In this document: piece by piece, positions 1 through 64,000 of the stretch
Numbering within the stretch: position 1 is the stretch's first letter
Layout of the letters: each line of letters starts with the position of its first letter
Origin: Boothiomyces macroporosus
Lineage: Eukaryota > Chytridiomycota > Chytridiomycetes > Rhizophydiales > Terramycetaceae
DNA length: 64,000 nucleotides
Assembly: GCA_027604185.1 (NCBI GenBank)
Contig: JADGKB010000032.1
Location: 1-64,000, forward strand
Reading direction: 5' to 3'
Notes under the pieces: generated by a model
Databases searched by the model: none
Told to the model about the DNA's origin: nothing
What the model saw: the letters and a program-made list of their open reading frames with translations, nothing else
Position numbers and translations under genes: made by a program

Positions 1-560
1 TGACGTGCAGAGTCAGCAATTGTGTTGGCAATGGAAGGCAGACTGAGTCTTGGCAAATCTACCGGTTCCACGACAGATTTGGACGTCTTTTGAGTATTTT
101 TGAACATTCCAGTTTTGTTGTAACTGAGAGTTGGTTTCAATTCGTATTCAATGGACGCAGAAGGCTTTGCGCTTTCTTGTTCCTTACCATTTGCTTTTAC
201 AGATGGAGTGGATTCAAATGAGGCTGGAAGGGTTTCTAAATGAGCTGGATCGATTTCGATTTCAAATGAAAGCTCATGATCACCCTTCAAGTATGTCTTT
301 GGTCCTTCTAAGGTAATCAATGGTGCAACATAATGGTGCAAGTCGATATTTTGTTCCAATAAGCTACCACCAACTCTAAATCTGGTTTTTTCCACACCTC
401 TGAATTGGATAGTTGCTTCCGTCAAGTCAATTTTGTTGGTTACTTTGAATTTCACAATGCCCTTGATTTTGACCTGGCTGGTGATTCCAAGATAGCCATC
501 CACTAATGGCTGCCCATACACTGGCTCAACTCTAAGGTCTTCTACTGAGTGTTCAAACAT
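1..560 (-). CDS. alpha-arrestin-like protein, N-terminal part (runs off left edge)
   Basis: The reading frame opens at an ATG at 558-560 and stays open to base 1, giving about 186 residues, so only the N-terminal part is present. The early segment VYGQPLVDGYLGITSQVKIK, followed by a stretch with IQFRGVEKTRFRV, has the beta-sandwich pattern of an arrestin N-terminal domain. Later parts include LITLEGPKTYLKGDHELSFE, matching the region where arrestins read as a ligand-type extracellular-loop-free cytosolic fold. Known alpha-arrestins are adaptors that bring ubiquitin ligases to membrane transporters; that role is inferred here from the fold only. A charged and serine-rich insert (KANGKEQESAKPSAS) lies near residues 120-140. 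No intron is needed in the visible part. The PY motifs typical of the family would lie in the missing C-terminal half. Confidence 0.7.
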   Translation of the reverse strand, partial: MFEHSVEDLRVEPVYGQPLVDGYLGITSQVKIKGIVKFKVTNKIDLTEATIQFRGVEKTRFRVGGSLLEQNIDLHHYVAPLITLEGPKTYLKGDHELSFEIEIDPAHLETLPASFESTPSVKANGKEQESAKPSASIEYELKPTLSYNKTGMFKNTQKTSKSVVEPVDLPRLSLPSIANTIADSAR

Positions 561-702
561 TAGTCCAAAAGTTTCAAAGAGCGCTTTTTATAGTGGCTTG
601 TCGCACACAAATACGGGTACTGGTCAGCATAGAAGGAAAGAGTTTAAATTACGATCCAATATTTAATTTATTAATATTCACAAATTTACAGCGTGAAAGA
701 AA

Positions 703-930
703 TCATTGTAGTCCGTTGGCAATGGATTTCAAGTTGGTGAACTCTTGGTCGATTCTGCTCAAGTCATTCAAAGCAGTTTGCACTTGAGGGTCGTTGCCTC
801 CGTTAATTTGAGAGAGTTGACGGTTGATATCATCGACATCATCTTGCAATGTGGAGATTTGGTTGTTGATCAAATCTTTGTTGCTTCTGGCAAAGACGGC
901 GGCCAATAAGAATACGGTTTTGAATTGCAT
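703..930 (-). CDS. small secreted helical protein (short form, family member 1)
   Basis: This 75-residue protein begins MQFKTVFLLAAVFA, a clear signal peptide, followed by an acidic, glutamine/asparagine-rich helical stretch. It shares the pattern L..I..D...I...L with four other genes at 5364, 6216, 13296 and 14305. I chose this ATG rather than the upstream GTG at 951 because a TATA box at 957-969 would place transcription start very near 930-940. The family resembles hydrophobic surface-binding proteins (HsbA) in size, secretion and helical character, but I could not test that with a profile search. This is the shortest member and has a single helical module. Function unknown; probably cell-surface or secreted. 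Confidence 0.65.
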   Translation of the reverse strand: MQFKTVFLLAAVFARSNKDLINNQISTLQDDVDDINRQLSQINGGNDPQVQTALNDLSRIDQEFTNLKSIANGLQ

Positions 931-956
931 TTTGATATAAGAGAGCGCCAACCCAG

Positions 957-969
957 CTATATTTATATG
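957..969 (-). promoter_or_regulatory. TATA box of the secreted-protein gene at 703-930
   Basis: Read on the minus strand the site is CATATAAATATAG. It lies about 30 nt upstream of the chosen ATG. The same spacing is seen for the other members of this secreted family. Confidence 0.6.
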
Positions 970-1472
970 CCCAAAAGTTTCATTGGGAGTTATGTCATGT
1001 TTCAGATATTGGCTTCTACTTTTTTTGTCCCCCTGTCATAGTAAACCAGAGTTCCAATGAAAATGTAGAGCCAGGATGACATCAAAATGAAAAAAAGTCC
1101 ATGGAAGCTCCCGGTTTACACGGTGACTGTCCAGGCTCTCTTTGTGCCTAATCCAAATATTTAGAATCAGTAAATGCATTTAGAATTTCGAGCTCATTGT
1201 TCTCACCTTAACGCCAACCTTTAGGTAGATCTAGAGTCCCAATCGAGCAAGCTTGTCCTACCTAAAACCGCTCGCAATCAAACACATATAGTTAACCATT
1301 ATTAGCATGGTTTCTGTATATTGTCTCTCCCAGAAATATTTGTTTTCGATAGTTTTAGATTTTCCTCCACACTGGGGGGTGGAGGTTAAATCGCCAGATC
1401 TGATTGGTCAATTTCAAATTGAGCAGTGCCGTTAAAAGTTTTCAAAATTGATAATCACAGGGTAACGAAAGA

Positions 1473-4285
1473 ATGAATCCCGATCAATATTTGTATCAGC
1501 AGCAGCAACAGCCTGATGCAATGCATGGATACGAAAATCAAATGTTTGACCGACGAAGTTCCATCATGTCTATTCCAGACTATAATTATCCAGCAGAAGA
1601 GCCAGCAAGAAAGTCTTCAGTCTCGAAATCAGGCTCCACCAAACTATATGCATTACGAATAGCATCTACTCCCGGAATTTATTCTAATTGGAATTTAGCG
1701 AAAAGTCTAATTGACGGCTGTCCAGGGGCCAAATACAAAGGTTTCTTTACAGTAGAAGAGTGTATGCAATTTATATGGGAACAGTTTCCAGCCTCTACGT
1801 TTACAAAGAATGAGCAAGGAGACTACATTATGGACGATCCCGAACCAGTATATCATGTAAGCGCAAATTAATATCAGGTTATTGAAGAAGCACGATTAAA
1901 GAAAGAAAAGAATTCTGGGTTAATGATTGAAGACGATTTGTCTACATTTGATCCGAAAGACCCACAGTGCACCAAGATTATCAAATTGTATTCCCTAAAC
2001 CCAGACTTGAAATTCACTCTAAATGAAGAGCAGCTCCATGCCTTTAATTTAATCAAAAAGTCCGAAAACGTATTTATTTCTGGGGGAGTAATATTGGATT
2101 AATATTAGAAATACACTGGCAAAGATGTTTTATTGGCACATGTTTATGAGTACTTGGCAAATGCGAAAAAATACTTTCATATTACCACCGCCTCAGTGAT
2201 AACATCGCTGAATAGTCCTATTAATCATACTCTGGGATGGACCGGAATGGGCAAAGCTCTTGGAACCAAGAAGCAAATCTTGAGTAAAGTGCGAAAAAAT
2301 ACCCAAGCAAGGAAATGGTGGGCTGACACAGATGTAATTATTGTCAAGGATGCATCCCTCATGTCCGCATTTTTATTGGATATCATGGATTTCTTGGGAA
2401 AGGAGATTAGAAAAGATACACGGCCTTTTGGAGGAATTCAAATGATTTTAGTCGGAGACAGCCATGGCTTAAATCCTCCAAATGTATCAGCGGTGTGTTG
2501 CCCAAATTGCGGCCAAACCCACCGAATTGGTGGAATCAATTTTACTGCTGTCTCCTCCACCCCAGGATCGTTTATTACTTGTAACAACGATGCATGCGGC
2601 ACCTTGTTTTTGAATACATGGATATTGTATCCATTCGAAGCATCTTGCTGGGACGAAGCAAACTTTTACTATCTCAAGCTGAAGAAGAACTATGAACAAG
2701 ACCCTAATCTATCTGCTTTATATTCCGAACTAACTAAGCAACCGCCAATTTCGGACAACGCTCGCCAGATGCTTATTAATGCACGTAGACCAATTGGCGA
2801 TCAAGTAATTTCTATTTTAATCTAGACTGTATACATTTGCCCAACATTTGAAGAATCTCAAAAAATGAACGAACAAAAGCTTCAGGAATTAAGCGGGGAA
2901 TCTCTCAAATATGAGGCTCAAGATACTGTTTTAAATAACTTTGATTTCTCTTCCAGGGCACAACAGAAAGATGGTCCCACAGATGAAATTTTGTGGTTGA
3001 AAAGAGACGCCAAAGTGCTGTTTGTGGACAATCACTACCCATACACTCAACTGGGTGTGGTTGTTGGATTCGTGCAGCCTACCCCTGAGGATTTGAAACA
3101 GTCACTATCTTCTGTAACCGGAAAGAATATGAAAATGATTGAAACTTCCATCACAGAATGGCTCAACAAGTATTCTTTGCTACCACAAGTCCGCATACTT
3201 AGCACTGGGGAAATCAAGACAGTTACTTGCAAAGCGTGGGTCGTGAGATCAAATCGTAGAGCGGTGGCGTGGAGAATACAGTTGCCAATTAGATTGGCAT
3301 ATTCGGTTGCGCTTCACCGTTCACAAGATTTGCAGTTAAATTCCCTAACGGTAAGTTGGAATTAATTTAGCTTGCTCCCAGTATGGAATGGGCTTCTGGG
3401 CAAATGTACATGGCATTGTTGTTGGCGAAATCCTATGAATCCATTTGTATAGAATCATTCAATGAAAATTCATTCCTAGGAGACAAGAGAGTCCTGGAAT
3501 TTGAAGCTGCGGCCAAAGAAGGTGCCGTTTGCAAGGGTGTAAAATCAAATACTATTCCAGACAACTTTTTAAGTAATCCAAACATGAACTTGAAAAGAAA
3601 CTCTGTTGTTTCATTGCAAAATGCAAACAAAAAGAGGAGGCCATCCAAACCAATGGTAACTCCAATGGGCAGTGGAATGGGAATGGAAAATACAATGCAA
3701 ATGCCACTTAATGATCCGTTGCTCTTGCGTTACCAACAGCAGCTCTCCCAAAGAAGACATTCTTATCAACCACTGACGTCGTATCAGGAGCAGCAGTACG
3801 CTTGGATGGCGTCACAAGCACCAATAATGGGCCACGGAATGCCTCAGCAAGTGAGTAATCAAAATCTGCAGCCTAACAGACCATCTGAAAATGTATTGAA
3901 TCATTCTCCGAATTTGATGCATTCTGGACAACAACCTCTACATACAATCGCAATTCCAGAGCATTTCCCTAATATAAACCAAAAGGAATATCAAATGCCC
4001 ATTCGAACCAAAATAACTAGATTGGAAACCAGCATTCCTCATGCTGCAGGTCCAAAATCTGCCGGTACGGTAGGGCAATCGTTCATGTACAATCAAATGG
4101 GGCTTAATCAACAATTTCTTCATCCTGCCCTAGTTAAAAGCGAAAATCCTATGCAAATGCCAATTGTCAACGAAATGGGTCAGCAGAACTATCAGTCAAA
4201 TGATATTAATACCCAGAATCCTCCCCCAGACCAGTCTAATGGATACGCTAACCCTAATAATTGGCAACAGTGGAATCAATCATGA
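1473..4285 (+). CDS. Pif1-like helicase homologue with degraded motor motifs and an RNase H1-type hybrid-binding domain
   Basis: Five exons (1473-1856, 1878-2087, 2109-2804, 2826-3350, 3371-4285) join to 909 residues through introns of 21, 21, 21 and 20 nt. Residues about 57-106 match the RNase H1 N-terminal/viroplasmin domain that binds RNA-DNA hybrids (KLYALRIASTPGIYSNWN, then PGAKYKGF). A Pif1-family helicase core follows, ending in the family signature RIQLPIRLAYSVALHRSQD and a segment SGQMYMALLLA that corresponds to the usual GQvYVALSR. The motor motifs are altered: Walker A reads GGKYTGKD, with Asp where Ser/Thr should be; Walker B reads VIIVKDASLM instead of LIIDEISM; and motif III reads GDSHGLNPP. 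A CxxC...CxxxC zinc-ribbon-like insert (CCPNCGQ, CNNDACG) lies between motif III and the YPFEASCWDEANF segment. The last 200 residues are Gln/Asn/Met-rich. It is probably an ATPase-dead nucleic-acid-binding protein. Confidence 0.8.
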
Positions 4286-4405
4286 ACAATAGTATGATAT
4301 TTATTACCTTTAAAATAAATGCGTTAATATTCATTACGATAGTATAATTATAGCTTTATTAATAGTTTGAGCAGAATAATGTCTTCCTACTTTGTCCAAC
4401 AGATT

Positions 4406-5029
4406 CTACCACCAATCGATTAACCCAAGGCCCTGCTCAGCACTGCTTGCATAAATAGTGTAAGGAGCTTTCCTGCTGATCAACGCTTCATCTGTCTCTG
4501 CTTTTTTCATTGGTCCAACATCTATGAACTCCGCTTGTTCTACCCTAAATCGTATCCAATTTCCAGGATCCATGAAATATTCATTGTCGTCATATTTCCA
4601 TACCCAAACACCTTCCTCGCGATTACTATCTTAACAACTTATTACAATACAGTTCCATCCATTAGATATTGCGGAGGGATGTAAATATCATCAAAGAATT
4701 TTAAAGATACTCGAACTCCTTTTACTGCATCACAATCCTTGACCTGTCCTAGCAGAACCTGCCCTTTATAAGGCCGAAATACCACCATCCTGAATATCAC
4801 TGGATTAGAATAAATTACCTTTGCACTGATATGATCCATCTTGACAAGCGTGAATGATTGGATCAGTAGCTGATTCAATGTCGTACACTCGTAGACACAG
4901 CCCAACATTGTGCAGCACCTTGTTTGAATATTTCTTGTTTAATTCATCCTCCAGCGCTTTGAATTGGGAATATTTGAAGGATGCTGGTAGAACTCGAACC
5001 AAGTCCTCTATCGTTTCCAGAACAAACAT
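4406..5029 (-). CDS. RPC25: RNA polymerase III subunit RPC25/RPC8
   Basis: Three exons (4819-5029, 4646-4799, 4406-4625) join across introns of 19 and 20 nt into 194 residues. The protein starts MFVLETIEDLVRVLPASF and continues with ELNKKYSNKVLHNVGLCLRVYDI, the N-terminal RNP-like domain of the Rpb7/Rpc25 family. The second half carries VSLKFFDDIYIPPQYLMDGT and VWVWKYDDNEYFMDPGNWIRFRVE, the diagnostic OB domain of Rpc25, and ends GLGLIDWW, like other members. Rpc25 pairs with Rpc17 as the stalk of RNA polymerase III and helps initiation at tRNA and 5S genes in the nucleus. The longer open frame upstream to 5212 is not conserved, so the ATG at 5029 was chosen. Confidence 0.93.
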
Positions 5030-5327
5030 GGATTGCAGAAAAAAAATTATGGGAAACGAGGACACGATAACTTTAGACTGACGAATTTGTGCGTCATTTA
5101 ACTGCGTGCTGCAGCCTTTTGGAATCCTGGAAGTTCTTGGTATTCTCCGAAACACAAATTTGAGCCAAGTGTACAACTCAAAGGGATTCCCAGTCTCTTT
5201 AAGGCTTTTCAATTACTAAACCAAATCAAAGGCTCTGAAATCGCTGGCTCTGCTATGAATCAATATTTTGAAAAACACCTGTCAACTAGCCCAAACCCCC
5301 TCCTTGCTCCCGTGTTTCAAAAAATCG

Positions 5328-5335
5328 CATAAAAA
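5328..5335 (+). promoter_or_regulatory. TATA-like box of the secreted-protein gene at 5364
   Basis: CATAAAAA lies 29-36 nt before the ATG at 5364. This supports starting translation there rather than at the upstream in-frame ATG at 5268. Confidence 0.5.
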
Positions 5336-5363
5336 GCGAATAGCCTTGGTTCTCTGCATTATT

Positions 5364-5819
5364 ATGCTCAAATCTGTTATTGTGCTTCTCGCTTATGTAT
5401 GTGCTAGCCCAATTGCCCAAAGTGCTTCTCTCGCAGTATCAGGATTGGCCCAAGATGTAAATAAGATTCAAACTGATTTTACCACTCTAACAACTGACTT
5501 GGCAAGCGTTCAGGGTGCTGCTACTTTAGACACCAATCGTTTGAATGATATCAAACAAAATTTGTCAAACATCAATAACCAAATCAATAACTTGAATAGA
5601 TTGGTTTCCCCTGGAAACGCCGGGAATAATCTTGTTGTCGCCAGAACCGCTCAGAGTATCAAGGATTCTTTGTGTGGTGTATGTAGATCTGTTGATAAAG
5701 TGAATGGTGCTGCTGCAAATGACCAAACCAAACTGCAATCTGTTGGGCAAAATGACTGTCGCCAGCTAAACGACGATTTCCGCAGATTAATTGACGATAT
5801 TGCAAGTGGCATCAATTAA
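5364..5819 (+). CDS. small secreted helical protein (long form, family member 2)
   Basis: This 151-residue protein opens with MLKSVIVLLAYVCASPIAQS, a signal peptide. The mature part is built of helices with evenly spaced hydrophobic residues (LAQDVNKIQTDFTTLTTDLA, then LNDIKQNLSNINNQINNLN). It resembles the product of the next gene (6216) over its full length, including VDKVNGAA against TDKVSGKD near the end. An in-frame ATG at 5268 would bury the signal peptide and lies before the TATA-like box, so it was rejected. Three cysteines (CGVC and NDC) are near residues 110-135, unlike the other family members. Possible HsbA-like surface protein; function not known. Confidence 0.7.
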   Translation: MLKSVIVLLAYVCASPIAQSASLAVSGLAQDVNKIQTDFTTLTTDLASVQGAATLDTNRLNDIKQNLSNINNQINNLNRLVSPGNAGNNLVVARTAQSIKDSLCGVCRSVDKVNGAAANDQTKLQSVGQNDCRQLNDDFRRLIDDIASGIN

Positions 5820-6180
5820 TTGTACAATAAATATATATTATTATAGCTTAAACCATTTCTTTGAATTTATATTCAAAATGCTGATAGTAAATATTTCTGT
5901 TCTCAAATTAACCACTTACTACCCAGTGGTACTTTAGTAAATATGATAGCCACTCATTATGACATCAATGAAAGGTACCATGAAATCCTCATTCACGAGC
6001 GAAACCCATTGGCATTAATCCAGGAAACCTTCCATTGTATAAGCAGCCTACTTTCAGAAATAGTTGCATCATAGTCTCTTTTAGTAATGAAATCCAGGTG
6101 AGGGGTAGATGTCCCAGGCCAGGCAAGCATTGGCTCCTGTCAAAAATATTACGACACAAACAGCCAGCGTGTTTCACTAT

Positions 6181-6188
6181 TATATAAA
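6181..6188 (+). promoter_or_regulatory. TATA box of the secreted-protein gene at 6216
   Basis: TATATAAA lies 28-35 nt before the ATG at 6216, the same arrangement as the other secreted genes in the window. Confidence 0.6.
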
Positions 6189-6215
6189 TCAACAAACCAA
6201 TAAATCAATCATCAA

Positions 6216-6770
6216 ATGTTCAAAACTATTGTACTTATCCTTGCTGCTTCCATCGTCGCTTCACCGCTTCCTGCAAAAAACAATGGTACCAACAATGTAA
6301 ATAACCAAAATAACCAAAACAACCAAAACAACAACAACCAGAATAATAACAATGGTAATGGAAATGTCAATTTTGATGTCAACGGTGCTGTCAATGATTT
6401 GAGCCGTCTGCAAGATGACATTAGCCAGTTGCAAACAAACTTGGGCACTGCGCAAGGTGCATCTACTCAAGATGTGAACCGTCTACAAGATATTCCAAAC
6501 AGATTGAATACTCTTAACCAGGAATTAAAAAACTTCCAATCTGCTCTAACTCAAACCAATGGAAACACCAATGTTGATCAATTGAATGCTCTCTTGGGAC
6601 AATTCCAGTCCGTCAATGACGGCTTCAACAGTCTTGCTAGAAGCACTGACAAAGTGTCTGGCAAAGATTCAGCCAGCGACAGCAGCTTGTCTTCTACTGG
6701 AAGCAACTTTAAAACTGTGTTGGATGACTTCAGAACTGTCAGGGACAACTTGTTGAACAAACTCCAATAA
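6216..6770 (+). CDS. small secreted helical protein with Asn-rich linker (long form, family member 3)
   Basis: The protein has 184 residues and starts MFKTIVLILAASIVASPLPA, a signal peptide with a likely cleavage after ASPLPA. An Asn/Gln low-complexity linker follows at about residues 21-52. The rest is helical, with two similar modules (AVNDLSRLQDDISQLQTNLG and a later FKTVLDDFRTVRDNLLNKLQ). It contains no cysteine. It is closest to the neighbour at 5364, which suggests a local duplication. Short members at 13296 and 14305 look like one module of this protein. The family has HsbA-like features, but this was not confirmed. Probably an abundant secreted or wall-associated protein. Confidence 0.7.
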   Translation: MFKTIVLILAASIVASPLPAKNNGTNNVNNQNNQNNQNNNNQNNNNGNGNVNFDVNGAVNDLSRLQDDISQLQTNLGTAQGASTQDVNRLQDIPNRLNTLNQELKNFQSALTQTNGNTNVDQLNALLGQFQSVNDGFNSLARSTDKVSGKDSASDSSLSSTGSNFKTVLDDFRTVRDNLLNKLQ

Positions 6771-6828
6771 TTGTTTAAACCGTGTATAAATCAATAAATT
6801 ATCTCCCATCTTATACTTTCTTTTATTG

Positions 6829-7898
6829 TTACTTTGTTGGAGAATTGGCTTTCTTCAAAGCAGGATCTTCAACAAGATCAAATTCAATTACAAATAAAAT
6901 CTTGTTACTTGACTGCGCTTTGGCCATCAAGCGCAGGGGTTGATTATTAAGGTAACGAAGAATATTAATGTTAATTCCCAGTGATAAATCAAAGGTATTC
7001 AAGTCGATAAATGGTGCGAAAATCTAACATTAGTTTACCAGTACTTCAAAGTTGTACACGTAGTTTGGAGAAAAGATTGTATGCTTGCGTGTCTTTTGTT
7101 TTTGGTAATATCTTCTTCGTTCTGCAATAGCGTCTGCCCCAAAGTCAGGCTCTTGAGTGTGTAGCAGAGTATTGTTTTCTTCCAGTTCCTTGCCGTCTTT
7201 CCATATCCACTCTCCCAGAATTTCGCTCGGGACAGGCTTGGAAGTGACAGAATTTAATGCTTGTGATTTTTCCTGTTGTTTAGTTGCGGTATAGTTTGGA
7301 TCTGCGCTGTTTAGTAGGATCACAGAGTCCTTTGACTTTGTGGAAATCTTATCGGATATTTCCTTGGCTTTAGGGTCTAGAGGTGCAGCTCCAACGACAG
7401 GTCTAGTCGCTTTGACCACATTAACAATATTCATTGAGCACAGAATTGGGGAATACAACCAGGGGGTTTCAGAATATATGTCCACCTGAAGAGCAGGGTC
7501 GATTAAATTAGCAAACTTGATTGCGATCCAAGCTCCAGTGGGTGGTGTACACTTGCGCTCAAACTCAGACCCGAACAGTAAATCATCAGCAGAGTATTCC
7601 TTGATTAGCTAAAAAATACATGCTTAAACCTTCCCTGAACTTGGAGGGCAAACAATCGCTTCTTGTTGTCAAAGTATCCGGCACAGGACTTTGGTTCCTT
7701 TCCATCTGGCGTAATTCCTTTGAAATCCTTGATTCTAACCAGCACGTTTCCTGTAAACAACGGTGAATCTATGAAATGTGGATTTTCTTCATCGTTAACG
7801 CTTGCAATCGCGAGACTCTGGATAGATGGCCCCACTCGCACTTGAAGCTTTCGTCCCTGAACTGCATCTTCTCCACTCGCTCCGAAAATATATTCCAT
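6829..7898 (-). CDS. Duc1/DUF1769-family protein, copy A
   Basis: Three exons (7620-7898, 7045-7599, 6829-7023) join through introns of 20 and 21 nt into 342 residues. The segment YFDNKKRLFALQVQGRFK followed by SADDLLFGSEF and IDPALQVDIYSETPWLYSPI is the characteristic core of the fungal DUF1769 family. The S. pombe member Duc1 binds PI(4,5)P2 at the plasma membrane; that role here is inference. A copy-specific insert of about 60 Lys/Ser/Asp-rich residues sits after CSMNIVNV. Copy B lies 52 bp downstream on the same strand and shares intron position and sequence, so the two are tandem paralogues. Confidence 0.82.
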
Positions 7899-7950
7899 TT
7901 AGATTTTAAAAAGAAAACACGTCCTACAGCCACACTATTTAAACATTAAA

Positions 7951-8706
7951 CTAAATCTGACTATATTCAATAATAAAAAAGGGCTGCCCGTCAGTCGTCT
8001 TCGCCATGAACCTAATAGGCTGATTATTTACATATCTGGTGATATCAATGTGGATGCCCAGTGAGAGCTTGAACGTGTTAAAGTCAATTGAAGGTCCGAA
8101 AAACTATGGTTAAAAACCAGCTACCTCAAAGTTGTAGATGTGATCAGGTTTAAAGGTAACCTGTTTACGATGATCTTGGTGTTTGTAAAAATTTCGCCGC
8201 TGGAAGATGGATGTGAATTTATGCTCTTTGTGCAAATTTGAGCAATCTTCAGATAGGTTCACCCCTTGCTTCCAAGGCCAGCTGCCAAACTCTTGTTTGT
8301 TTGCGGGCGGTTGCACGCTGATGATGTTCATTGAACACAACAATGGACTCAGTAGCCACGGTTTTTGACAGTACAAATCTGCTTTAAGCGATGGGTCAAT
8401 CAAATTTGCTACCGCAAGACCAATCTGAGTGCCATAGGGTGGTCTAATAGGGTTGTCAAACACAGCTCCAAAGTGGATATCATCACCGCTGAATTCTTTT
8501 TTGAATTTGCCTGATATTTGCATTGAAAACATTCGACTCTTGTTGCTAAAGTATTTACTGCACTTTTCGTTATTGCCTTTTACTCTGACGACAATGTAAC
8601 CGCAAAATAATTCAGAATCAATGTATACTGGCGTATCTTCATTATTCGGCGGTATTGGATTTAAATTATCTTTGTCTGTTCCTACTCGAATTTGTAATTG
8701 CTTCAT
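7951..8706 (-). CDS. Duc1/DUF1769-family protein, copy B
   Basis: Two exons (8125-8706, 7951-8103) join across a 21-nt intron into 244 residues. The protein starts MKQLQIRVGTDKDNLNPIPP and carries the DUF1769 core YFSNKSRMFSMQISGKFKKE, SGDDIHFGAVFDNP and LIDPSLKADLYCQKPWLLSP. The intron lies at the same place as the second intron of copy A, right after YNFE. Copy B lacks the long insert of copy A and lacks its first intron. Starts further upstream use GTG and were rejected. The next gene (8814) is divergent, leaving about 107 bp for both promoters. Confidence 0.8.
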
Positions 8707-8813
8707 TAACCTTAATGCCACGGAAAATTCTTGCGCTCTTAAATTGTGTCAAGCCCAAGCCATGGATTTTGCCCCACCAGCCCTTCGTGATTTACGTTCC
8801 CAACAAGTGTTTG

Positions 8814-9524
8814 ATGCTCGCAGATTTGGAGGCAGAAATAATATATTCCATATGCATGTATAGCACTATAGACGTTATTCGTAACCTATCTACAACAAGC
8901 AAGAGATTACGTGCAATTCTAAAAAACAAGAATTTCGGAATGAAATATCTACAGTCACAGTCATCTCTACTAGAATACCAAATTAAAATATTCTATCCGC
9001 TATCTGGACTGGACCGAATCTTTATTGCGACTTGTAGTGACAAGCAATCGGCGTTCCTTATCCAAAACTACTCAGAAATCACCATATTTAAGTTCAAGAC
9101 TACTGCCTACGGCGAAATATCAATTACTGCTACGGAAGAAAACTTTGAAGGAAAGTGTAATTTGATTGCCGGTAATTCTAGTGCCCATAGTTGTCAAACC
9201 TGCGGGTTTTGCAAGAACCATAAGCTGGTAGAGTTTCATGGCATGGTAGATAAAGGATACAAAGTATTCTATCAAACTTGGAAGGATTTATTTCGATTCA
9301 GGAATAGTCAATCTTCAATGATGTCTGTTAGCTTACAGCACTACCAAATTCAGCCCAGTTGGGATGCTAGTGGAATTATTGATCCGCAGGTAGATGTAAC
9401 GAGATATGGATTACGCTGGACTAGGGATGATGTAAATATATTCAAAGCACTTTGGGAAAGTCGGAATCACCCAGATCAAGACACAACAATACAAAAACCA
9501 AAGATATACAATCCGTGGGTATAA
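8814..9524 (+). CDS. F-box-like protein, otherwise unrecognised
   Basis: This intronless gene codes for 236 residues. The N-terminus MLADLEAEIIYSICMYSTID, followed by VIRNLSTTSKRLRAIL, has the spacing of a weak F-box (usually LP.EI...I...L). I chose this ATG because upstream in-frame ATGs (8655, 8715) overlap or crowd the divergent Duc1 gene and would precede the motif. The middle holds two CxxC pairs (SCQTCGFCKN, residues about 124-133) that could bind zinc. The C-terminus ends YNPWV with no recognisable domain. If the F-box is real, it would serve as a Skp1-Cullin ubiquitin ligase adaptor. It ends 29 bp from the stop of MED13 in convergent orientation. Confidence 0.5.
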   Translation: MLADLEAEIIYSICMYSTIDVIRNLSTTSKRLRAILKNKNFGMKYLQSQSSLLEYQIKIFYPLSGLDRIFIATCSDKQSAFLIQNYSEITIFKFKTTAYGEISITATEENFEGKCNLIAGNSSAHSCQTCGFCKNHKLVEFHGMVDKGYKVFYQTWKDLFRFRNSQSSMMSVSLQHYQIQPSWDASGIIDPQVDVTRYGLRWTRDDVNIFKALWESRNHPDQDTTIQKPKIYNPWV

Positions 9525-9553
9525 TAAAATCTGGTATATGATTATATTTATTC

Positions 9554-12500
9554 TTAATTCAACATGGACATGACTCTTACTCTCTTTGTTACATATTCAA
9601 ACATCCACTCGTCTCTTAGATTAGTTTGTCGCAGTAAGTTGTAGCCTTTGGAAATGTCTTTTACAACCACAGGTAAATCACCCTCATTCCACGACCGGAA
9701 TACAGAGTTCCTTATATGCAATTGTTCATGGATGTGTATGGCAAATTGGATTGATGTGAGGCCAGAGTTGGATTCATGAAAGATCCAGCTTAGAGCGATT
9801 GGGGTAAAAGTGTTAAAGAGCGGTAATTGAGTGCTCATCCAAGTATATAAACAAGTGTTTTTTCCATCTTGTGACCATTCTGTTTCCGTTTGAGGCCGTG
9901 GCTCCAACTTGTCTGGAAACAAAAATGAATAATCTATTGTTACTAGTGTAATTGATATTATCGAGCTTTCGCGCTGTAGTTTGACTGCCGGCTTCTTTTC
10001 CAGCGCTGGTTGGGGTGTGTTATATGCAGATCCAGGGGTGGAAGGAGGTTGTTTTATATCTGGTAATGTAGAATTCATAGTATCGGATTCAGGCGATGCC
10101 ATTCCATCTTTATCTTCGTTAAATCGAACTTTCAACAGCTTTTTCCAAACTGAATTAAACCATTTTTACCTTCCAATTGTTCAGGATGCCAGCCATCTAT
10201 ATTCGAAATTACCAAGCGAACCATAAATCCATTCAAATCAAATTGATTTTCCGTTTGAACGAGTAGCTCTTGATATAGCTGTAAAGTATCTGAAAATTCA
10301 ATCCAATCCGAGTAAGAATACTCGCCAAAGGAATCTGCCCAATATGCAAAACAGTGATTGCTAAATATTCCAAAGGTCAAATATATGATTCTATCTGGCT
10401 CCATTAATAAAAGAGTGGATAAATTTGGTGCATCAAGAGTGAATTTTGGTTCATCTAGAATATTTTCCAAAGTGTATGCAGCGGCATACACAAGCGTATC
10501 ATTGTTTAGTATTTTTGGAAGTCTATTGTATGTTGAAAATAATAAATGCAGTAAATTAGACACCTGAGAGTCTTCCATAAATTTGGTTTTTTCCTCCGTT
10601 GTAAACTCCAACACTACCCTGGATTGAATTATGTCCACTGGAATATTAGTTGATTTATGTATAATGTGTATTAATTTTGAAAACAGGATGCTGGTATCAA
10701 GAATGGTTTGTATATCGTTAAATGGGTTATATATCATTACAATACAGTATTTTGTTTCTGAAGGAGACTTGAAAAATTGTTTGATTATTGATTGAGCTAA
10801 TATTAGTGATAATTACCTAAATTAGGTAATAATTGATCAACTGATGCAATAAAGTTAGTAAGGGGGTTAGAATGACTTTCGTTTAGCTGAATTGGAAGCA
10901 TACCTTCTCCATTTCCAATTGGAAAAGGAAGCCAGCTTCCAAACCCAAAAAAAGTCCAGATGCTACCAAAATGGGCCATATACGAGTGGAGGGTGCTCTC
11001 TAGTACATTATTTTCATCTTGAGGATAGATATTAATCCAGCAGACATCCTTTGGGCCATTAACTGGACAGATCCGGAATTTATCCCAGAATTGTATCACC
11101 TGACTATTGCAACTAATCTGTACATTGTTATGCATTAGTATTAGATTTGGCGGTGCTAAATTTTCGACCAAAGCTTCCGGTGCTTTCTTTTTTCTCCGCA
11201 GTTTGATTGTTCCAACTAGAATCTCTTGAGAGCCATCATCATCTAAAGTCAAAATAATTTACCATCCTGTTTACACAAGTTTTCCAAGGGAATTTTGAAT
11301 CTCTTTTCGTCCCCATCTATAATTTCTGCGAATTTCTTAGAAATTTGCTCAAAAACTCTCCCGCCGAGTTGTCCTGTTGGATTGAGCACGTTCTCAATCA
11401 GTTGTGAAACACGAGTATTCGCGTAATATTCGCACAATTGTTCAACGCAGTTCGCTAGTCCGATTATATAGCAAGGATGGTCTTTTTGAAAAATGTTGTT
11501 TTCAATGTTGAACGATTGCATTTTGTAGGACCAAAGGGAAAAAGTTGGGAAATATTTTTGAATGAATTTGTCAGATCTATACGTAGTATCCTTATCTTTA
11601 AACTGCATCTTTTTTGGTTTCTTTGTGTATTTCGAAACTGCGAATTTCGGCTTTGTATGTGAATTACTGGGACAGTAACTCCACTGTAACGGCTTATCTC
11701 CAAATATATGCTGCAAATTCAGTTTAAATGGTGCCCATTTATCAGGATAAATCTTGAATGAGAATGGGTCGCCAATGTAATTTTCATTAATCAATTGTCC
11801 TTCAGCTACAAACGCAGTTTTTCTATCCAATAGGACTTCATGTATACTTTTTGGTTTAATAGTTGACATATTATCCTTTGGTGGAGAAGTGAATAGGTCG
11901 TATGGCACTGGTGACATGGAAGGGGATATAAACTCTGGCTGTCCTGGACTTTGAGATAACATAAATGGTGAGGTAGGATCTGGTGCAGGTGTTCTTCCAT
12001 TCGCCGTGTTGCTAGGCGAAAAAGTATTTGTAGTAGAAAACGGAGTAGTAACCGGGGGTGAAAATTGTGTGAATGATGGTGTGGGAAAAGTTTCAACAGT
12101 AGCTGATTTGCTAGGCTGGAAAAAGTCAAAATCCATATCTCCCACTTCGTCCAAATCTAACCGTATGTTTCCTAATGATATATTATCCATCTTCATATCA
12201 AAATCCGAATTGGTTTCAACTTTGATTTTCTTTGTAACTGGTGCTGCTATTGTTGGAGAGCTTTTCCTAGCATTAACCCTGTCATACTTTTCCTTTGGAG
12301 TCTTTTTCTGTTCCACTTCTACGGTCTTTTCAGGTAATTCAGTTTGCTCTTTTACTGGTTCCTCTATCTCAATTTCTTCACAAAGTACCGGTATAGGCAC
12401 ATATATGTATTTTGTTGGGTAATAAAAGCAAGACCCGTCCTCCAGGAAACATTGCGTGTATAGCGACAGTGTACAACGTTTTATCTTTCCTATCAGAGCA

Positions 12501-12667
12501 TTTGGAGCTAAATACACAGTTAAACTGTCGGATATCATGTGCTTTTGCTGTAGCGGTTCGAAGGGAAACTTTCGTTTGACTGGATGGAAATATAACGTTT
12601 GATCAACAACCATTGTTCCAATCTGTATAGCGATTCTGGTTAGTAATATTTTACTGTTCCTCGACAT
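9554..12667 (-). CDS. MED13: Mediator kinase-module subunit Med13
   Basis: Four exons (11263-12667, 10817-11242, 10170-10796, 9554-10149) join through three 20-nt introns into 1017 residues. The second exon has IQFWDKFRICPVNGPKDVCW, a Med13 C-terminal landmark (WEKL.LEP...KDV). Later come YCIVMIYNPFNDIQTILDTS, HCFAYWADSFGEYSYSDWIE and VVISNIDGWHPEQLEVWKK, matching the blocks that in other Med13 proteins read as YVVYVVDPF, the W..D..GE region and VVISK.G.MP..E...W. Med13 joins Cdk8, cyclin C and Med12 to the core Mediator in the nucleus. A long Pro/Ser/Thr-rich linker fills about residues 200-290. The protein is shorter than the 1400 or more residues usual in the family, mostly at the N-terminus, so an extra upstream exon is possible. 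Confidence 0.82.
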
Positions 12668-13295
12668 CGACAATGAATAAATCACCAAATCGTTTCCATG
12701 TCGTGTTTCTACATTAGCGGATTTTACTTTTCTACTAGACTGGAAATATGCTCAAAAATATCTTTTTCTATTGTTTTTAGATTCTAGATTAGCGATTCAT
12801 TACAATTGAACAAGTATTGGTTGTGATGCTCATTTTTGAATTTTAAAGATTTTCAGTGTAAAAATAAAATCACAAAGATCAACGGCATCCAATCTACGAG
12901 GCAATCTGCCTAGAGGCTGGAAATAAATCCCGCTTGCTTTGTATGCCCATAACCGCGGCATTTCCCTTAGCTTTGAATTCCTAACATTTATTGATAGTAG
13001 TGCAATCTCATTTTAAGGGATCATATTATTATTAGTTGATGGCCACACTCAAACTTCAATTATCATTTCTAGCGGTTCTGTTATAGCCCTTAAGGTTACC
13101 AACTGCAGGACCTAACCCCGTTACCTTTTATAGCATTAATTTGAGCCTGCAACCTACTAAAAGATCATTAGTGGAACCCATACTCTGGCTGCTACCAAAG
13201 CCAACATTTAAAACAAATTTTCTCCCCTGTGAAAGTGACGTGATGGGAGGTGAAAAAAGAAATATAAAGCCTGGGATTTCGATTGACGTCTTTGT
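12668..13295. other. intergenic region between MED13 and a secreted-protein gene
   Basis: This stretch of about 630 bp holds the divergent promoters of MED13 and the secreted-protein gene at 13296. Apart from the TATA box at 13263 I see no reading frame or RNA gene. Confidence 0.6.
13263..13268 (+). promoter_or_regulatory. TATA box of the secreted-protein gene at 13296
   Basis: TATAAA lies 28-33 nt before the ATG at 13296. Confidence 0.6.
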
Positions 13296-13673
13296 ATGTT
13301 CAAAATATTGACTGTGTTACTATTTGCACTCTCACAAGCACTTCCTCAAAATATCCCTATCCAAGTCAACGGCAAAGAAGTTGCACAGGTTATCAATGGT
13401 GTAATAACTATTGAAGATGGCTCCGGAAACCAAAATCAGAATAATAATACTGGTAGCAATAATGGCGGGAATGGTCAAAATACTCAGGTTGCTCAGTCTC
13501 TAGTCAATCCAACCCGAACGCTACAACAAGATATCGAGAATTTAGCTAATGACGTGCAAAATATTAAACCAAAAACTGCTGCTGATACTGCTAAACTCAA
13601 TTCTATCCTGGCACAACTGGCTTCTATTGACACACGTTTCGATGATTTGACAAGCGATCTGTTGAGTGCCTAG
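13296..13673 (+). CDS. small secreted helical protein (short form, family member 4)
   Basis: The 125-residue product starts MFKILTVLLFALSQALPQ, a signal peptide. A short segment FKVINGV-like (VINGVITIEDGSG) and an Asn/Gly linker follow. The last 60 residues form the helical module PTRTLQQDIENLANDVQNIK, then TAADTAKLNSILAQLASI and RFDDLTSDLL. The gene at 14305 repeats the same plan (INGQ, low-complexity linker, SARTIQNDVVNF, VKPKTDADNIKL, RFDGLVDD), so the pair are close paralogues 630 bp apart. No introns and no cysteines. HsbA-like character, function unknown. Confidence 0.72.
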   Translation: MFKILTVLLFALSQALPQNIPIQVNGKEVAQVINGVITIEDGSGNQNQNNNTGSNNGGNGQNTQVAQSLVNPTRTLQQDIENLANDVQNIKPKTAADTAKLNSILAQLASIDTRFDDLTSDLLSA

Positions 13674-14304
13674 GAATATTTAAACTGTGTAATTATTGTA
13701 ATAAAGTGTTGAACAATGATCGTATGATAGTCTAGTCTTTTGCGCTTGTTAACCTTACTATGTATGCAGTTCAAGATATCACCTTTTGATACTCAATGTG
13801 AGAGAAGCACCGAATATTACATCATTATTAACAAATAAAGTATTGTGTCATAGCTCTGGAAAGTTCATGCCAAATGACTATTGAGATCCCTTGAATAGAA
13901 TCCATTTAGCATGAATGAATAAAATCCTGGAATCTTTTGTTTGTGTAATCGAATGCCTAGCCCGGTTCCTCAAAGCCGAATCACCCCTATATTCGATTAT
14001 GAAATGTTTTCTGTCAAGCCTACCCATGGGGTTGGTTGTCAAACCTGACCGAGCCTTTGATGAGAAAATGTCAATGAAAAAACATTCCAGTAAGCAAATT
14101 AAACAAATGAAATTATATTCGAGGCAAAGCAGGTATTTGCAAGGTATGAATCCAAGAACCTGCCTGGCAATTGTTTTGCCAAACATGTTTGTATTCATTT
14201 CTTCACGGGTTGTCTCACCTTTGACATTGAGCCAGGGCAAAAAATTATGTCATTGAAAACACTTCATATAAAAGGAAACCGCTTCTATCCAACATTATCG
14301 AAAA
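13674..14304. other. intergenic region between two secreted-protein genes
   Basis: Open frames of about 113-120 codons exist on both strands here (13878-14256), but they mirror each other, match no family I know and have no intron or signal-peptide support. I treat the stretch as noncoding promoter DNA for the gene at 14305. It contains the near-palindrome TGGCAATTGTTTTGCCA around 14165. Confidence 0.5.
14267..14273 (+). promoter_or_regulatory. TATA box of the secreted-protein gene at 14305
   Basis: TATAAAA lies 32-38 nt before the ATG at 14305. Confidence 0.6.
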
Positions 14305-14721
14305 ATGTTTGCTAAGGTTCTTGTATTATTCACTCTTGCTGCTGCTGCCCCTCAATCCTTAGATACATTCAAAATAATTAACGGTCAGATTCAATCCTCT
14401 GCACCTGCTTCGGCTAAAGCTGTTGCACAACCAGCTCCAGCTCCAGCTTCAGCTTCAGCAGCACAAGATCCAGTTACACAAGCTGCTCCAGTTGCATCAG
14501 CAGCAGCACCAGCAGCGCAAGGAAATGCAAACTCTGGCATTGCTTCTCAAATTGCAACATCTGCTAGAACAATTCAAAATGATGTTGTCAACTTCCAACA
14601 GGATGTTTCTCTTGTAAAGCCAAAGACTGATGCAGATAACATCAAATTGCAAAACATCCTCAATCAGTTAAGCAGCGTCGTAACTAGATTTGATGGATTG
14701 GTTGATGATTGTCTCAACTAA
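14305..14721 (+). CDS. small secreted helical protein with Ala/Pro/Gln linker (family member 5)
   Basis: The 138-residue product starts MFAKVLVLFTLAAAAPQS, a signal peptide. An Ala/Pro/Ser/Gln low-complexity linker covers about residues 32-73 and is encoded by GCA/CCA-rich imperfect repeats. The C-terminal helical module matches the gene at 13296 (VKPKTDADNIKLQNILNQL against IKPKTAADTAKLNSILAQL). The linkers of the two genes differ completely (Asn/Gly against Ala/Pro), so the module is conserved while the spacer diverges fast. One cysteine lies next to the end (DDCLN). Probably secreted or wall-bound. Confidence 0.72.
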   Translation: MFAKVLVLFTLAAAAPQSLDTFKIINGQIQSSAPASAKAVAQPAPAPASASAAQDPVTQAAPVASAAAPAAQGNANSGIASQIATSARTIQNDVVNFQQDVSLVKPKTDADNIKLQNILNQLSSVVTRFDGLVDDCLN

Positions 14722-14846
14722 AAACTGTAATTAGGTTTATGTCAATAAATATATATTTATCATACTGAATAGCGCTTGTAATTCTGAATATCTCGTTCGC
14801 TCAAGGTGTTGGAACGCTCGTTTTTTCCTATCGGTAATCTCCAAAC

Positions 14847-15656
14847 ATGAGTTGGAATGGGTTCGTAAAAGCAATCAACCGCACCACGACAACTATTCTA
14901 CAATCTGCAGGGGCAGCGGAAAAGACTGTAATATTTGCTTATGCTAGATTGACAAGGACTTTGAAGAGCAGGAAATACGCTTCCGCCAACTTGAAACCAG
15001 GATAGAAAATATGCACAGAGAAGCGAAAGGATATTTGGATGCCGTCAGGAAGATGACTGTCGCTCAACAAAGCATTGCCGACACTATTGACCATTTTTAC
15101 GACGAAAGCGCTCAATTAGCTAAGGCAGCTCGTTCTTACAAAGACGCAATGGTGAGAATGGACGAAGAGGTTCGAACGGAACTTGATAATACCTACCGCA
15201 TTACTGTTATGGAGCCAATCGGTAAAATGGTTGGTGTGCTACCCTTCTTTAATGATGCGATCAAAAAGAGACACAAGAAATTGTTGGATTACGACCGCAC
15301 TAGAACCAGTGTAAAGAAATTAGTTGATAAACCCTCCGATAATCCAAATAAACTCCAAGCAGTAATCGCGATTAATATAGGCAGAAGCGGAATTTGCAGC
15401 AGCGAGAAATATCTATGAACCAATCAATCATCAGCTAATCACAGAAATCCCACAGCTCATCAATTTACAGGTGCCTTACTTGAATCCATCTTTTGAAGCC
15501 CTAGTCAAATCCCAATTGGCTTTCAACGAAGGAGCTTTCCACAAGCTTGAAGCCATTAAAAAGTCTTTTCCCCCAGATTCAGATCGTGGTTTAGACGGGC
15601 GTGTCGAAGCTGTTTTGCAACAAATGCGAGAGTTGTCGATTTGTAGATCCAACTGA
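14847..15656 (+). CDS. RVS161: BAR-domain protein Rvs161 (Hob3/amphiphysin-like)
   Basis: Three exons (14847-14927, 14948-15361, 15381-15656) join through introns of 20 and 19 nt into 256 residues. The start MSWNGFVKAINRTTTTILQS, then IDKDFEEQEIRFRQLE and KGYLDAVRKMTVAQQSIADT, is the N-terminal amphipathic helix and first BAR helix of Rvs161. KKRHKKLLDYDRTRTSVKKL is the second hallmark. The length fits Rvs161 and there is no SH3 domain, which separates it from Rvs167. The yeast protein forms a curved heterodimer with Rvs167 that drives scission of endocytic vesicles at actin patches. STE14 follows on the same strand after 65 bp. Confidence 0.93.
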
Positions 15657-15721
15657 TAAAGAAATTATTTTGATTATTAATTTGTGTTTGATGCGCCAAT
15701 TTTTCCCAACCGCAATCCAAA

Positions 15722-17018
15722 ATGCAGTTAAAACATGACCCACCTACCATTGCCATGATTTCATTTATCATGGGCGGACTTTCATCCTATGCGGTGTTTG
15801 CACAGTCATCATTCTTCCAGTATATCGGACTGTTATCAATGTTTTCATGTTTCGACTATATCGCCAATGCCATCACAGATACAGTCACCATTGCAAACTT
15901 TATCTCACCGCTAATTACAAAAAATTCTCATTTATTCTTTGCATCGTTTATTGAAATATGGTTCAATTATCGGGCTTATGTTCCGTCAATCATTCCGTTA
16001 TTTGGATTAGCACTCACAATCGCATTCAAGGAATTCAGATTTCTAGTGCAAATGGAACCTTTTTTGAAGCAACAGCAAATCCAAGCTGTTTTCAAACAAA
16101 TCAGAAGTGCGTTTCCCCACTTTCCACTGCAAAGACTCGTATTTTATTGCTGGTTGGCTGCATTACAATTATCACTCTGTAATTTCTTGACTCTTATTTT
16201 GGTTGTATACTATGCTAAAGTTGAACATGATTTGAATTTGAAAAACAAGACTTTGGAAAATATCGGAGTAGCGGATGGTGATTTCAAGGGCTTTTTGGGT
16301 CTGCCAGTATTGGATGGACGCCATGTTCCACAGAATATTGCTTTCTATGGATACAACCTTGGTTTAGTATGTGGGGTTGGATTCGGGTTGCAAGGATACT
16401 TTATTTACAAATTCGGCCTATTTCTGATATTCTTGAGTGTTTTCCATTTGCTGGAATATTACACGCTTGCTCTTAGCCAACCTGTCACACTCGAATGTAA
16501 ATATTGTTAATTATAGCCTTTTTGATTAACCACTCTAGAGAATATCACATCGCGATGGGAAGTGCTTGTGTAGAATACTTTGTTGAGCTGTACTTGTTTC
16601 CATCAATGAAGCAATGGTCTTTTACTAATATTGGTAATCATTCATAACATAGGTGTTATCACAATCATACTATCTCAAGCGCTCAGATCCAGTGCAATGT
16701 ATTTGATACTAATTTAGGATTCATGCAAAGTCAAACTTTACTCATCAAATTGAGTTTGAAAAAAAGGAAACTCATGTGCTGGTTACTGATGGAATTTACA
16801 AGTACTTTAGACATCCATCATATACGGGCTTCTTTTACTGGGGTCTCAGTATGCAGCTTCTTTTGGCTAACCCAGTCAGCTTTGGTCTTTACTGGCTGGC
16901 GCTGTTCAAGTTCTTTAAAGAAAGAATTGAAGTCGAAGAGCAGGCTTTGGACCAGTTCTTTGACAAGTACAAAGCCTACAAGAAGACTGCTGGAGTTTAC
17001 ATCCCTGGCATTAACTAA
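15722..17018 (+). CDS. STE14: protein-S-isoprenylcysteine O-methyltransferase with long N-terminal membrane extension
   Basis: Four exons (15722-16496, 16517-16633, 16653-16698, 16718-17018) join through introns of 20, 19 and 19 nt into 412 residues. The C-terminal 200 residues are a clear Ste14/ICMT: HLLEYYTLALSQP, SFLINHSREYHIAMGSA, THVLVTDGIYKYFRHPSYTG, FFYWGLSMQLLLANPVS and EEQALDQFFDKYKAYKK. The enzyme methylates the C-terminal prenylcysteine of Ras-type proteins and a-factor-like pheromones in the ER membrane. The family is usually about 240-290 residues. Here about 150 extra N-terminal residues with several hydrophobic segments precede it in the same uninterrupted exon. Whether this is a fusion or an extended membrane part cannot be told from sequence alone. 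Confidence 0.9.
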
Positions 17019-17105
17019 AAATCTTTGAATTTGTCTTTTTGACTCATTGAATATAATTGTTTGTGGCACCGAAATTTCAACCAATTTCGAAATCTAAAGA
17101 GCTCA

Positions 17106-18708
17106 ATGTTTGGACTGCCACTCCCATTACTCACCGACTCTTACAAGACCACGCACTTTTATCTGTATCCGGATGCCAAGAAAGTAATCGCTACTAACAC
17201 AGATGGTTGCTTACGGAGAATTCCGCAAACCGTATGAAAAAGATTCCCAAGATCAACGATTAGTATTCTATGGTATTCGGTATATCATTGAAAATTATAT
17301 TCACAAGAAATTCACTGTTGAAGACGTTGAGCAAGCAGCTGTATTTTTTGAACACCACAACGCTGGAGCAACAAATTTCCCATTTCCCAAGGATCTCTTT
17401 CTCAAATTCGTAAAGGAAAATAACGGGTAAGTCAAACTAATATAGTTACTTTCCGGTAAAGATTCAAGCTTTGCCTGAAGGATCAGTGATTTATCCTCAT
17501 GTTCCTGTCTATCAAATCACCGCAGAGGGTGAATATGCTAGGTAGAATAAACTAATTCAGACTGGTGACTTATTTGGAAACGCTGTTGACAATGGTGTGG
17601 TATCCATCTACTGTAGCAACCCTTTCACGAAGATGTAAAACCATTATTGAAGATGCGTATGCAGAAACCGTGGATGAATCAGGATACTGGTCTTTAGCAA
17701 GTAGATTACACGATTTCGGGTTCAGAGGATGCACTTCAGTTGAGCAATCTATCATTGGAGGGACAGCACATTTGTTAAACTTTGAGGGAACCGATACTTT
17801 GTCTGCTTGTTGGTATGCGCAGTATAAATTGAACAATGGAAAGCCAGTAGGGTACTCTATTCCTGCTACTGAGCATTCTGTCATGACCGCGCACATTAAC
17901 GAAAAGGTAGTCAAACCTAATCCAGGCTGCAATGACTAAATTGCTAAAAGAATTTGGAAGCGGAGTGTGCGCATGTGTGATGGACTCTTATAACTATACT
18001 AATGCACTCGAAGCTGTATTGCCTTCAGTTGCTTCACTAAAAGTAAACAAGGGCGGGTTTTTGGTTTTAAGACCAGATTCCGGAGATCCAATTCAAGTCG
18101 TACTCCAAGCACTCCGTGCCGCTGATTCTATATTTGGCTCTGATGTTAATCAAAAGGGATACAAAGTGCTTCGTGGGGTTGGTGTGATACAGGGTGATGG
18201 AATCAACGTCCACACGCTCAAAGCTATATCTGTCGCAGTTAAAAACGCAGGTTACTCTGCTCAAAATGTTGCTTACGGAATGGTACTTTAAATTTGATGA
18301 CAGGGCGGTGGATTACTACAAAAGTTAAACAGAGATACAATGTCATTCGCCACCAAGCTATGCAAGATCATTTACGCAGATGGTATCTCTAGAAATGTAA
18401 TGAAAATGCCCAAAGAGGACCCAGGCAAGAGAAGTATACCTGGCGAAACCCATATTGTAAGAGAAGATAACCAACTGCCAATCGTTTATCCTGCAGAATC
18501 AGCGCCTGCCCTTCCTAACGAGCTTGTAGTTGTTTACGATCACGGCAAGATCCCTAAATGGGATGATTTTGAAACTGTTCGCAATCGCATTGCTACTCAG
18601 TGGAAGAACTGTCCAAAAGTCCACAACCCAATTTCAAAAGAGTTGAGCGACAAGATGGTTGAAATCGAAAGCGCACAACTTGCAGTTAACGAGGCTGAAG
18701 ATGTCTGA
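17106..18708 (+). CDS. NAMPT: nicotinamide phosphoribosyltransferase
   Basis: Six exons (17106-17183, 17203-17426, 17446-17541, 17561-17906, 17926-18282, 18304-18708) join through introns of 19, 19, 19, 19 and 21 nt into 501 residues, close to the 491 of human NAMPT. Visible active-site blocks are LLTDSYKTTHFYLYP, KLHDFGFRG-like RLHDFGFRG, NFEGTDT, SIPATEHSVMTA (the phosphorylated His of the family) and VLRPDSGDPIQVVL. The Asp of GTDT marks nicotinamide rather than nicotinic acid as substrate. The enzyme makes NMN from nicotinamide and PRPP, the first step of the two-step NAD salvage route. Well-studied yeasts use nicotinamidase plus NAPRT instead, so its presence is notable. The PRPP-loop GGGLLQKL is intact. 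Confidence 0.93.
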
Positions 18709-18762
18709 TAAAGTAACTTTTTTTAAATTTTTAAACTTTGCCAACTTTTCAAATCGCTACTA

Positions 18763-19484
18763 ATGCCTAGATACGAACCATTATCAACAACAGAAAGCGG
18801 AGCAACACCACCACCAGAATTACCAAGCGGAGCACCCAGATATCAACAATTGAATATCGATCAACGAACAAGAGCACCAACGCCTCGTTCGCCATTTTAC
18901 TGTAATGGATGTCCTACACTTATATTTCCAATGTGCGAAACAGCTTTGCCATTTTTGCCCTCTAGAAAACAAATTACTGGATACCTTGCTGGATCGTTAT
19001 TTGCTTTAGGATGGTGGCTGTTTATTGATGGAGCAGTGTTTAACGCCTACAAAGTATCTGGCACTAATTATAGTATGATCCAGCCAAGAACATGACTGTA
19101 TTATCTTTTGAAGACTGGTTGCCAGGGATTCTGTCTTCTCTCGCTCTCATAATGTAAGTTTCAAGTTTGATTAGTGTAAATGTAATTGATCGGGAAATGC
19201 TTATGGCGGACGATTCCGCTTTTGAAGGAAACAATGTTGCAATGAAAGCCAGAGGATGTGCCTTTTCAGGAATTACAATTGCGTTGGGAGCAGTTGGAGG
19301 TGCTCTTGCAATTTTATCTTTAAAGTATATCATCCCTGGCTTGAAAGGCGATGCGATTTATTTGGTATTTGTTTTGTAATGATAGGGATATTGTATTGCT
19401 GTACAGAACGTCCTGATTTTTGCCAGCTCTATGACTCTATGGTTCGGAAGAAATAGTTCCGAGGATGGGAATATAGCTATTTGA
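18763..19484 (+). CDS. VPS68: Vps68/TMEM50-family membrane protein
   Basis: Four exons (18763-19053, 19074-19153, 19175-19364, 19386-19484) join through introns of 20, 21 and 21 nt into 219 residues. After a Pro-rich cytosolic N-terminus of about 65 residues come ITGYLAGSLFALGWWLFIDG, SSLALIIVNVIDREML, ARGCAFSGITIALGAVGGAL and QNVLIFASSMTLWFGR. These are the four transmembrane segments and conserved GWW-ID and QN-LIF blocks of the Vps68/TMEM50 family. In yeast Vps68 works with Vps55 and ESCRT in late-endosome sorting to the vacuole. VPS55 is encoded 3.6 kb downstream on the other strand. Confidence 0.88.
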
Positions 19485-19571
19485 TTGCAATGAGAGTATT
19501 TTGAATTTATAAAGTTTTTTAATGAGGACAAACCTACCACGGTCGCGCTTTACCATTTTTCTGAGAGACGA

Positions 19572-19930
19572 ATGCAAACCCCTAAACCTCAGTTCCAAAC
19601 TCACAACGATTCATTTTCTGAAGAAGACCAATTCTACACCTCTCAATACCAGGAAAAAACTCCCCAAAATAAGAGTTGGTCACAGCAATTATGTTTGGCA
19701 TATGAATGTAATGGCGTCTTGACATATGCCAACCCGATTGTAATCTATACCTAATCTAGACTGGACAGAGGTTTGCGTTTTGCAGGTCAGAAGAAAACGA
19801 TAGTCCAATATTCCTGCCAGCGCTGAGCAAGATATTATACGGAGCTCACTTGCCTTCCAACCGCAATTGGAGCCATGTTGTGGTTCCGCAACAAGAACAG
19901 AATATGTCAATAGATGAAAGATACGTTTAA
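19572..19930 (+). CDS. hypothetical protein with one 20-nt intron
   Basis: Two exons (19572-19739, 19760-19930) join across the intron gtaatctatacctaatctag, which fits the local intron pattern exactly, into 112 residues. The protein is hydrophilic: a Gln/Thr-rich start (MQTPKPQFQTHNDSFSEEDQ), then ECNGVLTYANPITGQRFAFC and an Asn/Gln-rich end. The short block around W44 to the TGQRF segment is loosely like a WW-type motif, but this is weak. No signal peptide or membrane segment. The evidence for a gene is the intron restoring an open frame to twice the length. Function not known. Confidence 0.5.
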
Positions 19931-20131
19931 AATAAAGAAATATTGTAATTTTAAACGCGTATTCTCTGTTGAATGGTATTGCATGGCAGGTAACGTGAAA
20001 AATGGAATGCGGCTGAGTACGAATATGAGCTAGTAATAACAACTCACATGCGACTAACTAGTGCAGTAAACATATTGGATTGTATTATAAAATGTAAGAT
20101 GTATGAAGCAGAACGCACCCACAATTTCAAG

Positions 20132-20649
20132 TTAATCATCTTTTGGAATGCTATGATGTACCGCATAAGATAAATAAGTGTTCCATCCAATTCCAACCAA
20201 ATTAATGTAAATCATTCTGTGCTGTATTGGGACAAACCTGAAATTAACCACATTCGCAATTGGCCAGACACCGCATCCATTTATAAATATAGGGACAAAC
20301 TGCGACTGTATGTTTTCAATTGGCTTCTTTCCATCCAGGATTGCAGAGTAAGAAAGAAACATGAGGGAAAAGGGAGCTTAATTAAAGAACAATTACGAAA
20401 CACAAGCAATTGGCCAGCTACAGCTTTCTTTAGCACCGTCGGCATCGCCTTAGCCATTCCAAACATTCTATCAAGAAATTTAAACCCAGCCCAAAAGTAA
20501 GGTCCATGCAATGTGAATCCAATCAATGCAAACTTTGCACTTTGCTGCCAATCAATGTGTTTGTGAGGAGTAAATACCGTTTGGTTAATCAAATCCCCAA
20601 CAACATACAATGAACCAGAAGTGAATGCAGCTGTAATTAGTCTGGTCAT
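20132..20649 (-). CDS. Mpv17/PMP22-family membrane protein, copy A
   Basis: Two exons (20397-20649, 20132-20376) join across a 20-nt intron into 165 residues. The frame reads GDLINQTVF near the start, then FALIGFTLHGPYFWAGFKFL and, after the splice, VWPIANVVNFRFVPIQHRM and GIGWNTYLSY. These are the conserved blocks of the Mpv17/Sym1 family of inner-membrane proteins of mitochondria or peroxisomes, which take part in solute passage and mtDNA upkeep. The copy at 20704 is about half identical and has its intron at the same place (after LLVF / LMNF), so the two arose by tandem duplication. Confidence 0.85.
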
Positions 20650-20703
20650 GTTATCGTATCGTGGAAAGAAAATCCGCCCACAAGAAAAGTGTAAAAAATT
20701 ATA

Positions 20704-21199
20704 TTAACGGTGGGCTGCAAAAGACAAGTAAGAGTTCCACCCAATTCCAATCATGTTGATGTACAACATTCTGTATTGAACTGGAACTAGTCTGAAATTC
20801 ACCATATTAGCAACAGGCCACAGGAAACTACCGTTCACAAAAATAGGTACGAATTGCTTGTTGATTTTCTCTATTGGGCTCTGCCTATCTATCAGGGCAG
20901 TATATGAAAGAAATACAATTGTAAATGGGGCTACATTAATCTAGATTACGAAAATTCATCAAATGACCAACAACTGCTTTTTCAATAACAGTTGGCATGT
21001 TTCTAGCTGATCCAAATAACTTGTCTAGTAACCGGAAGCCATGTAAAAAGTATGGGCCGTGGAATGCGAAACCGAAAATAGAGAACTTTGCTGTTTGAAT
21101 CCAGTCAATTTTCTTTTTTGAAATGAGTGCCTGGTTGATTAAATCGCCAACGATAAAGAGAGATCCGGATGTGCATGCAGCTTTCAGGTATGCGTTCAT
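20704..21199 (-). CDS. Mpv17/PMP22-family membrane protein, copy B
   Basis: Two exons (20950-21199, 20704-20930) join across a 19-nt intron into 158 residues. The protein shows GDLINQALISKKKIDW, FSIFGFAFHGPYFLHGFRLL, then PFTIVFLSYTALID, FLWPVANMVNFRLVPVQYRM and IGIGWNSYLSFAAH, all standard Mpv17/Sym1 blocks. Four membrane helices are expected. Its stop is only 55 bp from the start of copy A. Both copies lack a long mitochondrial presequence, as is usual for this family. Confidence 0.85.
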
Positions 21200-21297
21200 T
21201 TGAGAGAGTAATTAATGGTTAGACACAAAGAGGTGGCACCATTAGTAATTTTTTGAAAGTGTGATTAATTTGTTGTTTCAACTACTAGGTTTTATTA

Positions 21298-22952
21298 TTA
21301 AAAATGTTCGCTAAAGTCATAGTCTTCATTGCTCACTTTGGCCTTTTTCGCAGGCTTTGATTTTTTGCCAACCGGTTCTGCTTTCTTGTTTTTACCTTCT
21401 GGTTTCTTGTTTTTTGGTTCTGATTTCTTGCTTTTTGATTCTGATTGCTTGCTTTTTGATTCTGATTGCTTGCTTTTGGATTCTGGTTTAGCTTTTGGCT
21501 CATCTTCTTCATCTTCCTCTGCAACACCTTCCTCCATCATTTCTTGCACAAAATCTGGTAATTCAGTGAATTCAATATCTCCATCAGACTCTTCATCAGA
21601 CATTTCTGGTCCAGCATCAGCCAAACTCTCTGACAATTCTTCATCATCTTCTTCAAACTCTTCGCTCTCTTCTAAATCTTCATTGCCATCATCTTCCATC
21701 TCATCGTCCATTTCCTCTTCGTATTCCATCTCATCGTCATCTGATTCTTCAAACACAATTTGCTCATTTTTTTGATATTCTTTTGGTAAAGATGGAACTG
21801 TGTCTACTGGGAACGGACCAACAGTTTTGATTTTGAAAATCTTTTCAAATTCGGATTCGTTTTTCAAACTAGACAAGTCAATCTTTGCATCAGAGTTGTG
21901 GGTTGGTGGCACTGTGTAGTAAGGGATGCGGAATTCATAGAAATCATTCATGATTGCTCTTGCTGTACTATTTAAATCTAAACCACTCTATAATTAACAA
22001 TAATTACTCTTCGAATATAGTTTTTATGCTTGGCGATTTGAACTAGAACATCATTGTAGTTCTGATATGGATGAATCTTGTACAATTGCATCAATTGTTT
22101 ATCTGTAAATCTATTGAAAAGACCAGTGACCGTGTCTTGTGGGTTTGGAATAGATTTTGCAATAGTATAGTTGCGCATCAAAACTAAATGGGATTCTTCT
22201 TCCTTTTCTGTCTTTGAAAAGATTATTCCAGTTGATTTTTCAATTTCTACATTCTCCAAACCTTTAATCTTGTACAAAATGTTGGATTTACCAGTATGCG
22301 GATATCCAACAATACCAAGCTTTGGATTTTTTACTTTTAACTTATCAACAGCTGCTTGCAATAGAGAAACGGAATCAATTTCCACATTGGTGGAAAATGG
22401 AATCACTGGATATTTGAAATAAGAAATCCATTGCGCTACTGCATCTTTAGGAACCAAGTCAACTTTAGCTAATCCAATAATAATCTTCTTGTTCTTGGAT
22501 TGTTCAAGTTCTTTTGGGTACCCATACAATGGATCTCTGGCATCAAGTGCAATTAAAATAATATTCGAGTCCGCGACAATTTCTGAATAATGCTTGTAGG
22601 ATTTCTTTAAAGTGCGCGGCTTCCTTTCTTGATCCAAGTCCATTTCCATATCTTCTTGCTCTTGTTTTGCAAGTTTTTCCAGTTTCCTCTTTTCCTTTTC
22701 CATTAATTTCTGGGTTAGATAAAAGTACTTGTTGCTTCAAGTCATCAGCTTCCATCAATATCTCTTCTTTGAATGGGAATTGGTTTGGAACTCCTGGGTC
22801 TTTCTTTGACTTTTTCTTTGGGTGTTTCTTTGCTTCCTTTCTATCTCTTCTGTGCTTCTCTGCGACACGCTTTATAATCTTGTACCTGTCTCTTCCAGTT
22901 TGGCGTTTACTCTTATGTTCTAGGTTAATTGAATCCTACTTTTTGGAACCAT
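21298..22952 (-). CDS. nucleostemin/GNL3-Grn1-like nucleolar GTPase homologue with altered G motifs
   Basis: Four exons (22940-22952, 22729-22919, 22008-22709, 21298-21987) join through introns of 20, 19 and 20 nt into 531 residues. The first exon is only 13 nt. The N-terminus MVPKKHKSKRQTGRDRYKII and the block KKSKKDPGVPNQFPFKEEIL are typical of GNL3/Grn1. The GTPase is circularly permuted as in this family: LDARDPLYGYPKELE comes first, then GLAKVDLVPKD, then the P-loop GYPHTGKSNILYKIKG. The usual NKxD is AKVD, and where DxxG/DSPG is expected I read LVLMRNYTIAKS. GTP binding may therefore be weak or lost. The C-terminus is an acidic domain followed by Lys/Ser repeats (SESKSKQ in series). The family acts in 60S ribosome assembly in the nucleolus. 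Confidence 0.85.
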
Positions 22953-23094
22953 TTTAGTGAAATTCTTTTTTTTCTTTTTTTCGTGGCTGGTGTTAGTGTC
23001 ACGTGACTATAAAGTTGACTGAAATAGAATGAACAAACGAAACAAAAGGATTGTTATATTAGTAAAAACCTTTCATTTATATAGCAGAATTCCT

Positions 23095-23535
23095 TTAGTA
23101 TAGTTGAATTCCTTCCCTTTCTGTAAAGAAATATACATATCCCAAAATAGTGAAATAGATCAAAAACCCACCAATTAAACTAAGAATAGTAGCATGCTGT
23201 GTAATGATATCCGCATGGTGCAGCACTAGTGGAAGTCCTTTTCATTAAATTATAAATACCAAATCCAGAGACAATAAAGCAAGAAGTAAGGAAATATCCA
23301 ATTTCCAACACACCCTTGTTTTCTTCGCTAAAGTAATCGTCTTGTCCTGATACTCTTTTACAGACCATGTTGGGGATCGGCGCTAATAGATACGTGAGAA
23401 CAACTAAGAGTGATAGCCAGTTACTGGCGTTAGTGATATTTACTTGTCGATTGCACAGGATAGAATAACTAGTAATATTCCAGTGGCTAGCAAGAAAGCT
23501 AGAGCTATGATCGTCACCATTCCTCCAGACGCCAT
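23095..23535 (-). CDS. VPS55: Vps55/OB-RGRP-family membrane protein
   Basis: Three exons (23444-23535, 23260-23423, 23095-23237) join through introns of 20 and 22 nt into 132 residues. The sequence MASGGMVTIIALAFLLATGI, then LLVVLTYLLAPIPNMVC, FLTSCFIVSGFGLPLVLHHA and LIGGFLIYFTILGYVYFF gives four membrane helices in the order of the Vps55/leptin-receptor-overlapping family. In yeast the Vps55-Vps68 complex works at late endosomes in sorting to the vacuole. Without the 22-nt intron the frame ends early, so the junction is well supported by the restored SGFGLPLV block. Confidence 0.9.
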
Positions 23536-24114
23536 TTTTGTAGATTTTGAAAAACTCGCAAAACCTTGTTTTAAACTTTTATAGAATTTAGCTTTTCAAA
23601 GTTCAATAACTGTATTCAAGCTTTGGTTGAAATTAATCAAACTGCTATTGCTTGTAAATTCTTGATTGACGTTTAGTTCTTACTAAAGATGTCTTGTTTC
23701 CCATAGTTGAGATACACAATGGATTCTCACCTCGATTATATGAATGATTATTGTATTTGTCACAAATTTGAATTGGAATTCCACTTTAAAATTAGAGGAT
23801 CATTGACAGACTGATTACAGTAGCTCGATATACTTTTTAGTTTGGAATCCCTTCAACACTGATTCGAAATCAACACAAATTACTAGTTGCTACTTGAAAT
23901 GTCTAGGTATACATGATGCCACTTGTATTATGAATCCTATTTTCAAAACGGTAATATTAGGAATCTCCTTTCATAGCCGGAAAATCTCATTTGGAGATAC
24001 AGTACCAATTGTTCAATTTCCACTATTACCAAGACCAGTCCACCAAAGAAATCGTGTGAAAAGTTCCCCAATCAAAGCATCAAGGAATATTGAAATTGAT
24101 TTGGACTAGTAATC
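23536..24114. other. intergenic region upstream of the methyltransferase gene
   Basis: About 580 bp. One open frame of 71 codons (23894-24109, plus strand) lies here, but it has no similarity I recognise and no intron, so I leave it unannotated. No TATA box of the type seen at the secreted genes is evident. Confidence 0.5.
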
Positions 24115-24782
24115 ATGGGCCGTTGCCTGTCTCGCGTTTTCAATTTTCCCTCAAAAATGCAAGCTTTACACGAACAGTATGGACCAAAAGAAAGCTGGAT
24201 TCAAATGTGGGAGCAAAAGCAAACCCCGTGGAATATGGTTGAAGCCAGTTTAGGATTACAAAAGCTAGAAAACGAAAAAAGAATTCCAAATGGAAAGATT
24301 CTCATTCCTGGTTGTGGGCAGGGGTTGGATGTTTTTTACCTTACTAATGAAAACCGTTCAGTAGTAGGTTTGGACCTCTATCCTAAAATTATTGAAGAAA
24401 ACAACAAAAAGAGAGATGAGAAGGGATTGAAACCAGAGCACTGTGATTTCGTTTCTGGAGATTTTTTTGAATTTAAAGGTGAATACAATGTTATCTTTGA
24501 TTACACCTTTTTATGTGCTCTTGATCCATCATACAGGACTCAATGGGCGGATCAAATGCAAAAGTTGCTCGTACCTGGTGGAATGCTGATTACATTAATG
24601 TTCCCATTAGATGACCATGAAGGCGGGCCTCCATTTGCCTTGTCTATTGAAATGTAGTTAAATCTAATACTAGCTATCATCAGTTGTTGGATGAATATTT
24701 TTAATGCAGCAGCATTGAAGAAACGCCTAGCTTCAAGAGCAGAGTAGGAAGAGAAAAGCTTGGTGTCTGGATCAGAAAATAA
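24115..24782 (+). CDS. TPMT/HOL-type small-molecule methyltransferase with an in-frame TAA near its 3' end
   Basis: Exon one is 24115-24653 and a 20-nt intron (24654-24673) is followed by exon two. The protein shows PWNMVEASLGLQKL, ILIPGCGQGLDVFYLTNENR (the SAM-binding loop), VVGLDLYPKIIEE, GDFFEF and YTFLCALDPSYRTQWADQMQ, then GPPFALSIE. This is the thiopurine/thiol methyltransferase family, which methylates thiols or halides. After the splice the frame reads IYHQLLDEYF, then TAA at 24702-24704, then without a frame change CSSIEETPSFKSRVGREKLG and VWIRK, stopping at 24780-24782. The tail matches the family (for example SIEENP...GKEKLG in plant HOL proteins). So the stop is a mutation, a sequencing error or a read-through site. 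The main domain is whole either way. Confidence 0.75.
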
Positions 24783-24912
24783 AGACCATTTATAATCCTG
24801 CCGATTTAAAGCAGAGACTCAACATAATAGTTGTGATACCTTTTTATTCTTCATTTAAGGAATACAAAATTATTTCGTTTGCTAATCAAAACATTTAAAT
24901 TCTACTTTTTTC

Positions 24913-25381
24913 ATGGCAGATCCAATTGAAAACTACGAACTACCAAAATCCACAATACAAAAGATTTGCAAAGGAGTACTGCCAGAAGGAACCAATCTGC
25001 AAAAAGAAGCTCGAGAAGCAATCACAAAAGCGTCGACTGTATTCATCAATTACCTAACAGCAGTTGCGAACGAGCAGGCAATAAAGCAAGACAGAAAAAC
25101 TATAAATTCATCAGATATATTTAAAGCCTTGGAAATACTTGAACTCGATGGGTCAATATTAGATCCAGTAAGAGAAGCTACTACTCGTACTTTGTATTAA
25201 TTTAGAATATATTCAAATACAAAAAGAAAAGAGAAATGAGTATAGAAAGCGAAAGTCTTTACAGAACAGTATGAGTAATGAAAGCAATGAGCAAGTGGAT
25301 GAGCATATTGATGATGAAGAGTTGGGCGATAATGATGTTGATATGGAGCATGTTGAAACTGATCAAGAAGAATTGAAATAA
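24913..25381 (+). CDS. DPB4: DNA polymerase epsilon histone-fold subunit Dpb4/POLE3
   Basis: Two exons (24913-25186, 25206-25381) join across the 19-nt intron gtactttgtattaatttag into 149 residues. The N-terminal 90 residues are a histone fold of the Dpb4/POLE3 type: LPKSTIQKICKGVLPEGTNL, then EAREAITKASTVFINYLTAV and DRKTINSSDIFKALEILE. The splice restores a basic linker and an acidic tail (VDEHIDDEELGDNDVDMEHV), as in other members. Dpb4 pairs with Dpb3 in polymerase epsilon and with a second partner in CHRAC/ISW2 chromatin remodelers. Without the intron the frame stops at base 25200 and the tail is lost. Confidence 0.85.
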
Positions 25382-25524
25382 AGCTTTATTTTAAATCTTG
25401 TAATATTAGAGCTTAAGGTTAATTATATAGTTAAAAAGTTTAAAATAAAGTTTACATAAAATTGTTAGAGTTTTTGTAACTTTAATAAGGTTTACATGAG
25501 AATGATATAAAAAAGATGGGTTTA

Positions 25525-26006
25525 TTAAACTGTTAATCGATCAGTCAAACAACGAACAATACAACCAGTCCCGCCAATTTCAACAGCTTTTTCATGCCAA
25601 GTCAACAATAACGCAGGGCTGCATGAAGAAGGCAAACTCATCCCTATATTAATACAACTAACCTTTGTAAATGTACTTTACCAGCATATCCAACTGACTA
25701 CTGTTCAGCTGTTTCAAAACATTAGGAATATCCAATGTCTTTACACTAGTAATAACTGAACATACATTATCCAACGACTTTAACTTCAAATCATCGTACT
25801 GGTAACATGGCTCCAAAGCAGCAATCAAAGCATTAACTAGATCATTACGCTGCAAGTGATTGCGTGTATTTTGTATTTTCAGATTAGTCTCATTCGCTAA
25901 TTGATCGTATGGAATATTTGGCACTTCATCTACAAACGTGTCTTCATCAACGAGGTAATCGTCAACATCAACTAGATTAGCGATTGTTACTTTTTCGGTG
26001 CGCCAT
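25525..26006 (-). CDS. ARC15: Arp2/3 complex subunit 5 (ARPC5/p16)
   Basis: Three exons (25991-26006, 25663-25971, 25525-25643) join through two 19-nt introns into 147 residues. The first exon is just 16 nt. The N-terminus MAHRKIDVDDYLVDEDTFVD matches the ARPC5 start (FRK.DVDEYDE..FVDE). The C-terminus has MLVKYIYKGMSLPSSCSPAL, then LLTWHEKAVEIGGTGCIVRC and LTDRLTV, closely following the human LLMKYIYKGFE...[22 protein letters not shown]. ARPC5 is a structural part of the actin-branching Arp2/3 complex. The gene is divergent from the next one, with only 28 bp between the two ATGs. Confidence 0.92.
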
Positions 26007-26034
26007 GAGATTTTAAAAATGAAATTTTTTTCTA

Positions 26035-26313
26035 ATGATTTTCAAGAGATTCCAAAGCACTATTACCAGAGTTATTAAGCAGCATGTGAATTGTAGTGAA
26101 GAGGAGATTGTCAATTTACAATTCAAATCACCGTCATTGAAATATAAAGTTATTAATTCACTCTTGCAAGAGACTGATAAGCCAATGACCAACGAGCAGC
26201 TATCAAATATTTATTCCTACAGTGATTTGGTCAAGTGGTATCAAAGTAAAGAGACATTGAAGGGAATTGATCTTTTAAAAACACTGCAGATTGATAATTT
26301 GACTTTTAAATAA
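26035..26313 (+). CDS. probable mitochondrial large-subunit ribosomal protein mL50
   Basis: An intronless 92-residue frame begins MIFKRFQSTITRVIKQHV, a basic amphipathic sequence that looks like a mitochondrial presequence. The block LKYKVINSLLQETDKPMTNE, followed by YSYSDLVKWYQSKE, resembles the mL50 pattern (a helix, then T...IP, then a tv.dll.yy element). The context fits: bL35m is the next gene, convergent, with stops 29 bp apart. The match rests on remembered family features and has not been tested by a profile search. Confidence 0.5.
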   Translation: MIFKRFQSTITRVIKQHVNCSEEEIVNLQFKSPSLKYKVINSLLQETDKPMTNEQLSNIYSYSDLVKWYQSKETLKGIDLLKTLQIDNLTFK

Positions 26314-26342
26314 ACTTTCAAGAGAAAATTACTTGTAATTGT

Positions 26343-26730
26343 TTATTTCATGTACTTTTTCTTGTAATAGGGCATCAATCGACGCAGTAACTTTCTCTCG
26401 GTGCCAGTAGCCAGTATCCTCTTTCTCCTATCAACCTTCTTTCGACCGGTATTTTTCCTATTGAAATGGCTTCTTCCGCATTTACTTCTCTTGAACCCAT
26501 CCCTAGTAACCAACCACCTTGATTAAATTCATTTACCTTGCCATTGCTCCTTTATGAGTCTTTAGCTTGTAATACTTTGTTTTTCTCTTTGAACATACTT
26601 TGGTTTTCTTCCATTCAATTTTTGGTCTGTCGGCATTCTTGAATCGCACTTGGAACTGAATTGGCTGTATGATATTCGTGATTCTTACTCGCTGGAATCT
26701 TTGAAGGAATGGTACCAGTCTTGGAAACAT
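26343..26730 (-). CDS. mitochondrial large-subunit ribosomal protein bL35m
   Basis: Two exons (26537-26730, 26343-26517) join across the 19-nt intron gtaaatgaatttaatcaag into 122 residues. A basic presequence (MFPRLVPFLQRFQRVRI) is followed by the bL35 core KYYKLKTHKGAMARWLVTRD, GFKRSKCGRSHFNRKNTGRK and the end RKLLRRLMPYYKK. The splice falls inside the KTHKGAxxRx signature and restores it exactly. The protein belongs to the mitoribosome large subunit. Confidence 0.88.
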
Positions 26731-26849
26731 TTAAAAAAAAAGATTGAATTTTTTTATGAAATTCTCTAACAATTAAGTTTAATCATTCCATCTTGATTTC
26801 ATTAATATACAGCCGTAAGAAATAGAGAGATTTCTCTGATTTCTCTTCA

Positions 26850-27212
26850 TTGCCAACTAATCAAAAAGTACTCGATAGATTAAATACAGAATGTATCATT
26901 GAAACAGACTCGCTCTTCCTTACCACAACACATCTATGATTTTATCTTATTCTTACGACCAGCGCTCTATCAGTCTCAAGAGTTTGATCATGAATTAAAA
27001 GATTGTTCTTGTATTTCAGAATCGATAAAATGATTTGCCATTTCTTGGCTGATAATTATAAAACCATTGAATTCTTTTCGCACCCACAATGCAAACTATA
27101 TTTCAACCAGTTTGTATCATGATATTGAATATAGATATAATCTGAGTTCGTCTTGTTCCGATAATTGGGATGCGCGTCGTGTACTATCGGGAATCCTACT
27201 ATTTCGACTGCA
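26850..27212 (+). pseudogene. possible decayed coding sequence spread over three frames
   Basis: Three neighbouring stretches read like protein in different frames: NQKVLDRLNTECIIETDSLF, then SLPQHIYDFILFLRPALYQS (continuing QEFDHELKDCSCISESIK), then MICHFLADNYKTIEFFSHPQ (continuing CKLYFNQFV). No GT-AG pair joins them into one frame. The second stretch could be an F-box-like helix. This may be a gene remnant, or chance. The rest of the 26731-27284 gap shows nothing else. Confidence 0.25.
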
Positions 27213-27284
27213 ATTTAATTAATTGTTCATGTGCTTATTCCAAATGAACCGCATTTAATTGACACACATGATTTTTCTTTCTAA

Positions 27285-28649
27285 ATGATCTCCATAAAAA
27301 GTGAAAATACAGATTATTTGATTTACATTGGATACAATCTCACGGAAATCAAACAGAAATACGCTGTAAAGAGCACCAGCAGCTTCGTTTCAATTTTGAA
27401 CGACAACAAGCAAATCTCATTCTTTGAATTTGAAAACAAGGTTTCCCGCAACTTGATTATCCGCACTGATTTGATCAATGAGAAAATCAAGCAATTGCCA
27501 AAGGATCAGAATATGCAAATCATGTTGGTCTTTGACACCTATCAAGAAATCAGAAACGCCCTCCCTGTCGTTTACAACTTTCCAATTTACTCTAAAAAGA
27601 CTTCTGGTCCTCAAAGAAAGGTTTACTTGGATTTCGTATGCAAGGAAAAGGTAGACTATCAAGAACTGAATGTCTTGCTGAACGGAATTTTGAAAACTCA
27701 ATTATTGGTTGACATGCCTCCAAATGAATTGAATACCAACCGATTCGTTCAAGAAGCTAAAGATTTAGTAGCAAAATTGAATAATGAACATGTCTCTATT
27801 AAAGTGATTGAAGGGGAAGAGTTGAAATCTAAATTTGGAGGAATTTACAATGTCGGTAAAGCTGCAGTGGAGCCACCAAGATTAGTTGTGTTATCATATC
27901 TTCCTCCATCTGAAAAGACTATTTGCTTGGTTGGAAAAGGCATTGTTTATGACTCTGGTGGTCTGTCAATCAAAGCTACTCTTTTTATGTGTGGTATGAA
28001 ACATGATATGGGTGGAGCTGCAAGCGTCTTGGCTAGTTTCGAGTCAATCGTTACTCAAAAAGTTCAAAAGAAAGTTTATGCTCTCTTGTGTTTAGCGGAA
28101 AACGCAGTATCATCAAAATCCCTTCGAAATGACGATATCATTACAATGTACTCTGGAAAAACTGTTGAAGTGAACAACACTGATGCTGAAGGAAGACTTG
28201 TACTTTCAGATGGTGTAGCTTACTGTTCCCAGAATTTGAAGCCTGACTTGATTGTCGATATTGCTACTCTGACTGGTGCTCAATTGATTACTACTGGCCT
28301 AAAACATGCAGCAATCCTTACACCTTCAGAAAAAACAGAACAGTTCGTAATCAAATGTGGAAAAGATAGTGGTGACTTGGTATATCCAATCTTGTATGCT
28401 CCCGAAATCCTCTTGGATAACTTCAAGTCAAAAGTAGCTGATTTAAAGAATTCTGTGAAAGACCGTATGAATGCACAATGTAGTTGTGCTGGTATCTTTA
28501 TTGAACAACATTTGGGCGACTATAAAGGTGAATGGTGCCATGTTGACATTGCCGGTAAGTGTAAATTAATTGTAGGTCCTGCTAGTCACGAAGACAGAGG
28601 CACTGGGTATGGGGCATCTTTGTTGTACGAAATTGTCAAGCAGTACTAA
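27285..28649 (+). CDS. M17-family leucyl aminopeptidase, NPEPL1-like
   Basis: An intronless frame of 454 residues. The metal and active-site blocks are intact: VGKGIVYDSGGLSIKATLFM (Lys and Asp ligands), MKHDMGGAASVLASFESI and NNTDAEGRLVLSDGVAY, followed by DLIVDIATLTGAQLITTG. The wording GKGIVYD.GGLSIK...MPGMK.D-GGAA, GRKCGDLV-like GKDSGDLVYPILYAPEIL and KNSVKDRMNAQCSCAGIFI follow vertebrate NPEPL1 more closely than bacterial PepA. The enzyme removes N-terminal residues from peptides in the cytosol and uses two divalent metals. It has no signal or mitochondrial presequence. This is one of few long genes in the window with no intron. Confidence 0.9.
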   Translation: MISIKSENTDYLIYIGYNLTEIKQKYAVKSTSSFVSILNDNKQISFFEFENKVSRNLIIRTDLINEKIKQLPKDQNMQIMLVFDTYQEIRNALPVVYNFPIYSKKTSGPQRKVYLDFVCKEKVDYQELNVLLNGILKTQLLVDMPPNELNTNRFVQEAKDLVAKLNNEHVSIKVIEGEELKSKFGGIYNVGKAAVEPPRLVVLSYLPPSEKTICLVGKGIVYDSGGLSIKATLFMCGMKHDMGGAASVLASFESIVTQKVQKKVYALLCLAENAVSSKSLRNDDIITMYSGKTVEVNNTDAEGRLVLSDGVAYCSQNLKPDLIVDIATLTGAQLITTGLKHAAILTPSEKTEQFVIKCGKDSGDLVYPILYAPEILLDNFKSKVADLKNSVKDRMNAQCSCAGIFIEQHLGDYKGEWCHVDIAGKCKLIVGPASHEDRGTGYGASLLYEIVKQY

Positions 28650-28984
28650 TAAAATATCGATTACTAGAATATGGGAGTCTATTTCTTGTAGATTCCCATC
28701 TTTGATTTTGAAGTGTGTCCATCATCTTTAGAAAATCATGCGTGATTGTTGCTACATTTTATCCACCAGAATTGATTAAATGGAATTCAATCGTATGTAG
28801 ACACTCGATGTTTACTTCAACGTAATTTCAAGGACCGTTTCCGAATCCGCTAGAGCCACAATAACCTAAGATGCAACCCAGTATGAATTTCAAATTGAAA
28901 TAAAGAATTGCGCATTTTCCATTATTTGTGCCTTTTACCACATCACCATTGTTTCATTTATAATTTTTTAGCTCCACTCTTGTA
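28650..28984. other. intergenic region
   Basis: About 335 bp between the aminopeptidase and the kinase genes on the same strand. I see no reading frame, RNA gene or repeat. Confidence 0.5.
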
Positions 28985-31144
28985 ATGACTGAAAAGGACA
29001 GCTGTTTAAAAGACTTTAAAATTGGAAGGCTGCTGGGAGAAGGGGCATTCTCCAAAGTAAAATTAGCGACACACATTGCGACTGGTTTCAAAGTTTGTCT
29101 TTTTAATCTAGGTAGCTGTCAAAATTATTGACAAGTCAACCGCGCTAGCTCCAAGAGTCGATGGTAAAGTCAATGAAAAAAATGGGCCCAAGCAGGAAGG
29201 AAATCCTAGCTTGATATCAAGTTTAGAGGTACTAATCGCTTACGCAGAATGAAGTAAAGTTGCTGTTGCGACTGGATCACCCAAATGTGGTAAAAATCTA
29301 TCAAGTTATAGACGGTCCAAAAGAGTGCCATGTTATCATGTATAAATCACTAATACTAGGCAATACGCTGTAGGCGGGGAAATGGTAGAATATCTTGCGG
29401 ATAAGGGATGTTTATCTGATTCAGAGTCTCAAAAATATTTCAGACAGTTAGTATCTGGTTTGGATCATATGCATCTTGCGAATGTAGTTCATAGAGATTT
29501 GAAGTTGGAAAATTTGTTGTTGGATGCGAATAGAAATCTGTTGATTAGTGACTTTGGCTTAGGCCGTACTTTTGAAAGTACAAAGCTACATTTGCTAGAA
29601 ACTTATTGTGGTACTCCGAACTATGCTGCTGTCGAATTGATCTGCGGTAACAAGTTGCTAATTAAGGGATCCCATACATAGGCGTGAAGGCGGATATTTG
29701 GTCAGCTGGGGTTGTATTATACTTTTTCCAAACGGGGCTGCCTCCATTTGTTGGTGCAACAATAGCAAAACTATACGAGCAGGTGAAAGCACTGTCATAC
29801 CCAATATTACAAAAATTTACACCTGCGTTCATTCACTTGCTAAAGAAAATATTCGTTAAAGATCCTGCAGAGCGAATATCTATGGAAGAATTAAGAAATG
29901 ATCCGTGGGTTACTTCAGAGGGAAAATTACCGCCAGTCCCTAGAATTCTACCAAAATTTTCAGGGACAGACGATTGGAGCTTGACCAAGAATGTATTTGG
30001 GATCCATAATACTGAAGATAGCAATTTCATTGTCTATAACTTCCATCCTATTCCAAATAGCTCGCTAGCATCTGATATGGTTAAAATTGACAGAAGAAAG
30101 TCTGTTTCCGTTGTCAGAAGGAAAACAATTTCTGTAAAAGGGCAGCAACCGAATATGGACGAAATAATGGCTGCTGGATGCCAAAAAGCAGTAGGATCAC
30201 CACTAGCAAAAGAGCCATTTCATTTGGAAGACTGCAAGAAATCTTCGTTCTCAGAGACAAAAAGACCATCATTTAGCGAGACAAAGACACCATCAGCCAA
30301 TGAATCAATTGAACCTGCAGCACTAGATGAAGAATCAAACAAACAAAAGTCTCCTGAAAGTAAAAATATAGCTCAACCCAACGAAAACACAATAGAATTC
30401 CCAGTATCCAACCAGAAATCTGGGGAATCGAAAGATGGCTCTCCAAAATCTATCCCGCGAACTCCATTGAGAAAGAGAGCTCAAACAATCTCACCATCAC
30501 AATTAGCACCAACAATCAGAGTTGAATTAACAGAACCTCCAAGCTTGGATAAAAGAGAAAGCATTAAAAGAAGCAACAGTATGCTTGAAAAGAAATCAAA
30601 AGAGAATCATTTAGGAATTGATAAACGAAGCTTTATTGGCGAACGTAATTCGGTTTCTGAAGATCGAACTGTCAGCCCAGGTAATGCTACCCCAACTAGA
30701 CATAGCTTGGTAGCTCATAGAATGTCAACGGTAAGCCCTGTGCCAATAGTGGCGGGTAAACAGGAAGATGAAGAACCCAGCTTGGAAGAAATTACCAAAT
30801 GGCATGAAATTCATAAACCACCTTCTAAAATTAGAACAATCAAATTTGGATTTCGGCCAAACTCTACATCCAGCATGGAGCCTGCTAATATGTTTCAAGA
30901 TCTTCATAAAGCATTACTCGCTATATCAGATAGTGAGATATTCAGGTTCAGAAGGGCAGCAGATCTGTACCAATTCGTTTGCAGCGTCCATGATATTTAT
31001 GAGGTTGAATTTGATGTAGAAATATGCAAAGTATGGTTATTAAGTTTGCATGCGGTACGATTTAGGCGCATTCGAGGTGATGGGATGCAATTCAAGAGAA
31101 TTACAGATAAAATCATAGATTTACTTGATTGGAAAAATCAATAA
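28985..31144 (+). CDS. MARK/Kin1-like Ser/Thr kinase with C-terminal KA1 domain
   Basis: Five exons (28985-29092, 29112-29228, 29248-29339, 29360-29646, 29667-31144) join through introns of 19, 19, 20 and 20 nt into 693 residues. The kinase has the glycine loop GRLLGEGAFSKVKLA, VAVKIIDK, the catalytic loop HRDLKLENLL, DFG as ISDFGLG and the GTPNYAAVELI segment, where APE reads AVE. A Ser/Thr/Pro-rich middle of about 250 residues follows. The last 100 residues match a KA1 domain: VEFDVEICKVWLLSLHAVRF and RRIRGDGMQFKRITDKIIDL, as in MARK/Kin1 proteins. KA1 domains bind acidic membranes, so a cortical polarity role is likely. The stop is 10 bp from the stop of the convergent anoctamin gene. Confidence 0.87.
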
Positions 31145-31154
31145 AATATATAAG

Positions 31155-34100
31155 TTAAACCATTTTCTTTGTGTGTAGCCTCTGGCGCTCAAAGTATTTC
31201 TCTGATGCAATGCCGACTCTTACCGCCAAAGGGATATCTGGAATTACAGTATTCACAAAGGTTGCAAACATTAAAACAGTATTCAAAATTAATAACTAGT
31301 TACCTCATAGACAAGGATGAAAAACAGTCTTGCAAATACCTTTTCGGTAGTGCTCTCTACTAATGTCGGAAAAAGCAAAACCATCAATTGACGCAAGTAG
31401 AAATCAAATGTCGATGAGGCAAATGCAATAATTATTGCGTTGGATAGAATACCCAAATGAACTATAATTTTGATTGCTGTTTCCCAACTTCCAATAGATT
31501 TGGCTGATCGAGCAAATGGCCGTTGACTCATAACAAGCCGCTTCCAAACATCAATTTTAATTTCAAAGCAGTTGAATATGAATGCTATTAGTGGTGCAAA
31601 TGGATTAAAAGGAGAAAACATGATGACAAATCCAAACATAACGACTAATATGAGGAAAAGACTACCTTGACTGGTATAATCTGTAGTCAGAGTCGCATGG
31701 TTCGTTTTTTCCAAGCTTCCATCGGATATATATTCTGGTGTATTGTGATTCAAAATGTGTTTTCTGTCTCTTTGTCTCCAATAGTAGAAAAATATCCTAA
31801 GGTTAAAATTAGCGTACGGCCCTATTATTTCTCCCATTTGAATTGCTAATTGACGAAAAACAAAGATGGAAAACACACTATTGAAAACTAGGGGGAGACA
31901 TTGAGTGGAAGTGATCGTCGAGTTCGCTGTCATAGTTTGCAATTTAGTAGATGACTCTCCAATGCCGATCACAGTACATGAATCTGGCCATTTTCCAAAT
32001 GCGTGATAATCAGGGTACACCAAACTAATTGCTGGTTTAACCATTGTAAGATAGGATAAACTCGCATAGTTCAACAGCACCCCCATGATCAATCCTTTTA
32101 AAACTAAATTATCTAAATTAATGATTGGCAACCTTCATACTCGGTTCTGGTTTTGTGATTTTCGTAGTCATTTAGCTGTACCGTGATCCATGTAAACACT
32201 GGCTTCAAAAGAACAATTTGCATAACGGTAAATATACTTCCAGCAATACCTGTGGAGAAATCGGATATCTTGATTTGCAAGAAAAGCTTTGGGGATCCAG
32301 CCGATTGCAGCTGCTCTCTTACAAATCCCTGCATCGCTACCAATGCTGCAATCAAGCCTGCTAATAAAACCAGGAAACTAAACATGATTGCTGAAGTAGT
32401 AACCTTTTTCGTCATTCGTTCTTTAAAAGTGGTTTGGTATTCTTTCTGTCCTGTGATTGGAGAAATTCCTATCACGGAAGGCTTCCACTCTGGTCTGGGT
32501 CGCTCAGAGTTTATCGGCCCAACTCCATAGGTGTCCCACCGAAATGCAGTCAGATTTTCCGCTCTTTTCCAAAATTTTAACATTAAAATCGACCTGTCAT
32601 TAAAAAGTAATTACCAAAAGTTCATCAAAATGGCAAAGAATGGAGTCAGCTCGTTGTCAATCACCAAAAAGAGCTTTTGCTGGAAATTTGTAACAATGAC
32701 GGTTGTCATTGCTCGAAAGATACCAAATGCGACCACAACTAATCCAAGGACTGCAGCGAATGCCAGCCACTTGTGATAAAAGTATATCCATGTAAAGTAA
32801 AAGCCGTGTTGATCACCAAAGTAACTAAGTTAAACCATAAATACTTTCGAATATCTCTTGAGGGGTCATAAGAAATAAACTTTCTCCATTTAAACCCATC
32901 CTTCCACTTTTGGTATAAATCTGCTCTTGATTGTCCTGGTCGGAATAGTGGCTTAATTGAACTAACTGTTGATGCATTGTCGTTATAATCTTGCGATTCA
33001 AAATACAGTGGGCCATCATGCACTGGATAAAAGGAGTCAAAAATACTGATTTCAATCAAATCTTCAATAGAATACTCGTCCTTTCTAAATACTTGTAAAT
33101 TAATACTACAGCCCAGTATAATGTTGTATACCTAGGTAAGTCAAGTTGTACCATTTCATTTCTTCGGGCAGAACTAAAGAACAGCAACTTTACATTTGGC
33201 TTTGGCCCATCACCTCCTTTGTACAACTCTATGTTTTTGGCGATATAAGGGACTGATCTACTTTCCTTTACCGAGTTTAAAAGAGGAAGAACAATCCCAT
33301 TCAACTGTGCTTCTGTCAAGTCCAAATTCCTGTTGTTGTAAACCGATACAGTCGGAAGTGCATCTGAAAGCTTGAACTTTGATTCCTTGGCCTGTATGAT
33401 TTCCTTTAGATAATTGATTGACAAATTGACCCTCATTCCCACTTTTTCAGCTTCATGGCACAATACTTCAAATGGAGCCAGTATCTTTAAGAATCTTCTA
33501 TCTTCATCTTCTTCTAATTTTTCAAACTCTACAAACAATCTTGTCTTTAAAATGTGGGTGATTGCCTTTCCTCTTATTGCGTTTACTGTTTGATATTCTC
33601 GTTTCATATCCTTGTTGAGCAATCTAAAAATATCCTCCAAAAGCTGCTGCCTTTTGGACTTCAGCTTGTATTTTATCATGGCATCCCATGGTGAATAGTG
33701 ATTCGAAAATATCACCTTAACCAGTGCATCCGAATGCTCGTAATCCACAAACTCTTCGAGGGCATCCATAAATGTACAATTCGGATTGGCAGCTTTCCAA
33801 TAGCATATCGAATCAAAGAGCCTCGCATCCTTAATATCATACAAGAATAGAAATCTTCTGTTGTTCCGCCTAATATGAATATTTTTATCAAATTGAAATT
33901 CCATAATCTCCTTTAGCATCCTGTCTTTGATTGAAGTTATGTGTAAGCTATGGGTATCTACTGGGTGCCATTCCTGGTAGTATCTGGGATCTTTTGGCTT
34001 ATCGATAGGGGAAAGGTAATGTTTAGTGACAAAATTATCACTTGGATTATACTCGCTGTCAGAATCTTGGCTGAAATCAACAGTAAAGTCATCCACAAGC

Positions 34101-34501
34101 TTTTCAACAGAGCTGGTATCCTGATTTACTCCAATTGCAGACACTGCTTGAACGTCCGACGATTGAAACTCGTTAGAGCTCCGCGGCGAAGGGTTAGCAG
34201 TAGTATTCCAAGGTGAATTGTCGTCCGTGAGTTCCAAATTGTTTACTAGTATGTGAGGCAATGAAACTGATTTGTTTACAATTTTCTTATCCTTTGTCAT
34301 TTGGTAGTCCAAGTCGAAATCGACATCCGTCCATATTGAAGGATCCATGGGAATATCCATTGCTATTTCCTTGTTCAATCCCTCATCAGCCTTTTTCTTC
34401 TTCCTTTCTAAATCCCAGAAGGAAATCATTTTTTTAACTTGACTTCTGGAATCATTCCTGCCATTAGCCCTGAGATACTGTTTATTTTCTATTTCTCCCA
34501 T
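31155..34501 (-). CDS. anoctamin (TMEM16-family) membrane protein
   Basis: Six exons (33152-34501, 32845-33131, 32615-32824, 32133-32593, 31304-32112, 31155-31283) join into 1081 residues. Four introns are ordinary (20, 20, 21, 20 nt). The fifth, 31284-31303, is 20 nt and ends in TG. Family blocks are FYPVHDGPLYF, IRNYFGDQHGFYFTWIYFYH, LMLKFWKRAENLTAFRWDTY, TWITVQLNDYENHKTRTEYE, FNCFEIKIDVWKRLVMSQRP and, across the odd junction, FFILVYENTVLMFATFVNTV with IPDIP. The N-terminal 450 residues are cytosolic. Anoctamins are chloride channels or lipid scramblases; fungal ones often tether the ER to the plasma membrane. Which activity applies here is not visible. Confidence 0.87.
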
Positions 34502-34668
34502 TGGAGGCTAAACAAAATTTCGTAGTGTTCGGGTTTCAAACGGTCGGGGCTCTTTGAGCAGACTAAAAAGGACAGAGTCTTAAAGCATCAATCACCATCC
34601 TAATGACGTAGCAGTATGCCAATGGAATACATTCCCCTTGTTGATTGTTTGTTTGTGGAATTTTTCAA

Positions 34669-36026
34669 ATGCAAATTGACGACCTCCCAACAGAGTGTGT
34701 AATTGCAATTGCAAAAAGAATGTCCGCAATGGATCTGCTATCATTCAGCTCTACCAGCAAACACTTTTTTGAAATTGCGAATGATAATTCCATCTGGCTG
34801 TCACATTGTAAGAATATCCTCAAAAACCACTCTCCATCCCTGGCCTACCTCACAAGAATAAAGAATGCGGTATTTAAAAAGACTCACTTTTACAAATCAT
34901 TCAAACAGCTCTATCGTCTCTTGCACAAATATGCGAAATTCCTGGGGCTATGGCACCCAGATTATTCTTTCTTTATCGGGGGTCTCATTCGAATCCGGCT
35001 AAATTACGATAACGAGAATCAATTTGTTTTGGTAGGGGAAAGAATAATATGTCCATACGCGGAAATGGAGGATATCTACCAACTATCACTGGACGAGCGA
35101 ATCAACATTCACATACAAAAAGATACCAAATACCAAACAACCAAAGTCTTTGGAGTAAAAATGAAAGAAGGAATTCTTGCCGCTCTGTGTCTGGAAGGAG
35201 CACATAAAGGAACTCATGAAATTGTAATTGAACAGCCAATGATACCAGAAAACGACCTGCCTGGCCTCCTGTCAACCATCTCTATTACAGAGAGGATAAA
35301 GTCGCAGTCTTTCCCCCTAGGACCACCAAATGCTGTAACTGGATTATGGGGATTCCCAATATCCAATTTTGGATCTGATGCGACGCTATCTGGTTCGAAT
35401 TCTAATTTGGAATCACACACAAGTAACCAAATATATATCTTTAACTGCGATAAAAAGTGCTATCAAAAAAGAATTAGAGGAGTTGGCGCTCCAAACCAAC
35501 TAACAGCGGAAATTACGGAATATATCACCAAAGTCTCTAAAATTAACATCCCAAGAGCATATCCAATGGTTGATAATTTAAGAATGCCCAAAACGGGGGT
35601 ATGGATGGGAGGTAGTTTCTTCTTGACATAGCATATGGTAGTCACGGTAATGAGCTGATGCTGCTGTCATACTCTTTAGAAACTGAAAAGAAGCTTCGAG
35701 TAACCAAAATAACTGGAGATGTCAATGTACCCAGAGGGGAAATTTCATTCACAGCCGACTTGAATAACTGGAAGTATACTCTGGGAAACACATTGCATAA
35801 CATTAATAATTCAGCAGAGTTTAAGAATGGAATTGTTTTTGATGGAAAAGGGACAGTGGCAATGGAAGGGTACCAAAGTGCCACAAAGATCCCATGCGAC
35901 GGTAACTGTTCGTTAATTGTAGTGATCGTTGTGAGTGACACTCAATTTAGTGTATACTGGTATGGACTAGAGGAAATGGGTGACGGTTGGATATCATCAT
36001 TTACATACTTTGAAGATCTACAATAA
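34669..36026 (+). CDS. F-box protein, FBXO31-like
   Basis: Two exons (34669-35611, 35632-36026) join across a 20-nt intron into 445 residues. The N-terminus MQIDDLPTECVIAIAKRMSA, then MDLLSFSSTSKHFFEIAND, is a clear F-box. The middle has YAKFLGLWHPDYSFFIGGLI, and after the splice GVWMGAYGSHGNELMLLSYS. This G..YG.HG.E pattern recurs in FBXO31-like and related F-box proteins, where that domain binds substrate. It should act as a substrate receptor of an SCF ubiquitin ligase. The upstream TTG-initiated extension was rejected. Confidence 0.78.
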
Positions 36027-36091
36027 ACTTATAGGGAAAACGAATGGTGGATTTAGAATTTCATTGTATATTTACATTTAGTATTAAGGCA

Positions 36092-39000
36092 TTAACTGGG
36101 AGGTATTCTCTGGATTACCACCCATTCCCCTGTATTGCTAACAGCAGTTTTCAAATAGTATTTCTTGATCTCTTCCATAGCTGTTTCTTCTTTTTGGATT
36201 CTTGCCAAGGGTTTAGTTTTTTCCCTTATCGCATTCTTCTTGTCTATTTCTTGTTGTAGTTGAATTTCTTTGAATGATGACACAGACTCTTTCTTTTTCA
36301 AATCTTGACCTTGGATTTCTAATAGACTCGGAGCTGGACAAGCTTGGATCGCGTTCCAAACTGGGGATGGTGCAATTGGACCATCAGGTACTATTCGATT
36401 CTTGGCATTTAATTTTTTTCTTTCTTTCTGACTAAGTTTGGGCTGGATTATCACAGGAGAAGTGACTTTAGTGGGGGTTGTAGTTGGGGAATTGCTTTGG
36501 AGAGGCAAAGATGGAGATTTACCAAAAACTGAGCTTGCCTTGGATGGATAAAGATTTGGAGTTGGAACATTTACCATATCCTTCCATGAATTTCTTTTTT
36601 CTTGTACTTCCATTGCTGGCGCAGTAGGAACAATTTTCCATGGAGAAGTTACCGGCGAAATAATATGTGGAGATGGTTCCAAGCTATTGCTTTGAGACTT
36701 TGTCATACTAAGCCGTTTTCTCTCTTTCTGACTAAGCTTTTTTTCAAATTTGATAGAGATTGGACTTTGCTCCAATAAGGTAAACTCGACATCCTAAAGT
36801 TAGCTACATGTACCCCATTAGCGTCAGATAGCCGACGGCCCAGATTTGGCCCTTCAAAGGATTTTCCAGAATCATTTGGAGTTCGAACAGGGCTTTCACC
36901 CCTTACGTGTTTACTCGCATTAGTAATAATGTACCTTTTTAAAGACTTCCAATCCTCCTGTGCCAATTCTTCATCCAAGTAAAAAGTGTCAGTTATTTCA
37001 GGATACTTTGGCTCTGGTTTGAAAGCAGGAGATGCTCGGATAGAGCTGCTCCAGCTTGATTTTTTAGTCAGTACGCTCTCATTGAAAGAGTTTTTCATGG
37101 GACTGCCGCTGATATATTTCTTACTTTCCATTAAGTATAGACTACCTTTTTGCAGTTTGCCATTCATTCAACTGTGAATTGCTACCAAGGCTCACGAGTG
37201 ATTTTCCTAAATCAAGAGATTTTGACAGCGACCCGTAAGAGGCGGAAATGGGCAAGTTCAGAGGGGTCAGCAATGGAGACATATTGCTGGCGGAAATTGC
37301 GGGAGAGGTTTCTAATGACATTGTTTTGAAGGAAGTACTAATTGCTGCTACTGATGGGTATTTTGATTTCTTTCCGATTGGACCTTCTTTCTTGCTCTCT
37401 TGAGCAACTTTGGCATAAAATCCATTGGGACCGAGCATTGCAGGAAGCTTTGCAAGTTGTAATTGTTGAATCTTTTTAGAAATTTCTTCTATAATATACA
37501 GCTCGCAATTACGAAGTAGTCGAAGTCTCATAAAGGTCTCAATATTTCTAACCACTAATGTTAATATGAATTACCAAAATCTAAGCAAACCTCCTTCAAG
37601 TCATTTGCGCAATGCATGTCAGCAAGTTGGAGGTAATGCAGCACATTATAAACAGTGACAAATCGTCCCAAGATTGCCGAGGTGATTGATACAATGTCTG
37701 GAAGTAGCAATTCATTTGCGGCAACCAGAATTCTTTCCACATACAGTAGCCAGTCGGATATATCACATTCAACAGGTTTCTCTTCACTGGCAGGGAGAAC
37801 TCCATTGGTCATCCAAGAATATAATTCAATAAAAATAGGTAGATCTATATGCGAAAGATCTACAATTGGATAGCCTTCAGAGTCTGTCTTCAAATGCCAC
37901 ATGCAGTCGTACCCCAAAATCATTCTGAAATACTCACATCGAGAGGATAGGAATAGTGAGTGGCAATAAAAAACATCTCCATTTAAAAGAATTGCCACAT
38001 TTGCTTGATCTATCACAGGAAAACTGATAGCCAAACGAGAATTAAGTGTTGACCGAAAAAATTCCGTTTCGTCAATTTCAAACAAAGCCTGAAGTTTCCT
38101 AATTTCGTTTTGTAAATTGGCAATATGCTGATCTTTGTGATAAGAATATAAATTTCCTTCTACTTGCCAAAATACGGTCATAGATCCAGTATAAAGGTAT
38201 TCGAGAACAACCTTTATCGCAGTGCTACTGAATTGATTGAGGTCCAAGTTTGGAATTTGATTATTGAAATAAAATGTAACATTTTCTGGAAGGTCCACAG
38301 TAAAAATTGACGAATTGGACAATAACTTTGAAAAGAATTTGGATCTTGATCTTAAAACAACTTGATGTGCCTTGATCTGTTCCTTTGAACTAGAAAAAAT
38401 CCATATATCGAAATCATTACGATCCATATCAAGTCCAGTTATCATATCCTTTCTTAATGAGCTATTTTCTATGATCTTTTGGGGACATCTGAAATCCGAC
38501 CTTAATGCAAACAAGGAACCACCAATACTAGTGCAAACAAATACAATATGTTCTAGGTTTGAAACTTTTTTGAATTTGTAGGTTATTTTTGAAATATCAC
38601 CAGTTTTTTTGTCAAACACTTCTCCCAAGTAAACATGACCTGTGGTAGTGCAAACTATAAGGGAAGAATTCACACCGATTGCGCATGACTTTACGTTCAT
38701 ATTCTTTTTTCCTATTGCAACAACTTTTTTGGGGAATATCTGATTCTTTGAAATTTTGGATTTCACTTGTGGATCCCACATATACAGCTCTCCGTTAGAC
38801 AAACAAGAAACAAAATGACTTCCATTTGCAGAAATATTTACGGGCAGGGCTTTTAATGATTTGTCAAATCTTGAAAATAAACTTGGTTCAGGAACTGGAA
38901 AATTTACTTTAAGATATTCACCATTAACAACAACATATACTGCATTAGTTTTAACCAGGAAGGCAGTTGCGTTATCTGTACATGATATTTGAAGAATTGG

Positions 39001-40105
39001 TTGAATTGGAAAAGAAGTAATTTTCCTTGGATGGATTTGAACTGGCTGGGAATGCCCAATTTGCCCGTTATTTGTACCCCAGGTATAAATTGAATCCCCT
39101 TCGGTGACGACTACGGAATGGTATTTTGATGCAGCTGCCAGTTTTGCGTTGAATTTTTTCATTGGCAATTCTACAGGTATCAATTGATTTTCAACACCGC
39201 TAATTCCCAATTGAGAGTATTTGTTGTTTCCCCAAACCCAAACTGCCCCAGAGGTAGTTATTGCAATTGTATGGTCAGGACCAACAGCCACTTGATTAAC
39301 TAATGTAGATATTCCTTGCACTATTTTTGGAGTGAATACTGTTTCTTCCGATCCATGCCCCAATCTACCGCCAGTTCCAAACCTATGTCAAATACAGTTA
39401 CCCATGAGTATAAAGATGCTGGCTGGTAAGAATTGCAACATGGTATTTTGAAACTTGAATCTGCTTGATGTCCAGATCATAATCCAAAATAGATTCAAAA
39501 TGACTGCTATTCGATTTGTCTTTGAATAGATTCAACTTTTCTGGATAGGTTCTGGTATCAAAGTCGCCGTGCCCCAATAAATAATTGTTATTTGATCCCC
39601 AACTCCACAGTGACATTGATGATGAAGCATTTTGCATTTTTGAAAGGAGCATATTCTGGTCTTTACTGATTTGCTGATCCAGCTTTGCAAGTTTAATTGT
39701 CGCCTGAATTAATTCAATATACATTGAGCATATCCAGAAAATTCATTCCTTCGTTATCTCTAATGTCAAAATCTACATTGGGATATTCTAGTAATAATAA
39801 GGCCATTCTCAAGTTTCCCTTTATCAAGCACTTGGGTTATTAAAAGGTACCTTGTGCAACGGCGTATACCCACTCTCCAGGTCCTGCTGATTTATATTCG
39901 CTCCCTTCTCCAACAATATTTCTACAAGGCGGATATTATTGTTTGACACTGCGTCTAGGAGAGGAGTATTTCCAGCCTCATCCCTGGAATTTAAAAATAG
40001 AGACAGTTCCTTCTTCTTTTTGAATTTGCTTAGAAATTGTTCTACTAGATCCTGAAATTAGCCTCTCGTTACTGGTTGTGCATTTTTAACCTGATCCCAA
40101 CTCAT
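36092..40105 (-). CDS. IBTK-like protein: ankyrin repeats, RCC1 repeats, two BTB domains
   Basis: Eight exons (40073-40105, 39851-40051, 39723-39830, 39402-39703, 37575-39382, 37146-37554, 36814-37123, 36092-36793) join through introns of 21, 20, 19, 19, 20, 22 and 20 nt into 1290 residues. The N-terminus holds ankyrin repeats (EAGNTPLLDAVSNNNIRLVE and GYTPLHKCLIKGNLRMALLL). RCC1 repeats follow (SLWSWGSNNNYLLGHGDFDT, GTGGRLGHGSEE, VWVWGNNKYSQLGI). Two BTB domains come next (DFDIWIFSSSKEQIKAHQVV and VAILLNGDVFYCHSLFLSSR). The tail is Ser/Pro-rich and contains two KLSQKERK repeats. This order is that of Inhibitor of Bruton tyrosine kinase, a Cullin-3 adaptor in animals; fungal function is uncertain. 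It carries seven introns, the most in the window. Confidence 0.85.
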
Positions 40106-40505
40106 AAATTTTCAAAAAGTTTACTGCACGTTTTCATGATAGGACACAGTGAGTCGTGCCAATATAATGGCAGCGCATGGATACTAGGTTGATAAAATTA
40201 ACATGTCTGGTGTTGGTGTTTTCATTGAAAATTGTCCCCAATTCTGTTGGTTCCAGGATAGTGCCAATAAGGGGAATCCAACTTCTCAAACCTAGCAAAT
40301 ATTTCCAAATATAAAGCTGCCAATGCACCAATCCTATCGCCTCAGCATTTGGTTGGGGTATATTTCAGAAAAGGTTTCAATTGTCAGTTCAGAACTGTTA
40401 TTAATGCCTTTCTGTGTAGGACACGAAAATTATAGAGGAATTTAATGGAACACTTCAAACAGGTAAAAATCAATTGTGGCAAGCTCAAATCCATTTATTT
40501 CACAG
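40106..40505. other. intergenic region, promoter side of the IBTK-like gene
   Basis: About 400 bp. A 65-codon minus-strand frame (40134-40331) is present but has no support. No RNA gene or repeat seen. Confidence 0.5.
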
Positions 40506-41976
40506 CTACATATGAATAGCATAATCTATTAATCCAGTCGCGCATCCCAAGAGAATGGCAATTGGAGCATGCAAGTTCAAGAAACCAGAGAACGAAAAAG
40601 TAAGCAGTGCAATTGATGTATAAACAGGATGATTAGTTAAACTATCCACATTGCCGGAATTCACCCCTTGAACAATCACAATACACTTCATAGCTAAAAT
40701 ATATACTGCTGCAAACACCAGCCCAACTGCACTAGCGTTCATACCTTTGAAAATCAACTGAACTGACTCAAGCTTTCTATACTTGTTCCAAAGCGGAATC
40801 AAACCAGACATGAGCAACAGACCAGGAGAAAAGATACCCAGTGTGCCTAAAAACCCACCAATTATCATTAAAGGACTACCGCGAAGTGCTAAAGCTCCAC
40901 AATAAGCAGCTAGATTGAAGTTGGGCCCTAAGGTTAAAAGGAAAAAGTACCAGGCATAGAGTTGATAAACGCTAACCCAATCAAAAACTCTCTATTCGTC
41001 ATCCAGTTTTGATCAACTACATATGATTGTAACATTGGGATTACTACTGGTCCACCTCCGAAAATGATTGATCCTACGAAATACATTGATCCTACAATAT
41101 CCAAAGCGCGTGGGGAGTTTATCGCTCTAATAACAATCGCGACAATCAATAATACTAACCAAATGCCAAGAATTACAAATGCATAGCGAAGCGATAGCTT
41201 GAATCCAAATTGAGCTGATGCTGGTGCTTCTAATTCTTCTTGAGACAAGGCTTGCACGAGGCTCTCTCTTGTATTTTGTGCTACGCTTTCTCTTCTGCTG
41301 TTATTACCACTTTCCAATTGAATTCCACCTTTTCGTGCAGCAAGTACTTTGCCTTCAATAAATGTAATCAACCCTCCACCAATGATAATTGCCAGATATA
41401 ACCATGCAAATCCAGTAACACTAATAGCTAAAGCAGCAGAGACAGCGCAAAGTACGATAGATGTATTGTCCTTGATTACTTTTGTACACAACTTGTAAGC
41501 TGCAATCGCGACTAGTCCTACTGCTGCCGCACTCATCCCATTCACAGCATAAGATAGCCACGTTGGGAGTGAATTATTGAATGATGAGACTCCAGCGGCA
41601 ATGCCAATCAAAATCAAACTTCCAGGAACACTACAATTAAAAATACAAACCTCCAAATCAAAAATTCAACAAAGGCATACAAAAAACCACCGCGTAACAA
41701 AGCAATTGAATATCCCAGTTGAGTTGAAGCAGGTCCAGGCAGTGACTGAGCAATTGCAAACAATTCAACAAAAATATTGCCTGGAATCCACTTTCTTTTT
41801 TCCACAAATTCGTTGTGAAATAGAGCAATATGGGCTTGTGGTCCTCCAAAAGATATAAAAGCAAGTGGTAGATAAGCTTGAAATAGTTCCACATATGATG
41901 CCTTATGTTCCATACTTTCTAATTCTAAATCCTGCGGTTGGTCCTGCGCCATTACTTGAACCCTCTCTTCTGTCAT
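40506..41976 (-). CDS. chromate-ion transporter (CHR family, two-domain form)
   Basis: Three exons (41651-41976, 40951-41630, 40506-40927) join through introns of 20 and 23 nt into 475 residues. The N-terminal half has FISFGGPQAHIALFHNEFVE, then IAQSLPGPASTQLGYSIALL and NGMSAAAVGLVAIAAYKL. The C-terminal half repeats the plan as FGGGPVVIPMLQSYVV, INSMPGPNFNLAAYCGALAL and GMNASAVGLVFAAVYILAM. These doubled GGP and PGP motifs are diagnostic of long CHR transporters, which export chromate or related oxyanions in bacteria and fungi. About 11 membrane segments are expected. The 23-nt intron restores the second PGP motif and is the longest in the window. Confidence 0.92.
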
Positions 41977-42389
41977 TAAAGACTTGTTTTCTCTATTGAA
42001 TTTATACTTTGAAAGCTTCAAACACGTTTTTCAAATTTTTTCCATATTGAAAACGGCATGTGCTCCATCACCAGCATAAAGTACATATCGTCAAATATCA
42101 AGGTAGAGTAATTCTGCTTGAGAAATTTCAAATCAAAGTCGCGCTGGTATCATGGCCCTGAATTTACCAGACTTTTTTATCTATATTTTCAATATTTCCT
42201 TGAACCCCATACCATCGCATTGGCATGTAATTAAAAGGAGTCATACAATGCGCCTGTCATTTAATTACCCCGCTGGAATAATGTCTGTCTAGGTTGTCAA
42301 GCATTCTGCTGAAGAACTGGGCCTCACCGGTAGCATTATCGAGTTTCTAACTGAAACTAAAATAATCTGCCAATACCTGTCATCTACTA
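41977..42389. other. intergenic region between divergent genes
   Basis: About 410 bp shared by the promoters of the chromate transporter and the F-box/LRR gene. No other feature seen. Confidence 0.5.
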
Positions 42390-43415
42390 ATGGCACAATC
42401 ATCAATGTCAAAATTAGGCACCTTTGGAAATATCCATGGCTTTTCAAAAATGATTCTACCAGCAGAGATATGGCACCTAGTAACTCAGCATTTAACGGTT
42501 AACGACCGCCTAAAGCTAATGAATACGAACAAGTCAATGCAGTCGATATTACTATCATGTCCAGAGTGGCGACAGTTCACTGTTCCTAAAGAGCAACCGC
42601 TAGATCCCCTAATACAACTGATACCTAAAATCAAAGTCCCAATTTTACATTTCCAATCTAGCAACAAATCACTGAATGATTTTCATTTACAAGTATTGAA
42701 ATGCGTGATTAAATCAATCAGACATGTAGATCTACGAAACCAAAAGATTAGCGAAGGTGGATTAATAGACTTTTTGGAGTCTCATTGCTCCAATAATTGT
42801 GGATTGTGTGATGGGACAGATACTAATTCCAAGCATCAAAAGCAAATAGAAACTCTGATACTAGCAAACTCACCATCAGTGACTAATAATTCGTTGAAAA
42901 CTATAGGGATACAATGTCCAAATCTTAGAGTAATTGATTTAAGCCAAGTGCGACACTACTCATTCGATGATGAAGGTATTTGCTTGCTGGTAAAGAATCC
43001 TAATTGGATCAATAGCATTAATCTGGTTGGTTGTGATAAACTGACGGATGGATCTCTACTATCAATAGCTAGGAATTGTCCTGCATTACAAAAATTCAGT
43101 TGTGCAGGTGCTTTCTTGGTTAGCGATAAAGGAATAGAAGCCTTGTTGGATAGTTGCAAACTAATAGACTTGGATGTATCCTACTGTTGGAGAGTGACAG
43201 ATTCATGCTTCCATAGGGATTATGAATCACCAAGTTTCAACACTTTGGAGAATCTTGAAATTGGGTTCTGTTACCAGCTTTCAAACATGTCAATCATTGC
43301 ACTGATTGAATATCCTAAATTGTGTAAAGTAAATATCTCCCACTGCAAATCAATGGATGGCAGCTTGCTCTTACAAAAGGGAATCCAAGTAATCCAAATT
43401 GATTTTGAAGAATAA
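42390..43415 (+). CDS. F-box/leucine-rich-repeat protein (Grr1/AMN1-like)
   Basis: An intronless frame of 341 residues. Near the N-terminus, ILPAEIWHLVTQHLTVNDRL and KLMNTNKSMQSI form an F-box. From about residue 155 cysteine-type leucine-rich repeats follow: CPNLRVIDLSQV, NSINLVGCDKLTDGSLLSIA, RNCPALQKFSCAGAFLVSDK, LIDLDVSYCWRVTDSCFH and LENLEIGFCYQLSN. This plan is that of Grr1, AMN1 and FBXL proteins, substrate receptors of SCF ligases. A Cys-containing insert (CSNNCGLCDG) separates the two parts. It has fewer repeats than Grr1, so AMN1-like is the more cautious name. Confidence 0.82.
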   Translation: MAQSSMSKLGTFGNIHGFSKMILPAEIWHLVTQHLTVNDRLKLMNTNKSMQSILLSCPEWRQFTVPKEQPLDPLIQLIPKIKVPILHFQSSNKSLNDFHLQVLKCVIKSIRHVDLRNQKISEGGLIDFLESHCSNNCGLCDGTDTNSKHQKQIETLILANSPSVTNNSLKTIGIQCPNLRVIDLSQVRHYSFDDEGICLLVKNPNWINSINLVGCDKLTDGSLLSIARNCPALQKFSCAGAFLVSDKGIEALLDSCKLIDLDVSYCWRVTDSCFHRDYESPSFNTLENLEIGFCYQLSNMSIIALIEYPKLCKVNISHCKSMDGSLLLQKGIQVIQIDFEE

Positions 43416-43632
43416 TAAACCAATCACATGACATTTAGTAATTGAGCTCTGATGAATCACGACTGCTCTAGACAATATGCCAAACTAATCACATGACATT
43501 CATTCTTGGTTGACCATCACTACACAAAGGAATTTTAGTATATAACAGAATTTCAAAGTCAGTTTACAGGGATAATCTCACAATAAGTGACAAGTTTCAA
43601 AATTTGATTTTGATGACTCGATTTTTTCCGTA

Positions 43633-44554
43633 ATGAACTTGGACCATAAGAAAATTACACTCCCAATGATAACTAAAAGGACAAGAAATCAAGCGATAGC
43701 AGCAACAGGAGGGGCAATCATTACGAGCATAACCAGTAATTATTCCTAACCCAGTGAATCCTTTTGATGTGCTCAAGACAAGAATGCAATATGAAGCTCA
43801 GCAGAATATCAATATACTCAGGTCAAAAGCTACGTTTGAAGGTATGATCCATATAGCACAAACAGAAGGAATATTGAAGCTATGGAGAGGATTGGGTCCG
43901 TCTCTCCTATTTTCGATCCCATCAATAATATTATATTACGTTGGATATGAAGAGCTTCGAAATATGTTCAATTCAAACAATGTTGCATATGCGCCTCTGT
44001 TATCGGGAGCGATCGCAAGGACTTTTGCAGTTACAATCACTTCACCAATAGAATTAATTAGAACTAAAACGCAAGCAGGCACCAAGAGTGCTACCAATGT
44101 ATTTATTGATGTCATCAAGCAATCAAAAACCGAAGGTTCAAGAGTGTTCTTTAGAGGATTGGGTCCAACTTTATTACGTGATGCTCCGTTTTCGGGAATA
44201 TATTGGATGTCCTTAGAAACAATCAAAGATAACATCGGAGATAGATATCCAAACAAGACCTATTTACAAGAGCTATCATTTTCCTTTATTAATGGATCAA
44301 TATCTGGAATTATAGCGGCATTTTTCACTCATCCATTTGATGTAGTAAAAACATACCAGCAAGTATCAGCTGGCTCATCCCGAATGACCGGTATATTGCA
44401 GAATGTGTATGCTACCAATGGACTTGGAGGGTTCTTTACTGGTAATTTCTATTTAACATAAGGGTTGACACCGAGACTCGCTAGGGTTAGTCCTGCTTGT
44501 GGCATCATGATTTCTGCGTATGAAATTGGAAAGCGAATTCTTAAAGAATGCTAA
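43633..44554 (+). CDS. MTM1: mitochondrial carrier of the MTM1/SLC25A39-40 type
   Basis: Three exons (43633-43735, 43755-44441, 44463-44554) join through introns of 19 and 21 nt into 293 residues. Three carrier repeats are visible, with signatures MNPFDVLKTRMQ, TSPIELIRTKTQ and THPFDVVKTYQQ. Between them come GILKLWRGLGPSLLFSIPSI and VFFRGLGPTLLRDAPFSGIY. The motif SPIELIRTK and the end TPRLARVSPACGIMISAYE are typical of Mtm1/SLC25A39-40, carriers linked to mitochondrial glutathione, iron-sulfur clusters and manganese handling. The first intron falls inside the first PxD motif and changes the usual P-L/F-D into MNPFDV after splicing. Confidence 0.88.
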
Positions 44555-44683
44555 TATATCATTAATTACTTTTAATCCTATATGATATTAATCTATTACT
44601 TTTATTATGACACTGCACGAGCCTTATTCAGTGCTTTATATAACTGCTCCAAATTGGTGTCCGAAAATTATTCTTAATCTGAA

Positions 44684-46720
44684 ATGGAAAATATCACTGT
44701 CGCAGTCCGAGTTAGACCGTTGCTGGAAACAGAAAAGATCCAGAAAAAAGACCGCAGACAGTCGTTTCTAGTAAATGCGGAAGAGTCGGATCGAACTATC
44801 CACATCTTGGACTCTAATATTCTCTCCTTTGGTAATTATATTTAACATAGATCCACACAAGAAACCACAGGACAAGAAGCAATATGCTTTCGATAAAGTA
44901 TTCGATGATTCTGCTTCCCAGAGACAGGTATTTGAAGGAACTGCCAAGCCATTGATAGACCACGTTTTGAGCGGTTACAATTCAACTGTTTTCGCTTACG
45001 GAGCAACTGGGTGTGGAAAAACTCATACCATAACTGGTAATTGATTATAATATAGGGACTGAGCAAGATCCAGGAATTATTTACCAAACCATCAAGGAGC
45101 TCTATGAAAAACTAGAGGCGATCAAGGAAAACAACCTTGTGGAAGTAACAATGTCTTACTTGGAAGTGTATAATGAAACCATTCGGGATTTGTTTTCAAA
45201 ATCTAGCAATACATTGGAGATTAGGGAAGACAGTTCAAAGATTGTGGTTGCTGGACTGTCTGAACTAAACACCACTAGCTTGGAAAAAGTAATGAAACTT
45301 TTACTTGTTGGAAACGAAAATAGAACAAAAGCTTTTACCATGGCGAATTCAGCCAGCTCAAGATCACATGCAGTACTTCAAATCAATGTAAAACAGAAAC
45401 CAAAGTTTGGCGACACTATTAAATTGGCTACGCTAAGCATAATCGATTTGGCTGGAAGTGAAAGGGCATCTGCTACGCAAAACAAAGGAGAGCGATTGTT
45501 GGAAGGAGCTAATATTAATCGATCTTTGTTGGCACTGGGTAACTGCATCAATGCTTTATGCTCAGATAAACCTGCGCATGTTCCATATAGAAACTCTAAA
45601 TTAACTAGATTGCTAAAGTATTCTCTATCTGGAAATTGTAAAGGTTTAATAGTGCTAATATAGTGGTTATGATTGCAAACGTCAGTCCTGCAATCGCCCA
45701 CAGTGAAGAAACCCTAAATACACTAAAGTATGCCAATAGAGCAAAAGATATCAAGACAAAGGTATCCCAAAACACTGTAATAATCTCTTATATTAGATTG
45801 AAGTTTCAACACAGTTGTCGCAGTACCCTAAAATTATTGAAGAGCTGCGGGCAGAAATCCTTCGTCTACAATCTGCTATTCCAGAAAATGAAGAGTATTG
45901 TGAACGCGCTGTTGAAAAAGCGAGATTGTTGAATGAAAAAATCAAGCTAAAGCAGCAAGAATACTACAATTACCAGACAGAAATGGCTATTAATGAAGAG
46001 CAAGTAGAGAATATAAAGTGTCTGCTGCTCTCTTTTGCAAATGGACTGCAGTTGGATCAGTTAAAAAAGATGAACGATACAATTCTGCAATTAAATGAAA
46101 AGATGGATGAATTGCTTAATCAGAATAACAACTTGTATCACAACAGCGCGCAATGCCAAATCGCTTTGGAACGATACAGCAATTCACTAAACAAGCTTAC
46201 AAACAAGTATCAAGATTCTAGTAGAGTAAAGATCAAAATGTATGAATACATGATTGATAGAGAATCATTCGTTATACAGCTGCAAAGAGAATTGTTTACA
46301 AAGCAGCAAGAAACTTGTCGAAATGAAATTGCGAAATTAGTTAAATTGAATCTAGACTTTTTTGGCAAGCTGCTAGTTGATCCTACTGCATCAGTTGAGT
46401 CACTGTTGTTTCCATACATCCATGTATCGTCAAACACAGTAGAACCGGTTTTAGATTACGATACCACAGAAGCGGAATCTGAGGCAGATACAGATACAGA
46501 ATCTAACATCTTTCTACAGGTATCCAAACTCAAAGTGGAAGAAAATCGGGATTTGCTTTCAACCCCAAAGAAGAGAATCGAGAGCGATGATGAACTGCAG
46601 ACTCCAATGCAAAGGAAAAAAGTAAAGAAGACTCCAAGAACATTGAAAAAAACTCCTAAGCGCAAGCGCATGTCGATGATTCCCATAATGCGGTCATCTA
46701 GAAAGTCGTTTGATAATTGA
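44684..46720 (+). CDS. kinesin-8 motor (Kip3/KIF18-like)
   Basis: Five exons (44684-44831, 44851-45036, 45056-45643, 45664-45776, 45797-46720) join through introns of 19, 19, 20 and 20 nt into 652 residues. Motor motifs are ITVAVRVRPLL, the P-loop FAYGATGCGKTHTITG, NSASSRSHAVLQI (switch I), DLAGSERAS (switch II) and RNSKLTRLLKYSLSGNCK. The FDP element restored by the first splice and NKGERLLEGANINRSLLALG with NCINALC are kinesin-8 features. The rest is coiled coil, then an acidic stretch and a basic tail (KRKKVKKTPRTLKKTPKRKR-like). Kinesin-8 motors walk to microtubule plus ends and limit length in the spindle and cytoplasm. It is short for the class. Confidence 0.9.
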
Positions 46721-46759
46721 TAATATAATTTAAAAAATTGGACTTGATTTTTTTTGCTT

Positions 46760-47732
46760 ATGCACCGAAGAGCAATTACCAGAATGTCAAAGTTAACCCC
46801 TAGTCAATTGAAAATCGTACAGCAATTCGCCACCTTGTCGAGTAATATTTCTTAATATCAGTGAACGATAATGTCCTTGTAAAGGAAGACACTACCGTTG
46901 CGGATGTATTTCTCTCGATGCTGAAAACAAAACCACTGGAAGAATTACTGGATTTGAAAGGTGAAAACGATGCGGATACCGCCTACAAAAAGAAATATCA
47001 GGATAAGCTATTGGAACTTGCCAAACAGCGTGGATTCAAAACTGTTGATGAAATGATGCAAGCGCAAAAAGAACAACAAAAGAAACAGCAGCAGGAAAAG
47101 AGAAATAATGAAAAGAAGCCGGAAAAGAAACCGGAACCTAATAGCGAGAAAAAGTCTACTGACAAGCTACCGTCGTACGCCAAGTCGTTAAACGAAATTC
47201 TTAAAGTGGAGCTGTTGGAAAATGAGAGCAAGGAAAAGATTTCAGAGATTTGGAATACATATCACTCATCTAGAGAGGCTTGCAGTGCTTCTTTGGACAA
47301 GCAGTTCTACGACAAGTTGCACGCAAAAGGAAAAGAATTCCCAATGTTTGTATTGCCATTGCCAAGAGACGACGGATACGAAATCTATTTACTCCAGTTC
47401 CAAGTACAATTTGTTTAACATAGGGACATCAAGTATACTTTACTCCGTTGGTAGAATATCAAATGAACAAGGAAAATGCTCGTCCATCGTTTTCAATTAC
47501 TTTCTACACAGACTTTGCTGATAGCAAAGATTTGGTACTCATGCTGGGTGAACGATCAGATCCAAACGGTACCCTTAAACTGCAGGACGCCCAGCACTTG
47601 ATTTATCAATTACAAATATTCTATGTGACTGGCACTGAAGCTCAAAAAGCTCAACTGGAAAAGTTTTGGAAAGACTCTCAAAACTTCAATTATCAAGAAC
47701 TCATTGAATCATTGGCACAATTATCTCAATAA
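46760..47732 (+). CDS. ATP11: F1-ATPase assembly factor Atp11
   Basis: Three exons (46760-46841, 46862-47403, 47424-47732) join through two 20-nt introns into 310 residues. I chose the ATG at 46760 because it gives a basic presequence, MHRRAITRMSKLTPSQ; an in-frame ATG lies at 46784. Conserved blocks are LPSYAKSLNEILKVELLEN, FPMFVLPLPRDDGYEIYLLQ and, across the second splice, FQGHQVYFTPLVEYQMNKEN. Atp11 holds the F1 beta subunit in the mitochondrial matrix during assembly of ATP synthase. A Lys/Glu-rich linker lies at about residues 85-130. The stop is 17 bp from the stop of the convergent KGD1 gene. Confidence 0.92.
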
Positions 47733-47749
47733 ATTCGATTGGATTTTAT

Positions 47750-50700
47750 TCAACTAAAAAAGATTGGAGTATCTTGGTCAACTTTGGCTGGAGGATAAAC
47801 TAATCTACCTCCCAACAAAGCTTCAGAGAGATAAGCCTTTTCTTCAAATTTGTGTTGCTTCTTTATACCCGTTGCAGGTGCGGCAGAGATGTCTCTTCCG
47901 GCATAACGAACTAATCTGCCACCACGAACAGACATTCCATCCCCTTTGTGAGATCTAGCATTTTCCAAACCTCCAGATACTCTAGTGGCATCAAACTTGT
48001 CTTGCCACACTTTACCCTAACATTAAATATTGTTTACCTTTCCAGACTTCCACCATTCAGAATTCTGGATAGCTGTGTGCAATCTTGGTTCCACGAATGA
48101 CCAAGCACCACTATTATAGGATTCTTCTTGACAGTAGACAATTTCTTCTAGAGATTCGCCATAAAAGTCAACTACAGTAGCACATTCCCAGAATGGGAAA
48201 GGATTCAATTGTTCAATTCTAACAATTGCGACATTTCTGATCTTATTCAGAAGACGAGCACGGTATAATTGATAATAAACCTGTCCGGAACAGAAGATTA
48301 CGGTGGTAATTTGATTTGGTGGCAACAAAGTGAATCCATCTTCCTTTATGTTAACAGTTTCAGTTTTTGGTGGGGCACTAGGATCTTTTACGAGAGCATA
48401 TGGAATACGTGGTTCGATATTGTTTCCGGCGTATCCTTTGAGGGCTTCACCTTCGTCGTCGTGTAATAGCAAACTTTCAAGAGCATTAGGATGTAGAACT
48501 TCTGGGATTAGTCTTTGGAATCTGGTATTTCCAGTCATTTCTTCCAAAGAAGATTTAGCAAGTGGGTGACGGAGCAATGCCTTTGATTCAAACACAATGA
48601 GAGGCTTTCTAAAGTCTCTGTGTACTTGTCTTCTAAGGGCATGGAAGTAATTACTTGGGACAGTTGGATACACCACTTGGATATTACAATCTTGATGTTG
48701 ACGTGAGGCACTATCAATATCTTCGGTGTTTCTATCTGGCATATTATATGGATCTTCGTCGCAAAGTGCCAAAAATCTTTCCATACGGGCAGAAGAGTGT
48801 TCTGGTCCTTGCCCATCATATCCGTGTGGCAAAAGCATGGTCAATCCGGATCTTTGCAACCACTTTTGTTCGCCAGAGGCAATAAATTGATCAATCATGA
48901 TTTGTGCACCATTGGCAAAGTCACCAAATTGAGCTTCCCATAAAACCAACTGGTTAGGTGATACAAGAGAGTAACCCAGTTCGAATCCAAGAATACCATA
49001 TTCAGAGAGAGATGAGTTACAGACGGTAAAGTTGCTTTGCGAAGCAACTGTACCGGCCCTGACCAAATTGTTCAATGGAACATAGGTTCTTTCATTCTTT
49101 TGATCATGGAGCAAGGCATGTCTTTGTGAAAATGTACCACGTTCCACATCTTGACCAGAAAGACGAACATGATTTCCTTCAGCCAAAAGAGTACCAAACG
49201 CCATTGCTTCAGCGGTAGCCCAATCAATACCTTCTCCATCATTGATAGACTTTACACGGGCCTTCAAAACCCTGGCGAGGTTTGAATGGGCAGTAAAGTC
49301 ATTTGGATAGGAGGAGGAGGCAGTGCCAATATAAGTGAGCAGTTCCTTGTCAATACCGGTTGTTCTAGAAGGTGTAGTAGATTCTCTTAGCTCAGAAGGC
49401 GATTTGAATCCAGTCCAAGCGCTAGAAACCCATTCAGCAGAGCTTGCTTTGTAATCCTTGCTTTTTGCAAAGTCCTCTTCCAGAATGTTCCATACTCTAG
49501 CTTTCATTGCATCAATTTCTTCTCTGGTAATAACTCCTTCTTTAATCAATTGGTCAGAGTATTTTTCCAAAACAGGAGTCATTTGACTAATTTTCTAATT
49601 CAAAAGATAATTACCTGATACATCAATGGCTGGGTGAATCCTGGTTGATCAATTTCGTTGTGGCCGTGCTTACGGTAGCATACAATATCAATTACTACAT
49701 CGGTTTTGTATTTTGCTCTCCATTTGGCAGCAAGTTGGCAAGAGTAGACTACAGCTTCAGTGTCGTCTCCGTTTACATGAATAATGGGGGCTGAAAGAGT
49801 TTTTGCAACATCAGAGCAATATGGAGTTGATCGGGACATTCTTGGATCAGTGGTAAAGCCAATTTGGTTGTTAACAATCAAGTGAATAGTGCCACCAGTT
49901 GTGTAACTTGGCAAATTGGTCATACCCAAGGTTTCGTAGACAATACCTTGACCTGCGAAAGCGGCATCACCATGCAATAAGATTGGGATTGCTTGGTTTC
50001 GTACAGTTTCATCGCTTTGGAAATACTGAATACCCCTGACTTTACCTTGAACAACGGGGTTGACGGCTTCCAAATGAGATGGGTTAGCAACCAAAGACAA
50101 ATGTACGATTTTTCCAGATGGAGTCGGTCTAGCATAATTCTAGTTTAATCAATAGCTACCATCCCCAAGTGATATTTGACGTCACCAGAACCTTCAACAT
50201 TGCTATCTTGGGTTCCAGAGAATTCAGAGAAAATAGATTCATGAGGTTTACGAACAACGTTTGCCAAGACATTCAAACGACCACGATGAGGCATACCCAT
50301 AACTACAGAGTTTGCTCCACTGTTTACGCATTCGTCAATCAAGGATTTCATGCCAGGGACCAAACTTTCACATCCTTCCAAGCCGAAACGCTTTTCACTA
50401 GGGAACTTTGTAGAAACGAAGCGTTCAAAGTGATCGGACCACATTAAACGGTCAAGAATCACAATCTTTTCGTCTTTGGTATAGCGATATTTAGTTGGAA
50501 CTTCGAATTGCTGACGGAGCCAATCGCATGCATTTCTATCTGGAATATGACCATATTCAATACCAATTGAGCCGCCTAAAATTAACAAAAGTTACAATAC
50601 ACGGATTGCAGGCTCTGTACAATTTCGCGAAGAGTCATTTCAGAATCGGTTCCTTTGACAAATTGAGGAAGAATACCAGAACCTGTGGTTAAACTAAACT

Positions 50701-51173
50701 AAACCTAAGTAGAATTTTCGATCAAGATCAGCTTCCGTGAATCCATAGTGTTCAATAGTCAATTCTGGGGCTTGCGATTCTTTTTGGAAGTTGATTTCCA
50801 GTGGATCTAATTTTGCCAATTGATGCCCTCTAATTTGATAAGCACGAACCAGTAACTGTACTTTCATGTGATCCAAGATTTCTCCTGATGGAATAGGTGC
50901 GCTTGGTGATAGAATGTCCACATCTTCCGTTGGGATTAATGTTGGTGGTGCAGTGAAAGGAACCGCAGACCCAGCAGCAACGTTCTTGAAGTAAGTTTGC
51001 CAAGAGACATGCACTGACTTTGGGTCTTTCAGCCATTCTGCATACATTGTTTCCAAATAAGAGGAAGACTGACTGTTGACGAAACTTTCCGTGTGATTCA
51101 GTGACAAGCGGGTTGAATTTGAGAACTGCCGTATACGACGGATTCCCTGTCGAGATAATTTTAAAATGCTCAT
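47750..51173 (-). CDS. KGD1: 2-oxoglutarate dehydrogenase E1 component
   Basis: Six exons (50705-51173, 50596-50682, 50160-50575, 49615-50139, 48038-49594, 47750-48016) join through introns of 22, 20, 20, 20 and 21 nt into 1106 residues. The N-terminus [20 protein letters not shown] is a mitochondrial presequence. Landmarks are [88 protein letters not shown] and [20 protein letters not shown], the thiamine-diphosphate binding part. The C-terminal end [20 protein letters not shown] is also conserved. It catalyses decarboxylation of 2-oxoglutarate in the TCA cycle with Kgd2 and Lpd1. Each splice restores a conserved block, for example [13 protein letters not shown]. Confidence 0.96.
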
Positions 51174-51325
51174 GTGTGTTGTTTTTCAGATGAGGTTGAT
51201 TTTGAAAAACGGTAATTTGTGACTATTCACCCGCCCCAAAAGAAAAAAAATCAAAAGGTAAGCCAAAACAGAGGAGATGAGCAATCATCCGTCATCAGCT
51301 GGACACGTACATCCGATTCCGGATA

Positions 51326-52884
51326 TTAGGATTTATTGAGTTTCTCATTAACGATGGGAGTGTATCTTCTCGTCAGCATATTGAATATGCTTCCAAAGAA
51401 CAGAGAGAGAACTGTACATGTCAGAGTAATCACATTGTAAGGCATTGAGAAATCCGGTGTAGGCAATCTAATTAAGATGGTGTCTGAATAAATACGCTGT
51501 CCGTCTACATTCGCCACCCCGGTTCCGATTTCAAACCCATAATTGGCATCTGGATAATGCTCCATTACTTTGATGAATGCACAATCAAAGTGGATAGTTA
51601 ACGTGGTTTTTGACTTTGGTGGTAGAACCATTAGAGTCTCAAGTGTAGTTGGTCTTTGTCGATCTATCGCAGGCGAATACCGCATTTCAGTTATATTGGC
51701 TATCATTAGTTTAATTTACTTTGAAAAATAGTTCCATTGCTGATTTTGGTATTTGCTTGGAAAGTATGCAGATAGAGCTTTAATATCCACGGTATAGATT
51801 CAAGATAGCTAATATTCTTTGATTGTTCGTCGTCATTGTAAATATCAATCACTATGAATCCTCTTTCTTGTCCAGAACCTCCCAAATGCCTGTGCAAACG
51901 AACATTAGCCAATTGCGGGTTAAGAAAAGATGTTTCTGGATCTAGCCAGTTAACTTGTAGATTAAATGGCGGATCTAAATTAACTAGTGTTACTATACTC
52001 ATTTAATGAAAAGGAAGCCCTAGTATCTAATGTTGACACTGGTTGTGGATCAAATTTAGCCAAAGTTGGGACTTGAACAGTAACAGTAGTTTCTTTGGAA
52101 AATATACACTTTTGCTCAATATGGCGATTAAACAGGCTTTCAAAAGACCAATCTATGTTAATGGATATTACTTGGACTGTTTGCAGTACGAATAGGATCA
52201 AGCACAGTAGTAAAGGATTGTGTTAATTCATGAAAACATTCGCCACCTGCACATTTAGGTTTCCAAGATATTCCCATCGACTGATAATTTCCATCGAATA
52301 ATTTATATCCATTCAATAGAGTAGAAAGTCCAGCTTTTGTTTGACAAGGTAGTAGCTTTGCCCAGGGAGTTAAATTCTCTGTGCAGACAATTTCTCTAGG
52401 GAGTGATGCGTACCTTAGCGTTGTATTCATTCCAAATTCCATTTCCGGTTGGAAGGCATGAATCGGTTCAGAAGTGTAAGATTCATCCATAAAATTCAAT
52501 GAGGCACAAAACAGTCCAGCTAATGCATTGGTCAATCCCTTCCATTTGTCATTAACACTATGTTAGTACAAGGTACTTTTCACTAGTGATCCAGGACCGC
52601 AACTCTACTCCAGAAGGGACAGCGTTAGAATGATATCCCCATCTGTCGTACATCCATCTTCCTCTGGTAAAAGTTAAATGCAACTCTTGCACTTGAAAAG
52701 TCTTGAATATTTCTCCGATTGATTTGGATAACAAGTTGTAGTGATTGTTTTCGAGGGCTGACTTTGTTTTAAATTCCCAAACAGCCAGCACTTTTCCGTC
52801 CTTGTACTGCTGTATATCCAGAGATTCGGAATACGACTCTTTGCCAAGCGCAGTCCAAAACAGCAAAAAGAGCAAGATTTGCAT
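51326..52884 (-). CDS. GPI16: GPI transamidase component Gpi16/PIG-T
   Basis: Five exons (52577-52884, 52190-52557, 51994-52170, 51720-51974, 51326-51699) join through introns of 19, 19, 19 and 20 nt into 493 residues. The start MQILLFLLFWTALGKES is a signal peptide; the frame upstream of this ATG starts only with TTG. Conserved parts are LHLTFTRGRWMYDRWGY, GLTNALAGLFCASLNFMDES, LPREIVCTENLTPWAKLLPC and the late block RHLGGSGQERGFIVIDIYND. One membrane helix lies near the C-terminus (VITLTCTVLSLFFGSIFNML). Gpi16 is an ER membrane subunit of the complex that attaches GPI anchors to proteins. Confidence 0.92.
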
Positions 52885-52995
52885 TTGATTGAAAAGATTT
52901 CCATTCAAGCAAATCTTTATATCAACACTGGTTGCCAATCATAAAGAAACGTTCCAAGGTACCGAAAAGAGACTCTGAATAGAGATATAGTATTT

Positions 52996-53543
52996 TTATT
53001 TGGAAAATTCTTTTAAATATTTCTCGACATTCTCCCTCACTTTGGTCTCATAAGGATCCCTTGCTTCATCAGGAAGACTGTCTACATAACTGAGACTCTT
53101 TCTCTCGAATCTCTCTGTCTCTAAATCAATCCCAGCTGGTAAATTTTCATTCACATAGTTTATCCACTCCTTTAATGATTCCGGATTAGAGTCAAAGACT
53201 TGAATTAATCTCTTGTATGTTTTACGCTCGAATACTTGCTTTGATTTTGCATGGACAAACGGTCCTTTCATTACTGTCCATTTCTTGATTTTTGTTGGGA
53301 GATGAATTACCTCTGATGTTGGCATTGACATTTGGTGAGCTGAATAACGAGCGAAAAAAGATACAAAGTCAACATGGTCTGGCATATATCCACTCAGTAT
53401 CATGTTGCATACCAGGTGGCTGTGAGTCTTTGGGGGAGGTTGTATTTGCTGCAGCTGGATGTCAGAGACTAAATTAAAGGATTTTTACTCTTTAAATTCT
53501 CCAACGTATATGCATTCTTTCTTAGAAACGATCTCCAAAACAT
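52996..53543 (-). CDS. RSM10: mitochondrial small-subunit ribosomal protein uS10m
   Basis: Two exons (53489-53543, 52996-53468) join across the 20-nt intron gtaaaaatcctttaatttag into 175 residues. MFWRSFLRKNAYTLENLK is a basic presequence. The second exon runs IQPPPKTHSHLVCNMILSGY, then EVIHLPTKIKKWTVMKGPFV and KSKQVFERKTYKRLIQVFD, the uS10 core with its WTVLKSPF and FERR-hKR signatures. An ATG inside exon two (53403) would lose the conserved PP-KTH block, so the spliced form is preferred. The start lies 32 bp from the stop of RRP12 on the same strand. Confidence 0.92.
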
Positions 53544-53575
53544 TTTTTATTTTGATTGTGAAAAAAATTTATTTT

Positions 53576-56500
53576 TTACTTGTGCCTTTTGTTGGCTTTA
53601 GAAATGCCTTTTACATTGCTCGCCTTTCTGGCTTTGAGTCCGGCATCAGTTCCCTTTACCGCGGCCTTCAAGATGTTCTTCAAGCTGCCATCAATCTTTG
53701 TGGATTTGTTCATATTACCAACAATCTTTCCAGTCAGTGGAATGTAGGAGTGAGGGTCCGCCATACCAGGTTTCTTGACGTCACCGCGTGCTTTCTTTGC
53801 TTTGTACTGTCTACCAAGCATTGCATCTACATTTGATTGATCAGTCTTGGCTTTCTTTTTACCAGCGTTCCATCTTTGGCCGACATCTTTGGTAACTTCG
53901 ACTTCTCCATTGTCTTCTTCCATTCTTTTTCGCTTGATAAACTTTACACGTCCATCTGCAGTTCTAGTAAAGGCAACTTCTGATGCTAAAGATTGCTTGT
54001 AATAATCTTCGCTAATTTCAGGTTTAGGCTCTTCCTTTTCATCCTCAGAGTCTTCAAAAACTAGCCTTCCATCTTCATTTGTTTTCGCTATTGAAAGGTT
54101 CTTTTTGGATTTCTTTACTTTGGACTGTGATAGCTTGGATACCACGTTATTGTCTAAAAAGTCAACCTCACCTTCATGAATCAGCGTCTCGGTTTTAATT
54201 TGTTTCTAAATTAATTAATTATTACGTTATTAGAAAGCTCATCCTTAAACTGTTCAGGAATGTAGTCATCATCAGAATCAAGTTCACTGTCGCTATCATG
54301 GAATGCTTTCTCAAACGATTTTGCTTGGTTTGGCTTTGCTTTCACTGCCTCTGTATCATCTTGTTCAACTGGCTGAGCCTTTCTCTTCTTTAGGGCATCT
54401 CTTCTCTTTTTAATGTTGGCAATTAATTTCTTGTCTTGTTCAGGAAAGTATTGTTCAACCTGCTCATAAGAAAACTTTCTAATCAGTCGTTCAAAGATGT
54501 GTCTTGCTTTTGATTTAAAGTGGGATTTGTGTTCTCTGGTGTGTTCCAAGATGGATGTAATCTATAATTAAATAAAAGATACAATTGATTCTACACAAGT
54601 TTCTAATACATCTTCAGGTAGACATACGATTGCCACTTTGATGAACCCTAATACAGCCTTTGTGACTTCACGATTCTTGAATGACATGCACATAATCACT
54701 GTTTTCAGTAGCTCAAGTGTTAGTTCCACATCAAGTAAAGTCGAGAACTCGAATACTAATCTGCCCAAACTAGCAATCGATGCGCTTTGCATATGTGAGG
54801 AAGAACCGCCTAAACCTGCTACAACCATCATCAAAAACTCTTTGATTGAAATTTCAGGGGTGTGTGCACCATTCTCTTCAATATCTAACGATTTGAATGC
54901 CCGGTCAAGACCTGAAGAAGATAAACCCTTTCCTGCCATCATTTTTTTGCACATTGTAATTAAGCAGTCATAAGCTGAGTCTCTTGTTTTTTCATTTGAT
55001 TCTTTGGTTGCCAACATTACTTCTGGTAGCGCGGTTGGGATAAACTGTAGAATAATCTGACTATCGGATATCAACTCTACAAATTGCTGAATTAACTTCA
55101 TTCTTGGACGAATGGCACCCGGAGATATTTTTGTGACAACATCATCGTTAAGTAGTAAATTGGACATTTCAGCAACATTGAAAGACTCTATTGGGACAGC
55201 ACCTAAAATTGCACAGAGACACTTGTAGGATTTCTTTTGCAGAGTTGAATCTGAGGACTGGATTTGTGTGGTGCAAATTTTTTGGAATTCAAGCAAAGTA
55301 GACAAATATTGCTCTTTGGAAATATAAGGGATCAATATCAAGACCAAATCAAAAATAGCGTACACGGTTAGCCTGTCAATGTCAGTTGGATTTGGATTTT
55401 CAAGCATCTGAGACACGGACTTGGTCATGGTGATGAAATAATCAGAGATTGAGGAAGCATCCGCAATCATCAACAATTTCTTGATTGTTTTTTCTAAAGT
55501 TTGGATTGTTTTTTCATGGATGGACTGCAAAGTCTGTCCTCTATGCTTATTGTTTTGAAGATCCTCTAAATCAACAGACGTGTAGATATTGCATATTGCC
55601 GATAAAAACCTGTTGACGTATTTCTGTACTTTGGAAATTACATCTTTACCTATGGAACTGCACAGCTCCTTCCATTGCAATTTTTCTTGGTCTTCACCTT
55701 CTTCTTCTTTTAGCGAAGCAAATAGGTAAAAGCTTTCGATAATATTTTCCAAGCCTTGGCAAACTGTTGGTCGCAAATCTGGCCCTGAAGGAAGGTTAGG
55801 ATACAGCTCTTTTGGCAGGGTAGTTAAAACTTTTCCTAGTCTCTTTGCCAGCTGCCCGAATGAGGAGGAAGTGTCTTCCGGTAAGGTTGCACACAAAGCA
55901 GGGAATGCAGACCAAATTTGTAACCCAAGTGTTTCAAACAATTTGGCCTCTAATTGACGATTTTCCTCCCACAAATCTCCAGATTTCTTTAGCAAACGAT
56001 CTGCCAAAGGAAGCAGTTCATCAAGATAGTATTTCAGACTGTGAGTGCCATATACTTTGTACATGTGCCATTCTGATGTGGAATGAGGACTCTCCAATGC
56101 TTTACAGAGTATAGCAAGCAAGTATGGTCTTTTGGGTTGACCAGGATATTCGTTTTCAATATTCATCGATATATGGGTAAAGAAGACTTGAAATCCAAGA
56201 TTTTGAACTGCGATTTCTAATACATGATCCATTTCCACTTTGAATGGGAAATTAGACCCGTAGCCTTTGTCATCTCGGATCACGAATATCTTTTCAAGAA
56301 GCTGTCCAACCAAAGAAGGGTGTTCGGTAGCTAAACGCTGATTTTAAATTATTAATACCTTGAATACAGCAGCGCAAATTGTGAGGATATTTCCCCAGGA
56401 GTCTCTAAAGCGGATGTTATTCAACGAGTCGTCGACTAGGGCTAACATCACGGCCAAATCACCGCCATTTGAAGAGTTCTTGATCATTCCGTCACTAACA

Positions 56501-57736
56501 CAAGTGTCGAACAGCGACGACAACAAAACGGTAGCCTTTTCTACAATCACTGGTTTAATCTGAACACTAGAATCAAATATAGTTTTAAAGATTTTTTCAA
56601 AAAGTGAGGACACTGATTTTGGATATTCTTGTGTAGCGAAGCGTTGGACATGCTCCTCACTAGAATCAATTTTGCCTATTTCGAAATCGCACACAACTTC
56701 TGATAATCTAGAAAAACTAAAAGTAATGACTGTTAGCCATAGTGGTGTGAGTACTGCATCATTTTCATATGGCGAAAGGTCCAGTAAGGCTTTCGTAAGC
56801 GAATAGAGGACTTTGAATTCTATATCATTTGGGTTTTCTGGTGATAACAGTGCTGAAAACACTTCGAAAGACCATTGAGTAAGGATATTGTGCCCATGCG
56901 CGGCCCTGCTTGGCAGCTTGAGTAATGCGGAGCACAATTTATCAAATTTCGATCTAATTTTATCATTGTTGCTCTGCATTGCAAACGTTGGAATCAAGAG
57001 CTTCAAGTTTACCAAAGCGTCAGTAGTTTGGGACTCCAGTTGTGCCTTGTTTGAAGACTTGTCAATCTGAAAGCTGTCAATTACATTAAAGTAGAATTCA
57101 ATAGCCAATATAGTTCCTGGATGGGTTAAACTTGGAGGTGGAGGATTGGAAAGAATCCTCTTGATGGCATCTACTGCTCGCTTCCTTACTTTGGGTCTAA
57201 CGTCCACTGAATACGCCAAAAGGTACTGAAAGCTCTTCTTGCAGGAAGATTCAGAGCTCCAAATGTTATTTTCTTGGGCAAACAATAAATATTCATAGCA
57301 GTTTATCACCTGGGTTAATAGGAATGTTACTCCTCTGACTGTTGGTGCATCGTCATTAAAAGTAGAAATAACCTTTTCAAATATGGTTGTAATGTCAGAA
57401 AACTTTAGGCGGAGAATATTGGATGAAATACTACTGTTAAACAAATGGCACCTTGGGAACACAACTGATAAAATATATACCGCCGCAGGAATTATGGACG
57501 AATCGCCTTCAAATGATTGGTCGATAATAGTCATCTAAAGTCATTTTCCAATTACAATAGTTCCAAAATATGCCACAGGGATAAGCGCTTCTCCTTGTTC
57601 CTGTATTGATTCCTCAATCGCTGTCAACAACACAGCGGCCTATTCTTAGTTTATGCAATACGCTTTTTTGGTTTTCCAAGCCGCTATTTATCTGACTCCT
57701 AATTTTCGACAATAGGACTAGCTCTTTGTCGTTCAT
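53576..57736 (-). CDS. RRP12: ribosome biogenesis and export factor Rrp12
   Basis: Six exons (57662-57736, 57556-57639, 56359-57534, 54583-56337, 54226-54561, 53576-54205) join through introns of 22, 21, 21, 21 and 20 nt into 1351 residues. The start LSKIRSQINSGLENQKSAAV, then AIEESIQEQGEALIPVAYFG, is the Rrp12 N-terminus. The body is HEAT-repeat-like. The C-terminus has LEHTREHKSHFKSKARHIFE, RLIRKFSYEQVEQYFPEQDK and KKLIANIKKRRDALKKRK, then acidic and Lys-rich tails, as in other Rrp12 proteins. Rrp12 binds pre-40S and pre-90S particles and helps their nuclear export. All three 21-nt introns carry an in-frame stop. Confidence 0.93.
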
Positions 57737-57768
57737 AAAAAAATCAAAAAAAAAGAAAAAAAATTAGT

Positions 57769-59419
57769 CTATTTGAATGGACGGGAGAGTAAATATGCCC
57801 CAGCAACCACAATGGCGCTACCGACTACAACGGGGAAGAATATATCTATCTGCTGAGCAATTGTAGCCCTTTCCGGTTCTATGGTAAACTTTTGTTCCCG
57901 AAGTGGTTTTGAGTGAAATTGCATTCTATTTCTGTCCAGCATAATGACCAATGACCGCCATCCTGAAGCCCTGGCAAGCAAAATTGCATCTTCCAAGTCT
58001 CTATTGCTTGCTAAATGGACAAAGTCTTCGTCATCATCCAAATAGCAAAGGTGAATATTATTTTTGTCGAATCTACCGCCATATGTTTGGAATACCTTGT
58101 TTGCCACAAATACCTTTATAGCATCTAAATCTCTAATGTTGCTAGTGAATCTACTTGTCTTGTTTGCGATTTCGTCTTTAAATTTAAACACAAATTCGTC
58201 TTGCTGTTGTTCAACCTGCGCTTTCAGAACAGAAGATGTTGGTGTAATCATAGAAGCAGAGTCATCAGGTGCAATGGATTCGCTATCAACATCCGAGTAA
58301 TGGAAATATGAATTTGGCACTCCTTCCGAGCGAAGCTCTGATCCAGTTTTTTGAGATGCTTGTTCCTATAAATAAGCAATCAACTACCCAAAACTTATTC
58401 CAAAGCGGGCCAGGCTCTTCATTCTTTTCCATTTCATTAAGTTGAGATAGCATGTGATAAGTAAGTTTAAGCACATCAGCCATTCCACAGATTACGGAAT
58501 CTCTCACGATCGGCAAGTGAAGATATCGGTTGCTATGCATTTTTTTCAAAGATTCTAACACTGTAGTGGATGGACTAACAAAGTCGGGGCTAGGAGTGTG
58601 TACTCTGCCATTAATACTAGATACCTGTTGATGAGCGTTGTAGCTGGGTCTAATTTGGCAGCAAGGACACGCAGCACCAAGTCTTTAGTTGTAAATATGC
58701 CCGCCAGACTTTGATTTTCGTCTACAGTAAGAATCCCTGTTGTTTTTGCATCTTTCATCAACTTTACTGCCTCTAATACAGTACAATTCAATGGTACCAG
58801 TGGGACTTGTAGGGATTCTACCTCCATTAAACTCTCCAGATCAGGGAATTCAATTTTTGATCGTAATAAGTTGGCAAGTTGAAGGACGGAATTTGTAGTA
58901 GAAGCAGGCAGATTTACCTCTGCACCTAAAATTGCATTCTGAATTTTTTGTGAGGATTCAGCAGCCTTCTCCATTTTGTCTAGTTGTTCGTATAAACATT
59001 TGGTAATGTCCAATACACTGAACACAGTTGCCTTTGCCTCATCATTTGAATCGTCATCCAGGCTCTCTTGGATAACTGGCAAGTGTCTAAATTTGCCTGC
59101 AATCATCTTGTTCAATGCATCAATGGCGGTATCCTAGTTTAAGCACACTTATTACTGATGTGGTTACTGACGCTGGGTTCCAAGTCATAACTGAAGAAAT
59201 GATTGTGTCTTCTGGATTCAAGTCAGCTGCAACCACTCTATATGCCAAATCCTTATCCGTTAAAATCCCAATCAATTCTCCCTCCGCATTCACAATTAAA
59301 ACTGCTTCTTGCCTCTTGGCAGCCATATATGCCGCGGCTTGAAAAATGTTGGTTTTATCGTTTAATGGGATGACTTTGTTTGGTTTTAAATTTGACACTA
59401 GTGATGCAGTTTGCTTCAT
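57769..59419 (-). CDS. CBS-PB1 protein with C-terminal membrane anchor (Mug70-like)
   Basis: Four exons (59156-59419, 58625-59133, 58388-58604, 57769-58365) join through introns of 22, 20 and 22 nt into 528 residues. Four CBS motifs are visible, for example AAYMAAKRQEAVLIVNAEGE with LIGILTDKDLAYRVV, KFRHLPVIQES, KDAKTTGILTVDENQSLAGI and RYLHLPIVRDS. A PB1 domain follows (FVFKFKDEIANKTSRFTSNI, CYLDDDEDFVHLASNRDLED), and the protein ends in one membrane helix (FFPVVVGSAIVVAGAYLLSR). This order is that of S. pombe Mug70 and its fungal relatives. CBS pairs usually bind adenosine nucleotides. The ATG at 59419 was used; a longer N-terminus on a missed exon is possible. Confidence 0.88.
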
Positions 59420-60044
59420 TTCAGAAAGCACCTTTGCGGTCAATCAAAAAATAATTTTTGAATATACGAAACCAACCACACAATCGAATAATTGGGATTC
59501 ACCAAAGACCCTTTGGGGCCGATTGGATTATGTTCCTTTTCCAAAAAACTCCAAATTCGTAAAATAAATATTTCAATCAATTATCAGATTTAACCATCAA
59601 AGTGAAGTTGCCGATTTGGAACCTTTTAATCTTCCTAACTTTAATTCAATCACGGCTTCTTACATAGGTGGCAGTCACACGAAGAGACAGCTTTACAATT
59701 TTTGATGAGCTTGATTTGCACCACTCAGGGTAACAACTATTATATAAAATGAGTCAGTATATACTACAAAACTGTATCGAATGAGTTCCTTCCCAATCTT
59801 GTAGAAAAATCCGAATGGCTCAGTACCAAGGTAGAAATCAGTTAAATTCAAAGATTAAGATTTGAGATGAAACATGTCAATGATGTGTGGCTGAAATGAC
59901 TTGTTAGGACAACATATTTCAATTCTATTTCTATGCCACTATAAGAATCCATAAGTGCTATCCAGCCAGCTGCAATTTCAAGCTAGTATTTACATCTTTA
60001 GGTATTTTAATGAAATAGGCGGCAGTTTATTGGGGGTTTTCAAA
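59420..60044. other. AT-rich intergenic region
   Basis: About 625 bp upstream of the CBS-PB1 gene. Apart from one copy of a dispersed repeat (59843-59924) I see no gene. Confidence 0.5.
59843..59924 (+). repeat. dispersed repeat, copy A
   Basis: This stretch shares TAAATTCAAAGATTAA at its left end and ACTTGTTAGGACA plus ATATTTCAATT at its right end with 62986-63075. The middle is diverged (ATGTGTGGCTGAAATG against ACGTGTCGCTGATATC). Confidence 0.6.
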
Positions 60045-60505
60045 GTTGAACAAATTTAAAAATGTACAACAAAAAATTGCTGACATGTATAATTTCTCTC
60101 CTTTAAATCCCACCCATAATTGGGCAGTAAAGGAAGGGCAGACCCCTTCAGAGCGACATTCCCCCGGAGCCATTAGTAGGAACAGCAATTGTAGACGCTA
60201 TATCAGAAAGATCATTACTAGTTCTTTGAATCGAATTGGTCTTCCGTTTCAATCCAGAAGTGAGTCAACAATTTGCAACATCTTGCAGATCCAAAGTATC
60301 GCTGTTCCCGAATTTTCATGACCAACTTGCTAATACACTGAAGGTTTTTAGAACCCAGCAAGCGGCACTTTTTACGAAATTGAGTCGACTATTTATATGG
60401 AGTATAGCAACGAGCCTTGTTAACCAGATTAAACTTTCAACCAATCATAATATTACAAGTATTAAGTGTAAGCCTAATAGCGTGTCTTTTATGGACAGAA
60501 TATAG
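60045..60505 (+). pseudogene. decayed coding sequence of unknown origin
   Basis: One frame reads NKFKNVQQKIADMYNFSPLN, continuing THNWAVKEGQTPSERHSPGA. A second frame overlaps it and reads PLQSDIPPEPLVGTAIVDAI, continuing SERSLLVL, a TGA, and then in the same frame FRFNPEVSQQFATSCRSKVS, LFPNFHDQLANTLKVFRTQQ and AALFTKLSRLFIW. The composition is protein-like over about 110 codons, but it carries an internal stop and a frame change without splice sites. It could be a mobile-element remnant or a dead gene. Not recognised. Confidence 0.35.
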
Positions 60506-61134
60506 GAGGACTTTGAAGAAACTAAGAGTGCACTGGGTTAGGTTTGTTTGACCCCCAAAGTTAAATTAACTGGAGTTAGGGTTTAATTTGTAAGCTGTGG
60601 CAATCGCTATTTAACCATCATCCAATACAATCACTTGGCAGCTTAAATGTCTTTATCACCAACGACATTAACATTGGTAGATTACCCATTATTACAGTCC
60701 CCATTTAAATTCGTTAAAAATTGAAGCCAATGATTTTGGGTTTTACAATAACATATTTCTTTACATTTTTAAATATGTTCAACTTAGAAACCCCCAACTA
60801 TCCCTTTTGTAAAATTTACTAATGATTGTCCAAGCACACCAGTTCAATGCTTTTTTCAAGAAAAAGCATTTCCAGCGGCCAAGTAATTGCACAATCGATA
60901 AACTCTCGTTCTAATCAGCTATTCAATCTTTAATATAGCTCAAATTTCTAGAATATGTGTCTGAATTGTCTGAATTCAAGGCTTTTAAAGGAATTGCCAT
61001 CAAAATGCTAAATACAACCTCTGTTGGTCCGAAATTTACCCTATAATGGCGGCTTGATTACTTTTGGATTCAAAAATGTACCGCAAATATTAAAATCTGG
61101 TTATCAAGCACTGCCTACAAATACCAGTGCTTTC
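60506..61134. other. AT-rich intergenic region
   Basis: About 630 bp before the secreted-protein gene at 61176. No gene, RNA or repeat recognised. Confidence 0.5.
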
Positions 61135-61140
61135 TATAAA
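61135..61140 (+). promoter_or_regulatory. TATA box of the secreted-protein gene at 61176
   Basis: TATAAA lies 36-41 nt before the ATG, as at the other secreted-protein genes. Confidence 0.55.
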
Positions 61141-61175
61141 TTAAACTATTTTTGCAAGTGATAAACAATATCACA

Positions 61176-61556
61176 ATGACTGCTTCTTTAATGACATTCC
61201 TCTTTGGTGCTCTCTTGGTACAAGGAAATCCTGTAGAACTCGTCAAGCGCGGTACAAAAGTTCCATATGCATGTATTGTCAGCAAAGACCCAGATACTAG
61301 ATTTCACTTGAAATTTTGTGTCAATCATACTAAAGAAGGCTGCAAAAGTATTTTGGATAATGCAAGAGCCGATGGAAACTGGATTATGAATTGGCAATGT
61401 TGGGATGCAGGTAATGGTATGTACTATGCTGATGGCACCATCTGGGAAGGAAATGGGTTTTACGTTGGTTATGGAGCATGCAAAGCTGCCATTGAAAACG
61501 GATCAACAGGATATGCAACTCAAGTTCCTGTAGATGATGCTATTTTATCATGTTAG
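61176..61556 (+). CDS. small secreted cysteine-containing protein with a dibasic processing site
   Basis: An intronless frame of 126 residues starts MTASLMTFLFGALLVQGNPV, a signal peptide. A Lys-Arg pair follows at about residues 25-26 (ELVKRGTKVP), a likely Kex2-type cleavage site. The mature part of about 100 residues has six cysteines, in CIVSKDPD, FCVNHTKEGC, QCWDAG, YGACKAA and the last residue. It also has a NHT and a NGS glycosylation sequon. The upstream non-ATG extension to 61152 was rejected because of the TATA box. I do not recognise the family. Small, cysteine-paired secreted proteins in fungi are often surface or host-interaction proteins, but nothing here shows that. Confidence 0.7.
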   Translation: MTASLMTFLFGALLVQGNPVELVKRGTKVPYACIVSKDPDTRFHLKFCVNHTKEGCKSILDNARADGNWIMNWQCWDAGNGMYYADGTIWEGNGFYVGYGACKAAIENGSTGYATQVPVDDAILSC

Positions 61557-61791
61557 AATAAATGAGTCTTTCTTTGATTGTTTCTTTTCCTTTCAATTTA
61601 TACTTATTCACAATAACCACTGAGCTTATACAGCTTATCTTTAAAATATGTTGCTAGTAGTATGTCAAGTTTGTCCCAGAAGAATAATAGTAAATCTGAG
61701 ACCTGTTACTCTGTACCTTTCTATTAAAAATATGGCAAATCAACATCTAGTCTTCAACTAATGGTTTGTTCAATAACTAGTCTGATGAAAA

Positions 61792-62394
61792 TTACAAAAA
61801 ATGAGACAAATAGAGCACCGTCTTGAGAAAAAATTTGTGGATCTTGGTAACCACCGCTGCAAACTGGCCAGCGTTAATCCTTGCATTCCATCCTCCTTGA
61901 CAGATGATTTCTCTCCCGGTGAACACATTTATGACTGGGTCACCATTAATATCCCTCAATATAGTTCCCTTGTTCTTGAAATTCTTCTATCTACGTTAAA
62001 CAATGCCAAACCTTGGAATTAAGACCAAATCTTCAACTTCCATGGAAGGGCCATACTTTGGTGGGTTTGGATGCAGAAGAATTAAACTTTCATATTTCCC
62101 TGTTAGTGTAAAGAAATAAATCATGAGATTGATTGCCTTCTTATCTGCTAGTTTAGTGTTGCTATCTGGATCTACCAAATGATATTTCGCCATGGCTGCT
62201 TGAACACCGAGATGAGCTGCATACTCATACGATCCCGTTGGAAACTTGTAGAGATCCTTTTTTGCTTCTTTGTTCCAGATCCTATTGTAAAATATAATTT
62301 GCCTCTAACATTGCTTCGTGAATTGCCTCGCATATTTTTCAGTTGAAATATTTATAAAATACCGGTTTATTATTATTCTATAGGCAAAATTCAT
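61792..62394 (-). pseudogene. degenerate or unresolved protein-coding gene
   Basis: One frame is mostly open from an ATG at 62394: MNFAYRIIINRYFINISTEK, continuing YARQFTKQC, then a TAG, then RQIIFYNRIWNKEAKKDLYK, GSYEYAAHLGVQAAMAKYHL and PNPPKYGPSMEVEDLVLIPR with FGIV. A TAA and TAG follow, and the same frame then continues KNFKNKGTILRDINGDPVIN, ending at 61792. The first stop cannot be removed by a GT-AG intron of 19-23 nt. The second could be removed only by a 15-nt or 27-nt intron. The N-terminus looks like a mitochondrial presequence. ILRDINGDPVINVF is loosely like a scramblase/LURP core, without certainty. Probably a pseudogene. Confidence 0.4.
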
Positions 62395-62646
62395 TAGTTG
62401 AATCTTCAACAGCAGTTGCAAATTCCTCTTGCAGAACTGCTGTTAAACGTTCGAGATTCTTTTGGAGGTAGGTCTATTTCTGTGTTTAGTGCTGTTAAAG
62501 GATAATTTGATTCTGCCTCTGAAGAATCATCTGTTGGGAGTTGATGGAATTCCTTTTATATGGACAGTTCTTAGTCTAGCGAGAACTTCAAGCATAAATT
62601 GAAAATTAAAAAGATTCTTTAGAAAAACTGAAAACTGTTATATATA
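62395..62646. other. AT-rich region without recognisable genes
   Basis: I see no coding or RNA feature between the degenerate gene and the tandem repeat. Confidence 0.4.
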
Positions 62647-62808
62647 TTATTGGTAATTCTTTTAGTCATCACGTATCAGTTATCAATTTTTGTAATATTG
62701 ATTAAACTTTTATTTTCACATTATTGGAAATTCTTTTAGACATCACGTATCAGTTATCAATTTTTGTAATATTGATAAAACTTTTATATTCGCATTACTG
62801 GAAACTCT
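62647..62808. repeat. 74-bp tandem repeat, two full copies and a partial third
   Basis: Units begin at 62647, 62721 and 62795, each with TTA(T/C)TGG(T/A)AA. The first two share CATCACGTATCAGTTATCAA followed by TTTTTGTAATATTGAT and AAACTTTTAT, with a few substitutions. The third breaks off after about 14 bp. The array is close to the transposase remnant. Confidence 0.85.
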
Positions 62809-62985
62809 GGTAAAAAAGGTTATATTTTATAAATTTTCAGAAACAGATTTGAAACCGAAAAATGAATCTACTTTTTCTGGCAAGACTGAATTCACAGTTA
62901 CAGATATTGCACCTTTTGGATATGAATTCTCAAAAAATTTGGAAAATACGATTGGATTTTGAATAATTATCAAAGTTGAAACCGC

Positions 62986-63075
62986 TAAATTCAAAGATTA
63001 AAATTTATTAAGGGGTAATCAAACTCGTCAAGTACGTGTCGCTGATATCACTTGTTAGGACATAATATTTCAATT
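62986..63075 (+). repeat. dispersed repeat, copy B
   Basis: Counterpart of 59843-59924, in the same orientation and about 8 bp longer in the middle. It lies between the tandem repeat and the transposase, so it may be part of the same mobile element. Confidence 0.6.
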
Positions 63076-63111
63076 AAAAGAGCAACAGTTAAGGAGCAGG
63101 AGATAAAACTG

Positions 63112-63232
63112 AGAAAAAGAAGTGGCAAGCAAACTGGAAAATGAAAAACTGCGAATTTTATTAGACAGTAATCTGTTTGATAAAGATGAATTAAGAAAGC
63201 TAATTCAAGGAACTTTTTCTATTGAGCAATAA
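63112..63232 (+). other. short coding-like fragment convergent with the transposase
   Basis: The frame reads EKEVASKLENEKLRILLDSN, continuing LFDKDELRKLIQGTFSIEQ and a stop. It has the look of the C-terminal end of a helical protein, but no start is visible (a TGA lies just upstream). Its place, tail-to-tail with the transposase at 63285, fits a second Harbinger-type open frame; this is only inference. Confidence 0.3.
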
Positions 63233-63284
63233 AGATTTTTTTATCGATTCTCTTAATAGTTTTCCTTCATCCATTTCAAATACT

Positions 63285-64000
63285 TTAATTTTGTTCATCA
63301 TCATTCAGATTAGGGTCCGTAGCCATGTATTGGTATGGCCATTCATCAATTTGTTGTATAACAAAGTTGTGTAAAACAAGAGTACAAGCAACCCAGTTTA
63401 AGATAGGGGGAATATCTTTGTTAGTGATTATTTGTTGACGTAATCCACGAAGAGACTGCCAGCGTTCCTTCAGAATGCCATTTGTATGTTCTATCCACAC
63501 TCGTGCGGATGATAGATGTTCATTGAAGTACGTATTATCTTCAGAGCTTGCTTCAGGGTTTTTGTAAGGGGTAAGCAGCCTTCCAGTTAACCTATAAGCA
63601 GCATCACCAAGAAGGATTTAATTATTTGAGAAATATTTATCTGGATTGGTGTAAACATCACTATGACAGAAGACAGTTGAATCAGATACTGATGCAGGCC
63701 AACCTAATTGATAGTAAATGATTTTCTTTTTTTCATTACAGATTAGTTGAACATTAAAGCCCTTGGTAGTTTTTCTGCTGGCATAAACAGCTCCATATTC
63801 CTTTGGTGTGTATGTTAAAACGGCTATTGTACCATCAATTATCCCAATTATACCAGGGATGCCAACTTTGTCATAGAAAAATTCACTGGTTGATTTCCTT
63901 TCTTCAACTGATGGCCATTTAATGAATTTCATTTCAACAGAGAGTAGAGCTTCAACCACCCTCTTTGTGTATAAAAAAACAGTGCCTTCTCCAACTCCAA
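63285..64000 (-). pseudogene. PIF/Harbinger-type transposase (DDE_Tnp_4) with an in-frame stop, runs off right edge
   Basis: The minus-strand frame enters from beyond 64000 (GVGEGTVFLYTKRVVEALLS) and reads GIPGIIGIIDGTIAVLTYTP, YASRKTTKGFNVQLIC, QLGWPASVSDSTVF and DKYFSNN. A TAA at 63618-63620 follows, and without frame change come ILLGDAAYRLTGRLLTPYKN, EHLSSARVWIEHTNGILKER and TLVLHNFVIQQIDEW, ending at 63285. The three DDE residues are present: Asp in IDGT, Asp in GDAAY and Glu in RVWIEH. Only one nonsense codon breaks it, so inactivation looks recent, or it is a sequence error. Terminal repeats were not found in the part of the element that is visible. Confidence 0.85.

What the first reader, a model, noticed from the sequence alone, without database searches (positions are those of the whole stretch)
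1473..59419. Nearly all introns are only 19-23 nt long
I resolved 83 introns in 30 genes by restoring conserved protein sequence across each junction. Every one is 19-23 nt. Clear cases are the kinesin-8 introns at 44832-44850 and 45037-45055, the DPB4 intron at 25187-25205 and the first RVS161 intron at 14928-14947. Nearly all start GTA and end with a TTAAT, CTAAY or TTRAY block about 4-8 bases before AG, so branch point and both splice sites fit in about 20 bases. Other short-intron genomes known to me are nucleomorphs and some ciliates. I know of no fungus described with such a narrow range at this size. The spliceosome must work with very little room between 5' site and branch point.
Basis: partly seen in the sequence, partly recalled or inferred. 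Interest (0 to 1): 0.92.

Follow-up and report, generated by a model that had tools for sequence, protein, structure and literature searches.

The report
Chytrid genome with 20-nucleotide introns
A free-living chytrid fungus interrupts its genes with introns that are nearly all only about 19 to 23 letters long, among the shortest known, although most of the splicing parts looked for are present and look ordinary.

Summary
Confirmed and extended. The window lies in a 15.2 Mb assembly of a chytrid, Boothiomyces (probably B. macroporosus). A gene model with flat intron lengths (10-400 nt) and only end dinucleotides required finds 78 GT-AG introns of 17-24 nt in 264 kb, against 7-20 for 22 decoy end-pairs, and no excess of longer ones. 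With tiny introns modelled, GT-AG calls of 25-300 nt (23) match decoys (20-28); 40 planted long introns raise calls to 37-50. Of 43 junctions in 10 window genes compared with homologues, 33 are supported (all 19-22 nt), 7 inconclusive, 3 refuted. The branch A sits mostly at intron nt 14-15, 5-6 nt before the end. U1, U2, U4, U6, SF1, U2AF65, Slu7, Prp18 and Cwc25 with its glycine plug are encoded; U5 was not found. This differs from published accounts of Stentor and mikrocytids. A few genes carry head-to-tail arrays of tiny introns. Public gene models already splice many of these introns; my searches found no paper describing the trait. No RNA data were available.

The parts
   Evidence: the model allows only 16-24 nt; at least two of the 108 (33023-33046 and 56442-56462) are refuted
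14928..14947 (+). intron, 20 nt, RVS161-like BAR protein
   Evidence: gap-free to amphiphysin across the junction
15362..15380 (+). intron, 19 nt, RVS161-like
17427..17445 (+). intron, 19 nt, NAMPT-like
18283..18303 (+). intron, 21 nt, NAMPT-like
21988..22007 (-). intron, 20 nt, Grn1-like GTPase
   Evidence: a one-residue gap lies 3-4 residues away
22710..22728 (-). intron, 19 nt, Grn1-like GTPase
22920..22939 (-). intron, 20 nt, Grn1-like GTPase
25187..25205 (+). intron, 19 nt, DPB4-like histone-fold protein
29093..29111 (+). intron, 19 nt, MARK-like kinase
29229..29247 (+). intron, 19 nt, MARK-like kinase
29340..29359 (+). intron, 20 nt, MARK-like kinase
29647..29666 (+). intron, 20 nt, MARK-like kinase
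31645..31665 (-). intron, 21 nt, anoctamin-like
   Evidence: one same-genus public model (P0135) agrees
31797..31817 (-). intron, 21 nt, anoctamin-like
   Evidence: P0135 agrees
32113..32132 (-). intron, 20 nt, anoctamin-like
   Evidence: P0135 agrees, P0136 departs here
32825..32844 (-). intron, 20 nt, anoctamin-like
   Evidence: P0136 agrees, P0135 lacks the next exon
33132..33151 (-). intron, 20 nt, anoctamin-like
   Evidence: P0135 agrees, P0136 skips residues upstream
43736..43754 (+). intron, 19 nt, SLC25-like carrier, just before the PFDVLKTR motif
   Evidence: weak alignment, gap-free in one of two
   Evidence: sequence as stated; homology inconclusive at this junction
45037..45055 (+). 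intron, 19 nt, kinesin-8
45644..45663 (+). intron, 20 nt, kinesin-8
45777..45796 (+). intron, 20 nt, kinesin-8
48017..48037 (-). intron, 21 nt, OGDH
   Evidence: beside a variable stretch, supported by the nearest homologues
49595..49614 (-). intron, 20 nt, OGDH
   Evidence: ten homologues gap-free
50140..50159 (-). intron, 20 nt, OGDH
   Evidence: nine of ten homologues gap-free; the Globomyces model lacks 7 residues
50576..50595 (-). intron, 20 nt, OGDH
   Evidence: ten homologues gap-free
50683..50704 (-). intron, 22 nt, OGDH
   Evidence: ten homologues gap-free at the junction
54206..54225 (-). intron, 20 nt, RRP12-like
54562..54582 (-). intron, 21 nt, RRP12-like
   Evidence: five of six agree; the Terramyces model lacks residues just upstream
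56338..56358 (-). intron, 21 nt, RRP12-like
   Evidence: six of six gap-free
57310..57330 (-). intron, 21 nt, RRP12-like
   Evidence: five of six agree; the JEL0866 model lacks 3 residues
57431..57451 (-). intron, 21 nt, frame-neutral, RRP12-like
   Evidence: four homologues lack it; public models of B. macroporosus and Terramyces keep it as 7 unalike residues
57535..57555 (-). intron, 21 nt, RRP12-like
   Evidence: six of six gap-free at the junction
57640..57661 (-). intron, 22 nt, RRP12-like

Best explanation
These are introns of the major (U2-type) spliceosome in the chytrid Boothiomyces, nearly all held to about 19-23 nt. Shown from sequence: each unit packs a GTAA-like donor, a YTRAY branch motif whose A is mostly at intron nt 14 or 15, and an AG 5-6 nt later; keeping it would shift the frame or add a stop in 376 of 415 cases; the size class recurs on 20 other contigs with no longer class above background; U1, U2, U4 and U6 with intact pairing segments and SF1, U2AF65, Slu7, Prp18, Cwc25 and an Isy1 homologue are encoded. 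Inferred: U1 then U6 read the donor, U2 the branch site, and the AG just downstream is used without a polypyrimidine tract; the floor of the range is the shortest loop that lets nt 1 reach the branch A (sharp edge at nt 14); the ceiling comes from deletion pressure in a compact genome, from a spliceosome tuned to one short loop, or both.
For: 78 GT-AG calls of 17-24 nt against 7-20 for 22 decoys; no long class despite power shown by planting; 33 of 43 junctions supported by homologues, all 19-22 nt; branch A at nt 14 in 137, nt 15 in 149 and nt 13 or less in 19 of 348 scored introns; GC-AG is the end-pair with the most branch-bearing calls among 255 others, as expected of U2-type splicing; snRNAs; protein factors; same-genus and more distant public models splice most of the examined sites.
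Against: No transcript evidence. U5 not found at E <= 0.001 (few candidates are scored). U1 just below its cut-off (68.8 against 69.5 bits). Three of 43 junctions refuted and 7 inconclusive; anoctamin support rests on one same-genus model per site. One site (31284-31303) looks like GT...TG. Tandem arrays make longer compound introns. 67 of 415 introns had no clear branch score.
Confidence: 0.88

Rival explanations
1. On the cause of the ceiling: the narrow range is purely mutational. Deletion bias shrank ordinary introns to the functional floor; nothing measures length, and the spliceosome would splice longer introns equally well.
For: The genome is compact: 216.5 kb coding of 264 kb modelled, median intergenic gap 124 nt. 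Slu7 and Prp18, which in yeast matter for longer branch-to-3' distances (recalled), are kept. PMC10245619 offers this kind of account for other short-intron genomes (section 7 read).
Against: Intergenic gaps vary (median 124, mean 214 nt) while introns do not; calls at 24-40 nt are no more frequent than decoys; extra intronic sequence appears as whole tiny units in arrays.
Confidence: 0.5
2. There is a second class of ordinary longer introns that the model cannot see.
For: The motif-free model is weak: it finds 78 where the full model finds 415, and only 6-11 of 40 planted long introns were recovered exactly.
Against: GT-AG long calls equal decoys, and planting 40 raises them clearly. The long calls examined by homology or context in the window were coding or intergenic.
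Confidence: 0.04
3. The segments are not spliced as RNA: they are assembly indels, frameshift sites or DNA segments removed in another way.
For: No RNA data.
Against: Uniform donor, branch and acceptor motifs, decoy tests, splicing factors and snRNAs present, and homologous proteins without the inserted residues.
Confidence: 0.02

Closest known systems
Chlorarachniophyte nucleomorph introns, 18-21 nt (as cited in PMC10245619, section 7 read)
   Same: Narrow size range around 20 nt and many introns
   Different: Relic algal nucleus of about 300 genes; here a 15 Mb genome of a free-living fungus
Stentor coeruleus introns, 15-16 nt (PMC9505925, passages)
   Same: Free-living host, one narrow tiny class, GT-AG ends, SF1 and U2AF found, U6 and U2 pairing segments conserved
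   Different: Stentor branch A mostly at nt 10; Slu7 and Prp18 not detected there and the Cwc25 glycine plug absent; here branch A mostly at nt 14-15 with Slu7, Prp18 and the plug present
Mikrocytid introns, 16-17 nt (PMC10245619, section 7 read)
   Same: Narrow tiny class with strong internal motifs
   Different: There 224 introns and 17-19 spliceosomal proteins in a reduced parasite; here 415 model introns in 264 kb, and every protein factor family searched for was found
Ultra-short introns of Paramecium and Nyctotherus, about 25 bp (PMC5014332, abstract and passages)
   Same: Genome-wide ultra-short introns
   Different: Different phylum and somewhat longer; there 3n introns are under pressure, here 107 of 415 are 3n and 39 would pass silently
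Stwintrons, spliceosomal twin introns of fungi (listing and abstracts only)
   Same: Several intron units in one intervening sequence, probably removed one after another
   Different: Here whole tiny introns stand head to tail, each with donor, branch site and acceptor, rather than nested

Membership tests
U2-type (major) spliceosomal introns | GT-AG ends beyond chance, with GC-AG as the minor form | tested here: met
   78 against 7-20 for 22 decoys; GC-AG has the most branch-bearing calls (5 of 12; three look clear) among 255 other end-pairs
U2-type (major) spliceosomal introns | branch motif matching the U2 GUAGUA segment | tested here: met
   TTAAT, CTAAT, TTAAC or CTAAC in 246 of 348 scored introns; U2 copies carry GUAGUA
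U2-type (major) spliceosomal introns | U1, U2, U4, U5 and U6 snRNAs | tested here: inconclusive
   U2, U4, U6 over their cut-offs, U1 at 68.8 against 69.5 bits, U5 not found
U2-type (major) spliceosomal introns | removal from RNA as a lariat | not testable with these tools
   no transcript data
Tiny-intron genomes (nucleomorph, Stentor, mikrocytids) | one narrow length class below about 25 nt across the genome | tested here: met
   264 kb from 21 contigs, 1.7% of the assembly
Tiny-intron genomes of the mikrocytid kind | reduced spliceosome | tested here: not met
   SF1, U2AF65, Slu7, Prp18, Cwc25 and Isy1 families all found; a full inventory was not made
Tiny-intron genomes of the Stentor kind | Slu7 and Prp18 undetected, Cwc25 glycine plug absent | tested here: not met
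   Cwc25 begins MGGGDLNLKKSWHP, as human CWC25 does
Tiny-intron genomes of the Stentor kind | non-conserved Isy1 N terminus | tested here: inconclusive
   first exons uncertain
Introners | many near-identical intron copies at different sites | tested here: not met
   no identical pair; 17 pairs with at most 2 mismatches against a mean of 5.0 in column-shuffled sets, a small excess (404 introns)
Stwintrons | an internal intron interrupts a splicing signal of an external one | tested here: inconclusive
   the arrays read as complete units head to tail; order of removal not testable

The most novel reading that the evidence does not exclude
The Boothiomyces spliceosome works as a fixed ruler: it accepts only a donor-to-branch loop of about 14 nt, so introns cannot lengthen except by adding whole tiny introns in tandem, and arrays of 2-4 abutting introns are removed one unit at a time through zero-length exons. 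This would be an otherwise conventional fungal spliceosome that has lost the ability to span ordinary distances.
Probability: 0.3. Interest if true: 0.88.

Novelty: new variant of a known kind. Interest (0 to 1): 0.74.

Why it matters
How short an intron a spliceosome can remove, and what must change in the machine, has been studied in ciliates, relic nuclei and a reduced parasite. A free-living fungus with thousands of 20-nt introns (about 24,000 if 415 in 264 kb is scaled to 15.2 Mb, an inference) gives a test in the kingdom that holds the best-studied spliceosomes. It already speaks against two ideas as general requirements: that such introns need a reduced spliceosome, and that they need loss of the Cwc25 plug or of Slu7 and Prp18. 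It matters in practice too: a frame-neutral tiny intron is kept as 7 spurious residues in public gene models, and tools with a larger minimum intron length would miss the class.

Tried and rejected
Early runs without motifs were weak, so decoys and planted introns were used to judge power. Long calls followed up in the window: 60 nt in OGDH (48242-48301) and 44 and 24 nt in the anoctamin-like gene are coding by homology; 386 nt (28643-29028), 132 nt (46672-46803) and 284 nt (51069-51352) join what I read as neighbouring genes. Other long calls were not examined one by one. A 21-nt RRP12 call (56442-56462) is coding. Two further motif pairs (window 25644-25681 and L017) looked like tandem introns; I now read one unit of each as coding, from recalled ARPC5 and DEAH-helicase sequence, not from a call. 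The 77 matches against 28 for the reversed pattern are not by themselves evidence for arrays, since many exons should begin with GTAA by chance; only complete chains count. In the unselected 264 kb four chains were found (three doubles, one triple), the reversed sequence gave one double; I accept two (L008, L010). Isy1: N terminus too uncertain. 18S identification failed: the request did not complete four times. U5 not found. No tRNA and no Rfam match in the window.
Full report
WHAT WAS CHECKED. The window is position 1-64000 of contig 32 of an assembly of 15,203,306 bases in 216 contigs.

ORGANISM. The spliced OGDH protein is 98% identical to that of Boothiomyces sp. JEL0838 and 75% to Globomyces. 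The RRP12-like protein is 99% identical to Boothiomyces macroporosus, 87% to Boothiomyces sp. JEL0866, 79% to Terramyces sp. JEL0728 and 54% to Globomyces pollinis-pini. Boothiomyces is a chytrid of Rhizophydiales, Terramycetaceae; a strain table lists isolates from soil and water on pollen (passages). An 18S search did not complete.

STATISTICAL TEST. I wrote a gene model with frame-specific coding statistics and introns as jumps, trained on the window plus one 10-kb stretch from each of contigs 1-20 (264 kb, 1.7% of the assembly). With any length from 10 to 400 nt equally likely and only the end dinucleotides required, GT-AG gave 78 calls of 17-24 nt; 22 decoy end-pairs gave 7-20. For 25-60, 61-120 and over 120 nt GT-AG gave 33, 19 and 31, below the decoys' 37-65, 23-40 and 33-48; decoys are inflated there because they also patch true tiny introns. 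With learned motifs and flat lengths 15-120 nt, 308 of 403 calls lie at 17-24 nt with mode 20. With tiny introns modelled and a second class of 25-300 nt allowed, GT-AG gave 23 long calls and the 22 decoys 20-28; for 8-15 nt, 12 against 11-21. Planting 40 lengthened introns per run raised long calls to 37-50 in 12 runs; 6-11 of 40 were recovered exactly and 7-20 more were overlapped. A long class of more than a few per cent is therefore unlikely in this sample.

HOMOLOGY TEST. For 10 window genes I compared the spliced products with solved structures or public proteins. Junctions supported: OGDH 5 of 5, RRP12-like 7 of 8, anoctamin-like 5 of 9, kinesin-8 3 of 4, NAMPT-like 2 of 5, RVS161-like 2 of 2, DPB4-like 1 of 1, SLC25-like carrier 1 of 2, Grn1-like GTPase 3 of 3, MARK-like kinase 4 of 4: together 33 of 43, all 19-22 nt (junction positions, and worked out by hand from the exons for the GTPase and the kinase). 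Inconclusive or not covered, 7: 34458-34478 and 32594-32614 (anoctamin-like), 44832-44850 (kinesin-8), three in NAMPT with one- or two-residue gaps beside the junction, 44442-44462 (carrier). Refuted, 3: 33023-33046, 56442-56462, 31296-31339. A 60-nt OGDH call (48242-48301) had been dropped before the count because homologues keep its residues. Single public models differ from mine at some supported sites (Globomyces at 50140, JEL0866 at 57310, Terramyces at 54562), and the five anoctamin sites each rest on one same-genus model. At 57431-57451 the public models of B. macroporosus and Terramyces keep 7 unalike residues (RCHLFNS, RYFITHS) that four other homologues lack: a frame-neutral tiny intron overlooked by annotation, and a sign that Terramyces shares the trait. 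Most other examined sites are spliced in public models, so many of these introns are already visible in databases.

ANATOMY. In 415 model introns (16-24 nt allowed) the commonest donors are GTAATT, GTATTT, GTAAAT and GTAAGT; ends are TAG 262, CAG 84, AAG 58, GAG 11. Of 348 with a clear branch score, the A is at nt 14 in 137, nt 15 in 149, nt 16 in 34 and nt 13 or less in 19; 301 have 5 or 6 nt from the A to the last base. The stretch between donor and branch is T-rich and there is no room for a tract after the branch. Density is 1.92 introns per kb of coding sequence; the median intergenic gap is 124 nt. If kept, 376 of 415 would shift the frame or add a stop; 39 would pass silently. No pair of 404 introns is identical; 17 pairs differ by at most 2 bases against a mean of 5.0 in column-shuffled sets.

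MACHINERY. Found in the same assembly: U2 (two differing copies, GUAGUA intact), U6 (ACAGAGA intact), U1 (5' end AUACUUACCUG; 68.8 bits against a cut-off of 69.5), U4. U5 was not found. Proteins: Slu7, Prp18, SF1, an Isy1 homologue and Cwc25 over their family cut-offs; the U2AF65 family match was split by introns and below its cut-off (230.7 against 310.3 bits), but the spliced protein aligns with both RNA-binding domains and the C-terminal domain of U2AF65 structures. SF1 aligns through its KH region. Cwc25 begins MGGGDLNLKKSWHP and aligns from residue 1 with human CWC25. By the tiny-intron model several of these genes carry tiny introns themselves. In Stentor, Slu7 and Prp18 were not detected, the Cwc25 glycine plug is absent and the branch A is mostly at nt 10 (passages of PMC9505925). 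Mikrocytids were reported with 17-19 spliceosomal proteins (section 7 of PMC10245619). So tiny introns do not in general require those changes, at least with a loop of about 14 nt. I did not make a full inventory.

TANDEM ARRAYS. Some intervening sequences are several tiny introns head to tail with no exon between. L008:8632-8688 (contig 6) is three units of 19 nt; L010:89-131 (contig 8) is 21+22. L045 (contig 8) has three units of 19 nt, the first two identical; L046 (contig 9) 19+20+20, the last with a weak branch motif; L047 (contig 90) 20+21+21+20; L048 (contig 99) 21+23+19. The frame across the whole array is open for L008 and L010 in the model and for L045 by eye; the model splits L045 and L046 otherwise and does not cover the first units of L047 and L048. 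In L008, removing only one or two units leaves a frame shift. METTL2-like (L008) and MCM7-like (L010) are recalled names. L045-L048 were picked because of a pattern match, so they say nothing about frequency; in the unselected 264 kb there are four chains, of which I accept two, against one in the reversed sequence. Among 404 introns, 2 are followed at once by a second motif-bearing unit, against a mean of 0.31 at 29 other offsets.

LITERATURE. Searches. No listing that I saw describes tiny introns in a chytrid or other fungus; listings were capped. Four papers hold both 'Boothiomyces' and 'intron'; I opened one, where 'intron' is a company name. A survey of 644 fungal genomes discusses intron density and length without such a class in the passages seen. 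A 590-species survey does not hold the word beginnings 'chytrid' or 'shortest' in its main text. A 2025 paper calls a 23-nt intron one of the shortest known (passages). The library lacks most subscription journals.

VERDICT. By anatomy it belongs with the known tiny-intron genomes; it differs in host (a free-living fungus), in the apparently conventional machinery, and in the tandem arrays.

Noticed in passing
L008:8632-8688, L010:89-131, L045, L046, L047, L048: Head-to-tail arrays of 2-4 complete tiny introns with no exon between; in L045 the first two 19-nt units are identical, which suggests birth by tandem duplication.
   Followed up: partly
L007:1460, L019:6371, L021:4968: Three tiny introns with GC-AG ends and a normal branch motif.
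   Followed up: partly
31284-31303: In the anoctamin-like gene a 20-nt unit with normal donor and branch motif appears to end in TG instead of AG, judged from the JEL0866 protein; one case, perhaps an assembly error.
   Followed up: partly
57431-57451: A frame-neutral 21-nt intron is kept as 7 residues in the public RRP12 models of B. macroporosus and Terramyces JEL0728.
   Followed up: yes
L001 and L002: Two U2 snRNA genes that differ in sequence, both with the branch-pairing segment intact.
   Followed up: no
L038 and L039 (contigs 49 and 100): Two contigs give identical Cwc25 gene models, so the assembly holds some duplicated sequence.
   Followed up: no
17106-18708: A NAMPT-like gene with five predicted tiny introns; best solved relatives are nicotinamide phosphoribosyltransferases.
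   Followed up: no
703-930, 5364-5819, 6216-6770, 13296-13673, 14305-14721: Five small intronless gene models whose products begin with a signal-like segment, perhaps one secreted family (likeness by eye only).
   Followed up: no
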